Assembly: GCA_030425425.1 (NCBI GenBank)
Contig: JAUIAO010000038.1
Location: 1-59,230 of the forward strand
DNA length: 59,230 bases
From: Bacteroidia bacterium
GTDB lineage: Bacteria > Bacteroidota > Bacteroidia > Cytophagales > Cyclobacteriaceae
Direction: 5' to 3'
Shown one piece after another: positions 1 to 59,230 of the stretch. Positions within the stretch are counted from its first letter, which is position 1. Every line of letters starts with the position of its first letter. The notes below the pieces were generated by a model. The model worked only from the letters and a program-made list of their open reading frames with translations, had not been told where the DNA came from and did not search any database. A program made the translations under genes and the position numbers.

Positions 1-108
1 CCATTATCAGCCGATGGGAAACTCTGGATAGTACTATCGATCTCTGCATTCAGCAACTCGCAAGATACCATTGCCAAATTCAACAGAATCATAAACGAAA
101 TTCTGTAA
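1..108 (+). CDS. C-terminal end of a possible extracellular solute-binding protein (partial)
   Basis: An open frame enters from the left edge and ends with TAA at 106-108, leaving the last 35 residues. The visible tail (LWIVLSISAFSNSQDTIAKF, then NRIINEIL) has the 'small residues-S-x-x-S-D, then amphipathic helix with K-F-N-x-x-L' pattern seen at the end of family 3 substrate-binding proteins of amino-acid ABC transporters. That assignment rests on the short tail only. No start, signal peptide or binding residues are inside the window. It converges on the ABC permease gene on the other strand, about 100 bases away. Confidence 0.4.
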   Translation, partial: PLSADGKLWIVLSISAFSNSQDTIAKFNRIINEIL

Positions 109-175
109 CTTGACAAAGTAGGACTAACTAATACTTGTATTATTTCATTGTGTAAAACTTCATATATCAGTGAAA

Positions 176-194
176 ATTACCCCAAAAGGGGTAG
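176..194 (-). terminator. Possible terminator of the ABC permease gene
   Basis: TACCCC and GGGGTA (178-183 and 188-193) form a 6-bp stem around AAAA. Read on the minus strand, the hairpin is followed by AATTTTC, a short U-rich tail. It lies 20-35 bases past the stop of the minus-strand permease gene. The stem is short and the tail weak, so this is a candidate only. Confidence 0.35.
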
Positions 195-211
195 GAGTTT
201 CTGACAGGTAA

Positions 212-2644
212 TTATTCATTTCTCAGAGAATGTGCTGGGTTGGTTCTTGCAGCTTTCCAGCTTTGTAAACCCATTGTGAGCCATGCAATGACCACAGCAG
301 ATGTCCCTGCCAGAATAAAAATCCAAGACTGAATTTCAGCTCGATATGCAAAATCATCCAGCCATTGTTGCATCCCATAGTAAGCGATAGGAGCGGCAAT
401 CAGGAAAGAAATAACTACCAGTTTGATGAAATTGAAAGACAGTTTATTGACGATGCTTGTGACAGAAGCTCCAAGTACTTTTCTGATCCCAATTTCTTTT
501 CTTTTCTGCTCTGCTGTAAAGGATGCTAATCCAAACAATCCGAGGCAAGCAATGAAAATGGCTAAAAAGGCGAATACTCCAAAGATCTGTCCGATTTTGT
601 TTTCTGCTGCATACATTCTGTCGAATCGTTCATCGAGGAAACTGGAATCAAATGGCTGACCCGGAGCAAATTCATCCCAAAGGTTTCTCAGGTAAGCAAT
701 TGTTTCGGTGGCATCTTCCGTTTTGATCTTGAATGAGATGTAACCGCTTCTTTTGCCGAGGTGTAGCACTAGACCTTCAATATTTTGCTTCATAGATTTG
801 AAGTGAAAATCTTTGACCACACCGATTACTTTATAACTATCTGCGTAGGTAGAGTCCTCATCACCTCCGATTGTTGAAACATAGCTGCCTACTGGGGTTT
901 CAAAGCCAAATTTTTTCGCTGCAGATTCATTGAGGATCACAGCAGAGCTATCTGATGGGAAATCTCTCGAAAAGTCCCGGCCATCGACAATTTCCATTCC
1001 CAGGGTGTTGATGTAATCATGATCCACCCAATAATTATCCATAATATGTGATCCATTGCCACTGAGAGTTTGACCAGGGAAATAGATCTGATTGTTGTTG
1101 GTGGTATTTACCGGCAGGAAACTTGCAACCGTCGCACTTTTAATTCTCGAATCGCGCAATGCTTCATTCTTATAGGATTGCACATTGTCTTTGAGGATCC
1201 AGGCATCATGAACCATCAATATTTGGTCCTTATCAAAACCGAGTTTCTTGTTTTGGATGAAGTTTAGCTGATTGAAAACGATCATGGTGCCAATGATCAT
1301 GATGATACTGACTGTAAACTGTAATACCACAAGGAAACTACGCAATCCTCCACTTTTCACACCCAAAGTTAATTTTCCTTTTAGAGTCTCCACAGGTTTG
1401 AACTTTGAGAGATAGAAAGCAGGGTAGCTGCCAGCCAGTAATCCCACAGCGAGAGTAATCAGGCCAATCATCATCAGAATTTCTTTAGTAAATAGCTCAG
1501 GTATCAGCAGGTTTTTACCAGACAAGTCATTGAAAAACGGTAGCATCGAAATAGTAATGCCCAGCGCTATGATGGTGCTGATAATGGTGATGAGCATCGC
1601 CTCTGAGATGAATTGACGGATCAGCTGACTTCTGAATGCACCCATGACTTTACGAAGACCAACTTCTTTTGCGCGATTCGCGGAGCGGGCAGTTGCCAGA
1701 TTCATAAAATTGATGCAGGCAAGTATCAGAATGAACAGCCCAATAGCTGAGAAAATATAAACATATTTGATGTCTCCATTGGCCTCCAGCTCACCGAGCT
1801 TATTGGAATAAAGGTGTATATCTCCCAGAGGCATCAGGCTCATCCCGGCCCTGTTGCCCATGGTCACGAAATCATCCAATGACATATTCATGTATTTCTT
1901 TACTTCCGGTCCTAATTTGGATTCAATCAGAGCAGGGAATTTATCTTCCAGTTCATGTGGATTTGTGCCGGCCGCTAGTTTGAGATAGGTGTTGAAATTA
2001 AAACTCATCCAGATTGGAGATTTAGAATCTTCCCGATCCAGCATGGTCATCATAATGTTGTTGTGAAAATGACTGTTTCTGGGCAGGTCTTCATACACCC
2101 CTGTCACTTCATAATCGGTCTTATTATCCAGCACTACAATCTGACCAACGGGATCATCATCTCCGAATATTTTAGTGGCAGTGGTCTGATCCATGACCAA
2201 TGTTTTGGGCCTGGAAAGACAGGTTTCCGGATCTCCTGCGAGTAATTTGATATCCCAAAAAGTGAAGAAATTGGGATCCGCGTGGATGACATTTTCTTCT
2301 TTGAAAGTGAGCTCCTGACCTTTCCTTTTTACAAACCAATTTCCCGTACCTCTGAATCTAAATGCATCTTCAACCTCAGGATAATCAGCAATCATCGTGG
2401 CTGCTGCGGGTGCACTCATCAGTGCAGTAATGAACTCATTGTTGTTGATAGTGCCACTGAAGTCCATTCTGTAGATGTTTTCAGACTTGGAAAGTTCCTT
2501 GTCGTATTTGAATTCATCTACCACGAATAATACAATAAACAGAAAACAGGCAAGCCCAATGGACAATCCAATAATGTTAATTAATGAATAGAATTTATGT
2601 CTTACAAGATTGCGGAAAGCTACGGTCAGGTAGTTACGGATCAT
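212..2644 (-). CDS. MacB/FtsX-type ABC transporter permease, 810 aa
   Basis: Inner-membrane permease of the double-FtsX type common in Bacteroidota, where such proteins serve lipoprotein, peptide or drug export with a separate ATPase. The N-terminus (MIRNYLTVAFRNLVRHKFYS) followed by a hydrophobic helix at about residues 21-42 is the usual start of this family. A large periplasmic MacB-type domain follows, then three helices of the first FtsX domain (about 285-420, with the cytoplasmic EVGLRKVMGA motif). A second periplasmic domain and a second FtsX domain (about 680-800, with the matching EIGIRKVLGA motif) come last. Length and order fit a full-length protein. No ATPase gene is next to it, so the partner must be encoded elsewhere. 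Substrate unknown. Confidence 0.9.
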   Translation of the reverse strand: MIRNYLTVAFRNLVRHKFYSLINIIGLSIGLACFLFIVLFVVDEFKYDKELSKSENIYRMDFSGTINNNEFITALMSAPAAATMIADYPEVEDAFRFRGTGNWFVKRKGQELTFKEENVIHADPNFFTFWDIKLLAGDPETCLSRPKTLVMDQTTATKIFGDDDPVGQIVVLDNKTDYEVTGVYEDLPRNSHFHNNIMMTMLDREDSKSPIWMSFNFNTYLKLAAGTNPHELEDKFPALIESKLGPEVKKYMNMSLDDFVTMGNRAGMSLMPLGDIHLYSNKLGELEANGDIKYVYIFSAIGLFILILACINFMNLATARSANRAKEVGLRKVMGAFRSQLIRQFISEAMLITIISTIIALGITISMLPFFNDLSGKNLLIPELFTKEILMMIGLITLAVGLLAGSYPAFYLSKFKPVETLKGKLTLGVKSGGLRSFLVVLQFTVSIIMIIGTMIVFNQLNFIQNKKLGFDKDQILMVHDAWILKDNVQSYKNEALRDSRIKSATVASFLPVNTTNNNQIYFPGQTLSGNGSHIMDNYWVDHDYINTLGMEIVDGRDFSRDFPSDSSAVILNESAAKKFGFETPVGSYVSTIGGDEDSTYADSYKVIGVVKDFHFKSMKQNIEGLVLHLGKRSGYISFKIKTEDATETIAYLRNLWDEFAPGQPFDSSFLDERFDRMYAAENKIGQIFGVFAFLAIFIACLGLFGLASFTAEQKRKEIGIRKVLGASVTSIVNKLSFNFIKLVVISFLIAAPIAYYGMQQWLDDFAYRAEIQSWIFILAGTSAVVIAWLTMGLQSWKAARTNPAHSLRNE

Positions 2645-2720
2645 AAGTTAGCGTGTTGAATGTCGAGCGAATTGATTTTGATAATAGATGTGATTTAGCT
2701 AGCAAAGGTTGCATAAGATA

Positions 2721-2748
2721 AAAAAAAGCGCTCAAATGAACGCTTTTT
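2721..2748 (-). terminator. Bidirectional-looking terminator hairpin
   Basis: AAAAAGCG and CGCTTTTT enclose a second short palindrome (TCA..TGA), giving a stem flanked by A-run and T-run on opposite sides, so it can work on either strand. It lies between the stop of the minus-strand DUF1801 operon at 2932 and the start of the permease gene at 2644, so it most likely ends the operon transcript. The rest of 2645-2931 shows no gene. Confidence 0.6.
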
Positions 2749-2931
2749 CCTCACCGCTAACTATAAATTAGGTCGATAATCTTCGTGACCTGAATTCCAC
2801 TGACCGCTATCCACTTCAATCAGATTCCTCCAGGCCACTACGATTATTAAATCCACTCGTGTAACTTATTTGGCTCGAACTTAGAGCTTGAATCTGGAGA
2901 AATTCTGGATAGGGGGAAACCAGGTTAAATG

Positions 2932-3390
2932 CTATCGATTAGAAATACTCTTTTCGTAGATTTCTATCCATCGCTCAGGAGTCATTTTAGAGCAAAGTTC
3001 TCCGATAAGTTCTAATGGGAGATTTTCTGGTTTTTTGAACCGGATACAGCTTTTGCCCATGTCCAGTTTGGTCTTCATGTGGTTGGGGTATTCAGTTGTA
3101 AACCAATTGAGCAACTCTGTATCGGCATAGATGCCCATATGATAGAATGCGATGAAGTTTTTTTGTGAAGCAATATTGATAAACGGAAGAGGGAGTTTTG
3201 GATCTACATGATATCCATTCGGGTAGAGAGAATGAGGAACTACATACCCGATCATTCCATAGATCATTTCTTCGTGAAATCCGGGAGGGAGGTTTTTTCG
3301 AATAGTATCTCGAAGTGCTCGCATAGGTGCTTGTCTTTCCTGCGGTATTTTTTGGAGATATTCGTCCGGTGTGTTGGCTTCTATTTTCAT
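2932..3390 (-). CDS. DUF1801-type (YdhG-like) protein, 152 aa
   Basis: A compact soluble protein matching the DUF1801 pattern: a start of the type 'T-P-x-E-Y-L-x-x-I-P-x-x-R', a central 'MIYGMIGYVVPHSLYPNGYH' segment with aromatic and glycine residues, 'FIAFYHMGIY', and a closing 'MGKSCIRFKK' strand. Members are small, of unknown biochemical function, with a fold related to the YdhG/frataxin-like group. The start overlaps the stop of the kinase gene upstream by 4 bases, so it is the third gene of a regulator-kinase-DUF1801 operon and probably translationally coupled. What it does for the signalling pair is not visible from sequence. Confidence 0.75.
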   Translation of the reverse strand: MKIEANTPDEYLQKIPQERQAPMRALRDTIRKNLPPGFHEEMIYGMIGYVVPHSLYPNGYHVDPKLPLPFINIASQKNFIAFYHMGIYADTELLNWFTTEYPNHMKTKLDMGKSCIRFKKPENLPLELIGELCSKMTPERWIEIYEKSISNR

Positions 3391-4664
3391 AGGTTTTTTT
3401 TAGGGTTAAATTGAATGGAAATTTTATGATTTGGTTCCTGGTAGGTATAGGATACATGAAAACCGTAATGATCGGCGATCCGCTTCACAATGGCTAATCC
3501 CAGACCAGTAGATTCAGCGCTTGACGATGACTTTTTGAATCGCTCGAATAATTGATCTACCGGGACCTGTGGAGGTTTTCCCGGGTTTTGAATACTGATA
3601 GATTGATTGGCTATCGCAATGGAGATACTTCCATTTTGCACATTGTGCTTGATGGCATTATTCAATAAGTTATTAATCATGAGATACAATAAGTCTCCAT
3701 TGATGTCCAGGTAGGTTTGGTCATTTTGAGACCATTCCACGTTGATATTCTTGATTTCGAGAAGCTCTTGTAGCGCATCGATTCTGCGATGTACATATGC
3801 ATTCAAGTCGATCCGTTCTACGCTCGGAAACTGGTGGTTGTCAATTTTGGTGAGCGTAGAGAGCCCTTCTTTCAGTCTGGCAAGTCTGCCGGCCGCTTCG
3901 TAGATTTTGGATAGTTCCCGCATGTGTTTTTCCTCCAGCGGCTCTTGCAGCAAGACCTCCGCTTTGTTTTTGATGATGGCTAAAGGCGTCTGTATTTCGT
4001 GCGACGTGTTTTCGGTGTATTCCTTCAGCGTACGATAGTCTTTCATGCTTTTATTGACCATCTGCTCCAATACATCTCCCAGCTTATTAAATTCATCTAC
4101 ATTGGACTTCTCCAGCTCCAGTGAGTGCGGTTGGGTAATATTAAAATCTCGCAAGTGCTCTATGATCTGATGAAAAGGAGACCATAGTTTAGAAAAGATG
4201 ATACGATTGAGCAATCCCAATACCAGCACCAGCACGATCATTAATCCAATCATGATCTCGCTTACACCCTCTATCAGATCCTGATTGGGCAACAGAGATT
4301 TGGAAATGGTGATGATGTAATGCTTATCTTTTATCTCGGAAGAAAACTTCAATTGACGGAAGGGCAGCTCCTTTTTCTCATACGGGTCATACATGACCGT
4401 ATCATGGAGCACAGGACTCAAATTCGCATCAAAAGCCACCTCCTCCAGTTCTATGACATCCCCAATGTTGAGATAATAAGTTTTTTCGAGGTTGGAGTAA
4501 TTGTTGAGTTCGTAGATGAGCTGATCCTGCTCAGCATATAGCTTTTCATTGAACTCATGATTGATGATGGACTTCATCACGAAGTATGCTGCCAGGCTCC
4601 CGATCATAAACACCAATATGAGAGCAGACAGATACAGCCTGTTGGCTATGGCGATTAGTTTCAA
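3387..4664 (-). CDS. Two-transmembrane sensor histidine kinase (OmpR partner type), 425 aa
   Basis: Membrane sensor kinase. Transmembrane segment 1 is about residues 12-34, a short extracytoplasmic domain runs to about 130, and transmembrane segment 2 is about 131-155. The HisKA dimerisation helix contains the phospho-acceptor in SHEIQTP (His222). The HATPase domain has an N-box (NLLNNAIKHN), a glycine stretch (QNPGKPP) and a second glycine box (STGLGLAIV). The segment between TM2 and HisKA is short, without PAS or GAF. The gene overlaps the response-regulator gene upstream and the DUF1801 gene downstream by 4 bases each, so the three are one operon and the kinase very likely phosphorylates the adjacent regulator. 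The signal sensed is unknown. Confidence 0.92.
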   Translation of the reverse strand: MKLIAIANRLYLSALILVFMIGSLAAYFVMKSIINHEFNEKLYAEQDQLIYELNNYSNLEKTYYLNIGDVIELEEVAFDANLSPVLHDTVMYDPYEKKELPFRQLKFSSEIKDKHYIITISKSLLPNQDLIEGVSEIMIGLMIVLVLVLGLLNRIIFSKLWSPFHQIIEHLRDFNITQPHSLELEKSNVDEFNKLGDVLEQMVNKSMKDYRTLKEYTENTSHEIQTPLAIIKNKAEVLLQEPLEEKHMRELSKIYEAAGRLARLKEGLSTLTKIDNHQFPSVERIDLNAYVHRRIDALQELLEIKNINVEWSQNDQTYLDINGDLLYLMINNLLNNAIKHNVQNGSISIAIANQSISIQNPGKPPQVPVDQLFERFKKSSSSAESTGLGLAIVKRIADHYGFHVSYTYQEPNHKISIQFNPKKNL

Positions 4665-5338
4665 TGCCTGGTAAATTTATATCCCACACCATATACCGTT
4701 TCTATGTAATCATTGCCACCTGCTTTTTCGATTTTTTTACGTAGGTTTTTGAGATGAGAGTAAATGAAGTCAAACGAATCGGCCATGTCCATATCATCTC
4801 CCCAGAGGTGCTCAGCAATTGATTCTTTGGTGATCACACGGTTTTGATTAGATACGAAGTAGAGTAGTAAGTCAAATTCTTTTTTGGTTAATGACAATGA
4901 TTGATCATTGATCATTACGTTTCGTTCGTATGGATTGATGCTGATCTCATTGAACATAATGTCGTTCTGAGCTTCAAAGTTTCTTCTGCGGATGACTGCT
5001 TTCACCCGAGCGTTGAGTTCTGAGAGGTCAAAGGGCTTTGGCAAGTAGTCGTCCGCACCAATATCCAGACCCTTGATGCGATCCTCAATTGAGTTTTTGG
5101 CTGAAATAATAATTATTCCTGAAGAGGATTTGATTTGCTTGAGTGTTTCGATCACATCCAGCCCGCTACCATCGGGTAAGGTGATATCTACGATCACACA
5201 GTCATATTTATAGACCCACGCCTTTTCATGGGCTTTGGCGAAGTTATCTACCCATTCGCAGTGGTAACCTTCCTTCTGCAGGTAAGAGAGAATAGATTCC
5301 GCAAGAGTAGATTCGTCTTCTATTAGGAGGATGTTCAT
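4661..5338 (-). CDS. OmpR/PhoB-family response regulator
   Basis: Receiver domain plus winged-helix DNA-binding domain. The acidic pair is in LIEDE, the phospho-acceptor Asp in VIVDITLPDGSG (Asp51 counted from this start), the conserved Lys in YLPKPF. The C-terminal Trans_reg_C domain carries LTKKEFDLLLYF and ends in a wing with ETVYGVGYKF. The start at 5338 (MNILLIEDE) is the family-typical one; an in-frame ATG at 5359 would add seven residues and cannot be excluded. It is the first gene of a minus-strand operon with its cognate kinase (4-base overlap). The 420 bases upstream (5360-5779) hold its promoter region and a family A repeat; I see no clear -7 box. Confidence 0.92.
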   Translation of the reverse strand: MNILLIEDESTLAESILSYLQKEGYHCEWVDNFAKAHEKAWVYKYDCVIVDITLPDGSGLDVIETLKQIKSSSGIIIISAKNSIEDRIKGLDIGADDYLPKPFDLSELNARVKAVIRRRNFEAQNDIMFNEISINPYERNVMINDQSLSLTKKEFDLLLYFVSNQNRVITKESIAEHLWGDDMDMADSFDFIYSHLKNLRKKIEKAGGNDYIETVYGVGYKFTRH

Positions 5339-5570
5339 TTTACGAGGTATTTCATTCAAAGAAAACCATTTTCAGATTAATTATTTGTTCAATGATTTAG
5401 ATTCTTGAACGTGGGGCAATTTTGAGAATTTTGTTAGCTCAGCCAGGTTGATGTTCATATCTAATTGGTTGCAGCTATTACGGATAGTCAAAGTACAGAA
5501 GTAATTGTTTTGTAATCAGCAAATCGTGGGATAGTTTCATAAACATATAAATTTTGGTGGATAAGATAAT

Positions 5571-5665
5571 TTTTTCGCCAGGGATTGTGTCCTCACAACC
5601 CAATAGTGGTTTCGATTAGTGGGACACTAATCGAGGCGAAAATAGTGGTTTCGATTAGAGAGGAA
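5571..5665 (+). repeat. Family A palindromic repeat, copy 1 plus a partial second copy
   Basis: About 72 bases bounded by TTTTTCGCC (5572-5579) and GGCGAAAA, with internal CCTCAC and TCGATTAGTG/CACTAATCGA arms. It is directly followed by a duplicated stretch, TAGTGGTTTCGATTAG, that decays after about 20 bases. The same element recurs in the same orientation at 6314-6387 and 6948-7018. Between 5360 and 5570 no gene or other clear signal was found. Confidence 0.8.
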
Positions 5666-5779
5666 ACAAATCAAAGGGAATATAATTAGCAAAGCTCGGA
5701 GGACACATTGCTATACAAAAGCGGTTGAATTCATTTCCTTGTTTAGATACTCTCATCTCAACTCATTAACTTTATAGTT

Positions 5780-6007
5780 ATGAACGTCAAGGAAAGAATT
5801 AAGCAACGAGTTAACGATATCAACGACCCAAGATTACTGGACGAATTACTGAAGGCCGTAGAACTTGAATATGAAATCGAGCAAATAGATCAATTAACAG
5901 ACATTGAAAAAAATGCAATAGACGAGGGAATTTCTGATGCTGAACTTGGCAATCTCCACTCCAATTCAGAAGCAAGGGAACTGGTAAAAGAATGGCTAAA
6001 AAAATAA
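5780..6007 (+). CDS. Addiction-module antitoxin, 75 aa
   Basis: A small acidic, helical protein (starts MNVKERIKQRVNDINDPRLL) resembling short antitoxins that accompany RelE/ParE toxins. The N-terminal half resembles the RelB/ParD-like partners with a short helical dimerisation segment. The C-terminal tail (SNSEARELVKEWLKK) is the part expected to wrap the toxin. It overlaps the toxin gene by 16 bases, the classic antitoxin-first arrangement that keeps stoichiometry by coupled translation. Such antitoxins usually repress their own operon; no clear operator palindrome was seen immediately upstream. The pair sits between two family A repeats, suggesting acquired DNA. Confidence 0.8.
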   Translation: MNVKERIKQRVNDINDPRLLDELLKAVELEYEIEQIDQLTDIEKNAIDEGISDAELGNLHSNSEARELVKEWLKK

Positions 6008-6285
6008 GATGGACAACTCGATCCATTGCTGATCGAACGGACATTTACAAATATTGGCTTGAACGTAATCAATCTGACTCATATCCCGAAAAACTTGAAC
6101 AAATGTTTGAAAAATCAGCGGAACTAATTGAGAACTTTCCAAATATCGGAATACCAACAGACTATCGAAATGTATATTCAAAAGTTGTCCGGGACTATAA
6201 GATATTCTATCGTATTGAACCTAATGAAATCCAAATATTGAGAGTTTGGGATACTCGTCAACACCCTGATTCAACTGGATTGTAA
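5992..6285 (+). CDS. RelE/ParE-family toxin, 97 aa
   Basis: Matches the ParE/RelE superfamily in length and pattern. It has a basic start (MAKKIRWTTRSIADRTDIYKY), central 'ELIENFPNIGIP', a strand pair with VVRDYKIFYRI, and the closing 'IQILRVWDTRQHP', where ParE-type toxins carry 'I-x-R-V-x-x-x-R-Q-D-P'. ParE members poison DNA gyrase and RelE members cleave mRNA at the ribosome; the RxxRQ ending favours the ParE side, but this is inference. It is encoded just behind, and overlapping, its antitoxin. A family A repeat begins 29 bases after the stop. Confidence 0.87.
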   Translation: MAKKIRWTTRSIADRTDIYKYWLERNQSDSYPEKLEQMFEKSAELIENFPNIGIPTDYRNVYSKVVRDYKIFYRIEPNEIQILRVWDTRQHPDSTGL

Positions 6286-6313
6286 AACGAAAACCTAACA
6301 TTCACTAACAGAT

Positions 6314-6387
6314 ATTTTTCACCTGGGGTTGCGTCCTCACAATCTAGTCGTGGTTTCGATTAGTGAGGACACTAATCGAGGCGAAAA
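6314..6387 (+). repeat. Family A palindromic repeat, copy 2
   Basis: Ends TTTTTCACC and GGCGAAAAA. Two helices compete: GCGTCCTCAC (6331-6340) with GTGAGGACAC (6363-6372), or TCGATTAGTG (6356-6365) with CACTAATCGA (6370-6379). GTG and CAC at the centre belong to both, so both cannot form together. It lies between the toxin stop and the next gene. There is no downstream T-run on the plus strand, so it is not a standard terminator. Confidence 0.85.
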
Positions 6388-6445
6388 AAGTTCTAAAAGT
6401 ATTGCAATTAAGATTCATATAAGTTGCATTTTTAGGAATCGGTCA

Positions 6446-6934
6446 ATGTTTTGTACTTTTAGAATGGTTTCTGATCAGACGAAATTACTTGCTCTTTCCA
6501 TATCTGTAGTTTTCAGTTTTGTGCTTATACTGGATATGCTCGTAGGACTTGACTCTTCTTATGAAGTTGTGACACGCTTCAAAATTCAAGATGGAGGAAG
6601 GTATCCGGTATTTGGAATTTATACAGACAAGGGGGAGTATCCAACGACCAAATCAATTATTGGGACGGTGGGAGCAGGTGATTCAATACAGATATTTAAA
6701 ACTAAAATACTTGGAGAATTGACTCACCTAAAAATTTCAGAAAGGATTGTAAGAAATGAGACTTTTTCTGTTTACAACTATTTTGGTTTTTTTCCTATAG
6801 TGTGTATTCTGAGTACGCTTTTAGCTATAATTTTCAGAAAAAGGAACCAAGAAAAATATGATACCTTTTTGATAATTTCCACCTTGATTCTTTTTTATTT
6901 GACTATTTCGATTTTCTCTAATAACTCAATATAA
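6446..6934 (+). CDS. Hypothetical small membrane protein, 162 aa
   Basis: Not recognised. Three hydrophobic segments are visible: one near the N-terminus (LLALSISVVFSFVLILDML) and two near the C-terminus (YFGFFPIVCILSTLLAII and FLIISTLILFYLTISIF). A soluble stretch of about 75 residues lies between the first two and is probably extracytoplasmic. The chosen ATG has AGGA eight bases upstream; an in-frame ATG at 6464 is an alternative. The frame is open further upstream but would run through repeat copy 2, so longer starts are unlikely. The gene lies between family A repeats 2 and 3, converges on the sensor-kinase gene at 7031, and is AT-richer than its neighbours, consistent with acquired cargo. 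Confidence 0.6.
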   Translation: MFCTFRMVSDQTKLLALSISVVFSFVLILDMLVGLDSSYEVVTRFKIQDGGRYPVFGIYTDKGEYPTTKSIIGTVGAGDSIQIFKTKILGELTHLKISERIVRNETFSVYNYFGFFPIVCILSTLLAIIFRKRNQEKYDTFLIISTLILFYLTISIFSNNSI

Positions 6935-6947
6935 GAAGCGCAAGAGC

Positions 6948-7018
6948 ATTTTACCCTGTGTTGCGTCCTCACTATCCGGTAGTGGTTTCGATTAGTGAAG
7001 ACACTAATCGAGGCGAAA
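6948..7018 (+). repeat. Family A palindromic repeat, copy 3
   Basis: Same orientation as copies 1 and 2: GCGTCCTCAC at 6963-6972, GTGAAGACAC at 6995-7004, and the TCGATTAGTG/CACTAATCGA hairpin. The left terminus is degenerate (TTTTACCC). It fills the gap between two convergent genes (stops at 6934 and 7031). Confidence 0.85.
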
Positions 7019-7030
7019 GAATTAATTCCC

Positions 7031-9496
7031 TCAAGCTTCTTGCAGCTCCTTATGAACAGGAAGAGAAATAGTGAACGTGGTTCCTTTTCCTTCCAGGCTT
7101 TCCACCTTGGCAGTGCCGGCATTCATCGCCACAAAATCTCTTACCAGCTGTAGTCCAAGACCAACACCTTTTTCCCCCGATGTACCTTTGGTACTTTGCA
7201 GCTGGCCTGAGCGGAAGATCTGATCTGCTTTTTCTTTTGGCATGCCCAGCCCGGAATCTGTTATCTCAAAATTTAGATAAGGTTCACCTGCAGAAAAAGT
7301 TCGTATGGTAATAGTACCGCCGGTTTTGGTAAACTTAATGGCATTGCTGATCAGGTTTCGCAGGATGGTGGTCAGACAGTTTTTGTCGGCAAAGACATTT
7401 TGTTGCTCCTCCGCAACTTCTAATTTCAGCGTGATGTCCTTGTAAGCGGATAGTGGCTGATACAAGGCGATGACCTCATCCAATACAGGTTTTACATCGG
7501 TTTCTTCCGGATGAAACGGAAATTCTCCTTGCTCTTCTACCGCCCAGTTGAGGAGGTTGTCCAGCAATTGATTAATCTCTTTAGATCTTTTCACTACTTC
7601 TTGAGTAATCTCTTTGAGTTCGTCGTAATTCTGCTCTTCCAAGTGAAAGTCTATCACATCGGAAAGTGCCTGGAAAGAACTCATTGGAGACCGAAGGTCA
7701 TGTGAAATGATTGAGAAAAACTTTGATTTGGTGTTGTTCAGGTCTTCCAGGTGATCGCGCTGTGCTTTGATTTCAATATTCTGATTCTGAACTTCCTGAT
7801 TAAGTCTGGCTAGCTCAGTATTCTTCTTTTTGTTTTGGTAAAAGAACACACCGAGAATGATTGCTATCAGTCCCACGGCCACAAACCCCATGAGTGTCAT
7901 TCGCTGACGAGTTTGTTCCTTTTCAAGTTGTGCATTGAAAGTTAGCCGTTCTTTTTCCTGAGCATAAGCTATAGAATCGCGTTCTTGCTGAAATTCAAAG
8001 TCAGCTTCTATTTTGGTAAATCTTCTGGTTTTTTCTATGTCCTGAATACTGTCCGACATGGCTTTGTACAAGACATGAGCCTCATAGGCTTTCATACCTT
8101 CATTGATTGCCGCATAGGCTTTAGCCAGCATTCGGGCGTTTTCTTTGATGCGTGGTTTAGAATCGATGGCCTCACTCAATTTCATAGATTCTTTCAGCAG
8201 TTTGATACCTTTCCGATACTCCCCGTGTTGGAGATATAAGCCAGCCATGATGGTTAGATTCTGAGCAATGCCATCTTTATCATCAGATTCTCGGATCAGG
8301 TCATTTGATTTGAGGATGTAAGAGATGGCCGTTTTAGAATCATCTATAGCGATATAATACTCTGATAGTGTTTCATAAATGGTACAAAGTTCACCGGTAG
8401 AATTGACCTCTTGAGCATATTTCAAAGCCCGATCCAGATAATCTTTGGCTTCATCTATTTGTCCATTATAAAGCAATACATAGCCAATGTTGTTGGCATT
8501 ATAAGTAGCTCCCGAGAGGTCTCCCGTTTGTAGACTGAGATCGAGACCATTTTTAAACGAAGAGATTGCCCCTTCAATATTGTTCATTCCATATTGTAAT
8601 ATCCCGATGTTTTGATAGACATTATTCAAATCATTGTGCGCATTTACTTCTTTGAATCCATCATGAGCTTTCATATACATTTCCAGCGCATCCACACTTT
8701 TCCCAAATTGCTGATAGATCATTCCCAATGCTAAGTAGGAGCCTGCGAGTTGCTGAATGTTATGCGCTTCAGTAGCAATTTCCTGAACCTTCTCTATACA
8801 ATAAATGGCACTGTCCATATTGCCCATCGCGACATAAACATTACTCATAATATTATATAAGTGCGGTGGAGTATAGTCCACTTTATCCAGGAGCGCAAAT
8901 CCTTTTTGAAGATATAAGTAAGCGTCACGATTGGCACTTGTTCGGTTGTACAATTCACCCAGATTGATGTAGCTGGTGAGTAGGCCCGCGTAATCCTGAA
9001 TCGAATCACGGAGGTGTAGTGCTTTCAATTGATATGCTTTAGCTTCATCAAATTTACCTTCATTGGATTTATTAAAACCTATCACACTATATACATTGGC
9101 TACTTGCTGATAATTTTCATACTGATTAGCAAAGGTCAATGCGCTATCCATATAGGCATAGAGACTATCCATCTGAAATGAAAATGTAAACTGCGCACCA
9201 TGTAAATAATATGCTTGCGCCAATGCCTCTTGGTAATTTATGCTTTTAGCAAGTTCAATGGCCGGAGTGGTAAACTTCCCAATGCTGTTTCTATCGGCAT
9301 TTTTGAGTTGTTCGCCTATGGCCAAGTAGGTGTCCACCCGTTCCCGATCCGAAATATCTGTATTCAGAACATTCAAAAGAGAATCATAGATTTGATGATC
9401 GGCTTGTGCCGAAAGGTCTGATGGAATACTTATCAGACCGGATATTAATAAAATGAAAACAAGACTTTTAAAAAATGGTTGAGTTGGTTTTAGCAT
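7031..9496 (-). CDS. TPR-containing sensor histidine kinase, 821 aa
   Basis: An export signal at residues 1-31 (ending LSAQA) is followed by about ten tetratricopeptide units (about 35-500) that would face the periplasm. A transmembrane helix (about 535-556, GFVAVGLIAIILGVFFY) and a coiled coil to about 590 come next. HisKA carries ISHDLRSPM with His599, and HATPase has NLISNAIKFT, DSGLGM and GVGLGLQLV. The enzyme should autophosphorylate and pass phosphate to a partner regulator, with the TPRs presumably binding a protein or peptide signal. It has no receiver or output domain. It is divergent from a LytTR response regulator (105 bases between the starts), the natural candidate partner. TPR-kinases paired with LytTR regulators are common in Bacteroidota. 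Confidence 0.92.
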   Translation of the reverse strand: MLKPTQPFFKSLVFILLISGLISIPSDLSAQADHQIYDSLLNVLNTDISDRERVDTYLAIGEQLKNADRNSIGKFTTPAIELAKSINYQEALAQAYYLHGAQFTFSFQMDSLYAYMDSALTFANQYENYQQVANVYSVIGFNKSNEGKFDEAKAYQLKALHLRDSIQDYAGLLTSYINLGELYNRTSANRDAYLYLQKGFALLDKVDYTPPHLYNIMSNVYVAMGNMDSAIYCIEKVQEIATEAHNIQQLAGSYLALGMIYQQFGKSVDALEMYMKAHDGFKEVNAHNDLNNVYQNIGILQYGMNNIEGAISSFKNGLDLSLQTGDLSGATYNANNIGYVLLYNGQIDEAKDYLDRALKYAQEVNSTGELCTIYETLSEYYIAIDDSKTAISYILKSNDLIRESDDKDGIAQNLTIMAGLYLQHGEYRKGIKLLKESMKLSEAIDSKPRIKENARMLAKAYAAINEGMKAYEAHVLYKAMSDSIQDIEKTRRFTKIEADFEFQQERDSIAYAQEKERLTFNAQLEKEQTRQRMTLMGFVAVGLIAIILGVFFYQNKKKNTELARLNQEVQNQNIEIKAQRDHLEDLNNTKSKFFSIISHDLRSPMSSFQALSDVIDFHLEEQNYDELKEITQEVVKRSKEINQLLDNLLNWAVEEQGEFPFHPEETDVKPVLDEVIALYQPLSAYKDITLKLEVAEEQQNVFADKNCLTTILRNLISNAIKFTKTGGTITIRTFSAGEPYLNFEITDSGLGMPKEKADQIFRSGQLQSTKGTSGEKGVGLGLQLVRDFVAMNAGTAKVESLEGKGTTFTISLPVHKELQEA

Positions 9497-9601
9497 GTCA
9501 ATTCTGGATTTTTTGACCTTGTAATGATCAATCTATGCTAATTTAGTAAAACGTGCTCAAGTCAATGATTAAGTACCATTTTTAAACACTTTAATTTTCT
9601 C

Positions 9602-10324
9602 ATGGAATCTCGCATTTCAATCGTCATAGTAGAAGATGATATCATCACCCAATCACAAATCAGGAGCTATCTGAAAAAAGCAGGTTATGAGGTGCTGGCA
9701 GCTGTGAAAAGTGCTGAGGATGGCTGGGAATTACTGAAGCAGGGAGAGGTAGATCTGGCCATTTTGGATATCAATTTGGCAGGGGAAAAAGAGGGTCTTT
9801 GGTTGGCTGAAAAGCTGAATCAACATGGTAAGGTTCCATTCATATTCCTAACAGCTCACAATGATAAAGAGACCATTTCTGAAGCGGTAGAGCTCAGGCC
9901 TCAAAGCTATCTGATCAAGCCTTTCGACGAGATTGTACTTTTCTCTGCAATAGAATTAGCGATGAGAAATTTTGCAAAGGCAGATGAAAAAAGTGAGGAA
10001 AACATCCTCATAAGAGATAGCCTGTTTGTGAAAGAAAATAACTTGCTTGTTAAGATCAAGCTGGCAGATATGGTTTATGCCATGTCAGATGGCAATTATG
10101 TGGAGCTTTACGTCAACCATAGAAAGTACCTCATCCGTCAGAAGCTCAATGATTTTCAAAAAATACTTTCACCGGATGATTTTTTGAGAGTACATCAGCG
10201 ATACATTGTCAACCTTCACAAATTAGAAACTATCGGTACCGGGCATGTATTGTTGGCAGGGCAGGAAGTGCCCGTATCTAAGGCTTATCGTGACGAACTG
10301 ATGCGAAGGGTGCGCACTGTTTAG
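9602..10324 (+). CDS. LytTR-family response regulator, 240 aa
   Basis: Receiver domain at residues 5-125: acidic pair in VEDD, phospho-acceptor Asp56 in AILDINL, and Lys in YLIKPF. A LytTR DNA-binding domain follows at about 138-240 (AMSDGNYVELY, FLRVHQRYIVNLHKLETIGTG, VPVSKAYRDEL). LytTR domains typically bind two direct repeats about two helical turns apart. A repeat pair with exactly this geometry lies upstream of both giant genes in the window. The gene is divergent from the TPR kinase at 7031-9496 and shares its domain plan and length with the regulator at 12373-13101, so the two are paralogues. Confidence 0.93.
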   Translation: MESRISIVIVEDDIITQSQIRSYLKKAGYEVLAAVKSAEDGWELLKQGEVDLAILDINLAGEKEGLWLAEKLNQHGKVPFIFLTAHNDKETISEAVELRPQSYLIKPFDEIVLFSAIELAMRNFAKADEKSEENILIRDSLFVKENNLLVKIKLADMVYAMSDGNYVELYVNHRKYLIRQKLNDFQKILSPDDFLRVHQRYIVNLHKLETIGTGHVLLAGQEVPVSKAYRDELMRRVRTV

Positions 10325-10486
10325 AATGTGAGAAATCGTGGTTTTTAACAGTTAATATTTAGAACGACTTATCATTCAATTCCCACAAAACAGATCATAT
10401 TCCCCAGAAACCAGCCAATTGTTCACATGAAATTGCAAACAGTTAGTAATTGGTCTAATTTTCATTTTGGAAAGTAGAATCTGAAA

Positions 10487-12370
10487 TTGAAAAAGGTATT
10501 TTATTTATTGTTCATGCTTATGGGGCTTGCGGGTCTTTCTCAAGACTTTGAGAAGATCCATACGCCTGAGGCTTTCATGGCCGTATGGGATAGCCTGATC
10601 AATACCAAAGGAGGTGTCTTTCAGCGTCCAGTGGGTGACTGGGAGGAGCCGACAGAGAAATACTATTTTGAGGTACTGGAATCGGGAGACAGTGCCATGA
10701 TTTTTTCACTGAGCTATCCTATGGCCTTCATCTGGCATACACAGGCCAAATATAGTTTGTGCATTCCATTGTTCGAGTACCTTTTGAAGCAACCTTCCCG
10801 ACTGAACGAAAAACAAAAGTTTTACTCCTTTCTGAAGCTCGAAGAAGCCTATCTGCGAAGTGGATTACTTGCAAAAGCAATTCCTCTCCGACAGCAGCGA
10901 ATAGACCTGGGTTATGCCAATAGTTTTTGGGAAATCTATGCTTCGGCAGGTCTTTATCAGGAGGCCATTCGAGATTTCAACATATATGAAAAGCGCCCAC
11001 TAAAAGGCTGGAAACGCATGCTCTACTATTTGGATCTGGCCAGGTTGTTTTTGGATTATGAAGTATTTGATAGTGCGATATTTTATTATCAAAAAGCTCA
11101 TCAGGATGGATTATACATTGCTTCCAGATCTGATTATCATGGTATTAGCAACTACTCCGAAGTGAATAAGCACTATTGGGTTTCTTACTGCTTTGGTCAG
11201 ATAGGGCACATTTATGTGAAACAGGGCAAGTATCAGCAAGCCATTCCCTTACTCAAAAATGATATAGAGGTGAGCAAATCTGTATATGAAGTAGATAATA
11301 CGCTGATTAAGCGATTGGATCTGGCAACTTGCTATTTATCTATGGGGCAGCCGAATACAGCAGGGGCATATATTGACACGGTAAAACAGCTGGTAACTGG
11401 GAAAGGGTGGTTGCATACCAATCTTCAACTGTTAGAAGTAGAATCAGAATACCTGATACAGAAAGGAAATTTTGAATTGGCAAACAAACGACTAAAAGCA
11501 TTCAATCATTTGAATGATTCGCTTGTCAACCAGCGTAATAAAAATAGCCTAATAGTCATGACAGCCATACTCGATACCGACCGGCAGAAAGAAATGGTGG
11601 CTCGTCAAAAGCGCGATCTGGAAGAAGTGAAAGCCCTGGAGAGAGCAAAGACCAATCAACTGAACCTGTTGGTTTTTGGTGTGGTGATGCTCTTGATTAT
11701 TTTGGTTTTGCTTTATATCAATAATCGGCAAAAGCTCAGAAGCAAGCGTGCAATTGAGCTGCGCTTGAAGGAAAAAGAAGTTCTATTAAAGGAGATCCAT
11801 CACAGGGTAAAAAATAATTTGCAGATCACATCCGGATTGCTGCAATTACAGGTGGATAAGTCAGGAGATCAGAAAACAAATGCCGTATTGTTGGAAAGCC
11901 AGGGCCGGATCAAGTCTATGGCGATGATCCACAATCTGCTATTATCAGAAAAAAATATTAGTGCAGTTTCTTTGAAAGAATACATTGAGAAACTCATTTC
12001 ACTGATCAGTATGGGGTATGGCCGCAATAAAAAGATTGAGATCGAAATGACGCTCGCGGATCTGGAACTGAATTCTGATATGGCGATTCCTCTTGGTCTG
12101 ATTATCAATGAGATCATCACCAATTCTTATAAATATGCCTTTGACGGTGAAGGGGGTAAGATTATCATCAATCATTTTAAAGGAGAAGGCTTTGAAGATG
12201 TGTTGGAAATCAAAGATGATGGCAAGGGCTTTCCAGAGAATTTTGACTACCGACTATCCAATTCATTAGGAATGGAGCTAATCGAAATGTTGGCGCAACA
12301 GATTAGGGCCAAGTTGAAGATATTCAATCAAAACGGGGCAGTTTATCAAATCACTCTTAAACCAGCATAA
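10487..12370 (+). CDS. HisKA_2-type sensor histidine kinase with TPR-like sensor region, 627 aa
   Basis: An exported N-terminal region (signal peptide KKVFYLLFMLMGLAGLSQ) carries TPR-like helical repeats (about 100-350). A transmembrane helix lies at about 388-410 (LLVFGVVMLLIILVLLYI). A HisKA_2 domain with EIHHRVKNNLQ (His438-His439) and an HATPase domain with NEIITNSYKYAF and DDGKGFP complete the protein. The ORF begins at TTG (10487); this start is needed for a complete signal peptide, since the next in-frame ATG lies inside the hydrophobic core. The stop is two bases before the ATG of the LytTR regulator, so the two form a tight operon and a likely cognate pair. The HisKA_2 domain differs from the classical HisKA of the kinase at 7031, so the two kinases are not simple duplicates. 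Confidence 0.9.
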   Translation: MKKVFYLLFMLMGLAGLSQDFEKIHTPEAFMAVWDSLINTKGGVFQRPVGDWEEPTEKYYFEVLESGDSAMIFSLSYPMAFIWHTQAKYSLCIPLFEYLLKQPSRLNEKQKFYSFLKLEEAYLRSGLLAKAIPLRQQRIDLGYANSFWEIYASAGLYQEAIRDFNIYEKRPLKGWKRMLYYLDLARLFLDYEVFDSAIFYYQKAHQDGLYIASRSDYHGISNYSEVNKHYWVSYCFGQIGHIYVKQGKYQQAIPLLKNDIEVSKSVYEVDNTLIKRLDLATCYLSMGQPNTAGAYIDTVKQLVTGKGWLHTNLQLLEVESEYLIQKGNFELANKRLKAFNHLNDSLVNQRNKNSLIVMTAILDTDRQKEMVARQKRDLEEVKALERAKTNQLNLLVFGVVMLLIILVLLYINNRQKLRSKRAIELRLKEKEVLLKEIHHRVKNNLQITSGLLQLQVDKSGDQKTNAVLLESQGRIKSMAMIHNLLLSEKNISAVSLKEYIEKLISLISMGYGRNKKIEIEMTLADLELNSDMAIPLGLIINEIITNSYKYAFDGEGGKIIINHFKGEGFEDVLEIKDDGKGFPENFDYRLSNSLGMELIEMLAQQIRAKLKIFNQNGAVYQITLKPA

Positions 12371-12372
12371 TT

Positions 12373-13101
12373 ATGAGCTCAGGTGTGAAAGTATATATTG
12401 TAGAAGATGAGGCCATTACCCGGGCTACCATCAAGAGCCATTTGGTCAGTGTGGGTTACGAAGTAGTAGGTATGAGTGATGAAGCGGAAGAGGCCTGGGA
12501 AGAACTGAAGCAAAATGAAGATGTGGACCTGGTATTGATTGATATCAATCTGCTTGGTGAGAAGGACGGAATCTGGCTGGCCAAACAGCTTTTTGGTCTG
12601 TGTACAATGGCTTTTGTGTTTCTCACTGCATACACCGATAAAAACACCGTAGGTGAGGCGCTGAGTTTCAAACCGGATGGCTACCTGATCAAGCCTTTTC
12701 AGGAAATGGATCTGTATTCGGCTATTGAAATTGCCATGGAGTCTTTCACTAATCGGAAGAAACTCTCCACACCCAAGAAGGATACGATGAGTAAGTATCT
12801 TTTTGTGAAAGATGACCATGTATTCACCAAAATTGAGATTGACGAGATTCAGTATGTGAAGTCAGATGGTAATTACCTGGAAGTTCATCTGTCTAATAAA
12901 AACCATGTGGTGCGGAGCAAGCTGGATGATTTTGGTGATCAATTGCCTGCAGATAAGTTTGTAAAAGTTCATCAGAGATACTTGATCAATGTAGGATATA
13001 TAGAAACTATAGGCACTGCTCAGGTCACATTGAACGGCACTGAGATTCCCATATCCAAAACCTATAAAAGCCAACTTTTGGAGCTGATCAATACGATTTA
13101 A
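12373..13101 (+). CDS. LytTR-family response regulator, 242 aa
   Basis: Receiver domain with VEDE, phospho-acceptor Asp57 in VLIDINLLGEKDG and Lys in YLIKPF. The LytTR DNA-binding domain is at about 140-242 (VKSDGNYLEVHL, FVKVHQRYLINVGYIETIGTA, IPISKTYKSQL). It starts two bases after the HisKA_2 kinase stop, so the two are cotranscribed. The next gene downstream is the first giant surface protein, whose upstream region carries two 21-bp-period direct repeats. This regulator is therefore the first candidate for control of that gene (inference). An AT-rich weak hairpin with a T-run (ATTAGT..ACTAAT, 13128-13160) may end the operon. Confidence 0.93.
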   Translation: MSSGVKVYIVEDEAITRATIKSHLVSVGYEVVGMSDEAEEAWEELKQNEDVDLVLIDINLLGEKDGIWLAKQLFGLCTMAFVFLTAYTDKNTVGEALSFKPDGYLIKPFQEMDLYSAIEIAMESFTNRKKLSTPKKDTMSKYLFVKDDHVFTKIEIDEIQYVKSDGNYLEVHLSNKNHVVRSKLDDFGDQLPADKFVKVHQRYLINVGYIETIGTAQVTLNGTEIPISKTYKSQLLELINTI

Positions 13102-13226
13102 TAGATCAGTTTAATGTCGGGTAGATGATTAGTTGATTTTATACTAATTGATTTTTTAAGATGACAAGATAGATTCATATGAAAACCATCTGATTTCTAA
13201 TTGTACAGTTTGTTTTTGTGAGAAAA

Positions 13227-13303
13227 TTCATACTTCACAAAATTCCACCCAAACTTCACTTTTTCAGGGTAAAATCTCCCCAGACACATCAATTTCATAA
13301 TTG
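13227..13303 (+). promoter_or_regulatory. Putative LytTR-type direct-repeat site and promoter of giant gene 1
   Basis: TTCATACTTCAC (13227-13238) and CCCAAACTTCAC (13248-13259) are direct repeats with a 21-bp period, two DNA turns. A -7-like box, CATAATTG (13296-13303), follows 37 bases after the second repeat. The same arrangement with the same spacings lies upstream of giant gene 2 at 27360-27436, and the sequence between and around is also similar. Two direct repeats about two turns apart is the usual LytTR binding layout. The actual start site is not known. Confidence 0.6.
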
Positions 13304-13424
13304 AATTTCAAGATGCTCCAACCAGAGCTTCTTTTTACCGCTAATGGGGATCAGCCAAAGTGCTGGTTCCTGTTTTAACAACTCAACCAAAATACTAATG
13401 AATAATTCGCCAAAACAATCTACT

Positions 13425-16400
13425 ATGAGACAACTTAGCTTACTGCTTTTAATGCTGCTGACCATCACTGCTTGGGGGCAAACCACAAAATATGTCACAA
13501 GCACTAGTGATGATGGCTACAACACGTTGCGTAGAGCGATAGAAGAAGCCAATGCCGACGAAGGGACAGATTATATCTTCGATCTCACTTCTCTAAACGG
13601 CACGATTACTTTACAAAGTCACCTTGATACCATCAAAGGAAACGTTGTGATAAAAGGGCCAGGAGAAGACAAGCTCACTATTTCGGGAAATGACCAGTTC
13701 CGAATTTTCTTTATCAAGAGTGATGGAAATGTTTCTATCAGTGACCTTACACTTGCCCATGGCCTTGCCAAGGGAGGAGACGGAGAAAGTGTTTGGGGAG
13801 GCGGTGGAGGTGGAGCCGGAATGGGAGGAGCAATCTTCCTGGAGGCAGGTAACCTCGACCTGAGTTTTGTAACACTTTCTGATAACTCTGCGATCGGAGG
13901 AAACGGCGGGAGATATGCTCCTAATTCAAGGGGACGAGGTGCTATAGGAGGAGCAGGACCCTTTGGTGTTACTCCTTATGTTTCGTACGGCAGTGGGAAA
14001 AACGGTGTTTTTGGATCTGGTGGAGGCGGTGCTCCAAACCCCAGCAAAAATGAAATAAACAATGGTGGAGACGGTGGATATGGAGCTGGAGGCGGAACTG
14101 GTTGGGAATTTTCCGACCCTAACACTGCAGGAGATGGTGGAAAATTTGGGGGCGATGCTCACACGGGTGGTTCTTATACGGAGTTATATGCCGGAGGAGG
14201 AGCTGGTCTGGGAGCAGCCATTTTTATCTATGGCGGGGGAGCTACTTTCAATGCTGTGACTGTCACTCACAATACCGCTGTTGCCGGAGTGAGAGGAGGA
14301 GTGAATTCTGCTGCTCAGGATGGGCAAGCCAAAGCGGCAGGTGTTTTTCACTACAGTGGTTCGTTGGTCAATAATGGATTGGTGTTGGATGGTAATATGG
14401 CTGCAGATGCAGGTACAATCGGGACTGATAATGTTGATTTTTATTCAGAAACCGGACTATCCCTTTCGGAATCAAATCCTCCGGTCATAGCAAAGGCAAA
14501 TCCGGTAGATGGCGAGTCCAGCTATCAAAAATCATCGCCTATTGCATTCGTGATGAATGAGAATATTTATAAAACGGATGGTAGTGAAATTGCAGTGAGT
14601 GACCTTGCAAGTATCATCACGTTCAAAGAAACCAATGCCAGCGGAGCGGATCTGGCTTTCACAGCGACTTTGGATATCAATAAGTTTGCTATTACGCCTA
14701 CCAATGAATTGCAAAATGGCCAGACTTACTACATCGCCATTTCTAACCTGGAAGATCGCTATGGCAATGAAATGAGTGCTCCACAGACCGTCACTTTTAC
14801 AGCAGATGGTACTGCTCCGGTGTTTACTGAGAACCCTGCTTCCGGTTCTACCCTATTAGGTACGAGCCTCACTTTCAGGGCTGATGAGCCGATTTTCAAA
14901 ACGGATGGTGCAGCAATAGAAGCAGCTGACTTTATTGATCTGGTAAAAGTGAGACTCGATGATGCCAGTGGTGCTTTGGTCAGTACGACAGTGTTCTTGA
15001 CAGGAGGGAATACATTAAACGTAGAGTTGGATGAGTCACTCCCTAGTCAAACCTATCACGTCACCCTTCAGGATATAGCAGATGTCAATGGGAATGTGAT
15101 TACTCCTTTTACTGCGACTTATACCCGACCGGCATTTGCAGATGCCAAGCTGAGAGTGAAAAATATCCTTGATGGTGGAGAATTTACCGAGAGGTTGGTT
15201 GAATTGGTATTTGATGAAGAGTATTATATCGAGTATAGAACAGACAATTTCCAGAAACTGAGCAGTTATTTTGGGTCGGATGGTGATAAGATTTTTACGC
15301 TCAAGGAAGGTGACAAAAACGGAGCTGACGTAGGATTTGAAAACTTCCAGAATTATGATCGTGACCGGTACTTTTTCTTACCGTATTTAGCACCCAACAA
15401 GCAGTATTATCTAAAAATATCTAATCTCTATACTGCGGATCAAACGCCACTCAATCCAGTAGAACTGACTTTTACTACGCCGAATCGTTTCAATCCTGTA
15501 TTAGGCTCTGGATATGCGTCCGACGCAACTGTTATGTATCTACCAAATTCGAGTGTTGGTACGGCTTTTACCTTAGAGTATTTTATCAATCCTACAAACA
15601 CCATAAGGACTGCAGGTCTTTTCTATGGAAGAAGTGAAGACAATACCTCAGGTCTGATGATGTACCTAAGAAATGGGGAGTTAAGGGTATCAAAAGTCGA
15701 CAATACCCTGACCGAGATCACCGGTCAGTTTCTGGAAGCAGATATCACACTACCTGCCGATGATTACACCAGTCTCACTTTTACTTATGACAATGGTACT
15801 GCAAAGTTGTACCATGATGGGACAGAAGTAGCTTCAGGCACTCTCGATCTTCCTGTACTCGAAACGGTAGAAATCAAAACCAACAGGAGCATAACAGGTG
15901 ATTTTGGTTCCTTATCGCTAAGTAGCGGCTATCCGCTGTTCGACGAAGTAAGGGTGTGGGATGTAGCGTTGAGTCAATCTGAGATTGCCGATTATCAATC
16001 ACAGCATGTCGATTTTGACCATCCAAGTTTTGAAAATCTCAAGCACCTGTGGCATTTCGATGAAGAATTAGGTAGCGACTGTTTTGATGCGGTCACGCTG
16101 ACCACTAATGTTAGTTCGAACGATAGAAGAGACCGTCTTTTGTCTAATCGTTTATCAGCTCCTGAGCTTTCACTGTCTCTTGATGGGACTGAAGTTTCTG
16201 CAGGAGATGCAATCACATTTTTGGCTGGTAATGGCGGTCAGGTGATCAAAACTTTTGAAATCACCAATAGTGGTACGCAAACGCTTGAGATTCTCACCAC
16301 CCCAGCTGTATTTAACTTCCCCGGACGATATGCCATTGACTTTTCTGAGAGCGATACTTTGCTTGCAGCAGGTGAGTCTACCAGCTTTACAGTAACCTTC

Positions 16401-19400
16401 CAATCGAGCGATGTACGATCTTACCCTGATGTACTCAGGATCGCCAATACGAGTCCAGAGAGTGTTTTTGAAATACACCTTACGGGACGTGGCGTGAGTA
16501 TTGCCAATGGTATCTGGGACTATTATGGTGGCAGGGATGTGATGGACGATTTATATGGAATTGCGGCCTATAATGGAGAGTTGAATATCGTATATGCCAA
16601 TTCGGGATGGAAATTGGCCAAAGCCAAAGAAGCAGCCGATGGCTCTTTAGAAATCACCAATGTTCAGAATTTAAGCCAATACACACAGCAGGCCACTGAA
16701 CTGATTACGGATGGCAATGGCAACTTTTATAACCATTATGCTTCAAGCAATACGCTAAATGTCTATAACGTCATCGCAGGAACCAGACAGACTTACACGC
16801 TCAATTCTAATACCACGGATTACTCGGAAGGGGACATAGCATTGGACAATAATGGCGTCTTCTACAGTGCACGCAGCTACTATGATGGGTCTGCTGACAA
16901 CCAGCATGGTATTAAGATCGACAAAGGCTTTCCGTCAACAGAAACCATCACGTTGACGTTCGAAGAGTTCGAAACCCTATATGGTCAAAATGGAGGATCA
17001 TATCTTAGTAGTTACAGTATCGCATTTGATTCAGACAATAATCTGTATTTGGCGACAGCATCAGATTATGGATATTTCATGTTTTTGAAATATGATGGGA
17101 CTAATGGCTGGCAAGATTTAGGTTTCGATACAAAGTCTGGTAGGGGAATATCAAGACCCGACTTGGTCATAGACCAACAAGACAACCTTCATGTTTTGAA
17201 TGTAAATTCTAATAGTATACAGTATCATAAGTTATCCAGGGATGGGGAGCTTTTGGAATATGGATATACCGACAATACTTATAATGCATTTGGCTACAAT
17301 TTTTATGACTTCTACCCCAACCGATTAGGTGTAGGGCCTGCTGGTGAGCCGATCATGGTAGTGAAACCTAATAAAACAGAGGGTCTTGCTGTGCTTACCT
17401 ATGAGAATGGTGATTTCAGATATTTTAATGACAAATACATCAGTGGGGATGAGATAGAAGGTACTCAGGCTAGCGACCTGAGGGTTTCAGTTGACCCAAT
17501 CACCGGGCGTCCTTTCGTTTCGGCTAGCTTCGTAAATAGCTTATACACCATTTATAGTACTCAGCCACTCGCGCCTGAATTGAGTGTGACCATAGATGCT
17601 GATGCCACTGCCAATGGTGACTACAAAACATTCCGAACAGGTGTAGGTACTACCCAAACATATACGCTTCAGCTAACCAACTCCGGGCTGATAGATTTGC
17701 CTTTGGGTGGTGAAAATACCTTGACTATTAAAGGCGATAATGCGGAGGCCATCAGCTTCAATAAGGAGGCTATACCTTCCAGATTGACAGTGGATCAAAC
17801 TATTGAGGTAGAGTTGATTTTCGAGCCGAAAGGTGTATTCAAAAATGAAGCAACTATCAGTATCAGTCACGGAGCCTCGAGTGATCCTTTCGTGATCAAC
17901 TTGCAAATAGAATCTCTGGATGCTGACAACACGGGTGAGTGGACGGAGTACGCAACGCTTTCAAACCCTATTTATACAGATGCAGATATGGCTATCGGTA
18001 TCAACGGCGCATTGGTCTATTCTTACAATACCTATGAGGCTGTGAATTATTCGGGCACACTATATCCTTACGCACAGTTCAGGCTTTACGATGGTCGATA
18101 TGGAGAACTCACGCAGACTCCTACTAAAGTCACAGACGGTTCAGTTCCTACATCCAGCCCTTCCTTAACCTCTTACTACACAGGTCAGCAGGTGTTGGTG
18201 AATCCGATGGGAACTAATGCTTTTACTTATGTAGATCCTGATCGTGGCAACTACCCTTTCAGAATGGGTTATAATGCTAATGGCTTTTCAGCCATTAAAA
18301 TCGTTCACGATGGACGACCTGGCGTGACGGATTTGGAGTACGGGGACGATGGGGATTTGGTCGAGTTTAAACTTTTTGATGATTCGGGTGGTGACTATCT
18401 ACAGTTACGAAATGATAACAACAACTATTATCTGTATCAAATTTGGACTTATTCAGATGCCAATTTGGATGTAGAACTTGGAGATGGTACAGTGTACCTG
18501 GCTTATCAGTACAACAACAGTTTGCGTGTGATGAGTCAAACCAAAAACAGTGGGACTCTAAACACCATATCTCAACCTGGTTCCAGTTACCCGAATCCTG
18601 GCTCCCCTTACTCACACTCTATGGACATTGAGCTGGGGGGAGATACTATATTCATTGCGTATATCGACTGGTCAAGAAAGGATTTGGCATTACTTCCTGT
18701 CCATACCCAGAACGGGACTCACTATTCCGTGCCTTTCCCGGGATTAACAGGTGTCTCAGATATACAAGTTCATGTTGCTGACGGGATTCAATACGTTTCG
18801 GTTATTGAAGATTTGGGTAATGGACAATATCCTGTCTCAGTGCTAAAATATGTAAATGATGCCTGGGAATATGTGGGAACACCAAGGTTTAGCTATGGAG
18901 CTTACGAAACGGCCTATTCATCGCTGGCAGATGCTCCTACTAAGCCTGCATTAAGAGCGCCGTTCGTAAGGGACGAATATGGAACACTCTACGTGATGTA
19001 TGGTGATAAGATTTTCTCTTTGACAGAAACACCTGCAGAGTTCAATCATTTGCCTGCGTTTACTTCAGATGCGATCACTTCGGTGGATGAAGGTGTAGCC
19101 TATAGCTACAATATCACAACTTCTGATGTTGATGTTGCTGATGTCTTGACCATTACTTCCTCAGATCTTCCGGATTGGTTGACACTGACGGACAATGGCG
19201 ATGGTACGGCTACTTTGAGCGGTACGCCTACAGATGCGGATGCTCTTGAATACGAAATTGAATTGACTGTTTCGGACGGTAAAGCAATGATCAAGCAGTC
19301 TTTTACTCTGACGGTGAATGACCTCAATTCAGTACCTGCTTTTGATCAGCCGGTAACCACCATTTCAATCGATCAGGATGCGGAAGCGCAAAACCTAGAT

Positions 19401-22400
19401 TTGATGGGAATTACTGATGGAGATGTTCATCTGGATCAATCACTTTCTTTTGAAGTGACCTCTGACAATACTGATTTGATCAGTGAAATGAGTGGCTTCA
19501 TTTCAGATATTGAAGCCGGTACGGGTTCATTGTTTTTCCAACCGAACATAGGAGAATCTGGGGTTGCCAATCTGACGATCACGCTTTCCGATGATGGCAC
19601 ACCTGTGCAGTCAGTGAGTTATTCGATAGAAGTAACCGTAAATGCTACTGCTATTCCAGATGCGATACTGGTAACGAATTTGAATGATTCAGGTGATGGT
19701 TCGCTTCGTGCAGCTATAGAGGCTGCAAATGCAGATGCCGATCATGATGTGATTGATATGAGAGGTGTTGCTGGTACGATCAATCTGGCCAGCTCTTTGC
19801 CTGTGATATCAAGCAATATGGACATCATTGGTTTGAAAGAGATACCAGTCATCGTGGATGGAGGAAGTACTCATCAGGTATTCTTTATAGAGACCAATGT
19901 GATCATGAAAGGTTTCAGCATTGTCAATGGCTACAATAAAGGAGGAGATGGTGGCCTTGGAGATGCCGGAGGTGGCGGAGGAGCTGGTTTCGGTGCTGCC
20001 ATTTTTATCAATGATGGTAACGTTGTATTAGACAATATGACTTTCAATAACAATCAGGTTGTTGGAGGCTCTGGTGGAGCTGGAACAGGCGGTGTAAATG
20101 GATTTGGCGGTTCCAGTATTTTTGGGGACGGTGGGACAACAGGTGCTCGTCATCCAACATTTACAGGCCCTGCGATCGGCGGAGGAGATGGATTAGTCTT
20201 TGGTACCGGTGGAGGTGCTGGAGGAGCAGGTTTCAATGGCTATGCTGGTGGAAATGGCGGAAACGGAAACTTCGGTGGTGGATCTGGAGGATCAGGTTTT
20301 TCAAGCGGAGGAACTGCGGGAGTACCTGGCACACCAGGTGAATTTGGTGGTACTGGTGGCTTTCATCCAACCACTCGTTCTGGTGGCGGTGGAGGTGCCG
20401 GACTCGGTGGTGCTATTTTCGCCAGACAAGGAAACCTGATCATCTCTAACTCAACATTTGCATCTAACTCAGCCACGAAAGGAACTGGTGGAACTGGTGG
20501 AAATTTTACAGCAAATGGAGAAGACGGACAAGGAAAAGGAGGTGCGATTTTCATCAACCAAGGGGTAGGATACACCGCATCCAACAATACTTTTTCAGGC
20601 AACACTGCCAGTAATAGTTTTAACAACGCTGGAGTAGATGACAATGACGTATATGTTGGCTCTACTACCGCTGCAAGTTCAATTAGTCTCTCTAATGAGT
20701 CAGCAGATGAATTTTTGGATGGAGCCAATGAGGTATTGATTGCTGATATTTCGGTTTATAATACCAACCCTGTCTTCCTTCCAAGTTTTGAGCTGGAAGA
20801 TGGTTACGGAGACAACTCAGCTTTCTCTATCATCGGAGATTCTTTAATGTTGGGAGCCACTACCGTATTGGATTTTGAAACCAAGGATGCTTATTCCATA
20901 AGAATAAAAGCAACGACAGCTACTGGAATTTCTACTTCAGATTTTACCATTTCGGTGAATGGCCTGGATGATCCGGCTACTGATTTTGATTTAATTTCAA
21001 TGAATATTGACGAAGGGCAACCTGCCGGAACGGCTGTCGGGACCTTCTCAGTGACCGATGTGGATGGAGGTGCGAATGTGTTTACCCTCACGGATGGTCA
21101 TGGAGACAATGCTTCTTTCCAGATTTCGGAAGATAAGCTACAGGTGGCCGAAGTATTTGATTTCGATGATAAATCGTCTTACAGCATACAAGTGGAGCTT
21201 GGTGATATCTCGAAGCAATTCACCATCACGGTTAACAATATCAATACCGCACCAACGGGTATTACGATTGATAATTCATCCATTCCAGAGAACAAGATTA
21301 TGGAATACCTGGTAGGTACTTTAAGTGCTATTGATCAGGATGATGATGATTCATTCATCTATCAATTGGTAGCTAGCAATTCCGCTGAAACGGACGATTT
21401 CAAGATCCTTGGAGATCAACTCTACACTAAAACAGCTCATGATTTCGAGACTGAAGGAACATTTGACGTGGCAATCAGGGTATTTGATAGTCAAAACCAA
21501 TCTGTGGAGCAGACACTCACCATCACGATCACAGACGATAACGATGTTCCTACCAATTTGCAGTTGAGTGCCACCGCGATCGAGGAAAATACTGTGGCAG
21601 GATCAGTAGTGGGTACCTTATCGGTGGATGATCAAGATGCGGCAGACACACATACTTATTCATTAGAAAGTGGGTTTGAAGACAATTGGGCATTCGTTAT
21701 TGATGGAGATCAATTAAAAACGTTCATGCCGTTTGATTTTGAAGCCAAGCCTTCATGGAGTATCAAGGTAGCAGCATCAGATGGCAATGGCGGAAACATC
21801 GAAAAGGAAATGACGATTACCATTTCGGATATCAACGACGCACCAACGGACATTGCTCTTTCTGCTACAGAAATAGATGAAAATACCGCCACAGGTACGG
21901 CAATAGGCACCTTGTCAGTTACTGATGAAGACGCAGGTGACAGCCATACATTCAGTTTGGTTTCTGGGTTCGGAGACAATGCAAGTTTTGCCATTTCAGG
22001 AGCTGAAATAAGTAATGCAGAAACCTTCGATTTTGAGACTAAATCGAGCTACAACATCAAAGTATCTGTTGTTGATCAGAATGGAGAAACTTTCGAAAAA
22101 GAGTTTACCATCACGGTAAATGACGTGAACGAGGCTCCAACGGAGATTGGACTTTCGTCTTCAGAGATTGATGAAAATGCGGATGCTGGTTCTTTGATCG
22201 CGACACTTTCAGCAACAGATGAAGACACTGGCGAACAGCATATCTTCACTTTGGTAGAAGGATTTGGAGACAATGCAAGCTTTGCTGTTTCCGCAAATGA
22301 ATTGAGCAGTGCTCAGGTATTCGACTTTGAGACGGAATCCACTTACAGCATCAAACTGATGGTAGATGATCAGAACGGCAGTACTTACGAGCAGGAGTTT

Positions 22401-24260
22401 ACAATTGCTGTGAATGATGTGAATGACGCTCCTTCAGATATTGCTATGGACATTACCAACATTGATGAAAATGTGCCTGTAGGGACGTTGATTGGCAACA
22501 TCAGCACCACAGATCAGGATGCTGGCGATACGCACACTTACGCAGTGCTGACAGAAATACCGTATGATGGTAGTTTGTATGCGCCTGTGAGCGTGACTGA
22601 CGGTCAGGTGTTCACCGCTGTGCCTGTCGATTACGAAGTGTTGTCTTCTATCGATATCGAATTCAAGTCTACGGATGTGAGAGGTTTGTTTGTGACTAAG
22701 ACCATTACCCTTACCGTCAACGATATCTCAACTACGAATGATGGTACTGGCAGTGCAGACTGGAACGACCCTACAAGCTGGGAATCAGGACAGCTGCCTG
22801 ATGAAAATACTGATGTGACGCTACCAGCTGATTTCACTATTGTGATTGATGACATTCAGAAAGTGAAAAACCTCAAAGTGGGTAAAAACACGACGGTAGA
22901 TATTGCTAATGGAGGAGCATTGGCCATTTACGGATCGTTTAGTGGAGAAGGAGACGTTAATCAAACCAGAGAAATCACTGGTACGTCTCTGGGTGGTTAC
23001 AGTATCGTTGGATCACCAATGGTGGAGACACCTGATGTATCTACGTTCCCGATTGTGGTTTATGAATATGATGGTGTTGAGGGCTTCACAGCCATGTCGT
23101 CAGGTTCGCTACAGCCGGGAGTTGGGTACTTCCTGAGAGAGTCTTTCCCTGATGGCAGTCCGCTGGATCTTGCTCTGGGCGGAGAGCCAAACACTGGTGA
23201 TGTGACGGTGAATGTGAGCTCTGAAGGCAATGGCTATCACTTGCTTTCCAATCCATACACTGCGGCGATTTCAGTGGTTGATTTCATTGATGGAAATCCG
23301 GCACTGGAAGGAACGCTATATCTGTGGGATGATGGTGGTGCCAATGTAGGTGCTGATGGCACGCGAGCTGGGGACTATCTGGCCGTGAACAAAATGGGCA
23401 TTGCCGGAACATTCAACAATGGTGGTGCTTCGGGTGGTACAGGCTCTGCTGGAGAGTTTGATATGAACATTGGTTCGCTGCAAGGATTCTTCGCCGAGGC
23501 ATTGACCGATGGGACGGTAACTTTCGATCAGGACATGCAGGTGACTACCAGCGCCAGTAATGCAGTCTTTTTCAGAATTGCGGAGGAAGTGAATCCAAAC
23601 TTGCCGCAAACGGTGAAACTGACTTTACAAAACGAGCAGTATAAAAATACCATTGTGGTCGGGTTGTCTGCTTTTGCAACTGATGGACATGATCGAGGTT
23701 ATGACTCCAAAAAGTTTGAAGGGAATGAAAACATCGCTTTCTATTCCTTGATGGAGGAGCAGCGATATGCCATTCAGGGATTACCACTGTCCAATGGAGA
23801 GACCGTGAGTGCTCCGCTAGGATTTGAATTGTCAGAAGTGGGAGCGTACGAGATCAAAGTAGCGGAGACCATGAATTTGCCGTCTTCTATGGAAGTGACG
23901 CTAATCGATACGTGGACGGGTGAGGCTATCAATCTGCTGGAAAACAGCACCTACAACTTCACGGCAAATCAGGCGCTGAATGATGGTAGGTTTGAGCTGG
24001 TATTCCTGGAGAAAGAGACCATTCTGGAATCAGCCATTGCCAGGCAACTGGTGGTTTATGGAGACGAAAGTGCCCTCAATATCAAATATCCGACAGATCA
24101 GCAGGAGCAGGTGAAGATCTATTCGCTGGATGGTAAGCTGGTCTTTGAGGAGGCGGTGAGCTTCTACCATGATCAGGCACAGATCCATCCACAGTTGCAA
24201 ACCAGAAAAGTATATATCCTGCAGATGGCAGGTCAAAATATAAAGTTCATTTTAAAATAA
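13425..24260 (+). CDS. Giant mosaic T9SS-exported surface protein, about 3,611 aa
   Basis: Likely cell-surface adhesin or matrix protein. In order: signal peptide (MRQLSLLLLMLLTITAWGQ); CSLREA-like right-handed beta-helix with glycine-rich loops (residues about 21-345); three SbsA/Big_5 Ig-like domains (352-685); LamG-like domain (693-902); ASPM/choice-of-anchor-D-type domain (912-1024); propeller-like stretch; a second anchor-D-type domain (1383-1501); a second propeller-like stretch; uninterrupted He_PIG Ig domain (about 1874-1969); second beta-helix (2081-2425); about seven cadherin-like repeats with DEN, DxD and NDxNDAP calcium motifs (2446-3102). A Bacteroidota surface-protein tail and a C-terminal T9SS type A-like sorting domain (3537-3611) finish it. 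Upstream in-frame ATGs exist at 13398 and 13344. I prefer 13425 because it gives a clean signal peptide and the preceding codons differ only non-synonymously from giant gene 2. No frameshift seen. Confidence 0.9.
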   Translation: MRQLSLLLLMLLTITAWGQTTKYVTSTSDDGYNTLRRAIEEANADEGTDYIFDLTSLNGTITLQSHLDTIKGNVVIKGPGEDKLTISGNDQFRIFFIKSDGNVSISDLTLAHGLAKGGDGESVWGGGGGGAGMGGAIFLEAGNLDLSFVTLSDNSAIGGNGGRYAPNSRGRGAIGGAGPFGVTPYVSYGSGKNGVFGSGGGGAPNPSKNEINNGGDGGYGAGGGTGWEFSDPNTAGDGGKFGGDAHTGGSYTELYAGGGAGLGAAIFIYGGGATFNAVTVTHNTAVAGVRGGVNSAAQDGQAKAAGVFHYSGSLVNNGLVLDGNMAADAGTIGTDNVDFYSETGLSLSESNPPVIAKANPVDGESSYQKSSPIAFVMNENIYKTDGSEIAVSDLASIITFKETNASGADLAFTATLDINKFAITPTNELQNGQTYYIAISNLEDRYGNEMSAPQTVTFTADGTAPVFTENPASGSTLLGTSLTFRADEPIFKTDGAAIEAADFIDLVKVRLDDASGALVSTTVFLTGGNTLNVELDESLPSQTYHVTLQDIADVNGNVITPFTATYTRPAFADAKLRVKNILDGGEFTERLVELVFDEEYYIEYRTDNFQKLSSYFGSDGDKIFTLKEGDKNGADVGFENFQNYDRDRYFFLPYLAPNKQYYLKISNLYTADQTPLNPVELTFTTPNRFNPVLGSGYASDATVMYLPNSSVGTAFTLEYFINPTNTIRTAGLFYGRSEDNTSGLMMYLRNGELRVSKVDNTLTEITGQFLEADITLPADDYTSLTFTYDNGTAKLYHDGTEVASGTLDLPVLETVEIKTNRSITGDFGSLSLSSGYPLFDEVRVWDVALSQSEIADYQSQHVDFDHPSFENLKHLWHFDEELGSDCFDAVTLTTNVSSNDRRDRLLSNRLSAPELSLSLDGTEVSAGDAITFLAGNGGQVIKTFEITNSGTQTLEILTTPAVFNFPGRYAIDFSESDTLLAAGESTSFTVTFQSSDVRSYPDVLRIANTSPESVFEIHLTGRGVSIANGIWDYYGGRDVMDDLYGIAAYNGELNIVYANSGWKLAKAKEAADGSLEITNVQNLSQYTQQATELITDGNGNFYNHYASSNTLNVYNVIAGTRQTYTLNSNTTDYSEGDIALDNNGVFYSARSYYDGSADNQHGIKIDKGFPSTETITLTFEEFETLYGQNGGSYLSSYSIAFDSDNNLYLATASDYGYFMFLKYDGTNGWQDLGFDTKSGRGISRPDLVIDQQDNLHVLNVNSNSIQYHKLSRDGELLEYGYTDNTYNAFGYNFYDFYPNRLGVGPAGEPIMVVKPNKTEGLAVLTYENGDFRYFNDKYISGDEIEGTQASDLRVSVDPITGRPFVSASFVNSLYTIYSTQPLAPELSVTIDADATANGDYKTFRTGVGTTQTYTLQLTNSGLIDLPLGGENTLTIKGDNAEAISFNKEAIPSRLTVDQTIEVELIFEPKGVFKNEATISISHGASSDPFVINLQIESLDADNTGEWTEYATLSNPIYTDADMAIGINGALVYSYNTYEAVNYSGTLYPYAQFRLYDGRYGELTQTPTKVTDGSVPTSSPSLTSYYTGQQVLVNPMGTNAFTYVDPDRGNYPFRMGYNANGFSAIKIVHDGRPGVTDLEYGDDGDLVEFKLFDDSGGDYLQLRNDNNNYYLYQIWTYSDANLDVELGDGTVYLAYQYNNSLRVMSQTKNSGTLNTISQPGSSYPNPGSPYSHSMDIELGGDTIFIAYIDWSRKDLALLPVHTQNGTHYSVPFPGLTGVSDIQVHVADGIQYVSVIEDLGNGQYPVSVLKYVNDAWEYVGTPRFSYGAYETAYSSLADAPTKPALRAPFVRDEYGTLYVMYGDKIFSLTETPAEFNHLPAFTSDAITSVDEGVAYSYNITTSDVDVADVLTITSSDLPDWLTLTDNGDGTATLSGTPTDADALEYEIELTVSDGKAMIKQSFTLTVNDLNSVPAFDQPVTTISIDQDAEAQNLDLMGITDGDVHLDQSLSFEVTSDNTDLISEMSGFISDIEAGTGSLFFQPNIGESGVANLTITLSDDGTPVQSVSYSIEVTVNATAIPDAILVTNLNDSGDGSLRAAIEAANADADHDVIDMRGVAGTINLASSLPVISSNMDIIGLKEIPVIVDGGSTHQVFFIETNVIMKGFSIVNGYNKGGDGGLGDAGGGGGAGFGAAIFINDGNVVLDNMTFNNNQVVGGSGGAGTGGVNGFGGSSIFGDGGTTGARHPTFTGPAIGGGDGLVFGTGGGAGGAGFNGYAGGNGGNGNFGGGSGGSGFSSGGTAGVPGTPGEFGGTGGFHPTTRSGGGGGAGLGGAIFARQGNLIISNSTFASNSATKGTGGTGGNFTANGEDGQGKGGAIFINQGVGYTASNNTFSGNTASNSFNNAGVDDNDVYVGSTTAASSISLSNESADEFLDGANEVLIADISVYNTNPVFLPSFELEDGYGDNSAFSIIGDSLMLGATTVLDFETKDAYSIRIKATTATGISTSDFTISVNGLDDPATDFDLISMNIDEGQPAGTAVGTFSVTDVDGGANVFTLTDGHGDNASFQISEDKLQVAEVFDFDDKSSYSIQVELGDISKQFTITVNNINTAPTGITIDNSSIPENKIMEYLVGTLSAIDQDDDDSFIYQLVASNSAETDDFKILGDQLYTKTAHDFETEGTFDVAIRVFDSQNQSVEQTLTITITDDNDVPTNLQLSATAIEENTVAGSVVGTLSVDDQDAADTHTYSLESGFEDNWAFVIDGDQLKTFMPFDFEAKPSWSIKVAASDGNGGNIEKEMTITISDINDAPTDIALSATEIDENTATGTAIGTLSVTDEDAGDSHTFSLVSGFGDNASFAISGAEISNAETFDFETKSSYNIKVSVVDQNGETFEKEFTITVNDVNEAPTEIGLSSSEIDENADAGSLIATLSATDEDTGEQHIFTLVEGFGDNASFAVSANELSSAQVFDFETESTYSIKLMVDDQNGSTYEQEFTIAVNDVNDAPSDIAMDITNIDENVPVGTLIGNISTTDQDAGDTHTYAVLTEIPYDGSLYAPVSVTDGQVFTAVPVDYEVLSSIDIEFKSTDVRGLFVTKTITLTVNDISTTNDGTGSADWNDPTSWESGQLPDENTDVTLPADFTIVIDDIQKVKNLKVGKNTTVDIANGGALAIYGSFSGEGDVNQTREITGTSLGGYSIVGSPMVETPDVSTFPIVVYEYDGVEGFTAMSSGSLQPGVGYFLRESFPDGSPLDLALGGEPNTGDVTVNVSSEGNGYHLLSNPYTAAISVVDFIDGNPALEGTLYLWDDGGANVGADGTRAGDYLAVNKMGIAGTFNNGGASGGTGSAGEFDMNIGSLQGFFAEALTDGTVTFDQDMQVTTSASNAVFFRIAEEVNPNLPQTVKLTLQNEQYKNTIVVGLSAFATDGHDRGYDSKKFEGNENIAFYSLMEEQRYAIQGLPLSNGETVSAPLGFELSEVGAYEIKVAETMNLPSSMEVTLIDTWTGEAINLLENSTYNFTANQALNDGRFELVFLEKETILESAIARQLVVYGDESALNIKYPTDQQEQVKIYSLDGKLVFEEAVSFYHDQAQIHPQLQTRKVYILQMAGQNIKFILK
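21540..22730 (+). repeat. In-gene tandem cadherin-like units, giant gene 1
   Basis: Four consecutive units of about 294-300 bases, each encoding the pattern 'APT-x-I-x-L-S..IDEN..GT..GTLS.TDED...HTFSL..GFGDNASF.IS...FDFETKSSY.IKV..DQNG..FE.EFTITVND'. The third unit and those of giant gene 2 match closely in protein sequence. Earlier units (20760-21540) are more divergent. The last unit (22430-22730) is longer and lacks the GFGDNASF segment. Confidence 0.8.
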
Positions 24261-24267
24261 GAGACCG

Positions 24268-24438
24268 ATGAAATTGATAAATAAAATTCTTTTGAGCGCA
24301 TTGTCCATCATAGTGATGTTTCCGGTAGCAGCTCAGCCGCCAGCACCACCTGCCACTCCGATAGACGGAGGTTTGAGCCTTCTACTTATTGCGGGAGGAG
24401 CTTATGGTGTGAAAAAAATGATGGATAAGAAAAATTAG
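24268..24438 (+). CDS. Small PID-CTERM-like exported membrane protein, 56 aa
   Basis: The reading frame starts 7 bases after the giant-gene stop. The N-terminus is a signal peptide (KLINKILLSALSIIVMFPVAAQ); then comes a short proline-rich linker (PPAPPATP). The tail is IDGGLSLLLIAGGAYGVKKM followed by basic residues. The PIDGG motif, a single hydrophobic helix and a positively charged end are the signature of the PID-CTERM putative protein-sorting tail found in very small Bacteroidota proteins. That family is thought to be processed or anchored by a dedicated sorting enzyme, but no such enzyme is in this window. Position suggests cotranscription with giant gene 1. There is no equivalent gene behind giant gene 2. 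Confidence 0.75.
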   Translation: MKLINKILLSALSIIVMFPVAAQPPAPPATPIDGGLSLLLIAGGAYGVKKMMDKKN

Positions 24439-24523
24439 TATTACAACAGAGCATTCATTCAGGTGAATAAGTAGATGGCGATCTACATTAGTGAAAAAGG
24501 GCAGCTTCAGCTGTCCTTTTTTT
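24438..24523 (+). other. 3' element of giant locus 1 (structured RNA candidate)
   Basis: Three hairpins in a row: ATTCA..TGAAT (24453-24468), GTAGAT-GGCG-ATCTAC (24471-24486) and the terminator stem GGGCAGC-TTCA-GCTGTCC. The leading GTATTACAACA, the middle hairpin and GTGAAAA are nearly identical to 45441-45519 behind giant gene 2. The first hairpin differs in sequence but is preserved as a stem in both copies. Confidence 0.55.
24494..24523 (+). terminator. Rho-independent terminator of giant locus 1
   Basis: GGGCAGC (24499-24505), TTCA loop, GCTGTCC (24510-24516), then seven T. One G-U pair in the stem. An A-run precedes it. Confidence 0.85.
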
Positions 24524-24560
24524 GTGGTTATAGTACAAAATGTCCTTTACGAGATTTACT

Positions 24561-24638
24561 ATCTGCTAGATAAATTGGATTTACCGGATTAGATTTGATA
24601 AGGTGTAAGCAACATCGTGCTTGCACAGATGTTAAGTA
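24561..24638 (+). repeat. Family C repeat, copy 1
   Basis: TAGATAAATTGG, TTTACCGG, TTAGATTTGAT and an AACATCGTGC-TT-GCACAGATGTT hairpin with one extra A. Near-identical to 47547-47622. Together with the next element it fills the 300-base gap before the SMI1-like gene. Confidence 0.8.
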
Positions 24639-24663
24639 AAAAAATCACATACAAGATGTGATC

Positions 24664-24722
24664 AAAAGGTATATTTGAATATTGGGTAACGCGCATATTG
24701 GGCGTTGCATTAATGTTAGAAA
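24664..24722 (+). promoter_or_regulatory. Family D element, copy 1: promoter-bearing array head
   Basis: TATATTTG (24670-24677) matches the Bacteroidota -7 box TAnnTTTG exactly. It is followed by AACGCGCA..GGCGTT and the GTTA core at TAATGTTAGAAA (24711-24722). The element matches 45995-46057 in sequence. The final 12 bases are the exact inverse of 25244-25255 just behind the next gene. Confidence 0.65.
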
Positions 24723-24737
24723 ACACTACTTGCAAAT

Positions 24738-25250
24738 ATGGACAATAGATGTTTTGATAAATTATTAGAGCTGCAATCAAGTTATCCCAATCAGGTTAAA
24801 CTTTATCAGCCTGCAAGTGAACAGCAAATCCTAATTACTGAGAAATTTCTGAATACCAAACTACATAAAGATCTCATTGACTTATATCTTTTTTCTAATG
24901 GTTTAGGAATTATCGATTACTGCTTTCTTGGGAACGGAAATAAGAAAATTGCGAACCTGATTGACGCTAACTTTACATTTACAAATAGTAATAATTTTGA
25001 TAGGCAGATCGAAATCATTGGAACTTCTGTTGATGAAAGCTATTTCATGAATATGAATTCAGGCAACATCTACCTAAAGGCCACTTATGAAGAAAGTTTA
25101 ATCCATATTGCTTCTAATTTTAACGATTTCTTAAAAGAGTTTATTGATAAACTGGAATACCTACTCTCCATGATCACAGGGGACGATATCATATATTTAG
25201 ATGATGATCAGTTACCTGAAGGCTTCTCCGAGTGGAAATGCGCTTTCTAA
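24738..25250 (+). CDS. SMI1/KNR4 (SUKH)-like immunity-type protein, 170 aa
   Basis: The N-terminus 'QLYQPASEQQILITEKFLNT' type pattern here reads KLYQPASEQQILITEKFLNT, followed by 'DLIDLYLFSNGLGI', the 'L-P-x-x-L-x-x-L-Y-x-x-S-N-G' core that marks the SMI1/KNR4 (SUKH) superfamily. The C-terminal half (ESLIHIASNFNDFLKEFIDKL) fits the usual 'I-A-x-S-F-x-E-F-L' ending. SUKH proteins commonly act as immunity proteins to polymorphic toxins, but many are orphans. No toxin gene is beside it. The gene is promoterless apart from the family D element and is bracketed by a 12-base inverted repeat. It is AT-rich compared with the giant genes, suggesting acquisition. Confidence 0.75.
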   Translation: MDNRCFDKLLELQSSYPNQVKLYQPASEQQILITEKFLNTKLHKDLIDLYLFSNGLGIIDYCFLGNGNKKIANLIDANFTFTNSNNFDRQIEIIGTSVDESYFMNMNSGNIYLKATYEESLIHIASNFNDFLKEFIDKLEYLLSMITGDDIIYLDDDQLPEGFSEWKCAF

Positions 25251-25480
25251 CATTATGTATGAAATGCATGTGCAATGTGCTGCTAGCCAGCTTCACTCTT
25301 TGCCTTCTCCGCTCATCTGCTGCCGTGAGTCATTTTAGACATTTGGTCAGTTCTGTCTGCGGGAGTTTTTATCTTTCTGAACGCAGCATTTCATTAGAAC
25401 CGTTGTAAGCTTCAGCTGATTTCACTACTTTGCCGCACAAGAGCTTATGTCAGGCACATGCATAATACATGGAGTTAGCA
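25244..25480 (+). repeat. Family E long imperfect palindrome, copy 1 (attC-like)
   Basis: Begins in the stop region of the SMI1-like gene (TTTCTAAC, 25244-25251) and ends with GTTAGCA (25474-25480). Paired arms run inward: AAC/GTT, ATGTAT (25255-25260)/ATACAT (25465-25470), and ATGCATGTGC (25264-25273)/GCACATGCAT (25454-25463), with small one-sided bulges. The apex holds CTGCG..CGCAG around a T-rich loop also found in copies at 46564-46793 and 47261-47440. Layout matches integron attC logic; length is well above typical. Confidence 0.7.
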
Positions 25481-25511
25481 AATATTAAACGCTCAAAACT
25501 CACAGAAAACA

Positions 25512-25982
25512 ATGACACATAAACACCTTGCACAATACAACATTATAAGATTAAAAGACGAATTAGATTCACCAATCATAAAGGAGTTTAAAGATTTTCT
25601 TGCACCGGTTAATTTACTAGCAGAAGAAAGTGACGGCTTTATTTGGAGATTAAAAGATGAAAGTGGAGAAAGCGCTACAGATTTAGAAACGCCTTATGAA
25701 GATAAATTGATTTTTGTGAATATGTCAGTATGGGAAAACTATGAATCTCTAAGCGAATACACATACAAAACCGTTCATAGTTATTTTCTAAAAAGTAGAA
25801 AGAAATGGTCAAACGAAATAGAAGGACACAAAGCTGTATTGTGGTATATAGAAAAAGGTCATATCCCTACAATATCGGAAGCCAAAGAAAAACTGGATTT
25901 ATTTAATCAGAAAGGGGCAAGCCCAAAAGCTTTTGGCATGTCAGAAGTATATGATGAGTGGGGCCTGAAATATAAAAAATAA
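25512..25982 (+). CDS. DUF3291-type protein, 156 aa
   Basis: The sequence follows the DUF3291 plan throughout: HLAQYNIIRLKDELDSPIIK at the start, 'PVNLLAEESDGFIWRL', 'LIFVNMSVWENYESL', 'YKTVHSYFLKSRKKW', 'AVLWYIEKGHIPTISEAKEK', and a final region with GASPKAFGM. This is a ferredoxin-like (antibiotic-biosynthesis-monooxygenase-like dimeric barrel) fold of unknown function; no catalytic residue can be assigned. Full-length. It lies between a family E element and a family B repeat. Unlike neighbouring short genes, its flanks do not form a matching inverted repeat, though the stop lies in TAAC. Confidence 0.8.
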   Translation: MTHKHLAQYNIIRLKDELDSPIIKEFKDFLAPVNLLAEESDGFIWRLKDESGESATDLETPYEDKLIFVNMSVWENYESLSEYTYKTVHSYFLKSRKKWSNEIEGHKAVLWYIEKGHIPTISEAKEKLDLFNQKGASPKAFGMSEVYDEWGLKYKK

Positions 25983-26037
25983 CCCTTAGCTGGAGCGAGC
26001 TTGTAGCTCGTGATCAAGAAATAAATCAACGAAATTC

Positions 26038-26240
26038 TTTGCCTCTGCCGGTGTAATCACCGGCAAACGAGATGCAATGAGCTAGTTGCTTTATCTTCAA
26101 TAATGATCGTTGAGACTCAGACAGTTTCCTTTTTAATGAGATGATTTCATAGTCCCGATATTTATTCTAAGTAGTAGCTTTATTCTACCATTCAGGTCAA
26201 ACAACCGCCTGTACTCTAAAGCAGATATTCGAAAATAAAA
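26038..26240 (+). repeat. Family B repeat, copy 1 (long form)
   Basis: Core of about 95 bases: GCCGGTG-TAAT-CACCGGC hairpin, then GCAATGAGCTAGTTGC, then GAGACTCAG. A further 110 bases (GAGATGATTTCA .. AGATATTCGAAAA) are shared only with copy 2 at 27006-27215. The two long copies flank the HigB/HigA-like pair in the same orientation. A CGAGC-TTGTA-GCTCG hairpin lies just before it at 25996-26010. Confidence 0.8.
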
Positions 26241-26330
26241 TTAAGGGAGCAAGTAGATCGGTAAAGTTGAAATTACTTTTCAGTATAATCAGTGTACATC
26301 AAGCGCATTCCATCAAAATTTAATTGTAAT

Positions 26331-26352
26331 AATGTATCCAAGTGAATACATT
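26331..26352 (+). promoter_or_regulatory. Candidate toxin-antitoxin operator
   Basis: AATGTAT (26331-26337) and ATACATT (26346-26352) form a 7-bp inverted repeat ending 5 bases before the toxin ATG. HigA-type antitoxins commonly repress their own operon from such a site. Function is inferred from position. Confidence 0.4.
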
Positions 26353-26357
26353 TACAT

Positions 26358-26675
26358 ATGTATTCCATTGTTAAGACTGATGTATTTGATAAGTGGTTGA
26401 GGAAACTGAAAGACCAACGGGCTAGAGCTAAAATCCTTTTCAGAATTCAGCGGATCGAAGAACAGGGGAATTTCGGCGATTGCGAACCGGTGGGAGAAGG
26501 AATCAGTGAACTCAGAATCCACTATGCCAAAGGATATCGAGTCTATTTGAAGGAACATGCTGGCACAATCGTTCTATTACTAAACGATGGAACAAAATCC
26601 ACCCAACAGACGGACATAGAAAAAGCCAAAAAATTGTGGTCTGACTGTAAAGACGAACTTGGAAATGACGACTAA
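26358..26675 (+). CDS. HigB/RelE-type addiction-module killer protein, 105 aa
   Basis: Toxin of the phage-derived Gp49-like HigB subfamily: MYSIVKTDVFDKWLRKLKD at the start, 'AKILFRIQRIEEQGNFGDCE', 'GISELRIHYAKGYRVYLKE', 'IVLLLNDGTKSTQQTDIEKA' and a closing K-K-L-W helix. All are in the order and spacing of this subfamily (about 100 residues). These toxins are ribosome-dependent mRNA interferases. The toxin gene comes first, as usual for higBA, and overlaps the antitoxin gene by 11 bases. The pair is enclosed by two long family B repeats in the same orientation. This is the second toxin-antitoxin pair in the window and is unrelated to the one at 5780-6285. Confidence 0.88.
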   Translation: MYSIVKTDVFDKWLRKLKDQRARAKILFRIQRIEEQGNFGDCEPVGEGISELRIHYAKGYRVYLKEHAGTIVLLLNDGTKSTQQTDIEKAKKLWSDCKDELGNDD

Positions 26676-26952
26676 AGAAGTAACGAAATTTGATATCGCA
26701 GAATATCTGGATGATGATGCCATGATTGCTGAGTACCTGAACACGGTTCTGGAAGAAGGGGACACTGAAGACATTATCGCAGCGCTTGGGCATGTAGCCA
26801 AGGCGAGAGGAATGACTAGGATCGCCGAGGAAACAGGGCTTAGCCGACCAAGCCTTTACAAGGCGCTTTCCCACGGATCGAAACCTCAATTCGACACTAT
26901 CCTCAAAGTGCTAAGGGCTGTTGGTGGTAACTTGAATATCCATTCTGCTTAA
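26665..26952 (+). CDS. HigA-type helix-turn-helix antitoxin, 95 aa
   Basis: Putative addiction-module antidote: N-terminal 'FDIAEYLDDDAMIAEYLN' is diagnostic for the subfamily that pairs with Gp49-like HigB. 'IIAALGHVAKARGMTRIAEE' leads into a helix-turn-helix with TGLSRPSLYKALS, and the end is 'TILKVLRAVGGNLNI'. It should neutralise the toxin and bind operator DNA. The ATG at 26665 is preferred; a TTG at 26659 would add two residues. It is followed by a CGCAAG..CTTGTG hairpin (26972-26989). Confidence 0.88.
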   Translation: MTTKEVTKFDIAEYLDDDAMIAEYLNTVLEEGDTEDIIAALGHVAKARGMTRIAEETGLSRPSLYKALSHGSKPQFDTILKVLRAVGGNLNIHSA

Positions 26953-26971
26953 GAGGGAAAGGTCCATAAAG

Positions 26972-27215
26972 CGCAAGCATCCGCTTGTGTCCTTAAAAGA
27001 TATTTTTTGCCTTTGCCGGTGTTATCACCAGCAAACGAGATGCCATGAGCTAGTTGTATAACCTCCAGTATTGATTGAGGAAACTCATTCAATTTCCTTC
27101 ATCAACGATCAAAATAAAGTGAGATGATTTCAATGTCCCGGTAATCACTCGAAGTACTAGATTTATTCCCCAACTAACACAAGCATCCACTTGTGCCCTT
27201 AACAGATATTCGAAA
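26972..27215 (+). repeat. Family B repeat, copy 2 (long form) with CAAGCATCC hairpins
   Basis: Core at 27006-27100 (GCCGGTG-TTAT-CACCAGC; GAGCTAGTTG; CAATTTCCTTC), extended to about 27215 like copy 1. It is preceded and followed by the same short hairpin, CGCAAG-CATCCG-CTTGTG at 26972-26989 and CACAAG-CATCCA-CTTGTG at 27178-27195, each followed by CCTTAA.AGATATT. From 27216 to 27350 I see no gene or clear signal. Confidence 0.75.
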
Positions 27216-27359
27216 AGAAATTATGCGAACAGCAGGGCAAGACCGCTATTGAAAATTTAAAACGGATAGGAGCTTGCCAGGTATTTAGTTTTGAAACCTC
27301 TTTTGCCAAACAGGGATTGTTCACAAATCTCTTTTTTCACCACATTTAAGTTAGCGAAG

Positions 27360-27436
27360 TTCATATTTCACAGGATTCCATTCATACTTCACAATAAAGA
27401 GGAGAAATCTTCCCAATCTCACCAAATTCATATTTG
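27360..27436 (+). promoter_or_regulatory. Putative LytTR-type direct-repeat site and promoter of giant gene 2
   Basis: TTCATATTTCAC (27360-27371) and TTCATACTTCAC (27381-27392), period 21 bp. A -7-like box, CATATTTG (27429-27436), begins 37 bases after the second repeat ends. The spacings equal those at 13227-13303. The repeats are better preserved here than at giant gene 1. Confidence 0.65.
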
Positions 27437-27566
27437 AGAATTATTAAGTAAAGTTCAGAAGACCGACCAAACTGGTTTTCTGAATAATTCTTTAAAATCA
27501 GTTCGCACCTGATTCATGTTCAACTCAACCAAAACACTAATGAACATTTCGCCACAACAATCTAAT

Positions 27567-30500
27567 ATGAGACAATTACTAATCATGTTTTTGATGTGCA
27601 TGGGCATCATTGCTTTTGCACAGCCAGGTTTTGACCGTACCGCACCATTCACCACCTTAGAAAGTGCTTCATTCGTCTTTGGCGATATTGATGGAGATGG
27701 AGACGAGGATGTGTTGATGATGGGCGCCATCTCCAATGATGGATACTATTCCCAATTATACACTTATGATCATCCTACAGGATACACGCTGGTGGAATCT
27801 ACGCCTTTTCCGGGTGTTATAAATGGAGCGGCGGCATTTGCAGATATAGACGGTGACCATGACCTTGATCTTTTCATCGTAGGAGCAACGGGTGAGGCTG
27901 GTTCCACTACACCTGCACCGTCCATATCTTCTTTTTACCTGAATGATGGAAACGGTCAATTCACTTTAGATCCGGATAACAATCTACCCGGGAGAATAAG
28001 CTCTGAAGTGGCGTTTGCAGATTTTGATCGGGACAATGATTTAGACCTGATTGTAACAGGTTATGAATCTGTCACAGCTACAGCATTTAATCCGGAATTT
28101 ATCCTGTATGAGAATATTGATGGGGTATTCACCAATGCCAACGGAAGCAACCCTTTTAGTCAGACAGCATCTAATTTTGATATTGGAGATATAAACGGAG
28201 ATACTTATCTGGATATAGTAGCTGCTGGCAAGTCAACTACAGCCAGTCCTGTAAAGATCTATCTCAACCAGGGAGGTTCTCTGACCTTTACTGAAGGAAC
28301 ATCTCCTATATCATTAGGTGCTGCTTTTGTGAAGTTGGCCAATATCAATAGTGATCAGAATTTAGAATTACTTGTTACTGGTCAGACCAATTCAGATTTT
28401 TCGAATCCTGTTGTTTATGCGGCGTTGTATAATAACAATGGTGCAGGGGTATTTTCAGAAGTGCCCAATGATCCTATCGTTGACGTTTTCCTAGCGAATG
28501 CTGATTTTGGAGATTTAGATGCAGATGGTGACCTGGACTTGATTGTGGCCGGTACGGCCTACAACACCACTTATGAAAGAACAACTAAGCATTATGAAAA
28601 TAATAATGGGATTTTCTCGGAAGCTTCTTTGTCAGGTCTCGTTGCAGGTTATGGAGCAGGCCAGGTTTCCATCATTGATATCAATAATGATGGCGATATG
28701 GATTACTTCCAGACTGGAGTGAATGATACTGGTACTTCCAGAGCCATTTTACTGAATACCTACAATGATCAGCCACAATTTGTTGGTGCATTTGCTGCTT
28801 CTTTTGAAGAAAATCTAACAAGTGTTGCATTGGATGCTGACGCCAATGATGGTGATGGAGGAGAGACTGATCAGTCCTTGACCTATGCCATAACAGGAAA
28901 TGGAGCAGATGATGCCCTGTTCATAATTGATAGTGAAACAGGGGAAGTGACTTTTAAGAATTCTCCAGATTTCGAAAGTCCGGCTGATGCAAATGCTGAT
29001 AACAGTTATGAGTTGAATATCAGCATTTTTGATGGTAAAACTATTGTGGATGCAAACTTCACTATTTCCGTAACAGACGGGGATGATGCCCCAATTATTA
29101 CTTCTGCTACTGCTGCCACTTTTGATGAAAATGCAACTGGGGCAGCTTATACTGCGGTAGCTGAGGATATGGAATCTGCCGTAGTTTACACGCTTACCTC
29201 AGGAGGTGACAATGACCTCTTTACAATTGACGACAATTCGGGTGAAGTATCATTTGTTTCAGCACCGAATTTTGAAAGCCCGGCGGATGCCAATGGAGAT
29301 AATACCTATGAAATTGAAATTACGGCGACTGATATTTCTAACAATACGGATGTCATCAATTTGTCCATTTCTGTCAATGATGTTTTGGAAACGCCGTTGG
29401 CAATTTTTTTAGATAATACAGAGATCGGCAGTGGTAATAATGTGGGAGATATCGTAGGTACGTTGACATTTGACTCACCGGATGCTGATCCTCAGGTATC
29501 GTTTGAACTGCCCGGCGGTTATGGTGACAATGCTTCCTTTACTATTGACACAGACAAACTCAAAGCTGCTGTAGTGTTTGATGTGAATACTAAATCCTCA
29601 TATGACCTTCAGATAAGAGCCTATAATGCCAACGGAAACGAATTGTTTGAAACATTTACTATTACGGTGGTATCATCTGTATTCGATCCAAATGCCCTGA
29701 TTGTAACGAATAACAATGACTCTGGAACCGGTTCTTTGCGTGAAGCAATAGTCAATGCTGAACTGAATCCGGGTGCTGATATCATCAACATCGGTTCTGG
29801 TGTTGGTACGATCACTTTAGCTAGTCAGCTACCTGATATTACACAGGATTTAGAAATCAAAGGAGCAGGAAAATACACCACCATTATAGATGGAGATAAT
29901 GCTGTGAGACCTTTCCTGATACTGACCGGAATAGTAACAATTTCTGATCTTACCATTCAGAACGGACTTGGTAAAGGAGGCGACACCTACGGAGGTGGAG
30001 GAGGAGCCGGTATGGGTGGAGCCATCTATATCGATGATGCAGTAGTAACTATAGAGAATGTATCTTTTTCAGGAAATCAGGCGCTTGGAGGAAGCTCCAA
30101 CGTGGGTAGTCATGATGGTGGCGATGGCCCTCTTCCAGGTCTTGGGGGAGCGGAAGGAGAAACTATTAACAATTTCACTACAGGATTGCCCGGAGGCGAT
30201 GGTGGATTTGGAGCCGGTGGAGGACGCGGTGGTTTTGGAACTCAAGGTGCTGGAAGAGGTGGAAACGGAGGATATGGTGCCGGTGGAGGAGGTGGTGAAA
30301 ACGACCCATTCGGAGGAGAACCCGGTGGTTCTGGAGGATCTTTCGGTGGTCGGGGTGGTAGCAATGGAGCTGCAGGAGGTGCTGGTGCCGGACTTGGAGG
30401 TGCCATTTTTATGAGAAATGGAACACTCTCTGTAAACCATTCTGATTTTAATAACAATGAAGCCACGGCTGGAACACCCGGTTCAGGTGGTGGAGCTGCT

Positions 30501-33500
30501 CAAAGTAAAGCTGGAGCAATCTTCAATATGGCTGGTACTTTTTCCACTTATAAGGTTTCATACAGCAACAATTCGGCGGGAAATGCGGGAAGTACTGATA
30601 GTGACAATGAAAATATTTATGGAAACATCTCCGTCCTTAATGATTTGGTGATTGAGCAACAGCCTGTAGATCAGACAGGCCTTACCGAGGGAGTTTCGTT
30701 GGAATTAGGTGTAAAAACTTCCGGATCAGTCAGCGCCTACCAGTGGCAGGTCAACGATGGTAGTGGTTGGGTAGAGGTAACAGATACTGAACCATACAGT
30801 GGAGCGACTACTGATACACTTTCTATTAGCTGTCTTTTGGCCAGCATGGATGGACTTTCATTCAGATGTCAGATCGATGGAGTATTGAATGACCTGACTA
30901 CCAATGAGGTGAGTTTGGGAGTAAGTGCTTTGCCAATAATGGAGCTAAGCCTGACTGGCAATGTGGAGGTTGGATGTGTTTCTGGTGAAACCAAAATTTA
31001 TACTGCAACTGTAACCAATGCAGTTGGTACACCAACTTACACATGGTATCTGAATGATACAGAAATAACAGGAGAGACCTCAAATGAGCTTACTACATTA
31101 GTAGTAACAGATGATGTAGTTTCAGTAACTGTCAATGATCCGGGTGTATGCTTCGACAGATCACTGACTGAATCAGTGACGATCATTGCTGGCCCACCTA
31201 CTGTGCCAACAGTAACAATTGAGCAACTTAGCCCATATTGTGGAGGCGTAGAAACCTATACGCAATTTGGTTTTTCACATACCAATGCTGGTGATAATCC
31301 GAGAATTGATCATTGGGAAGTAAATGGAGATTGGGTATCCCTTTATGATGAAGGTCTTTATGACCTAAGAGAAGGAGATGTGGTGAAAGTCTTCTTGGAG
31401 GTAGATGACTCTTATAGTTGTGTAGCACAAGGTACTGTGGTCACAGATGAATTTGTTGTTTCAATAGGAGAGCAGGCAGTTATCGACTTTATCGCTCATC
31501 CACAGGATGTAGATGCCACATATACAGAGGGTTCATCCATTTCATTTTCCGTCTCTGCTGAGGGTGCAGATCTGATTTACACTTGGGAATATTATGATAT
31601 CTGGGATGAAGCCTGGAGTAGTGATGTTTCAGGGCTTGGAACTACAGTTACTGGACAAGGAACCCCGAATCTAAACATTGATGAAGTATCCAATTGGTTG
31701 GGAGGCATGAAAATAAGGTGTAGTGTAGGAGAAGGGTTGCTCTGTCCTCAACCTTCTGAGGAGGCTACCATCAATTTCAAATATGGTACAATCACCATCA
31801 CCAATACCAGCAATGACAAGACTGTGGAAGGTTCACTGCCTTGGGCGGCTGATCAGACAAAATATTTGAGACCATACAATGGAGTAGTCACGTTTGATGC
31901 CATGGGAATTAGTGGAACTATTGATTTACAGGAAACCCTAAGCTTTTTTCCTCAAGCAATTCTGAAAGGACCCGGTTCGGAAAATTTGACGATAACCAGT
32001 AGCTCAGGAATTAACGTACTGATAAATAGCAGAACTGAATTGTATGGCGCTATCACACCGCTCACTATTGAAGGCATATCTGTATCCGGAGGATCCACAT
32101 ATGGAATTGCATCTAGTGATGACCTCACACTGGTAGATGTTCAAATCAGCAATAGTGGCTATTGGGGTTTGAGTGTTTCAGGAGGTACTATTGTACTGAA
32201 TGATGTACATATTTCTAACTGTAACTATGAGGCCTTTCAATTAAGTTGTAGCAGTTGTACCGGTGTGGAGGCTAGAATACAAAATTCGAGTTTTACGACT
32301 AGCCCAATTGGTCTGAATTTATCAACTTCTCATAATGTATTCATCGAAAACTCCTTGTTTAAGGACAATACTAATGATGGGCTCTATGTGAACTATACTT
32401 TAGGAACAAATATTTATGGGTCCTCATTTATTAATAACCGCAACGGAATCAGGATCAATAATGGAAATACGACCATCGAAAGATCTACGTTCAGTGGAAA
32501 CAGCAACATGGGTGTTCACATCCTTGATGAAGGTTACACTTTTGATGTGGTTGTCAATAGTTCCACTATCGCCAATAACCAATATGGTATTTCTAATGAC
32601 TTTGGTGAATTGTTGCCGGATGTTAACAACTCCATTATTGTAGGAAACACGCAGAAGGATATTTATGGAAGTATTACGTCTTCTATTGGGTATTTGGCGT
32701 ATGAGAAACCTTATAATGCCAGCAGTCTCTCAGGGGTAACTGAGTACAATATTGTAGCCCCAATTTCTACATTGATTGACGAAAATCTGACTACCGATGG
32801 TATTCTGATGTATCATGAGCCAGCAAGCTGTAGTCCTGTCATTGATGCTGGTTCTACTGATTTAACTACTGATCAATTGGGTGATCCAATAGTAGGACTA
32901 CCTGACATAGGAGCTATTGAACTACAATCAGGGTTGTCGCCTGTGACTGTTTCTGCCACGATTAATCAAGTGTCTTCTGACATCTGTCCGGGTGAAGAAG
33001 CAACATTCACCGCTACTCCAATTAATGGAGGAGACGCTCCGTCTTATCAATGGATGATCAATGGTGAAAATGCTGGAACTGACTCAGATACTTTCGTTAC
33101 TTCAGCACTTCAGGAAGGTGATGAAATCACCGTAGCTGTTACTTCTAATTCCACCTGTCAATTGGTAGAAAACCCAGGAGTTTCTGATCCTCTGGCGGTT
33201 TCTTTTTCAGGTTTACCGGAGATCACTCAGCAGCCTGTTGACCAATCGATTACCTCTTCGCAACAGGCTACTTTCACAGCGACAGGTTCTGGCGCAGACC
33301 TTACCTATCAATGGCAGGTTAATGATGGCAGTAGCTGGGTAGATATTGCAGATGGAGGAATTTATGCCGGAGTTGCTACGAATACTTTAACAATCACAGG
33401 AGCAGGATATACTGAGTCAGGAAATCAATATCGAGCGAAAGTAACTGAGAACTGTCCTGCATATTCTGATCCTGCAACTTTGACTGTTCAGTTGGAATTT

Positions 33501-36500
33501 GTAGTGACTACAGTCAATGATGTGAAAGATGCGAATGATGGTGAAACATCTCTTCGTGAAGCGATGGAGCTGGCATGGAACAGTAATTATTGGGCTAAAA
33601 ATGGAAATATTACGGCAGATGCGCCAATCATTATCGATGCAACAGCAATCAGCGGGACTATGGAGATTTCTTCGGTACTTCCCGACGTATATGCTTATTT
33701 GAAAATTATTGGACCATCAGACCAATCATTGATTATTAAGGCTGCAACTGGCGCTAATGTACATCATTTCAGTGTAGGAAATTCTAATCTCGTTGGAGGC
33801 TTGACTCTTGAGAACATTGTTTTAAGGGACGCGGTGTTCTCTGGTAATGGTGGAGCAGTGACCATAGACAAAAACTCATTGTTTTCCGCTAAAAACTGTG
33901 TGTTTGAAAATAATCAGGGTGCTAACGGAGGGGCAATTTGGGCTGCTAACACTTCAGGTGCTAATACCATTAATCTTGAAGGTTGTTCGTTTATTGGAAA
34001 TATAGCAAGCCCAGGTGGAAATGGTGGAGCTATTTATTTGAATAATGATGGGAATGGAATCTTGAACATCACCAATAGTGCTTTTATTGACAACAATGGA
34101 ACATACGGTGGCGGTGTAGCGGCCTTCAACGCCACTTCCACCGTTGTGAACACCACTATTTCGGGTAATGTTTCTTCGAATCTAAAAGGAGCCGGATTAC
34201 TACTGGCCAGTAATAAGGCCAATAAGGTAATCAATTGTACGATTGTCAATAACACATCTCCTCAGGGTTCGGGAGGAATTGATTTTTCCGCTTCAGTTTC
34301 TACAGCTCAGATTCTGGAAAACAACATCATCATAGGTAATTCAGGTAATCAGGTAACAGTTAATGGATATGTGACCGGATCAAGGAACATTTTGGGCACT
34401 CAGTCTTCAACTTTCGGGTCTGATAATCTTTATGCAATTCCGATTGAAGAAGTAATTGAAACTACGCTATCCGACAATGGTGGTCCTACGCTGACCTATA
34501 ATCTCGCAGCATGTAGTTATGCACTTGATTTTGTCATAGACCCAACAGACAACACTCCGGAGCTGGATGCCAGAGGAGTTGCCAGAATTGGTGCTACAGA
34601 CGCAGGGGCATTAGAATTTAATGGAACAAGAGATACCTCCGGAGGAACACCTGAGCTAACTATTACTGCTTCTCAGGAAGGTGTTTGTGGAACCGAGACA
34701 GTTACTTTCACAGCTACAGATAATGCTGATTATACCTACTCCTGGTTTGTGGATGACATAGAGCAGACTGAGACTTCCAATGTATTGACTGCTGATGTGG
34801 CAGTAGGTCAGGTGGTGAAGGCGACAATTGTGAGTAGCGCCAGATGCCTCGTTACGAATATTGTAAGTACTGAATTGACCATAATACAAGATACCGAAAT
34901 CACCACACCGCCTGAGTTGATGATTACTGCTTCTCAGGATGGAGTTTGTGGTACTGGTACAGTCACATTTACGGCAACTGAAAATGTTGATTATACCTAT
35001 TCGTGGTTTGTAGATGGTGTAGATAAGGGAGAAGGTACGAATAGTTTTACATCAAATGTATCAGTAGGGCAGGTGGTGAATGCAACTATAGTGAGCAATG
35101 CACGCTGCCTGGTGACTAATACGGTCAGTGAGGAAATGACAATTGCCACTGGAGCTGTGGCAACCGTCGATTCTCAACCTACTGATCAGGTTATTGATCC
35201 GAATGGTAGCACATCATTCTCTGTGGAGGCCACGGGTGCAAACTTGACTTTCCAGTGGCAGCAGCAGACCGTAACTGGAGAATGGAAAGATTTGCCAGCC
35301 GATGTGGTAGCTGATAACCTTACTTACTCAGGTGAGCAAACCGCAACCCTTACTATCAGCGAAGCGATGGTCATTGGTGCTAGTCGGGATCCTTATATAT
35401 TTAGATGTGCAGTTGCTGAAGTGTGTGCAGTGTATTCTGAATCAGCAGAGATTACTTTCAGTTCATTCCCAAGCGGTGTTGTAACCAATGGAAACAACGA
35501 TGGCCCTGGTTCACTAAGACAAGCTCTTTTGGATGTACAATATCTGAGTGGTAATGACAATCAACCTTATGTAATTGATGCAACCACTATCACAGATAAT
35601 ATTCAGCTTACAGAAAACCTTCCGGTATTGAACGGACTTCATGCGGTGATAAACACACCTGCAGATTCCAAACTAGCCTTAGTGAATCTTGATAATATAG
35701 ATGGTCTTCGATTTTTTGAGCTCACTAATGGAGCATCACTGACGATTGATGGCGTATCTTTTACTGGAGGTAAAGGGGAAAATGGGGGAGCCATAAGCGT
35801 GGATAATTCTAATTTGCAATTGACCAATGCTATTTTCAATTCAAACGCAGCGTCTGGTAATGGAGGTGTGATCTACGCAAACAATGCCACAGTAACAATC
35901 GACTCAAGTTCATTTGAAAGAAATACAGCTTCGATAGGGGCTGTCATCTATTCTGAGAATGGTACTTTCAACCTGCATAGATCTAATCTGTATTATAATG
36001 GCGCAGATACGGCTGGGTCAATTTATGCTGTTGGTACGTCCTATGAAATAGACTCTGTCACCTTGGATTATCAATATGCATCGAACGTTGCATCTATTTA
36101 TCTGGACAATTCAACAATTGGAAGTTCAATCCTGAACAATCTGAGAATAATCGAAAATGAAGCGAATGATGGGGGTGCACTCCATTTGATTGGAGATGTT
36201 ACTTTTAGAAACTCTTTGGTGTATTACAGCTATTCATACGGTACAAATGCTCCGGGAGCTGTGATATTGGAATCAGGTGTTGAGTTTTATAATTCTACCT
36301 TATATGGAAATGGCGCCAGCGCTGTGTTGCTAAAAGGAGGAGACGTGAAAATGTGGAATCTTTCTTTTAATCGTAGTGATGATTATGGAATTTTCGTAGA
36401 AGACGGGTCAAATTATAGCATTTCAAACTCTATCATAGATGGAATTAAAGGAACTATTGGTTCAGAATATGGTCACAATCTTTACTATGAAACCGGAGAA

Positions 36501-39500
36501 GAAGTTTTAGAAGGAAATACGGAGGGCAACATTGTGGTGAATAGTTCAGACTATAGAGACGTTCACGCAGGTTATCTTATCAATGGTGATGGTAATTATT
36601 TAGATGTACCTCCTTGTAGCGATGCAATTAATTCGGGAATAACAATACCAGGTAGTGAATTAGATCAGATCGGTCAGGCCAGGGTAGGTGAACCAGAAAT
36701 TGGTGCCGTTGAGTTTTATGGAGAAACACTCACACCTGGTCAATTTACATTCGAATTGGTGGCTAGTCACGATGATCTCACAGTATGTGGTGATGAGATG
36801 ATTGACGTGACATTTACAATGAATACCAGTCCGGGTGCAGAAACAGGGTATCTGGACTACTATGAATATGAGTGGAGGCTGAATGGGAATTGGGTTGATG
36901 CTGATGTTGCCAATCCTGTACTGACTCTCACCGGAATGAAAGCCGGAGATGAGTTGGAGGCATATGTTTATGCTGAGGGTAGTAAGTGTTTGAATGATGA
37001 TTACGGTGAAGCAACAGTATCAGTAACAGGCTTACAAAATTCAGATATTCAGGGAAATCCGGTACTAAATGCAGTAGTCGGAGAGGAGTATGTATATCCA
37101 TTCTATGTGGGTGGTGAATCGGGAGTGACTGTTACGGCGACTGATGGCACTGCTTTACCTGATTGGTTGAGCATATCAGAAAACACAACTCCAGGAGTCT
37201 TATCTTCTATTGCTGGATCTACAGAGGGGAATGTAGATGGCACTGGTGCAGATGCACAGTTCAAGTGGTCTATGAGAATGGCCAGAGATAGTGAAGGCAA
37301 CTTATATGTTGTAGATAGATTAAACAGTGCCATACGCAAGATTGACCAAAATGGCACAGTATCCACAATTACTTCTACACTTGGAAGCGGATCTGGATAC
37401 GGGATTGTCGTGGATGGTAATGATGAGATATACTATGCAGATGCAGGAGCTTATGTAATCGGAAAACTCAATGCATCAGGAACTCCAGAAGTTTACGCTG
37501 GAAATGGCATTAGTTACAACAGGACAGGAGATCTGGCCAATGTAGGCTTTAGATATCCGTTTGATGTGAAATTTGGTCCGGATGGCGCAATGTACGTAGC
37601 AGATTATTCTGCTAATTATATCATGAAATATGCTGATGGAATGTTTACCAGGTTAGCGTATGTAAGTAGTCCTTCAGGCATTGCTATCGATGCTCAAAAC
37701 AACGTCTATGTATCAAGTTATAATGTTATCTATAAAATAGATTCTGATGGAAACTCGTCAGTTTTTGTTGGTTCAGGTAGCTATGGTTTGGCTGATGGCA
37801 AAGGACGGGAAGCTTCATTCGATGGGCCTCAGGGAATGGCATTTGATGCTTATGGGAATTTGATTGTTGCAGATAGAAACAATCATGCGATAAGACGGGT
37901 CACTCCAGATGGAGTGGTGACTACTCTGGCAGGTGGTACAGCAGGAGATGCTACCGGCCCTGCTACTGATGCAGTTTTCAAAAGCCCTGAAGATGTCGTG
38001 ATTGATCCACAAACTGGTAATATCATCGTTGCTGATGCTGGAAACTATAAAATAAAGGTGCTTACTGCTGCCGGAGACTTTGTGTTAACTGGAGCACCGG
38101 ATCAAGCAGGAGACTTCAATATTTCTTTGACTGCTTCCAGTGGAACATGTAACGACGATACCCAATCATTTACCATTAGCATCACAGAATCGGATCCTCC
38201 GGTATTCGTTACGGAAAGCAATGTGTCATTTGATGAAAATCAAACGCTTTTAAATCTTGAGATTCAGGATGCAAGTCCATTCACTATTGCTATTACGGGG
38301 GGATCAGACGCGGCACTATTCGAAATCCAATCCGGTGATGTAGCATTTATCAATACACCAAATTTTGAAGTGCCACATGATAGCGATTTTGACAATATAT
38401 ATGAATTGGAAATCACCGCAACAGATGCTGGTGATCGTCAGTCAGTACGAATGTTTTATGTGGATGTAGCGGATGCCAATGACAACCCGGACAACATTTC
38501 TTTGGATAATTCTACAGTGGATGAGTTCATGCCTGCTGGTTCTTTGGTTGGAGTACTGTCTGCAACTGATGAAGATGCGGGAGATGAAGTCGTGTTCAGT
38601 CTGGAGTCGGGAACTGCAGAAAATGACTTCTTCTATATAGAGGATAATCAGTTACTCACTAAGCAGCCATTTGATTTTGACCTGAAATCAAGCTATATCC
38701 TTTTCATTACTGCAACGGATTTATATGGTGGAATATCTGATCAGAAAGCCAGAATCACCATCAATGAAGTGACAAATGTAGCGCCTTGGTTTGTGCAAGT
38801 AGAGCGCATAGAATTGATGGAGGATGAGTTTTTCTTCTTTACTCCACAGGTGGTGGATCGTGATGGCGATGCACTCACTGTCACGGCTACACAGCTTCCA
38901 GACTGGGTGACTTTTGAAACCTATCCCGATAGTGTAAATTATATCTATGAATTCCAGAGAGTAATTGAGATTGATGAAAACAATTCCTATTACGGTATTA
39001 CTGATGATAATGTCATGTATGCTCCTTTCGGAGGAACACCAGAGTCGCTATTTGAACCAGGAGTAATTTCTAACCCTCCATATAGTGGTGCTTCACTTGC
39101 TGTGACTCCTGATGGTACTCTTTTCGTAACCAGTGGTGATTCTATCATGAAATACTCAAATGGTCAGCTTACTACCTTCTACAATGAAGGCTCACCAAAC
39201 AACATGGCTTATCATCCGGATGGTTATCTGGTTTTTGGAATGCAAAATGCTGATTTCACTTTCACATTGAAAAAAGCAACAATGGACGGAACAGTGACAG
39301 ATATTGTGGCCAACATGCCTTGGGACGGAGGAACTTTGACTGTCAGAGGGAATGGAGATATTGTGGTGCCTGATCTAGAGAACAATTTGACTACCTATAC
39401 CATTGACGGACAAGCTGGTCAACCAATCATCTTGGATATTGAATTATGGGATTATTCTGATGCAGGAGTAACCACACCTGGATTATACAGTTTCATCGAT

Positions 39501-42500
39501 CTGGCATTTGACAAGGAGGATAATTTGTATGTGCTTTATACGGAAGCAGATGGGAATAGTAATTTGATTGACGTCCTTGTAAAGAATACGCCTGATGGAG
39601 TGACAGAATTATGGAGGTCAGAAGATGCTTACGAGGCTGTATCTCTTGCCATCGATGTGAATGGTGATCCTAGCATTGTGGCTTCTGGTTTCATTCAAAT
39701 CATAAAGAAAAATAACTACATCTTGTATGGAGAGCCGGGAGCGGCCAATATTGGTAGCCATCCTGTAACACTACGTGCAGAAGATGGTACCACATTCACT
39801 GAGCAAACATTCACGATTGAGGTAGGGTATTACAATGATGCCCCAACTGATCTTGAAATCAGTGGAACTGCAATCGAAGAAAACAACGATGTAGAGACAA
39901 ACCTATTTACATTCACCACGGTAGATCCTGATGCAGGCTATGATAGTTTCACATATGAGCTGGTGACTGGAGAAGGGGATAACAACAACAATGCATTCAA
40001 AATCCTGGATGATGGTTTACAGGCGATTGAGTCATTCGATTATGAAGTCGTTGGTGGTACACTTACTATTCGTGTGAAAACGACGGATGCGAAAGGAGAG
40101 ACATTCGAAAAATCATTCGACATCTCAGTAAATGACGTCAATGATGTGCCTTCAGACATTCTGTTGAGCAACACTTCAGTTGATGAGGGACAGCTGCCGG
40201 GTGCTACAGTGGGGCAATTCACCACGGAAGATCAGGATTCAGACGTGCCATTTACTTATGCTTTGGTAGGAGCGTCAAACGATAATGATCTGTTTGTGAT
40301 CGAAGGAAATATTTTGAAAACCAAGCAAGTACTGGATTATTCGGAATTTGCTTCTGTGACCATCAGAGTTTCCACCACAGATGATCAGGGTGCTTCATTT
40401 GAAAAGGACATTACAATTCAAATTAACGAGGTATCTAATAGCCTTCCGGTATTGACCAACGCACCGGCGGCTACTACCACGGTTGAGGAGGTTTACACCT
40501 ATGAACCAATGACTTTCGACTTTGAGGGATCTACTGTATCCATTACTGCTACATTGCCGGATTGGTTACTCGAAAAAAGTGTGAGTGCTTCTATCAGTGA
40601 AGTGATTACTCCAAATGCATCCAGCAATCTGGAAATTGATGCAAATGGAAACATTTATACATTGGTTGAGGAAAACTACTCAGTGGTGAACATTGAGAAA
40701 ATGGATGCCACCAGTGGAACGATTACTACATTGCTAACGGAGAATGCTAACTCCATTCCGTTTGTTGATGTGGATGAAAGTGGCAATGTTTTCTATGCCG
40801 ACAATACAAGTTATGGTTCCTATCCAATATACCAACTGGGTGATGCTACGCCGATTCATTACGCAAGTGGCGACATAACTGCCGGTGGATATCACAGTGA
40901 TGGATTCATTGTCTATGCGGAGACACAGGCTGATTATACTTATGACATGAAGAAGGTATCACTTGCTGATCAGTCGGTGACTACTTTGAAAGAGGACGTT
41001 GGTTATGTGGCGGTGTTTGATATTGGGGCGGATGGTAACATCCATTATTCTGGTAGCAATGTGATGTCTGCGATAGATATAGATGGTAATGTAGTTTCTT
41101 CGATTGTTTTGCAAACTCCGACTTCTAATGCGTCTGGATCATACCTCTATTACATCACTGATGTAGCTGTATATGATGATGGCATGGCCTATGTGATGTT
41201 TGGTGAGGCTGATGGACAGGGAGGATTGGCTGATGTACTTGTAAAAGTTACTCCTGGCGGAGAAGAAGAGCTTTGGAGAGGAACTCAGATTTATGAGGCC
41301 GGTAAGATCGCTGCTAATAGCGCTGAATCAGTGTACTTCCTCAGAGATGAAACAGCAAGCGGATCTAAAGGAGTTTGGAGTTATAAAGCCGGATATACTT
41401 ATTATGAAGGTACACCTGCCGTGGAAGATGCAGGGAATTACACCCTTTCATTTACCCTCAATGACGGAACGGCTGACAATACCTTTGATTTTGACCTGAC
41501 TGTTTATGGTAACAATGAAGTACCGACAGCAATTTCACTTTCACAGACTGATATTGATGAAAACGCGCCGTTATCAACTGTTATTGGAACACTTTCTGCC
41601 ACAGATGCGGATGTAAATGATGAGCACGTATTCTCGCTTGTGAACGGTTTTGGAGACAATGCGAGTTTTGACATATCAGGAGATCAGTTGAGCACTGTGG
41701 AAGTATTCGATTATGAAACCAAATCTAGCTACAGCATCAAGGTACATGTGGATGATCAAAATGGTGGAATGTATGAAGAGGAGTTGACCATCATTGTAAA
41801 TGACCGCAATGATGTTCCTACTGCAATTGTACTTTCTGCTATTGAGATTGATGAAAATGCAGCAGCTGGAACTCTAATAGGAACGCTTTCTGCCACAGAT
41901 CAGGATGCCACCGACAGTCATACTTTTAGCCTGGTTGCCGGATTTGGAGATAATGCGAGTTTTGAGATATCTGGTGGTGATATCACCAATGTAGAAGCAT
42001 TCGATTTTGAAATCAAATCGAGCTACAGTATCAAAGTGCTGGCAGATGATCAGAATGGCGGAACGTTCGAACAGGAACTTAACATCACGGTCAATGACGT
42101 GAACGATGCGCCATCCATGATTGCACTAACTGCCAATACCATCGATGAAAACGCAGATGTAGGAACATTGATTGGTTTAATCTCGGCTACAGATGAAGAT
42201 GCTGCTGATAGTCATATTTTCAGTCTGATTGACGGATTCGGCGATAATGCAAGCTTTACAATTTCGGGTGTTGAAATCTCCAATGCCGAAGCATTCGATT
42301 TCGAAACCAAATCTAGCTACAGTATCAAAGTGCTGGCAGACGATCAGAATGGCGGAACGTTCGAACAAGAATTCACTATCTCAGTCAATGATGTGAACGA
42401 TGCGCCTACCATGATAGCTCTATCTGCCAATACCATCGATGAAAACGCAGAAGCAGGAACAGTGATTGGTTCGCTCTCGGCTACCGATGAAGATGTTGCA

Positions 42501-45245
42501 GATAGCCATGTTTTCAGTCTTGTTGCTGGATTCGGCGATAATGCAAGCTTTACTATTTCGGGTAGTGAATTGAGCAATGCGGAAGTTTTCAACTACGAAA
42601 CCAAGTCCAGCTATCGCATCAAGGTAATCGTTGATGATCAGAATGGAGGCTCGTTTGAGCAAGAGTTGACCATTACAATTAATAATGTCAATGATGCACC
42701 AACAGCCTTAGCGATCTCTTCTTCTTCAATCGATGAAAACGCTCCTGTGGGTACGCTGATAACTGCACTGTTTGTCAGAGATGATGATGCAGCGGATAGC
42801 CATACATTCAGCCTGGTTGCTGGATACGGAGACAATGCAAGCTTTGCCATCTCAGGTAATGAACTGAGTAATGCAGAAGTGTTTGATTTTGAAACCAAGT
42901 CAAGCTATCATATCAAATTGCTGGCAGATGATCAGAATGGCGGCACGTTGGAATCTGAACTAACTATCACAGTAGAGGATGTCAATGATGCACCACATGA
43001 TATCATGCTTAGCAACAATCGTCTTGATGAAGATGCTGCCCCCGGGTCTTTGATTGGAACACTTTCTACAATAGATCAGGATGCGGGTGATACTCACACT
43101 TACGAGGTGCTGACTACTTTGATCATTGATGATATTGAAATCACGCCCGTTATGGCACAAGGAGCTGACTTGGTTACCGCAATACCTTTGGACTTTGAAT
43201 ACGTTCCTGAGTTGACCATTGAAGTGAAATCTACAGACCAGGATGGCTTGAGCTTCATTAAATCGTTCACACTATTTGCCAACGATGTGAATGAAGCTCC
43301 ATATGAAATAGAGCTTTCTGCTACTTCTATTGATGAGAATTCAGTTATTGGAACGGTAATCGGTGTACTGACTGCATTAGATGATGATCTCAACGATAGC
43401 TTTACATATAGTCTTGTAGCAGGCTTTGGTGACAATGCAAGCTTTACGATTTCCGGTGATGAATTGACCAATGCAAAGGTGTTTGATTTTGAAGCCAAAT
43501 CGAGCTACAGCATCAAAGTGCTTGCAGCAGACCAAGGTGGGTTGACTGTGGAGCAGGAGTTTACCATCACTGTCAATGATCTGGACGAAAGGTTGGACCA
43601 GACAATTACTTTCGAAGCATTAGCAGATAAAACTTTTGGTGACGCTATGTTCACCTTAAATGCCACTGTCACCAGTGGATTAGCTGTGACCTATACTTCA
43701 TCAGATGTGTCAATTTTAACCATAGTCGGCTCTAATGCAACCATAATCGGAGCAGGAGAGGTCACCATCACTGCGAGTCAGCAAGGAAATGATGATTACT
43801 TCGAGGCGGAGGCAGTTTCGCAGCTATTGAAGATCAATAAAGCTTCTCAAACGATCACTTTCGATCTTATTGGAGATCAGCAATTGGGAGTTGCGCCAAT
43901 TACACTTAGTGCAACAGCCAGCTCTGGATTGGCGATAAACTATGAAGTATCTGGTCCGGCAACTATCTCTGATAACTTGCTAACGATTACGGGCGATGGG
44001 GAAGTGGTAGTGACTGCTACTCAGTCTGGCAATGCTAATTACCTGGCTGCTGAGGCCGTAACCCAGACCTTCACAGTGACAGACCCTGCCAAGTCAGATC
44101 AGACGATCACTTTCGATTTACCATCATCTGTTTATGTGACAGATTCACCGGTGACATTGACTGCATCCAGTACTTCTGGTCTCGATGTATCTTTTGAGAT
44201 CGTTGGTGGTGAAAGTTTGGTTTCGCTTTCTGGAGACCAGCTCACCTTGATGGGAGCAGGATCGGTAGAAATCAGGGCTTTCAATGATGGAAATGATGAT
44301 TTCAATAAAGCAGAAGTTGTGATGACTCTTGAAATCAAACCTGTCTTTACTGTCTCTGGTGTGGTGACTGATGAAAACGGCGATGCATTCAGCGCAGGTT
44401 TGGTGGTTATCGTACTGAAAGGTACAACTACACCGACTACTACCACGCTGAATACAGATGGCTCTTATGAGTTCAGCGATTTGAAAGATGGAGTTTACTA
44501 TTTGGGAGTTCAACCTACGGATGTGGCTTCCTATTACACTACGGCCTATGGTGACGTGATCACCTATCAGGATGCTACACCTATTACGCTGACAGAGGAT
44601 GCCTCAGGTATTAATATTCAGATGGTGGCCAAGCCAACTGACAATGAACTGACAGGAGATGGAGTGATCACAGGAAGAGTGATCTCGTCGGAGGTTGGTT
44701 CTGGCAACAGAATTGTGATGGGAGCGATTCTGGAAGGAGATGCTATAGAAGGGGCGTCTATCTTCTTACAGCGCAAGGCTGATAGCAAGATCCTTACGGA
44801 AGTATTCTCTGATGCAAATGGTGATTTTAAGATCTCAGGTGTGCCAGTAGGGTCATTCAGTCTGATCATCAATATTCCTGGCATAGAGGGAGATATAGCC
44901 ACAGACATCAATGTGACGGAGGATGAAGAAATCCTCATGACCGCTGCTGTGAGCGAAGATGGTATCTCATTTGAAACTGAAGTCGTAGAAATTCTGAGTA
45001 TTGATGAGGCGATCTGGAGAGCATATCCTAACCCGGTAATTGACTATGTAGAGATAGAGGTCAATGAAGGAATGCAATCATTCAGCTGGGAGTTGATGGA
45101 TATGAGAGGAGTCAGATTATCATCGGGAACTGTAGATGGTCAGAACCATGTGAAGATCGATATGAGTCAGTTGGGAAATGCTTTGTATTTCGTGCGAGTA
45201 CAGGATGATCAAGGGCATTTCCGAATGTTCAAGATTCAGAAGTAA
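27567..45245 (+). CDS. Giant mosaic T9SS-exported surface protein, about 5,892 aa
   Basis: One uninterrupted 17.7-kb gene, probably a cell-surface adhesin of about 0.6 MDa. In order: signal peptide (MRQLLIMFLMCMGIIAFAQ); FG-GAP/VCBS repeats with D-x-D-x-D-G calcium loops (residues about 28-402); cadherin-like repeats (407-705); four CSLREA-like beta-helices (708-1025, 1407-1788, 1980-2355, 2635-3053), separated by Ig/PKD-like domains; Ig domain split by an NHL propeller (3162-3541); cadherin; Ig split by a second propeller (3740-4088); cadherin; Ig split by a third propeller (4292-4650). The C-terminal part has seven cadherin-like repeats (4650-5340), three Ig/MBG-like QTITF repeats (5342-5588), CNA-B/carboxypeptidase-regulatory-like modules (5590-5803) and a T9SS type A sorting domain with YPNP (5815-5892). 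In-frame ATGs at 27540 and 27516 are less likely starts. Leader and promoter resemble those of giant gene 1. Confidence 0.9.
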   Translation: MRQLLIMFLMCMGIIAFAQPGFDRTAPFTTLESASFVFGDIDGDGDEDVLMMGAISNDGYYSQLYTYDHPTGYTLVESTPFPGVINGAAAFADIDGDHDLDLFIVGATGEAGSTTPAPSISSFYLNDGNGQFTLDPDNNLPGRISSEVAFADFDRDNDLDLIVTGYESVTATAFNPEFILYENIDGVFTNANGSNPFSQTASNFDIGDINGDTYLDIVAAGKSTTASPVKIYLNQGGSLTFTEGTSPISLGAAFVKLANINSDQNLELLVTGQTNSDFSNPVVYAALYNNNGAGVFSEVPNDPIVDVFLANADFGDLDADGDLDLIVAGTAYNTTYERTTKHYENNNGIFSEASLSGLVAGYGAGQVSIIDINNDGDMDYFQTGVNDTGTSRAILLNTYNDQPQFVGAFAASFEENLTSVALDADANDGDGGETDQSLTYAITGNGADDALFIIDSETGEVTFKNSPDFESPADANADNSYELNISIFDGKTIVDANFTISVTDGDDAPIITSATAATFDENATGAAYTAVAEDMESAVVYTLTSGGDNDLFTIDDNSGEVSFVSAPNFESPADANGDNTYEIEITATDISNNTDVINLSISVNDVLETPLAIFLDNTEIGSGNNVGDIVGTLTFDSPDADPQVSFELPGGYGDNASFTIDTDKLKAAVVFDVNTKSSYDLQIRAYNANGNELFETFTITVVSSVFDPNALIVTNNNDSGTGSLREAIVNAELNPGADIINIGSGVGTITLASQLPDITQDLEIKGAGKYTTIIDGDNAVRPFLILTGIVTISDLTIQNGLGKGGDTYGGGGGAGMGGAIYIDDAVVTIENVSFSGNQALGGSSNVGSHDGGDGPLPGLGGAEGETINNFTTGLPGGDGGFGAGGGRGGFGTQGAGRGGNGGYGAGGGGGENDPFGGEPGGSGGSFGGRGGSNGAAGGAGAGLGGAIFMRNGTLSVNHSDFNNNEATAGTPGSGGGAAQSKAGAIFNMAGTFSTYKVSYSNNSAGNAGSTDSDNENIYGNISVLNDLVIEQQPVDQTGLTEGVSLELGVKTSGSVSAYQWQVNDGSGWVEVTDTEPYSGATTDTLSISCLLASMDGLSFRCQIDGVLNDLTTNEVSLGVSALPIMELSLTGNVEVGCVSGETKIYTATVTNAVGTPTYTWYLNDTEITGETSNELTTLVVTDDVVSVTVNDPGVCFDRSLTESVTIIAGPPTVPTVTIEQLSPYCGGVETYTQFGFSHTNAGDNPRIDHWEVNGDWVSLYDEGLYDLREGDVVKVFLEVDDSYSCVAQGTVVTDEFVVSIGEQAVIDFIAHPQDVDATYTEGSSISFSVSAEGADLIYTWEYYDIWDEAWSSDVSGLGTTVTGQGTPNLNIDEVSNWLGGMKIRCSVGEGLLCPQPSEEATINFKYGTITITNTSNDKTVEGSLPWAADQTKYLRPYNGVVTFDAMGISGTIDLQETLSFFPQAILKGPGSENLTITSSSGINVLINSRTELYGAITPLTIEGISVSGGSTYGIASSDDLTLVDVQISNSGYWGLSVSGGTIVLNDVHISNCNYEAFQLSCSSCTGVEARIQNSSFTTSPIGLNLSTSHNVFIENSLFKDNTNDGLYVNYTLGTNIYGSSFINNRNGIRINNGNTTIERSTFSGNSNMGVHILDEGYTFDVVVNSSTIANNQYGISNDFGELLPDVNNSIIVGNTQKDIYGSITSSIGYLAYEKPYNASSLSGVTEYNIVAPISTLIDENLTTDGILMYHEPASCSPVIDAGSTDLTTDQLGDPIVGLPDIGAIELQSGLSPVTVSATINQVSSDICPGEEATFTATPINGGDAPSYQWMINGENAGTDSDTFVTSALQEGDEITVAVTSNSTCQLVENPGVSDPLAVSFSGLPEITQQPVDQSITSSQQATFTATGSGADLTYQWQVNDGSSWVDIADGGIYAGVATNTLTITGAGYTESGNQYRAKVTENCPAYSDPATLTVQLEFVVTTVNDVKDANDGETSLREAMELAWNSNYWAKNGNITADAPIIIDATAISGTMEISSVLPDVYAYLKIIGPSDQSLIIKAATGANVHHFSVGNSNLVGGLTLENIVLRDAVFSGNGGAVTIDKNSLFSAKNCVFENNQGANGGAIWAANTSGANTINLEGCSFIGNIASPGGNGGAIYLNNDGNGILNITNSAFIDNNGTYGGGVAAFNATSTVVNTTISGNVSSNLKGAGLLLASNKANKVINCTIVNNTSPQGSGGIDFSASVSTAQILENNIIIGNSGNQVTVNGYVTGSRNILGTQSSTFGSDNLYAIPIEEVIETTLSDNGGPTLTYNLAACSYALDFVIDPTDNTPELDARGVARIGATDAGALEFNGTRDTSGGTPELTITASQEGVCGTETVTFTATDNADYTYSWFVDDIEQTETSNVLTADVAVGQVVKATIVSSARCLVTNIVSTELTIIQDTEITTPPELMITASQDGVCGTGTVTFTATENVDYTYSWFVDGVDKGEGTNSFTSNVSVGQVVNATIVSNARCLVTNTVSEEMTIATGAVATVDSQPTDQVIDPNGSTSFSVEATGANLTFQWQQQTVTGEWKDLPADVVADNLTYSGEQTATLTISEAMVIGASRDPYIFRCAVAEVCAVYSESAEITFSSFPSGVVTNGNNDGPGSLRQALLDVQYLSGNDNQPYVIDATTITDNIQLTENLPVLNGLHAVINTPADSKLALVNLDNIDGLRFFELTNGASLTIDGVSFTGGKGENGGAISVDNSNLQLTNAIFNSNAASGNGGVIYANNATVTIDSSSFERNTASIGAVIYSENGTFNLHRSNLYYNGADTAGSIYAVGTSYEIDSVTLDYQYASNVASIYLDNSTIGSSILNNLRIIENEANDGGALHLIGDVTFRNSLVYYSYSYGTNAPGAVILESGVEFYNSTLYGNGASAVLLKGGDVKMWNLSFNRSDDYGIFVEDGSNYSISNSIIDGIKGTIGSEYGHNLYYETGEEVLEGNTEGNIVVNSSDYRDVHAGYLINGDGNYLDVPPCSDAINSGITIPGSELDQIGQARVGEPEIGAVEFYGETLTPGQFTFELVASHDDLTVCGDEMIDVTFTMNTSPGAETGYLDYYEYEWRLNGNWVDADVANPVLTLTGMKAGDELEAYVYAEGSKCLNDDYGEATVSVTGLQNSDIQGNPVLNAVVGEEYVYPFYVGGESGVTVTATDGTALPDWLSISENTTPGVLSSIAGSTEGNVDGTGADAQFKWSMRMARDSEGNLYVVDRLNSAIRKIDQNGTVSTITSTLGSGSGYGIVVDGNDEIYYADAGAYVIGKLNASGTPEVYAGNGISYNRTGDLANVGFRYPFDVKFGPDGAMYVADYSANYIMKYADGMFTRLAYVSSPSGIAIDAQNNVYVSSYNVIYKIDSDGNSSVFVGSGSYGLADGKGREASFDGPQGMAFDAYGNLIVADRNNHAIRRVTPDGVVTTLAGGTAGDATGPATDAVFKSPEDVVIDPQTGNIIVADAGNYKIKVLTAAGDFVLTGAPDQAGDFNISLTASSGTCNDDTQSFTISITESDPPVFVTESNVSFDENQTLLNLEIQDASPFTIAITGGSDAALFEIQSGDVAFINTPNFEVPHDSDFDNIYELEITATDAGDRQSVRMFYVDVADANDNPDNISLDNSTVDEFMPAGSLVGVLSATDEDAGDEVVFSLESGTAENDFFYIEDNQLLTKQPFDFDLKSSYILFITATDLYGGISDQKARITINEVTNVAPWFVQVERIELMEDEFFFFTPQVVDRDGDALTVTATQLPDWVTFETYPDSVNYIYEFQRVIEIDENNSYYGITDDNVMYAPFGGTPESLFEPGVISNPPYSGASLAVTPDGTLFVTSGDSIMKYSNGQLTTFYNEGSPNNMAYHPDGYLVFGMQNADFTFTLKKATMDGTVTDIVANMPWDGGTLTVRGNGDIVVPDLENNLTTYTIDGQAGQPIILDIELWDYSDAGVTTPGLYSFIDLAFDKEDNLYVLYTEADGNSNLIDVLVKNTPDGVTELWRSEDAYEAVSLAIDVNGDPSIVASGFIQIIKKNNYILYGEPGAANIGSHPVTLRAEDGTTFTEQTFTIEVGYYNDAPTDLEISGTAIEENNDVETNLFTFTTVDPDAGYDSFTYELVTGEGDNNNNAFKILDDGLQAIESFDYEVVGGTLTIRVKTTDAKGETFEKSFDISVNDVNDVPSDILLSNTSVDEGQLPGATVGQFTTEDQDSDVPFTYALVGASNDNDLFVIEGNILKTKQVLDYSEFASVTIRVSTTDDQGASFEKDITIQINEVSNSLPVLTNAPAATTTVEEVYTYEPMTFDFEGSTVSITATLPDWLLEKSVSASISEVITPNASSNLEIDANGNIYTLVEENYSVVNIEKMDATSGTITTLLTENANSIPFVDVDESGNVFYADNTSYGSYPIYQLGDATPIHYASGDITAGGYHSDGFIVYAETQADYTYDMKKVSLADQSVTTLKEDVGYVAVFDIGADGNIHYSGSNVMSAIDIDGNVVSSIVLQTPTSNASGSYLYYITDVAVYDDGMAYVMFGEADGQGGLADVLVKVTPGGEEELWRGTQIYEAGKIAANSAESVYFLRDETASGSKGVWSYKAGYTYYEGTPAVEDAGNYTLSFTLNDGTADNTFDFDLTVYGNNEVPTAISLSQTDIDENAPLSTVIGTLSATDADVNDEHVFSLVNGFGDNASFDISGDQLSTVEVFDYETKSSYSIKVHVDDQNGGMYEEELTIIVNDRNDVPTAIVLSAIEIDENAAAGTLIGTLSATDQDATDSHTFSLVAGFGDNASFEISGGDITNVEAFDFEIKSSYSIKVLADDQNGGTFEQELNITVNDVNDAPSMIALTANTIDENADVGTLIGLISATDEDAADSHIFSLIDGFGDNASFTISGVEISNAEAFDFETKSSYSIKVLADDQNGGTFEQEFTISVNDVNDAPTMIALSANTIDENAEAGTVIGSLSATDEDVADSHVFSLVAGFGDNASFTISGSELSNAEVFNYETKSSYRIKVIVDDQNGGSFEQELTITINNVNDAPTALAISSSSIDENAPVGTLITALFVRDDDAADSHTFSLVAGYGDNASFAISGNELSNAEVFDFETKSSYHIKLLADDQNGGTLESELTITVEDVNDAPHDIMLSNNRLDEDAAPGSLIGTLSTIDQDAGDTHTYEVLTTLIIDDIEITPVMAQGADLVTAIPLDFEYVPELTIEVKSTDQDGLSFIKSFTLFANDVNEAPYEIELSATSIDENSVIGTVIGVLTALDDDLNDSFTYSLVAGFGDNASFTISGDELTNAKVFDFEAKSSYSIKVLAADQGGLTVEQEFTITVNDLDERLDQTITFEALADKTFGDAMFTLNATVTSGLAVTYTSSDVSILTIVGSNATIIGAGEVTITASQQGNDDYFEAEAVSQLLKINKASQTITFDLIGDQQLGVAPITLSATASSGLAINYEVSGPATISDNLLTITGDGEVVVTATQSGNANYLAAEAVTQTFTVTDPAKSDQTITFDLPSSVYVTDSPVTLTASSTSGLDVSFEIVGGESLVSLSGDQLTLMGAGSVEIRAFNDGNDDFNKAEVVMTLEIKPVFTVSGVVTDENGDAFSAGLVVIVLKGTTTPTTTTLNTDGSYEFSDLKDGVYYLGVQPTDVASYYTTAYGDVITYQDATPITLTEDASGINIQMVAKPTDNELTGDGVITGRVISSEVGSGNRIVMGAILEGDAIEGASIFLQRKADSKILTEVFSDANGDFKISGVPVGSFSLIINIPGIEGDIATDINVTEDEEILMTAAVSEDGISFETEVVEILSIDEAIWRAYPNPVIDYVEIEVNEGMQSFSWELMDMRGVRLSSGTVDGQNHVKIDMSQLGNALYFVRVQDDQGHFRMFKIQK
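41515..43585 (+). repeat. In-gene tandem array of seven cadherin-like units, giant gene 2
   Basis: Units repeat every 294 bases in the best-preserved part (for example GATTTTGAA at 42003 and GATTTCGAA at 42297). Stretches of about 48 bases around 42025-42075 and 42319-42369 differ at only two positions. Each unit encodes IDEN, ATDxDxxDSH, GFGDNASF, KSSYSIKV and DDQNGG motifs. Unit six (about 43000-43290) is divergent and lacks GFGDNASF, as does the last unit of giant gene 1. Confidence 0.85.
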
Positions 45246-45320
45246 GCAGCAATGCGCGAGGTTTAAGAAGATACCTTTCATTAGTGGTTTGAATCACTGA
45301 GACAGTAGAGACAACAGGGC

Positions 45321-45347
45321 GAGAAAAGAACCTTTGGTTCTTTTCTC
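45321..45347 (+). terminator. Strong hairpin terminator behind giant gene 2
   Basis: GAGAAAAGAACC and GGTTCTTTTCTC form a perfect 12-bp stem around TTT, 75 bases after the stop. The trailing TGTGTTT is only moderately T-rich. Confidence 0.6.
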
Positions 45348-45440
45348 TGTGTTTACAATTTCTCTGAGGTTTCGAAATGAGTTATTGTTTAGGTCATCTG
45401 GCTTGACTCCAGTTAGAAAGAATTGATTGGAGAAATAGAG

Positions 45441-45519
45441 GTATTACAACATCCCATTGGGATATAGTAGATGGCGATCTACGTTAGTGAAAAGGGCAGC
45501 TTCGGCTGCCTTTTTTTTT
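45441..45519 (+). other. 3' element of giant locus 2 (structured RNA candidate)
   Basis: Hairpins ATCCC-ATT-GGGAT (45451-45463), GTAGAT-GGCG-ATCTAC (45467-45482) and terminator GGCAGC-TTCG-GCTGCC with nine T. GTATTACAACA, the middle hairpin and the spacer match 24438-24523. Position is 195 bases after the giant-gene stop and behind another hairpin, so it may be separately transcribed. No start signal was identified. Confidence 0.55.
45489..45519 (+). terminator. Rho-independent terminator with UUCG tetraloop
   Basis: GGGCAGC (45494-45500), TTCG, GCTGCC (45505-45510), then nine T. C(UUCG)G is an unusually stable tetraloop. Confidence 0.88.
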
Positions 45520-45560
45520 GCGTTAAATTCCTTTCTCAATGAGTTTTTATGGTCATCATA

Positions 45561-45735
45561 CGCTGTGCAGGACGGTTTCGGAGAGCCTCGGTAATGCCAT
45601 GCGCTGTGCAGGGCGGTTTCGGAAAGCTCCGGTGAAGCCATGCAGAGCGCAGGACAGTTTCGGAGAGTCCCGATGGAGCCATGCGCTGTGCAGGACGGTT
45701 TCAGAGAGTCCCGGTGGAGCCATGCGGAACGTAGG
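45561..45735 (+). repeat. 41-bp tandem repeat, four full copies and a decayed fifth
   Basis: CGCTGTGCAG or variants recur at 45561, 45602, 45643 and 45684 (exact period 41), each followed by GACGGTTTCGGAGAG-like and GCCATG-like segments. The fifth unit at 45725 is degenerate. GC content is higher than the surroundings. The period is not a multiple of three, so open frames here are not genes. There are no unique spacers, so it is not a CRISPR array. From 45736 to 45990 I see no gene or clear element. Confidence 0.9.
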
Positions 45736-45994
45736 GGACTTTCGTAGGCACCAACATGACCAAAGTGAGATGGATATTGATAGATATCCATTTATATAAG
45801 TACTTATGTTTGCATCTGAGCAGCAATTATCCATTAATTTGAATAATACAGTAAGAGTGAACCACCATACATTAAAAACAGGGTTTAGTGTAACCTTGGA
45901 AACATATGAAGGTTCATAAACCAATTCTAGGTGTTAAGCTGTGTAAAAAGTATCAATGATCAATTTTCGTTTAATAAGAAGTAATTTGAGATAC

Positions 45995-46057
45995 TGATCA
46001 GATATATTTGAATATCTAATAACGCGCACAGTGCGCGTTGCGTTAATGTTACTTGCC
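45995..46057 (+). promoter_or_regulatory. Family D element, copy 2: promoter-bearing array head
   Basis: TATATTTG (46003-46010, exact TAnnTTTG), then a perfect AACGCGCAC-A-GTGCGCGTT palindrome (46021-46039), GCGTTAAT, and GTTACTTGCC (46048-46057). The last 10 bases are the exact inverse of 46564-46573 at the end of the next gene. It matches 24664-24722. Confidence 0.65.
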
Positions 46058-46065
46058 ATTACTGC

Positions 46066-46572
46066 ATGACCGCAAAAGAGAAACAGAAAAACTTCATCAA
46101 GAACTACCTGAAACCAACTCTCAAACAGGCTGGCTATTCAACACAAGGACAAACCTGGTGGATGGCGGAGAACGAATTTTTTAAGATCATAAACCTCCAG
46201 AACTACTCTTGGAACAGTCAAGATTCAGTAGACTTTCGATTTAACATCGGGATTGGGCTAACTGCAACAATGAAAGACCCGGAAAAGAAAAAAGCAACTT
46301 ACAACGACCTAACAGTTCATGTAACCGAACATTATCACCTTCCAAGGACCAGACAGAAACATCGTTTTCTGAACAACCAAGGTTACAGCATCACAACCTC
46401 GACTAACCTAGAAGACTTTACGAACGAACTGCAAAAAGACTTTGAACTTGGCATTATTCCAGCACTGAACGGGCTAACAACTCTTGAGGATTGCCTGAAC
46501 TTCTACAAAGGTGCTGACTTCTGGTACGAACAACTGAAACGGCAACTCGCAGAACTAAAAGACGGCAAGTAA
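46066..46572 (+). CDS. DUF4304-type protein, 168 aa
   Basis: Fits the DUF4304 family: an N-terminal 'NYLKPTLKQAGYSTQGQTWW' helix-strand unit, 'FFKIINLQNYSWN', and 'DFRFNIGIGL', the 'I-N-x-Q-x-S..F-x-I-N-x-G' core. A C-terminal helical half follows, with LEDFTNELQKDFELGIIPAL. Members are small soluble proteins frequently found as orphan or immunity-type genes near toxin loci; no biochemical role is established. The stop codon TAA lies within GGCAAGTAAC, the inverse of GTTACTTGCC located 8 bases before the ATG. It is the first gene behind a promoter-bearing family D element and is followed by a family E palindrome. Confidence 0.75.
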   Translation: MTAKEKQKNFIKNYLKPTLKQAGYSTQGQTWWMAENEFFKIINLQNYSWNSQDSVDFRFNIGIGLTATMKDPEKKKATYNDLTVHVTEHYHLPRTRQKHRFLNNQGYSITTSTNLEDFTNELQKDFELGIIPALNGLTTLEDCLNFYKGADFWYEQLKRQLAELKDGK

Positions 46573-46793
46573 CAGACGCTGATCGGGCATATGTCTTAGT
46601 GCTTTCTGGTAGGTTTCAGTGCAACTCGCCCGTGAATCTGCCGCTGAGAAATGGCATTACTTTCTACCAACTTCTGTGCGCAGGAGGTTTTGACTTGCGG
46701 AACGCAGTGCCATTTGGAACCGTTGTGAGCTTCGGCAGATTTCACTAGATTCGTGCTATTCACTAGCTGCGGCCGCATAGCTAGACGTTGGCG
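46564..46793 (+). repeat. Family E long imperfect palindrome, copy 2 (attC-like)
   Basis: Starts with GGCAAGTAAC at the DUF4304 stop and ends with GTTGGCG (46787-46793). Clear inner arms: GTGAATCTGCCG (46632-46643) with CGGCAGATTTCAC (46733-46745, one bulged base), and AAATGGCA (46649-46656) with TGCCATTT (46708-46715). Outer parts pair more loosely (GCTGATCGGGC near 46579 with GGCCGCATAGC near 46771). The 3' half (GAACGCAG.. AACCGTTGT.AGCTTC) is shared with copy 1. Confidence 0.72.
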
Positions 46794-46854
46794 TCCATTC
46801 CAACCAATATTGCATATTATGAATCTTAACTGAGAAACGAACAAAACTCTTAAA

Positions 46855-47253
46855 ATGAGAACCTTCCAATTAATTCTAATAATTTCAACTTTCCTTTTAA
46901 CATCATGCGTTGATGAATCTGTTGACCTTAATGATATTGAAGGAACTTACGAAGGAACTTTTATACGAACCTCTCCTAACGCCAAATATGCACCCTCTCA
47001 AGTAACACTGATATTTTCGAATGGTCAATTTCAAGGAGCAAGCGAGACAACCAAGTATCCGGCAATATGTAGTGGAACCTATGAAATAAAGGGAACTAAG
47101 GTCGACTTTGCTAACTCATGTGTCTGGACAGCTGAATTCGACTGGTCATTGATTCTTTCAGGTGAATTCACAGCAGAACTAACATCTAACGAACTAACTC
47201 TCCAACGAAAAAATGGAAGTACTTGGGATTTGTACGAACTAAAACGCAAATAA
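46855..47253 (+). CDS. Small lipoprotein, lipocalin-like, 132 aa
   Basis: A type II signal peptide ends in LLTSC (Cys18 lipidation site). The mature part reads as a small beta-barrel: IEGTYEGTFIRTSPN, 'QVTLIFSNGQFQGASE', CSGTYEIKGTKVDFANSC and 'LTLQRKNGSTWDLYELKRK', the alternating strand pattern of lipocalin-like or META-type small lipoproteins. Two cysteines (in AICSG and NSCVW) could form a disulfide. Function unknown. The gene is bracketed by GTTGGCGTCC (46787) and GGTCGCCAAC (47258-47267), an inverted pair with one mismatch, as if it were one mobile cassette. Confidence 0.7.
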   Translation: MRTFQLILIISTFLLTSCVDESVDLNDIEGTYEGTFIRTSPNAKYAPSQVTLIFSNGQFQGASETTKYPAICSGTYEIKGTKVDFANSCVWTAEFDWSLILSGEFTAELTSNELTLQRKNGSTWDLYELKRK

Positions 47254-47257
47254 AGAC

Positions 47258-47440
47258 GGTCGCCAACAAGCGCTAGCACGAATGCGCCAACTGCCATTTT
47301 ACAAGCTTCAGTGCGAACTTCACCATGAATCAGCCGCTGGTAAAGTTCAGTGCTTTCTACTGGGCGCATCTCGCAGGATTTTTCATCTTTCTTTGCGCAG
47401 TGGTTATCTGATACTTTGGAAGCACCGGGCAGATTCATTT
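47258..47440 (+). repeat. Family E long imperfect palindrome, copy 3, apparently truncated
   Basis: Begins GGTCGCCAAC after the lipoprotein gene. Inner arms ATGAATCAGCC (47325-47335) and GGGCAGATTCAT (47428-47439), and an apex (CGCAGGATTTTTCATCTTTC..GCGCAG) like the other copies. The outer 3' part seen in copy 2 is missing; a family B repeat begins immediately. Confidence 0.65.
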
Positions 47441-47532
47441 GCCTTTGCCGGTGTTATCACCGGCAAACAAGATGCAATGAGCTAGTTGCATTACCACCAA
47501 TGATGATCGAAGAGACTCAGTCAATTTCCCTC
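47438..47532 (+). repeat. Family B repeat, copy 3
   Basis: Core only: GCCGGTG-TTAT-CACCGGC hairpin, GCAATGAGCTAGTTGC, GAGACTCAGTCAATTTCC. It abuts the family E element on its left and a family C element on its right. Confidence 0.82.
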
Positions 47533-47546
47533 GGCAAAGAGTCAGC

Positions 47547-47622
47547 CCGTTAGATAAATTGGATTTACCGGGTTAGATTTGATGATGTGTTAGCAACATA
47601 GTGCTTGCAAGATGTTATCAGC
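47547..47622 (+). repeat. Family C repeat, copy 2
   Basis: GTTAGATAAATTGG, TTTACCGGGTTAGATTTGAT, AACATAGTGCTTGCAAGATG, ending GTTATCAGC (47614-47622). Near-identical to 24561-24638. GTTATCAGC is the inverse of GCTGATAA(T) at the end of the next gene. Confidence 0.8.
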
Positions 47623-47633
47623 AATGACTGCAA

Positions 47634-48110
47634 ATGGGAAGAAACCTCCTCAAAGACCATAGAATTACGAATAACCTGAAAAGTCAATACTTTAGAGATA
47701 CAACTTTTGACGGACTAACAGTCTTTGCAGGAAAAATCATCGACTGTGAATTCTTTAACATCCATTTCAAACATTGTCAACTGGGGAGCAACACAAAGTA
47801 TTCTAACTGCATATTCAGGAACTGTAGAATAGAGGGAAAGTATAGTACTCTTGGTAATCCAACAACCTATATCAACTGTACTTTTGAAAACTGTAACTTC
47901 AAGGGTAATATGGTTTTTATGGGGGCTATATTCGAACATTGCCGATTTTCCGGAACATTTACCAACAACATATTTATAGACGAAAAACGCTGGTTTAAGA
48001 AGTGTTTTACATTCACCAATTGCGATTTAACGAACGCCAACTTTGTAAACTTGACAATTAATGGCGAACGAACTTTCAAAAACTGCAAACTACCTGACCA
48101 ACAAAGCTGA
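47634..48110 (+). CDS. Pentapeptide-repeat-like protein, 158 aa
   Basis: Repeating short units with Phe, Cys or Leu at the centre and Asn/Asp/Thr at the edges are visible throughout: 'FRDTTFDGLTVFAGKIIDCE', FFNIHFKHCQL, 'CIFRNCRIEG', 'CTFENCNFKGN', 'AIFEHCRFSGT', FTFTNCDLTNANFVNL. This is the pattern of a right-handed quadrilateral (pentapeptide) beta-helix, with relaxed A(D/N)LXX units. Some such proteins mimic DNA and protect gyrase, but there is no direct evidence for that here. The ATG at 47634 starts 11 bases after the family C element. The stop lies in GCTGATAA, inverse to GTTATCAGC before the gene. Confidence 0.7.
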   Translation: MGRNLLKDHRITNNLKSQYFRDTTFDGLTVFAGKIIDCEFFNIHFKHCQLGSNTKYSNCIFRNCRIEGKYSTLGNPTTYINCTFENCNFKGNMVFMGAIFEHCRFSGTFTNNIFIDEKRWFKKCFTFTNCDLTNANFVNLTINGERTFKNCKLPDQQS

Positions 48111-48147
48111 TAATAGGCCTTTAGCTTCACCACATTGAATTATTCCT

Positions 48148-48244
48148 TTTGCTTTTTTGCAGGTGTTATCACCGGCAAATGAGATGCCATGAGCTAGTTG
48201 CATTACTTCCAGAAATGATCGATAAGACTCAGTCAATTTACTTC
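48148..48244 (+). repeat. Family B repeat, copy 4
   Basis: Core only, slightly degenerate at the left (TTTTTTGCAGGTG), then TTATCACCGGCAAATGAGATG, GAGCTAGTTGCATTAC and AGACTCAGTCAATTTACTTC. From 48245 to 48396 no further element is recognised. Confidence 0.78.
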
Positions 48245-48414
48245 ACTTCTAGTGTACTTCACCAATAGACTATTTGACGTGAGATAATTAGTCCATTGGA
48301 CACCAGTCCTATAAACAGGAAGGTTACATCCCCAATGTGACACAAGTCACCTTTTGCAATGGTCTTGTCGCTTAGCTTAGCTGAAAAAATGTGTTCATGA
48401 GAGGGGAAACTACC

Positions 48415-48519
48415 ATGTATGTGATCGCCATCATTGTGTTGGCTCACTTTGTAATCGGGATCGGTTATCTGATGTATAAGCTTTCCAAACCTTCCAAAAA
48501 GAAATCAGATCAGGACTGA
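48415..48519 (+). CDS. Very small single-span membrane protein, 34 aa
   Basis: MYVIAIIVLAHFVIGIGYLM followed by a basic tail, YKLSKPSKKKSDQD. One transmembrane helix with the positive end at the C-terminus suggests an inside C-terminus. GAGAGGGG ends 9 bases before this ATG, a strong Shine-Dalgarno site in a genome where such sites are rare, and this decides the start (an upstream ATG at 48397 would overlap it). Function unknown. It stands alone, 82 bases before the SGNH hydrolase gene. Confidence 0.55.
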   Translation: MYVIAIIVLAHFVIGIGYLMYKLSKPSKKKSDQD

Positions 48520-48601
48520 TGATTCCAGGCGGTTATTTGTTTTACACGGCTGATTTTGGGTAGTTTTCAGGAATGGTCCAATACTTTTTTCGATAACCCT
48601 T

Positions 48602-49435
48602 ATGAATAGTTCAAGAAAAATCTTCGCGCTCAGCTTTATCCTGATGTTTTTCATGCTGAGTTGTAGTCAGAACAAAACATCTCAATACTCGGAAAATGAT
48701 GCATCTGCACATTGGCGAGGTATCAGAGCCGCATATCTTGGTGACTCTATGACGCAGCTACCCAGAGATAGCTCCAAAGTCTATTGGTATTATTTGCAGG
48801 GTTGGTTAGGCATCGAGCCGTTCGTCTATGGCATCAGCGGGCACCAGTGGGACGATATCTATGATCAGGCTGTACGGCTTCAGCAGGAGAGAAGGGATAG
48901 TGTGGATGCCATTTTCATTTTTGCCGGCACCAATGATTACAATCACAATGTTCCTTTGGGAACTTTCTATACCGAAACGATGAAAGAGACGAATCATTAT
49001 GGCGAAATAGTCACCAGAAAGTTCCGAACCATGAACATCAGCGACTCCACGTTTTGTGGCAGAATTAACAAAGTCATGAGCTTTCTGAAAGATCATTTTC
49101 CAGAGCAGCAGATCATCATGATGACGCCACTGCACCGGGGCTTTGCCACTTTCAGCGATACGAATGTGCAGCCGGAAGAAAGCTACTGCAATGCTCAGGG
49201 CTTGTTTCTGGAATCTTATATCAACACATTGCGACAGGCAGCAGATGTGTGGTCAGTTCCTGTTATTGATTTGTATGCGAAAAGTGGTCTTTACCCATTA
49301 TCTGATGCTCATACTCGGTATTTTAGAAATTCAGAGACAGATCGGTTGCACCTGAATGCTGAAGGTAATTTCCGGCTGGCCAAAACCATCCAATATCAAC
49401 TGAATGCTTTGCCAGCAACATTTGTGAAGAAATGA
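48602..49435 (+). CDS. SGNH/GDSL-family hydrolase lipoprotein, 277 aa
   Basis: Signal peptide with lipobox MLSC (Cys21), so probably an outer- or inner-membrane lipoprotein. The four SGNH blocks are present: GDSM (Ser49, nucleophile), a Gly/Asn pair at GISGHQWDD, GTNDYNHN, and the catalytic Asp-His in TDRLHLNAEGN near the C-terminus. The family hydrolyses esters, typically acetyl groups on sugars or lipid esters; the true substrate cannot be read from the sequence. The rhodanese gene begins 30 bases after the stop, so cotranscription is likely. Full length. Confidence 0.88.
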   Translation: MNSSRKIFALSFILMFFMLSCSQNKTSQYSENDASAHWRGIRAAYLGDSMTQLPRDSSKVYWYYLQGWLGIEPFVYGISGHQWDDIYDQAVRLQQERRDSVDAIFIFAGTNDYNHNVPLGTFYTETMKETNHYGEIVTRKFRTMNISDSTFCGRINKVMSFLKDHFPEQQIIMMTPLHRGFATFSDTNVQPEESYCNAQGLFLESYINTLRQAADVWSVPVIDLYAKSGLYPLSDAHTRYFRNSETDRLHLNAEGNFRLAKTIQYQLNALPATFVKK

Positions 49436-49465
49436 AAATCAATCAAACCTCAAAACTCCAAACTG

Positions 49466-50317
49466 ATGAATCCGATTATTGATGTTGCTCAATTAAAAGA
49501 AATAGGTTATTTAGCAAATCTAGTGATTGTAGATGCCAGAAGTTCAAAGGAAAAATACGATCAGAGTCATCTGTCAGGAGCGATTCACTTTGATCTGGAT
49601 ACACAGATGTCGGATATCAAAGATGATGTATCAAAAGGAGGGAGGCATCCGCTTCCAGAGGTTGGTGATTTCCTGAAGACATTGTCTGCTACCGGAATAA
49701 GCCCCCAAAATCATATAGTGATCTATGATGACATGGGTGGAGCGAATGCCGCTGCAAGGCTCTGGTGGATGCTAAGGGCGGTAGGGCATGAGCAGGTTCA
49801 AGTGCTGAATGGTGGCTATCAGACAGCAGTAGCGGAAGGAATAGCTTGTGATGCCCAAGAGGTGCAGTTGCCGTGGGCTTATGAGGTTTTTGAAGCTGAG
49901 GATTGGCTGGTTCCAATCGCATCGTTGGAAGAGGTGAAAGAAGTTTCAAAATCTGGAGGGCAATATATCATAGATGTAAGAGCTGCTGCTCGGTATCGCG
50001 GAGAAATAGAGCCAATCGATTTGGTGGCCGGGCATATTCCCAATGCTCACAACATTCCTCTTACCGAAAATCTAGATGAAGCTGGTCTGTTCAGATCGCC
50101 AGAAGCACTACGAGAGCTCTATCAGCCTTTACAGGATCGGTTTGGTCATGATCAGATCATTGTGCACTGTGGATCGGGTGTGACTGCCTGTCATACTTTG
50201 CTGGCCATGAACTATGCTGGGTATGATGTGTCCAAATTATATGTAGGCTCCTGGAGTGAATGGAGCAGACTGTACCTTCCAATGGCTACAGGTGCAGATT
50301 CAAATTCTCATATTTAG
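49466..50317 (+). CDS. Thiosulfate/3-mercaptopyruvate sulfurtransferase, 283 aa
   Basis: Two tandem rhodanese domains. The N-terminal one (about 5-125) begins VIVDARSSKEKYDQSHLSGA and is inactive as usual. The C-terminal one (about 150-275) carries IIDVRAAARYRGE, AGHIPNAHNIP and the active loop CGSGVTAC with Cys235. The CG-S-G-V-T loop is the 3-mercaptopyruvate sulfurtransferase type rather than the CRKGVT thiosulfate type. The enzyme moves sulfur from mercaptopyruvate or thiosulfate to a thiol acceptor or cyanide. Cytoplasmic, no signal peptide. Its upstream neighbour at 30 bases is the SGNH lipoprotein. Confidence 0.93.
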   Translation: MNPIIDVAQLKEIGYLANLVIVDARSSKEKYDQSHLSGAIHFDLDTQMSDIKDDVSKGGRHPLPEVGDFLKTLSATGISPQNHIVIYDDMGGANAAARLWWMLRAVGHEQVQVLNGGYQTAVAEGIACDAQEVQLPWAYEVFEAEDWLVPIASLEEVKEVSKSGGQYIIDVRAAARYRGEIEPIDLVAGHIPNAHNIPLTENLDEAGLFRSPEALRELYQPLQDRFGHDQIIVHCGSGVTACHTLLAMNYAGYDVSKLYVGSWSEWSRLYLPMATGADSNSHI

Positions 50318-50435
50318 AGAGGTTTTATCAAAATGGTAATATTCAGTTTACAAAAACGGCGTTTATGCTGGTTTTAGGCTGTTTATAAGTTTTTTGCATG
50401 GTTTTTTCACTTAAAAAGTCAAATTGAAAAAGACT

Positions 50436-50888
50436 ATGAAAAACGATAAGCAAAAATTACTCGGAATTATTTTTAAATCATCATTAGTAGCATTGAGTCT
50501 GGTCTTCCTGGTGGCATGCTCTAATACCAAAAAGGAGCAGTCAAGCACTGATGAGGCCATCTCAGAAATCTCCGAAAAAGTGAAAAGTGAGAAAAAAGAC
50601 TTGAAGCTGGAATTGGAAGAAATGAAACTGGATGTGGAAACAAAGCTTGATAAACTAAACGATAAAATAGCCTCTGCGGACGATGCATCATCTACCAATC
50701 TGGAGAATTTGAAAGAAGACCTGGAAGATAAGCGAGATGACCTTGATCGTGCCGTTCGAAAATTAGACAATTCTACAGCTCAGTCATTTAATGATGCTAA
50801 GGAATTTGCGAATGACACCAAGGATGATGTTTCCAAGTCTATGAAAGACTTTGGAGAAAAGGTGAAAGGTATTTTCGAAAAATCATAA
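50436..50888 (+). CDS. Coiled-coil lipoprotein, about 150 aa
   Basis: A signal peptide ends in LVAC (Cys28), followed by a highly charged, Lys/Glu/Asp-rich sequence with heptad hydrophobics (SEISEKVKSEKKDLKLELEE and on). This predicts a long helical coiled coil. No enzymatic motif. Similar charged lipoproteins are common in Bacteroidota and probably have a structural envelope role. An in-frame TTG at 50424 would add four residues; the ATG is preferred. It ends at a clear terminator. It is not obviously part of an operon: the rhodanese gene stops 118 bases upstream. Confidence 0.8.
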   Translation: MKNDKQKLLGIIFKSSLVALSLVFLVACSNTKKEQSSTDEAISEISEKVKSEKKDLKLELEEMKLDVETKLDKLNDKIASADDASSTNLENLKEDLEDKRDDLDRAVRKLDNSTAQSFNDAKEFANDTKDDVSKSMKDFGEKVKGIFEKS

Positions 50889-50923
50889 TATACTGCGCAA
50901 ACTTTAATGGTTAGGTTTGACAG

Positions 50924-50954
50924 GGCCGTCTTCTTATTAGGAGGCGGCTTTTTT
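50924..50954 (+). terminator. Rho-independent terminator of the coiled-coil lipoprotein gene
   Basis: GCCGTCTTC pairs with GGAGGCGGC (with G-U pairs) around TTATTA, followed by six T. The T-run reaches the stop codon of the convergent ferredoxin gene. Confidence 0.8.
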
Positions 50955-51178
50955 CATTCATGCACCTGAATGATTTTTGCAGGACAGTTTTTGGCCGCTA
51001 CTTGGTTTTGTTCCACTTCCATGTCGTGGATTTTGGCAGTGTAAATTCCTTTTTTTTCTGAGCTGCCAATGAGATTGCAGCGGCCATCTTTTGTAGATAC
51101 TCTCCAACGCTCCGGCGCAGCTTCTACGCACGCATTGCAGCCAATGCACTTAATTCTATGAAAAATGATTCTTGGCAT
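50954..51178 (-). CDS. Single-cluster 4Fe-4S ferredoxin, 74 aa
   Basis: C-x2-C-x2-C (Cys11, Cys14, Cys17 in CIGCNAC) plus a distant C-P (Cys65 in NCPAKI) supply the four ligands of one [4Fe-4S] cluster. Cys34 is extra and not conserved in the pattern. Small electron carrier, cytoplasmic. The start codon shares its A with the stop of the U32 gene (TAATG), so the two are translationally coupled. This supports the ferredoxin being the electron donor or cluster partner of that enzyme (inference). Confidence 0.9.
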   Translation of the reverse strand: MPRIIFHRIKCIGCNACVEAAPERWRVSTKDGRCNLIGSSEKKGIYTAKIHDMEVEQNQVAAKNCPAKIIQVHE

Positions 51179-52425
51179 TAAGCATCTACGATTTTGTACA
51201 GCTTGTCCGAAGGACGAACTACTTCACCAACCGGCATGGAGAACGTATCACCTTTCTTTACTTCGTCCACTGCCTGATCATCCAGCCTTAACTCAGCTAC
51301 GGTTGAATTGATTACTCCGGTAGTAGGTCCCGTGATGAGGATTTTGTCATCCTTATGCAGGTTCAGTGTTTCAAGCTGAAATTCCCCAACACCGATTTTC
51401 TTGAAATACTTAACCCCTCGGCCCAGGTAAATCTTCTTCTCTGTGGCTTTAGATCCGTAAGAGTCGTTCCATTCACCCATTTTCCTGCCGAGGTAATAAC
51501 CATCCCAAAAGCCGCGATTGTAAACGGTCGCCAGTCGCTCCATCCAGTTTTCGATTTTCTCATCGCTGAAGGTTCCATCTGCTAATGAATCAACAGCTTC
51601 CCGGTAGCATTTTACTGTGGTGTCTACATAATCCGCTGACCGGCCTCTTCCTTCAATTTTCAGGATTTGTACTCCGGCTTCCACTACTTTGTCCAGAAAA
51701 CCGATCGTGCACAGGTCTTTTGCAGACATGATGTATTCATTGTCAATTTCCAGCTCATGTCCCTCTTCTTTATCGATAACGATGTATTCCTTTCGGCAAT
51801 TCTGAATGCAAGCACCCCGATTGGCCGAAGAGTTGTGTGAGTGCAGGCTGAGATAGCACTTACCAGAAACAGCCATACAAAGCGCACCGTGAGCGAACAC
51901 TTCAATTCTGATCAATTCTCCAGATGGACCGGTGATATTTTGTCGCTCGATTTCTCTGGTAATATGAGCTACCTGTCTCAGACTTAGTTCTCTGGAAAGC
52001 ACCATCACATCAGCATAGTCAGCATAGAACTCTACCGTTTCTATGTTGGTGACGTTTGATTGAGTGGAAATATGCACCGGCATGCCAATCTTACGGCAAT
52101 AGCTCATCGCCGCATGATCCGAGGCAATGATGGCGGAAACGCCATGCTCTTTAGCAGCATCTACTAGCGTTTTCATCAAGCGAATATCATGGTCGTAAAG
52201 CACCGTGTTGAGCGTGAGGTAAGCTTTCACATTTTTGGCACTGCAGCGTTCCACAATCTCTTTCAGGTCTTCTGTGGTGAAATTGATCGAACTGCGAGCT
52301 CTCATGTTCAGCTGCTCTACTCCGAAATACACAGAGTTACAGCCAGCATTGATAGCTGCAGCCAATGATTCGAATGAGCCCACAGGAGCCATGATTTCCA
52401 CTTGTTGATTTTTTGGGTCAGTCAT
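51178..52425 (-). CDS. U32-family protein, TrhP/YegQ-like tRNA hydroxylation factor, 415 aa
   Basis: Starts with the family motif 'EIMAPVGSFESLAAAINAGC', followed by 'VYFGVEQLNMRARSSINFT' and a TIM-barrel run (AYLTLNTVLYD, VHISTQSNV). The cysteine-rich signature follows: GALCMAVSGKCYLS, 'SSANRGACIQNCRKEY', 'DLCTIGFL' and 'ILKIEGRGRSADYV'. Those cysteines are thought to hold an iron-sulfur cluster. Family members (YegQ/TrhP, RlhA, UbiU/V) act in prephenate-dependent hydroxylation of tRNA or rRNA or in ubiquinone synthesis; the length and C-terminal barrel fit the TrhP group. The old 'peptidase U32' name should not be taken as evidence of protease activity. A -7-like GATCTTTG (minus strand, 52452-52459) lies upstream. 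Confidence 0.88.
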   Translation of the reverse strand: MTDPKNQQVEIMAPVGSFESLAAAINAGCNSVYFGVEQLNMRARSSINFTTEDLKEIVERCSAKNVKAYLTLNTVLYDHDIRLMKTLVDAAKEHGVSAIIASDHAAMSYCRKIGMPVHISTQSNVTNIETVEFYADYADVMVLSRELSLRQVAHITREIERQNITGPSGELIRIEVFAHGALCMAVSGKCYLSLHSHNSSANRGACIQNCRKEYIVIDKEEGHELEIDNEYIMSAKDLCTIGFLDKVVEAGVQILKIEGRGRSADYVDTTVKCYREAVDSLADGTFSDEKIENWMERLATVYNRGFWDGYYLGRKMGEWNDSYGSKATEKKIYLGRGVKYFKKIGVGEFQLETLNLHKDDKILITGPTTGVINSTVAELRLDDQAVDEVKKGDTFSMPVGEVVRPSDKLYKIVDA

Positions 52426-52564
52426 CTTTGTGTGCGATTTCCAATTTTCCGCAAAGATCGGGTTTTTTAGAAAAGATTACAATGGGCTTACTGATGTGTT
52501 GATTCGCATGGATGGAATCTGTGCAAGCAAGACTTAAATTTTCTTTTGTGAACGAACAGTCCCA

Positions 52565-53476
52565 CTACTTCCTGTTCAAATTGATTAGCACGGCACTAAA
52601 TAAAATGATGGCCATCCCTATGATTTGCTGTAAAGTAATCACCTCGTCAGCAATCATCCAGCCAAGAAGTACCGCCACAATTGGATTGATATAAGCATAG
52701 GTGCCCACAATGGCAGACGGGAGATTTTTGAGTAAGAATGTATATGCTATGAAGGCTCCAACATTACTTACCAGTGAAAGATACAGCACAGCCATCCAGG
52801 ACTTAGTAGCAACTTCAGCCGGTTCTAACCTGGGGAACTCACCCAGCACACCACTAATCACAAAGCAAAGCAAAGCACCGGATAATAATTGCCAACCAAG
52901 GCTTTGGCTGATGGTGGCATAAGCAGGTTTGGAGCGATTGTATAAAGTGCCAGAAACCCAGAACACTCCACCGATAATCACGGCCAGAGAAGCGATCACA
53001 TTCATTTTAATTGTTTCTGCTGGTAATTCGGCGGTCAGTTGATCATTGAATAGCACCAGGATTCCCCCAAAACCCAGCACTAATCCAACCAATATGAGCT
53101 TGTTGTTGAAATAATAGCTCCAATTGGATCTATCAATTATGACAAACCAAATCGGCAAAGTGGCAATAAGAATAGAGGCAAAACCCGACGCGATGTATTG
53201 CTCCGACCAAATCAATAACCCCTGCCCACCTGTAAGGATGACAAAGCCAAGGATTGTGTTTTTAATGATTGATTTTTTGTTTGGAAGTCCTTCTCCTGAG
53301 ATGATACTATAGCCCAGCAAAGCCACAGCAGCGATGATAAACCTCAGACCTGCCATGAAGAATGGAGGAAAGCTTTCTAGCCCGATTGCAATGGCCAAAT
53401 AAGTGGTACCCCAAACTATGTAGAGCATCATGAAGGATACTATGATCCAGAACTGAAAAGAAAAGCCTTTTTGCAT
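52565..53476 (-). CDS. EamA-family (DMT) transporter, 303 aa
   Basis: Ten hydrophobic helices in two EamA halves: N-terminal 'MMLYIVWGTTYLAIAIGLES', 'GLRFIIAAVALLGYSIISGE', 'GGQGLLIWSEQYIASGFASI', then the second half with 'SNVGAFIAYTFLLKNLPSAI' and a C-terminal PIVAVLLGWMIADEVIT. The drug/metabolite-transporter superfamily exports amino acids, nucleotides or small metabolites; the substrate cannot be deduced. The stop is 139 bases past the start of the U32 gene on the same strand. It is divergent from the Gfo/Idh gene with about 235 bases between. In that gap TGTGTA-GCAAA-TACACA (53635-53651) and TGAATTT..AAATTCA (about 53657-53675) are small inverted repeats, possible operators. Confidence 0.9.
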   Translation of the reverse strand: MQKGFSFQFWIIVSFMMLYIVWGTTYLAIAIGLESFPPFFMAGLRFIIAAVALLGYSIISGEGLPNKKSIIKNTILGFVILTGGQGLLIWSEQYIASGFASILIATLPIWFVIIDRSNWSYYFNNKLILVGLVLGFGGILVLFNDQLTAELPAETIKMNVIASLAVIIGGVFWVSGTLYNRSKPAYATISQSLGWQLLSGALLCFVISGVLGEFPRLEPAEVATKSWMAVLYLSLVSNVGAFIAYTFLLKNLPSAIVGTYAYINPIVAVLLGWMIADEVITLQQIIGMAIILFSAVLINLNRK

Positions 53477-53711
53477 TTAGGTTATTGAAGCATCTCGAAA
53501 CGCGAAGATGCTCACGATTGTCTTAAGTCCGAAACATAAAATAAACTCAATTTCAATTATTTGTGAGTAAAACTTTCTTTTCAATTGTTGCCATAATCCA
53601 TTTAGAGCTTGGCAACATCTTTAGGTTATTTAACTGTGTAGCAAATACACAATTAATGAATTTTTAAGTAAATTCATCAATCCTTGAAAAAACCTAAAAT
53701 TGATAAGCAAA

Positions 53712-55109
53712 ATGAATAGCTCAAGAAGAAAATTCATAACCAATGTAAGTATGCTGGCAGCCGCATCATTTACTGTTCCATCCTTTGGAAGTGCATTTGC
53801 AGACAAGAAATTGAAAGTAGCCATGGTTGGAACCGGAGTGCGCGGGATTAGTTTTTGGGGTAAGCGATTAGTAGAAAAATATGGTGATATTCTTGAGTTT
53901 GTGGGTCTATGTGATATCAACCCCGGCCGGCTGGCATATGCCAAGTCTTACATGGGTGTAAGCTGTAAGACCTATCTGGATTTTGAAGAAATGGTTCGCA
54001 AAAATGAACCGGATCTGATAATAGTCACCACGAAAGATTCTACGCATCATGAGTTTATCATTAAAGGCTTGGAAATGGGATGTGATGTGCTCACAGAAAA
54101 ACCATTGACTACTGATGAAGACAAGTGTCAGGAAATTCTGGATGCCGAATTGAAGTCTAATAAAAACCTGATTGTTGGGTTTAATTATCGCTGGAGTCCT
54201 TATGCCACCAAAATTAAAGAGTTGCTGATGAATGATACCATAGGCCAGGTGACTTCTGTGGAGTTTAGCTGGTACCTGAATACTTACCACGGGGCATCTT
54301 ACTTTAGAAGATGGCATGGTCAGCGGGAGTCTAGTGGTTCGCTTTGGGTGCACAAATCCACTCATCATTTTGACTTACTTAACTGGTGGCTGGACTCAGA
54401 TCCGGAAGAAGTTTTCGCTTATGGTGATTTGGAACATTATGGAAGCAATGGGCCATTCCGCGGCGAAAACTGCAGAACATGTCCGCATAAAAAGGAATGC
54501 GAATTTCATTGGGATATTACCGAGAGTGATCACCTGACCAATTTGTATGTGAAAAATGAACAGTACGATGGGTATATCCGGGATAATTGCTTATTCCGAG
54601 ATGAGATCAATATTTATGATAAAATGTCTGCTCAGGTGAAGTATAAAAACAACGTAGTGCTCAATTATCATTTGACTACTTATTCACCTTTCGAAGGTTG
54701 GCGTGTGGGCTTCAATGGCACCAAGGGTAGGATAGAAGCCTGGTTGGATTTGCCACATATCGGCAGAGGTGATGTGGATCAGGCAGAAATGCACAAACTG
54801 GAAATGGACCAGGGCACAGGAGAAGTGAACCTAGAGCCAATTATCGTACACAAACTTTGGGATGATCATGAAACCATTCGAGTGCCGATGACTCGTAAAG
54901 GACATGGCGGTGGAGATGCGAAATTGCATGCCAAGATTTTTGAAAATCCGAATGGGAAAGATCCGTTTGAAAGGGCAGCAGGTGTAAGAGACGGAGCAAT
55001 GTCTATCTTAATAGGAGTAGCCGCCAGGAAAAGTATTGAACTGGGAGAAACTATAAAAATTGCGAGTCTCACTCATCTTCAACCACGAGAAAAAAGACTA
55101 TTAGAATAG
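53712..55109 (+). CDS. Gfo/Idh/MocA-family oxidoreductase with Tat signal, 465 aa
   Basis: A twin-arginine signal (SSRRKFI, then a hydrophobic stretch ending SAFA) predicts export of the folded, NAD(P)-loaded enzyme. The Rossmann start is KVAMVGTGVRG, the family 'EKP' motif is in LTEKPLTT, and the C-terminal alpha/beta domain contains GFNYRWSPYATKIKELL and WVHKSTHHFDLLNWWL. A CRTCPHKKEC segment could bind a metal or form disulfides. Such Tat-exported members in Bacteroidota act on sugars, e.g. redox steps in glycan degradation; the substrate is unknown. TTG at 53700 would add four residues. The methyltransferase gene follows after 31 bases. Confidence 0.9.
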   Translation: MNSSRRKFITNVSMLAAASFTVPSFGSAFADKKLKVAMVGTGVRGISFWGKRLVEKYGDILEFVGLCDINPGRLAYAKSYMGVSCKTYLDFEEMVRKNEPDLIIVTTKDSTHHEFIIKGLEMGCDVLTEKPLTTDEDKCQEILDAELKSNKNLIVGFNYRWSPYATKIKELLMNDTIGQVTSVEFSWYLNTYHGASYFRRWHGQRESSGSLWVHKSTHHFDLLNWWLDSDPEEVFAYGDLEHYGSNGPFRGENCRTCPHKKECEFHWDITESDHLTNLYVKNEQYDGYIRDNCLFRDEINIYDKMSAQVKYKNNVVLNYHLTTYSPFEGWRVGFNGTKGRIEAWLDLPHIGRGDVDQAEMHKLEMDQGTGEVNLEPIIVHKLWDDHETIRVPMTRKGHGGGDAKLHAKIFENPNGKDPFERAAGVRDGAMSILIGVAARKSIELGETIKIASLTHLQPREKRLLE

Positions 55110-55140
55110 TCCGACTAACTTTGGGGCCAATTCATATCAC

Positions 55141-55830
55141 ATGGCACTAAAGGACATCCACGGAAAGGCAATCAGAGATTATTACAGAGGTGATGAAAAT
55201 ACGACCTTAATTCTTCATAATTCTTATGGAGAACCCGAGGAAATGCCTGTGGAAGTGTTTTTTCGTGAAGAGGAAGACTTATCAGTACTTGAGCATCTGG
55301 CACTGATAGAATGTAAAGGAACAGTCTTGGATCTGGGAGCAGGAGCAGGTGTTCATTCATTGATTCTGCAGTCCCGTGGTTTTGATGTGGTGGCTTTGGA
55401 AAATTCCCCTGCCTGTGTGGAAGTCATGAAACAATCCGGAGTAAATAAGCCGGTACTACAGGATTACAGGTTGCACAGCACCAAATATGATACTATTCTG
55501 GTACTGATGAATGGAGTAGGGCTTGCCGGTACGCTCAAAGGTTTGCCTGAGATGATTGCCCGGTGCTTATCCATGCTCAATGAAGATGGTCAAGTCTTAA
55601 TCGATAGTTCGGATATCAGCTATTTATATGAAGATGGATTATCCAGGCCGCAGGGTTATTACGGTGAGGTGCAGTACCAATACGAATACAAACAGCAAAA
55701 AGGAGAGTGGTTTGATTGGGTGTATGTGGATCAGGAGACTTTAATGGTCATTTGTAATGATCTGGGTGTCAGCTGTGAGATTCTCCATACGGATGAGACA
55801 GATCAGTATCTAGCTTGTATTTCAAAATAA
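55141..55830 (+). CDS. Class I SAM-dependent methyltransferase, 229 aa
   Basis: The Rossmann SAM-binding motif I is VLDLGAGAGVHS, followed by 'GFDVVALENSPACVEVM' (motif with the acidic residue that holds the ribose). 'YDTILVLMNGVGLAGTL' and 'DGQVLIDSSDISYLY' are motifs II-III. The N-terminal part (residues 1-50) is family-specific and the C-terminal part has an aromatic-rich stretch (YYGEVQYQYEYKQQKGEWFD). The substrate is not evident. It lies 31 bases behind the Gfo/Idh gene and is probably cotranscribed, but a link in function is not shown. Confidence 0.87.
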   Translation: MALKDIHGKAIRDYYRGDENTTLILHNSYGEPEEMPVEVFFREEEDLSVLEHLALIECKGTVLDLGAGAGVHSLILQSRGFDVVALENSPACVEVMKQSGVNKPVLQDYRLHSTKYDTILVLMNGVGLAGTLKGLPEMIARCLSMLNEDGQVLIDSSDISYLYEDGLSRPQGYYGEVQYQYEYKQQKGEWFDWVYVDQETLMVICNDLGVSCEILHTDETDQYLACISK

Positions 55831-55900
55831 ATAGGATTTCGGTTTTTGATTTTGATAATTTCAGAGGTTTTAATTCATAATTTGAAATGAAAGTGTGATT

Positions 55901-55924
55901 TTGTTGAAAAATGCATTCTCTTTG
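55901..55924 (+). promoter_or_regulatory. Candidate promoter of the SulP gene
   Basis: TTGTTG at 55901-55906 and TCTCTTTG at 55917-55924 resemble the Bacteroidota -33 TTG and -7 TAnnTTTG boxes, with plausible spacing. A start site near 55931 would leave a leader of about 56 bases. Confidence 0.4.
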
Positions 55925-55986
55925 CAGGCTTAATTTTCAAAGTTTCTCTTTTGGGTCACACGCCCAAAATCAATCAACTACATTTC

Positions 55987-57516
55987 ATGAAGAAGTATTT
56001 TAACCTTTTTGATCTCAAACAAAAAGTCAATTATAAAACTGAAGTATTATCGGGACTTACGGTGGCTTTGGCATTGGTGCCAGAGGCCGTTGCTTTCGCT
56101 TTGATTGCTGGATTATCACCACTGACTGGATTATATGCGGCTTTCATGATGGGACTGGTTACATCAATACTTGGTGGTCGCCCGGGAATGATCTCAGGAG
56201 CTACGGGAGCTGTGGCGGTGGTGATTGTCGCTTTGGCTAAATCTCACGGAGTGGAGTACATCTTTGCTACGGTAGTTTTGGCTGGTATCATACAGGTATT
56301 AGCTGGTGTGCTCAGATTGGGTAAGTTGATGCGAATGGTTCCGCACCCTGTGATTTTCGGTTTCGTCAATGGGTTGGCGATAGTGATTTTTATGGCTCAG
56401 CTGGATCATTTCAAAGATGCTTCGGGCACTTGGATGGAAACTGGCAAATTAGTCATGATGATTGGTTTGGTGCTTTTAACTATGCTGATTATCTGGGGTC
56501 TGCCTAAGCTTACTAAAGCCGTGCCATCATCTCTTGCGGCTATTTTGGCGATTTTTGGTGTGGTGGTAGCTTTTGGTATCGACACCAAAACTGTAGGCGA
56601 TATCGCTTCTATTTCGGGTGGTTTTCCACCGTTTCATATTCCAGCTATACCATTCACTTGGGAGACTCTAACCATCATTTTCCCATACGCGGCGATTGTT
56701 GCTGGTGTAGGGTTGATAGAGAGTTTGCTTACATTGAATATAGTAGATGAGATCACTGAAAGTCACGGTAGGAGTAATAAAGAAGCCGCTGCACAGGGAG
56801 TAGCTAATATCCTATCCGGTCTATTTTCAGGAATGGGTGGCTGTGCGATGATTGGTCAGAGTTTGATCAATATCAGCAATGGTGCCAGAGCACGCCTTTC
56901 CGGTATTGTAGCATCGTTGTTATTACTTTCTTTTATCATGTTTGGTGCTCCACTGATAGAGCGTGTTCCAATAGCAGCATTAGCAGGGTTGATGTTCATG
57001 GTGGCGATAGGTACTTTCGAATGGGCGAGTTTGCGGACCTTTACACGTATGCCAAAGAGTGATATTTTCGTGATGGTGATGGTGACTTTGGTGACTATCT
57101 TCCTTCATAATCTTGCTTTGGCTGTGGTAGTTGGGGTGATTATCTCAGCATTGGTATTTGCGTGGGACAATGCCAAAAGAATCCGTGCGCGCAAATACAC
57201 AGACGATGATGGAGTGAAGCATTATGAGATTTATGGTCCTCTATTTTTTGGATCTATATCGGCTTTCAACTCAAAGTTTGATGTGCAGGGAGATCCTGAG
57301 GAAGTGATCATTGATTTCCAGGAAAGTAGAATCGTAGATATGTCTGCTATCGAAGCTGTGAATAAAATCACTGAGCGCTATATGAAAGTTGGGAAGAAGC
57401 TGCATCTAAAACACCTGAGTCCTGACTGTCAGGAGCTTTTGAAAAATGCTGATAAGCTCATAGATGTGAATGTATTAGAAGATCCTACTTATAGAGTGGC
57501 GTTGGATAGGTTTTAG
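55987..57516 (+). CDS. SulP-family anion transporter with STAS domain, 509 aa
   Basis: Inner-membrane transporter with about 12-14 helices. The family signature lies near the N-terminus ('GLTVALALVPEAVAFALIAG', 'PLTGLYAAFMMGLVTSILGG', then 'MISGATGAVAVV') and 'NILSGLFSGMGGCAMIGQSL' in the middle. A cytoplasmic STAS domain at about 405-505 has 'EEVIIDFQESRIVDMSAIEA'. SulP members take up sulfate, bicarbonate or other anions; the bicarbonate-type (BicA-like) is common in marine bacteria but cannot be told from sulfate uptake here. The ATG at 55987 is preferred to an in-frame TTG at 55951. Transcribed alone, with its own candidate promoter. Confidence 0.92.
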   Translation: MKKYFNLFDLKQKVNYKTEVLSGLTVALALVPEAVAFALIAGLSPLTGLYAAFMMGLVTSILGGRPGMISGATGAVAVVIVALAKSHGVEYIFATVVLAGIIQVLAGVLRLGKLMRMVPHPVIFGFVNGLAIVIFMAQLDHFKDASGTWMETGKLVMMIGLVLLTMLIIWGLPKLTKAVPSSLAAILAIFGVVVAFGIDTKTVGDIASISGGFPPFHIPAIPFTWETLTIIFPYAAIVAGVGLIESLLTLNIVDEITESHGRSNKEAAAQGVANILSGLFSGMGGCAMIGQSLINISNGARARLSGIVASLLLLSFIMFGAPLIERVPIAALAGLMFMVAIGTFEWASLRTFTRMPKSDIFVMVMVTLVTIFLHNLALAVVVGVIISALVFAWDNAKRIRARKYTDDDGVKHYEIYGPLFFGSISAFNSKFDVQGDPEEVIIDFQESRIVDMSAIEAVNKITERYMKVGKKLHLKHLSPDCQELLKNADKLIDVNVLEDPTYRVALDRF

Positions 57517-57522
57517 ATATTT

Positions 57523-57604
57523 TGCACATCTGAATATGCATATAGCAAGTTATGTGCACATATAGATGTGCATATTTTTTTATATTTGCACAATTGAATG
57601 TGTA
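57523..57604 (+). promoter_or_regulatory. Three 18-bp palindromes at exact 32-bp spacing over promoter and start codon
   Basis: Pattern TGCACAT-N4-ATGTGCA: 57523-57540 (one mismatch), 57555-57572 (perfect) and 57587-57604 (two mismatches). Starts are exactly 32 bp apart, about three DNA turns. A perfect -7 box, TATATTTG, lies at 57581-57588 and the third palindrome covers the ATG at 57598. This is expected to repress the gene when occupied. The binding protein is unknown. Confidence 0.6.
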
Positions 57605-58800
57605 AAATGGAAAATCTAATTCATGTATCTGATCAATTAATAGCAGGTGTAACACTCAAATATTCCAGATATTTATCAAATCAGATCAACTGGGATAATC
57701 GATTAATAGGAATTAAGGGCGCAAGAGGGACCGGCAAGACCACATTGGTACTTCAATGGCTCAAAAAGGAAGGACTGCCTTCTCACAAACGGGTATATTT
57801 TTCATTGGATGAGTTGTATTTTACTCAGAATGACTTGATGGATACCATCAATGAGTTTTATCAAAACGGAGGGAAGATAGTCGTCTTAGATGAGGTTCAT
57901 AAATACCCGGGATGGTCAATGGTTATCAAAAACCTTTATGATCGGTATCAGGATCTGAAAATCATTTTTACAGGGTCGTCAATAATAGACATCAGTAGGC
58001 AAGAGAGCGATTTGAGTAGGAGATCATTGATGTATGAGTTAAAAGGACTTTCATTCAGGGAGTTTCTGAGTTTTGAGCATGACCTAAACTATGATCCGTT
58101 TTCGCTTCAGAAAATACTAAATCAGTCGGACAATATTCGTGAGGTTTTTCCCAATGACTTTAGGCCTTATGAGTATTTTGACGAGTATCTTCGATTTGGG
58201 TATTATCCATTTTATCAAGAAGATAGAGTTGGTCATTATCAGCGAATCAATCAGCTCATCAGAACCATAGTCGAGTATGATATGGCAGAGATCAAAGGGT
58301 TTGATATCAGACAAGCCAAAAAAATGCTGCAATTATTGGCCATCATTTCGAAGCAAGTGCCATTTAAACCAAATTTGAAATCGCTGGCAGAAAAATCAGG
58401 AATTCATCGTAATTCCATTTCTAATTATCTGATCTATTTGGAAGAAGCCAGATTGATCAGTTTGAGATATCAGGAGGGGATTAGTATAGCGGGATTACAA
58501 AAACCTGAGAAGATATTTCTGGATAATACTACCATTCTTAATGCATTGTCTAGAGCGAATCCAGACAAAGGAGCAATGAGAGAAGTGTTTTTTAATAATC
58601 AGCTTTCAGTAGTACATCGGGTGAATCATGGTAAACATGTGGATTTTGTTGTTGATGAAGAATTGTATTTCGAGGTTGGAGGAAAAAATAAAGGGAATTC
58701 GCAGCTGCCTACTGGCGAAAAAGCATGGGTAGTCAAAGATCAGTTAGAATACCCTGTGGGTAAATCATTACCTCTATGGCTTTTTGGTTTTCTATATTGA
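57598..58800 (+). CDS. AAA ATPase with DUF4143 domain, 400 aa
   Basis: Walker A in GARGTGKTT (about residue 40) and Walker B in KIVVLDEVHKY place it in the AAA_14/DUF4143 family. This is followed by FTGSSIIDI (sensor-like), an 'LSFREFLSFE' stretch and a C-terminal part with a winged-helix-like segment (LKSLAEKSGIHRNSISNYLI), the DUF4143 region. These proteins often form small adaptive accessory modules of unsettled function; several resemble DNA-linked ATPases. The -7 box lies only nine bases before the ATG, so a leaderless transcript or an internal start (ATG at 57607) is possible. The palindromes upstream suggest tight regulation. Confidence 0.88.
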   Translation: MCKMENLIHVSDQLIAGVTLKYSRYLSNQINWDNRLIGIKGARGTGKTTLVLQWLKKEGLPSHKRVYFSLDELYFTQNDLMDTINEFYQNGGKIVVLDEVHKYPGWSMVIKNLYDRYQDLKIIFTGSSIIDISRQESDLSRRSLMYELKGLSFREFLSFEHDLNYDPFSLQKILNQSDNIREVFPNDFRPYEYFDEYLRFGYYPFYQEDRVGHYQRINQLIRTIVEYDMAEIKGFDIRQAKKMLQLLAIISKQVPFKPNLKSLAEKSGIHRNSISNYLIYLEEARLISLRYQEGISIAGLQKPEKIFLDNTTILNALSRANPDKGAMREVFFNNQLSVVHRVNHGKHVDFVVDEELYFEVGGKNKGNSQLPTGEKAWVVKDQLEYPVGKSLPLWLFGFLY

Positions 58801-58814
58801 CCTATTTTTACAAA

Positions 58815-58997
58815 ATGAAAAAACTCCTACTTACCCTCCAGTTGAGCTTCTGTGTCATGATAGTTTTAGCTCAGGACACCACAGCCGTTCAGGAGCCTAC
58901 ATTGACCAGCAAGCTTCAATTTTATGGTTTGACCATAGCAGGTTTGATTTTTTTATTTTTGGCTTATCGACAGAGCAAGTGGGCTAAGAAGAAGTAA
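58815..58997 (+). CDS. Small exported single-span membrane protein, 60 aa
   Basis: Signal peptide (MKKLLLTLQLSFCVMIVLAQ) followed by a short polar linker (DTTAVQEPTLTSKLQ), a transmembrane helix (FYGLTIAGLIFLFLAY) and a basic tail (RQSKWAKKK). The gene starts 15 bases after the ATPase stop, so it may be cotranscribed. Function unknown. An upstream in-frame ATG at 58776 would overlap the ATPase gene and destroy the signal peptide, so it is rejected. Confidence 0.55.
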   Translation: MKKLLLTLQLSFCVMIVLAQDTTAVQEPTLTSKLQFYGLTIAGLIFLFLAYRQSKWAKKK

Positions 58998-59022
58998 TTT
59001 CATTTTTTAGTTTACTTAAATA

Positions 59023-59081
59023 CTATGGATTGAAAATCCATAGGTTCATTCCGACTAAAAGTCGGTGGCATGGCTAAAGCC
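59023..59081 (-). mobile_element. IS200/IS605-type terminal hairpins
   Basis: CTATGGATT-GAA-AATCCATAG (59023-59043), CCGACT-AAA-AGTCGG (59051-59065) and GGC-TAAA-GCC (59072-59081) lie in a row just behind the tnpA stop. Subterminal hairpins of this sort are the single-strand recognition structures of this IS group. The exact IS boundary on this side is not set. Confidence 0.6.
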
Positions 59082-59230
59082 TCATTCTAATATAAATTTA
59101 TCAGGACCATTCGGTTCTGAGCCGTGATGATCCAGATAATTGTCTACCATTTCTTGAGTAAGGGTTCCTGTACTCCAAGCACCATATCCTATTGACCAAA
59201 AATGCTTCCCCCAATACCGCTTATGCAAAT
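59082..59230 (-). CDS. tnpA: IS200/IS605-family transposase TnpA, C-terminal part (partial)
   Basis: The last 49 residues are visible and end with TGA at 59084-59082 (minus strand). They read KRYWGKHFWSIGYGAWSTG then 'TLTQEMVDNYLDHH', a close match to the C-terminal part of Y1 transposases of this family. The catalytic HUH motif and tyrosine lie outside the window. These enzymes move single-stranded DNA using hairpin ends; such hairpins are adjacent. Whether the full element is intact cannot be judged here. Confidence 0.88.
   Translation of the reverse strand, partial: LHKRYWGKHFWSIGYGAWSTGTLTQEMVDNYLDHHGSEPNGPDKFILE

Follow-up and report, generated by a model that had tools for sequence, protein, structure and literature searches.

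Two groups of integron-like gene cassettes in a Bacteroidia genome and a candidate capture system whose integrase has no I2 helix

In classical integrons the intI gene reads away from the cassette array, and a part of the protein that is specific to IntI is thought to be essential for cassette capture. Xer enzymes (XerA, XerC, XerD), which have a domain layout without the additional domain (I2) of IntI, are known for chromosome dimer resolution. According to the accessible portions of the papers concerned, two surveys of integrons select on the I2 domain (PMC9668308, PMC2426708), and in the report of IntegronFinder 2.0 the one complete integron named for Bacteroidetes proper is that of Salinibacter ruber (PMC9024848). 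A CALIN is a group of two or more attC sites recognised by the IntegronFinder covariance model with no IntI nearby. Searches of an open-access library gave no description of a cassette system lacking I2, such as the one set out below.

We analysed a stretch of 59,230 nucleotides from a Bacteroidia bacterium (contig JAUIAO010000038.1; hereafter the window), which appears from its sequence to hold two partly decayed groups of cassettes, A with two and B with three, a palindromic leader standing before each. The features are given below; boxes were scored over 10 bases (GTT plus 7).

24567..24634, +, second-type leader, attI-like, with no cassette seen for it; 91% match to 47551-47617, weaker matches on contigs C13 and C15 of this genome
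24668..24714, +, first-type leader, group A (attI-like palindrome, with TATATTTG); 94% match to the stretch 3' of a recombinase stop codon on contig C91
24715..25251, +, cassette A1, box to box; 24715-24724 against 25242-25251, 9/10
24738-25250, +, A1 gene, SUKH-1 (SMI1/KNR4) by Pfam
25242..25483, +, attC-like site of A1 by profile match, both boxes included; core 25305-25435
25474..25982, +, cassette A2 (box search, Pfam); start box 25474-25483, 3' box not found
25512-25982, +, A2 gene, DUF3291 by Pfam
46003..46047, +, leader of the first type, group B; 90% match to the C91 leader
46048..46573, +, cassette B1, box to box; 46048-46057 against 46564-46573, 10/10
46066-46572, +, B1 gene, DUF4304 by Pfam
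46564..46796, +, attC-like site of B1 by profile match; core 46615-46756
46787..47267, +, cassette B2, box to box; 46787-46796 against 47258-47267, 9/10
46855-47253, +, B2 gene, no match in a Pfam search
47258..47437, +, attC-like site of B2, profile positions 1-130 of 142
47551..47613, +, second-type leader, preceding B3; matches 24567..24634, more weakly C13 and C15
47614..48114, +, cassette B3, box to box; 47614-47623 against 48105-48114, 8/10
47634-48110, +, B3 gene, pentapeptide repeats by Pfam

An initial annotation of the window had proposed integron-like cassettes from four inverted pairs. All four are present where it had placed them, the fourth (47614/48105) being weaker than claimed. 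A fifth cassette begins at 25474, ahead of the DUF3291 gene; the best partners of its start box match at 8/10 and none of them ends in AAC. The window contains 13 GTT-type inverted pairs of at least nine bases, where 20 Markov resamples contain 10.45 on average. This count is near chance, inverted pairs taken without their position prove nothing, and single weak pairs such as that of B3 could be fortuitous; the excess over chance lies in where the pairs sit relative to an attC-like repeat. The outer arms of the A1 site pair in the predicted fold, which as a whole is no stabler than shuffles. With arms read by eye, the B1 site has an apparently shorter right arm than its relatives, and the B2 site ends early, where a repeat found elsewhere in the genome (47433-47529) starts. 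Contig C113 carries a flank 88% identical to the group B leader as far as the GTT, followed by another cassette. Synteny with sister species gave no empty site among the six genomes of the genus; a GDSL lipase gene adjoining group B is present in one of the six and a rhodanese gene in five, with 35-52% identity outside the window genome.

The attC-like repeat beside the boxes occurs in 6/6 genomes of the genus and has no match in Rfam at gathering scores. Sixty-two cores, one overlapping copy having been dropped, yielded 35 neighbouring pairs, and in 17 of these the start and end of one cassette match over at least 10 bases, a level reached by about 1.6% of non-neighbour core pairs. Fifteen of the 17 matches start with GTT, giving a perfect GTT box, with R'' and R' of a single cassette complementary to each other, in 15/35 pairs; the boxes lie 27-40 bases to the right of one core and 22-36 to the left of the next. 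Classical attC sites likewise commonly have 9-11 paired bases, as given in the part of PMC2727003 available. The window pair 46787/47258 stands outside these 15 because it matches at 9/10. The comparison of core pairs bears out the proposal that complementary boxes belong to the same cassette and not to its neighbour, and the cassette reading itself gains support from the co-oriented genes, the attC-like site at their 3' side and the pairing of boxes within a cassette.

Loci with an integrase, a leader and an array like those of the genus were found across Bacteroidota. The order integrase, leader, cassette was supported in 15/50 loci, compared with 24/1000 control windows, and a palindrome with GTTR follows the recombinase stop codon in 34/78 cases against 22/638 controls. 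Where there is room, 7/9 integrase-linked leaders read by hand have a box partner of at least 9/10, the two without one being L054 and L057. The palindrome next to the integrase gene would serve as attI. Chains of at least three cassettes occur at 13/121 loci and in none of the shuffles, the longest having seven. The cassettes are tandem, co-oriented and single-gene: the main ORF runs along the array in 118/127, is reversed in three and is absent at a length of 50 amino acids in six. Many related recombinases have no array in the surrounding sequence examined. The initial annotation held that its reading would fall if the flanks were missing from other copies of the genes or as frequent at random genes; the fixed positions and the counts at loci against controls speak for the reading, although AT-rich start triplets also chain (TTT, AAA and ATT at 12, 8 and 6 of 120 loci, never beyond four cassettes).

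The window had also been described as lacking an integrase. This holds within it (best tblastn E value 0.72) but not for the genome, in which a search for tyrosine integrases elsewhere, as the initial annotation had advised, found recombinases without I2 on C91, C11 and C10. On C91 a leader of the window type lies directly 3' of the recombinase gene, and on C11 the same leader directly follows the end of another. These proteins are Xer/IntI-like, and a segment of about 40 residues that is specific to IntI is missing from them. The K motif and HxxR are 58 residues apart in 31/36 array-labelled rows (59 and 63 once each, three unmeasured), compared with 100 in all seven measurable IntI sequences of 13, and no IntI match exceeded the TIGR02249 cut-off in any of 19 genomes, the window's own and five others of the genus included; an IntI integrase with its additional domain is thus absent from these genomes at that cut-off. 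XerA is the top match among solved structures and IntI4 the third, and for 6/7 proteins the leading NCBIfam match is NF040815 (XerA/integron integrase). The modelled structure of the Ekhidna integrase (mean pLDDT 83.8, pTM 0.69) has helices 182-195 and 212-226, and no other, between the residues that align with the K motif and those that align with HxxR, and the model lends supporting evidence to the predicted absence of the I2 helix. The final tree was built with improved trimming from a 73-row set, L056, L059, L149, L202, L203 and L204 being left out and two IntI rows included. In it a branch with a support of 100/100 separates the array recombinases and IntI together from the XerC/XerD rows; IntI may or may not nest inside the I2-less rows (AU p 0.409). 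An association with genes for single-strand-binding proteins was considered and dropped, the motif scan having hit 1/33 loci (L082), with L065 and L066 found by eye.

Single attC folds were not significantly stable (z 0.54, -1.73 and 0.99), and structure was therefore assessed on sets of sites. An inner stem is present in 77/82 attC-like sites, and G-T pairs in the stems are biased to the bottom strand once array direction is taken into account. A bulge in the L'' arm was seen in 27/77 I2-less sites (10/46 with cores under 200 bases, 17/31 long sites) compared with 43/48 control sites from IntI arrays, and gap-free stems in 31/46 of the I2-less sites with cores under 200 bases against 1/48.

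These arrays share with integrons, sedentary chromosomal integrons and CALIN included, single-gene, co-oriented cassettes with GTT/AAC boxes paired within the cassette, an attI-like site adjoining the integrase gene, a unit that includes attC, and the bottom-strand bias. They differ in the missing IntI-specific segment, in the gap-free stems of most shorter-cored sites, in a palindromic attI-like site directly behind an integrase gene that reads towards the array, and in the length of the window-family sites, about 230-243 bases where the available text of PMC2727003 gives 57-142 for classical attC. With Xer recombinases they have in common the domain layout without I2, but the array recombinases adjoin cassette arrays and branch with IntI apart from XerC/XerD.

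Our best reading is that these are integrons served by an integrase that lacks the I2 helix. The recombinase, whose gene ends directly before the palindromic attI-like site, would join this site with the attC-like sites at the 3' ends of single-gene cassettes; each cassette starts with GTTR and six variable bases, the complement of its box preceding its own attC stem. We infer that the array recombinase itself carries out the reaction, and the strand-biased G-T pairs and the folding suggest indirectly that its attC substrate would be the bottom strand in folded form, recombined with double-stranded attI. The TATATTTG element in the leader, which resembles a Bacteroidota promoter element, is a putative cassette promoter (Pc). 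On this integrase-attI-attC model as a whole, the window very probably carries two small groups of cassettes belonging to an integron-like capture system; with no integrase in cis, the groups may be fossils or may depend on an enzyme supplied in trans.

It is unlikely that the groups are instead cassettes of a classical integron (CALIN) that an IntI encoded elsewhere has left behind or still serves. The box rule, the range of attC sizes and the array form are those of integrons, and IntI does occur in other classes of Bacteroidota (57/198 sampled genomes), but none was found over the cut-off in the 19 genomes searched, the leaders lie directly behind I2-less recombinase genes, and most sites whose cores are shorter than 200 bases have no bulge in the L'' arm, where sites of IntI arrays usually show one. 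We give still less credit to transposon-like units that end at the boxes, with the private pairs as terminal repeats and the attC core as a fixed spacer. A cassette common to L106 and L138 would fit such a unit, its homology ending at -1 and +6 of the boxes; its attC cores differ between the two genomes, which counts against our own reading. The idea was nevertheless dropped because two dispersed, near-identical duplications (L130 and L198) take in the GTT, the gene and the attC up to the next GTT; together with a tandem copy of a cassette unit (L197), they indicate that the cassette moves as a unit with its own attC. Chance inverted repeats beside ordinary genes with terminators would account for the near-random pair counts in the window and for the chaining of AT-rich triplets, but for the repeat family as a whole this account is refuted by the constant placing of the boxes next to cores, the chains reaching seven cassettes, the leaders that follow recombinase genes and the duplicated units, and it is scarcely credible here.

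Returning to integrons without an I2 helix, we lean slightly towards a second integron class across Bacteroidota, in which cassettes would be captured without that helix and the bottom strand chosen by G-T pairs and not by extra-helical bases. Because the array integrases group with IntI, separately from XerC/XerD, this class may retain the condition out of which IntI evolved. Screens that select on I2 would miss such a system. If it works as we read it, the origin of integrons would become testable and a large hidden pool of mobile genes would be exposed.

Re-reading of the sequence bore out the four inverted pairs that the initial annotation had reported around short genes of the window (24711/25244, 46048/46564, 46787/47258 and 47614/48106). 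Twenty Markov resamples averaged 10.45 GTT-type pairs of at least nine bases, and the window holds 13. By themselves its inverted pairs are not significant, and the case for cassettes therefore had to rest on other evidence.

The stretch between cassettes B1 and B2 (46573-46790) matched 7 of the 19 genomes searched, and six of six in the genus; its core was found in 19 of 98 genomes sampled from the family. With a profile of 142 bases, the window and 40 loci yielded 63 core hits (one copy being counted twice via overlapping loci) and the 10 loci of other genera yielded none. Copies are arrayed in a shared orientation, as at the start of contig C11 of the same genome (L011), where there are about seven cassettes. 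Among 35 neighbouring core pairs spaced by less than 3.5 kb, 17 showed a perfect inverted match of at least 10 bases between the two ends of one cassette, with GTT at the start of 15 of these; the other 18 reached a match of 8 at most, and the background rate of a match of 10 is approximately 1.6% of non-neighbour core pairs. Chains of at least three perfect 10-base cassettes occurred in 13 of 121 loci and in no shuffles. In a harder control, other start triplets were compared with GTT in 120 loci: GTT gave such chains in 13, TTT in 12, AAA in 8, ATT in 6, AAC in none and each remaining triplet in at most 3. The longest GTT chain had 7 cassettes and the longest from another triplet 4. Since AT-rich triplets match by chance, the case is carried by chain length and place, and not by chain count alone.

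A leader of approximately 50 bases opens both window groups and is present in five copies in the genome, including one on contig C91, 3' of the stop codon that ends a tyrosine recombinase gene, and one behind a recombinase tail at the start of C11. Cassette B3 is preceded by a second leader type. A tblastn search of the window detected no integrase relic (best E 0.72), so the initial description of cassettes without an integrase holds for the window; it fails for the genome, where recombinases accompany the same leader on C91 and C11. On the 5' side of B1, a stretch of 495 bases ending at the GTT shows 88% identity between the window and contig C113, and the cassettes beyond differ. Imperfect repeats of ~82 bases lie at 45557-45747, upstream of group B, and also on C113. 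Nine integrase-linked leaders had room downstream (eight in the genus, and L062 from another genus; L063 was left out for want of room, and L019, which has no GTT at its cassette start, was not among them). A partner matching at least 9 of 10 bases lay behind seven of the nine, and none of 9 of 10 or better was found downstream of the L054 and L057 leaders.

NF040815 (XerA/integron integrase) was the top NCBIfam match for six of seven recombinase proteins, above cut-off in four, and TIGR02249 was the best match only for L063, all seven falling below its cut-off. None of the 19 genomes searched gave a match above the IntI cut-off. A search of solved structures ranked XerA first and IntI4 third; in the IntI4 alignment 63 IntI4 residues face 20 in the recombinase. 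The spacing from the K motif to HxxR was 58 in 31 of 36 array-labelled rows (59 in one, 63 in one, three unmeasured), 66 in four of six XerC/D rows (two unmeasured) and 100 in 7 of 13 IntI rows (six unmeasured). The 'array' label includes leader-only rows, among them L063, L079, L096, L111, L124, L127, L140, L147 and L154, and for rows classed as 'other' there may be arrays beyond the sequence examined. In a tree of 69 rows IntI formed a single clade (support 100/100), and IntI and the recombinases lacking the IntI-specific I2 segment (I2-less) lay together on one side of the branch from XerC/D (100/100), a join at which, as the tree program warned, long branches meet. The tree did not separate a placement of IntI among the I2-less rows from one beside them (AU p 0.409). 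In two species the recombinase (L053, 2107-2985; L019, 838-1609) contains a short insertion, placed at one conserved motif in both, and in L082, L065 and L066 a gene resembling single-strand-binding protein lies directly 3' of the recombinase.

The anatomy of attC was analysed in 83 sites from 31 loci, each between two perfect-box cassettes and without hand filtering; stem, bulge and G-T analyses used 82 (L142 excluded). Each box consists of GTTR and six variable bases, with 77 distinct versions. Its 10 bases are not in themselves unusual, as classical attC pairing often reaches 9-11 in the available portion of PMC2727003. In 71 of the 83 sites an A follows R'' and a C precedes R', with G-T pairing on the bottom strand only. 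The bottom strand gave the better fold in 61 sites and the top in 21 (23 of 31 loci, p 0.011). A similar search with 9-base boxes across 20 IntI loci of the phylum provided a control of 59 sites in 14 loci. Of its 50 sites of 60-170 bases, 48 had a stem, with a single-base L''-arm bulge in 43, as expected for extra-helical bases, and one gap-free. A stem was found in 77 of 82 I2-less sites, of which 42 were gap-free, 27 had an L'' bulge and 17 an L' bulge. Cores below 200 bases were gap-free in 31 of 46 and bulged in L'' in 10; for longer cores the figures were 11 and 17 of 31. Bottom-to-top G-T pairs numbered 130:14 in I2-less arrays and 30:6 in IntI arrays.

From the genome scan, the 80 loci that most resembled the query were retained; almost all belonged to Bacteroidota, and in 30 of the 80 the contig ends less than 400 bases from the integrase stop. 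In 15 of the remaining 50, a 10-base box within 200 bases had its partner 200-3000 bases downstream; the figure for control windows was 24 of 1000, and chance may account for some of the 15. A palindrome followed by GTTR lay 3' of the integrase stop in 34 of 78 loci versus 22 of 638 controls, and in L094 and L148 seven-cassette arrays begin directly behind the integrase. On a Sinorhizobium plasmid (L203), a related recombinase adjoins an IS91 transposase, indicating that the wider recombinase group has other settings. True IntI exceeded the cut-off in 57 of 198 genomes of the phylum, only one of the 57 belonging to the window's class, which is more than the accessible part of a RefSeq survey suggested. 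We found no description of a cassette system with an I2-less integrase in the open-access literature searched, most subscription papers and preprints being outside its scope; the sources drawn on, in their available portions, were PMC7790495, PMC8618304, PMC9024848, PMC9668308, PMC2426708 and PMC2727003.

Duplicated cassettes delimit the unit of movement. Arenibacter arenosicollis (L130) carries a 777-base unit in two identical copies, one adjoining attI and the other an attC, whose identity ends on the right at GTT and on the left one base before GTT. In a genome of the window's family (L198, contig of 4.63 Mb), two copies separated by 9.4 kb share 99.7% identity across 764 bases, with limits within four bases of GTT. 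The tandem copy in L197 (99.9% identity, 891 bases) could alternatively have arisen by homologous recombination. An older cassette common to L106 and L138 (79%) has its limits at -1 and +6 of the boxes, and the attC cores differ; one shared by L084 and L059 (64%) begins at -3 and continues to the contig end.

In a count of 127 cassettes, some nested pairs of which are counted twice, the main ORF ran in the array direction in 118, was reversed in three and fell short of 50 aa in six. The stop codon lay 1-33 bases ahead of the R'' end in 88 of the 118. Pfam families represented were SUKH-1, DUF3291, DUF4304, pentapeptide, PIN_8, DUF3885, Fic, carboxypeptidase-regulatory-like, DUF7674 and LprI, and several genes had no family in the Pfam search.

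Each window group follows a giant ORF (13344-24260, 3638 aa; 27516-45245, 5909 aa). A repeat with a hairpin-like start has four window copies (26034-26129, 27006-27108, 47433-47529 and 48156-48243), one of which cuts an attC, and three weaker copies on contig C13; none was found in five other genomes searched. A gene pair for a Gp49-like toxin and HI1420-like antitoxin (26358-26952) lies between two of the copies. No end box was found for A2, the right arm of the B1 attC appears, by eye, shortened relative to its relatives, and the B2 attC is interrupted at the start of an own-genome repeat. The cassette content would fit immunity and orphan genes. The window groups may be fossils or may rely on integrases elsewhere.
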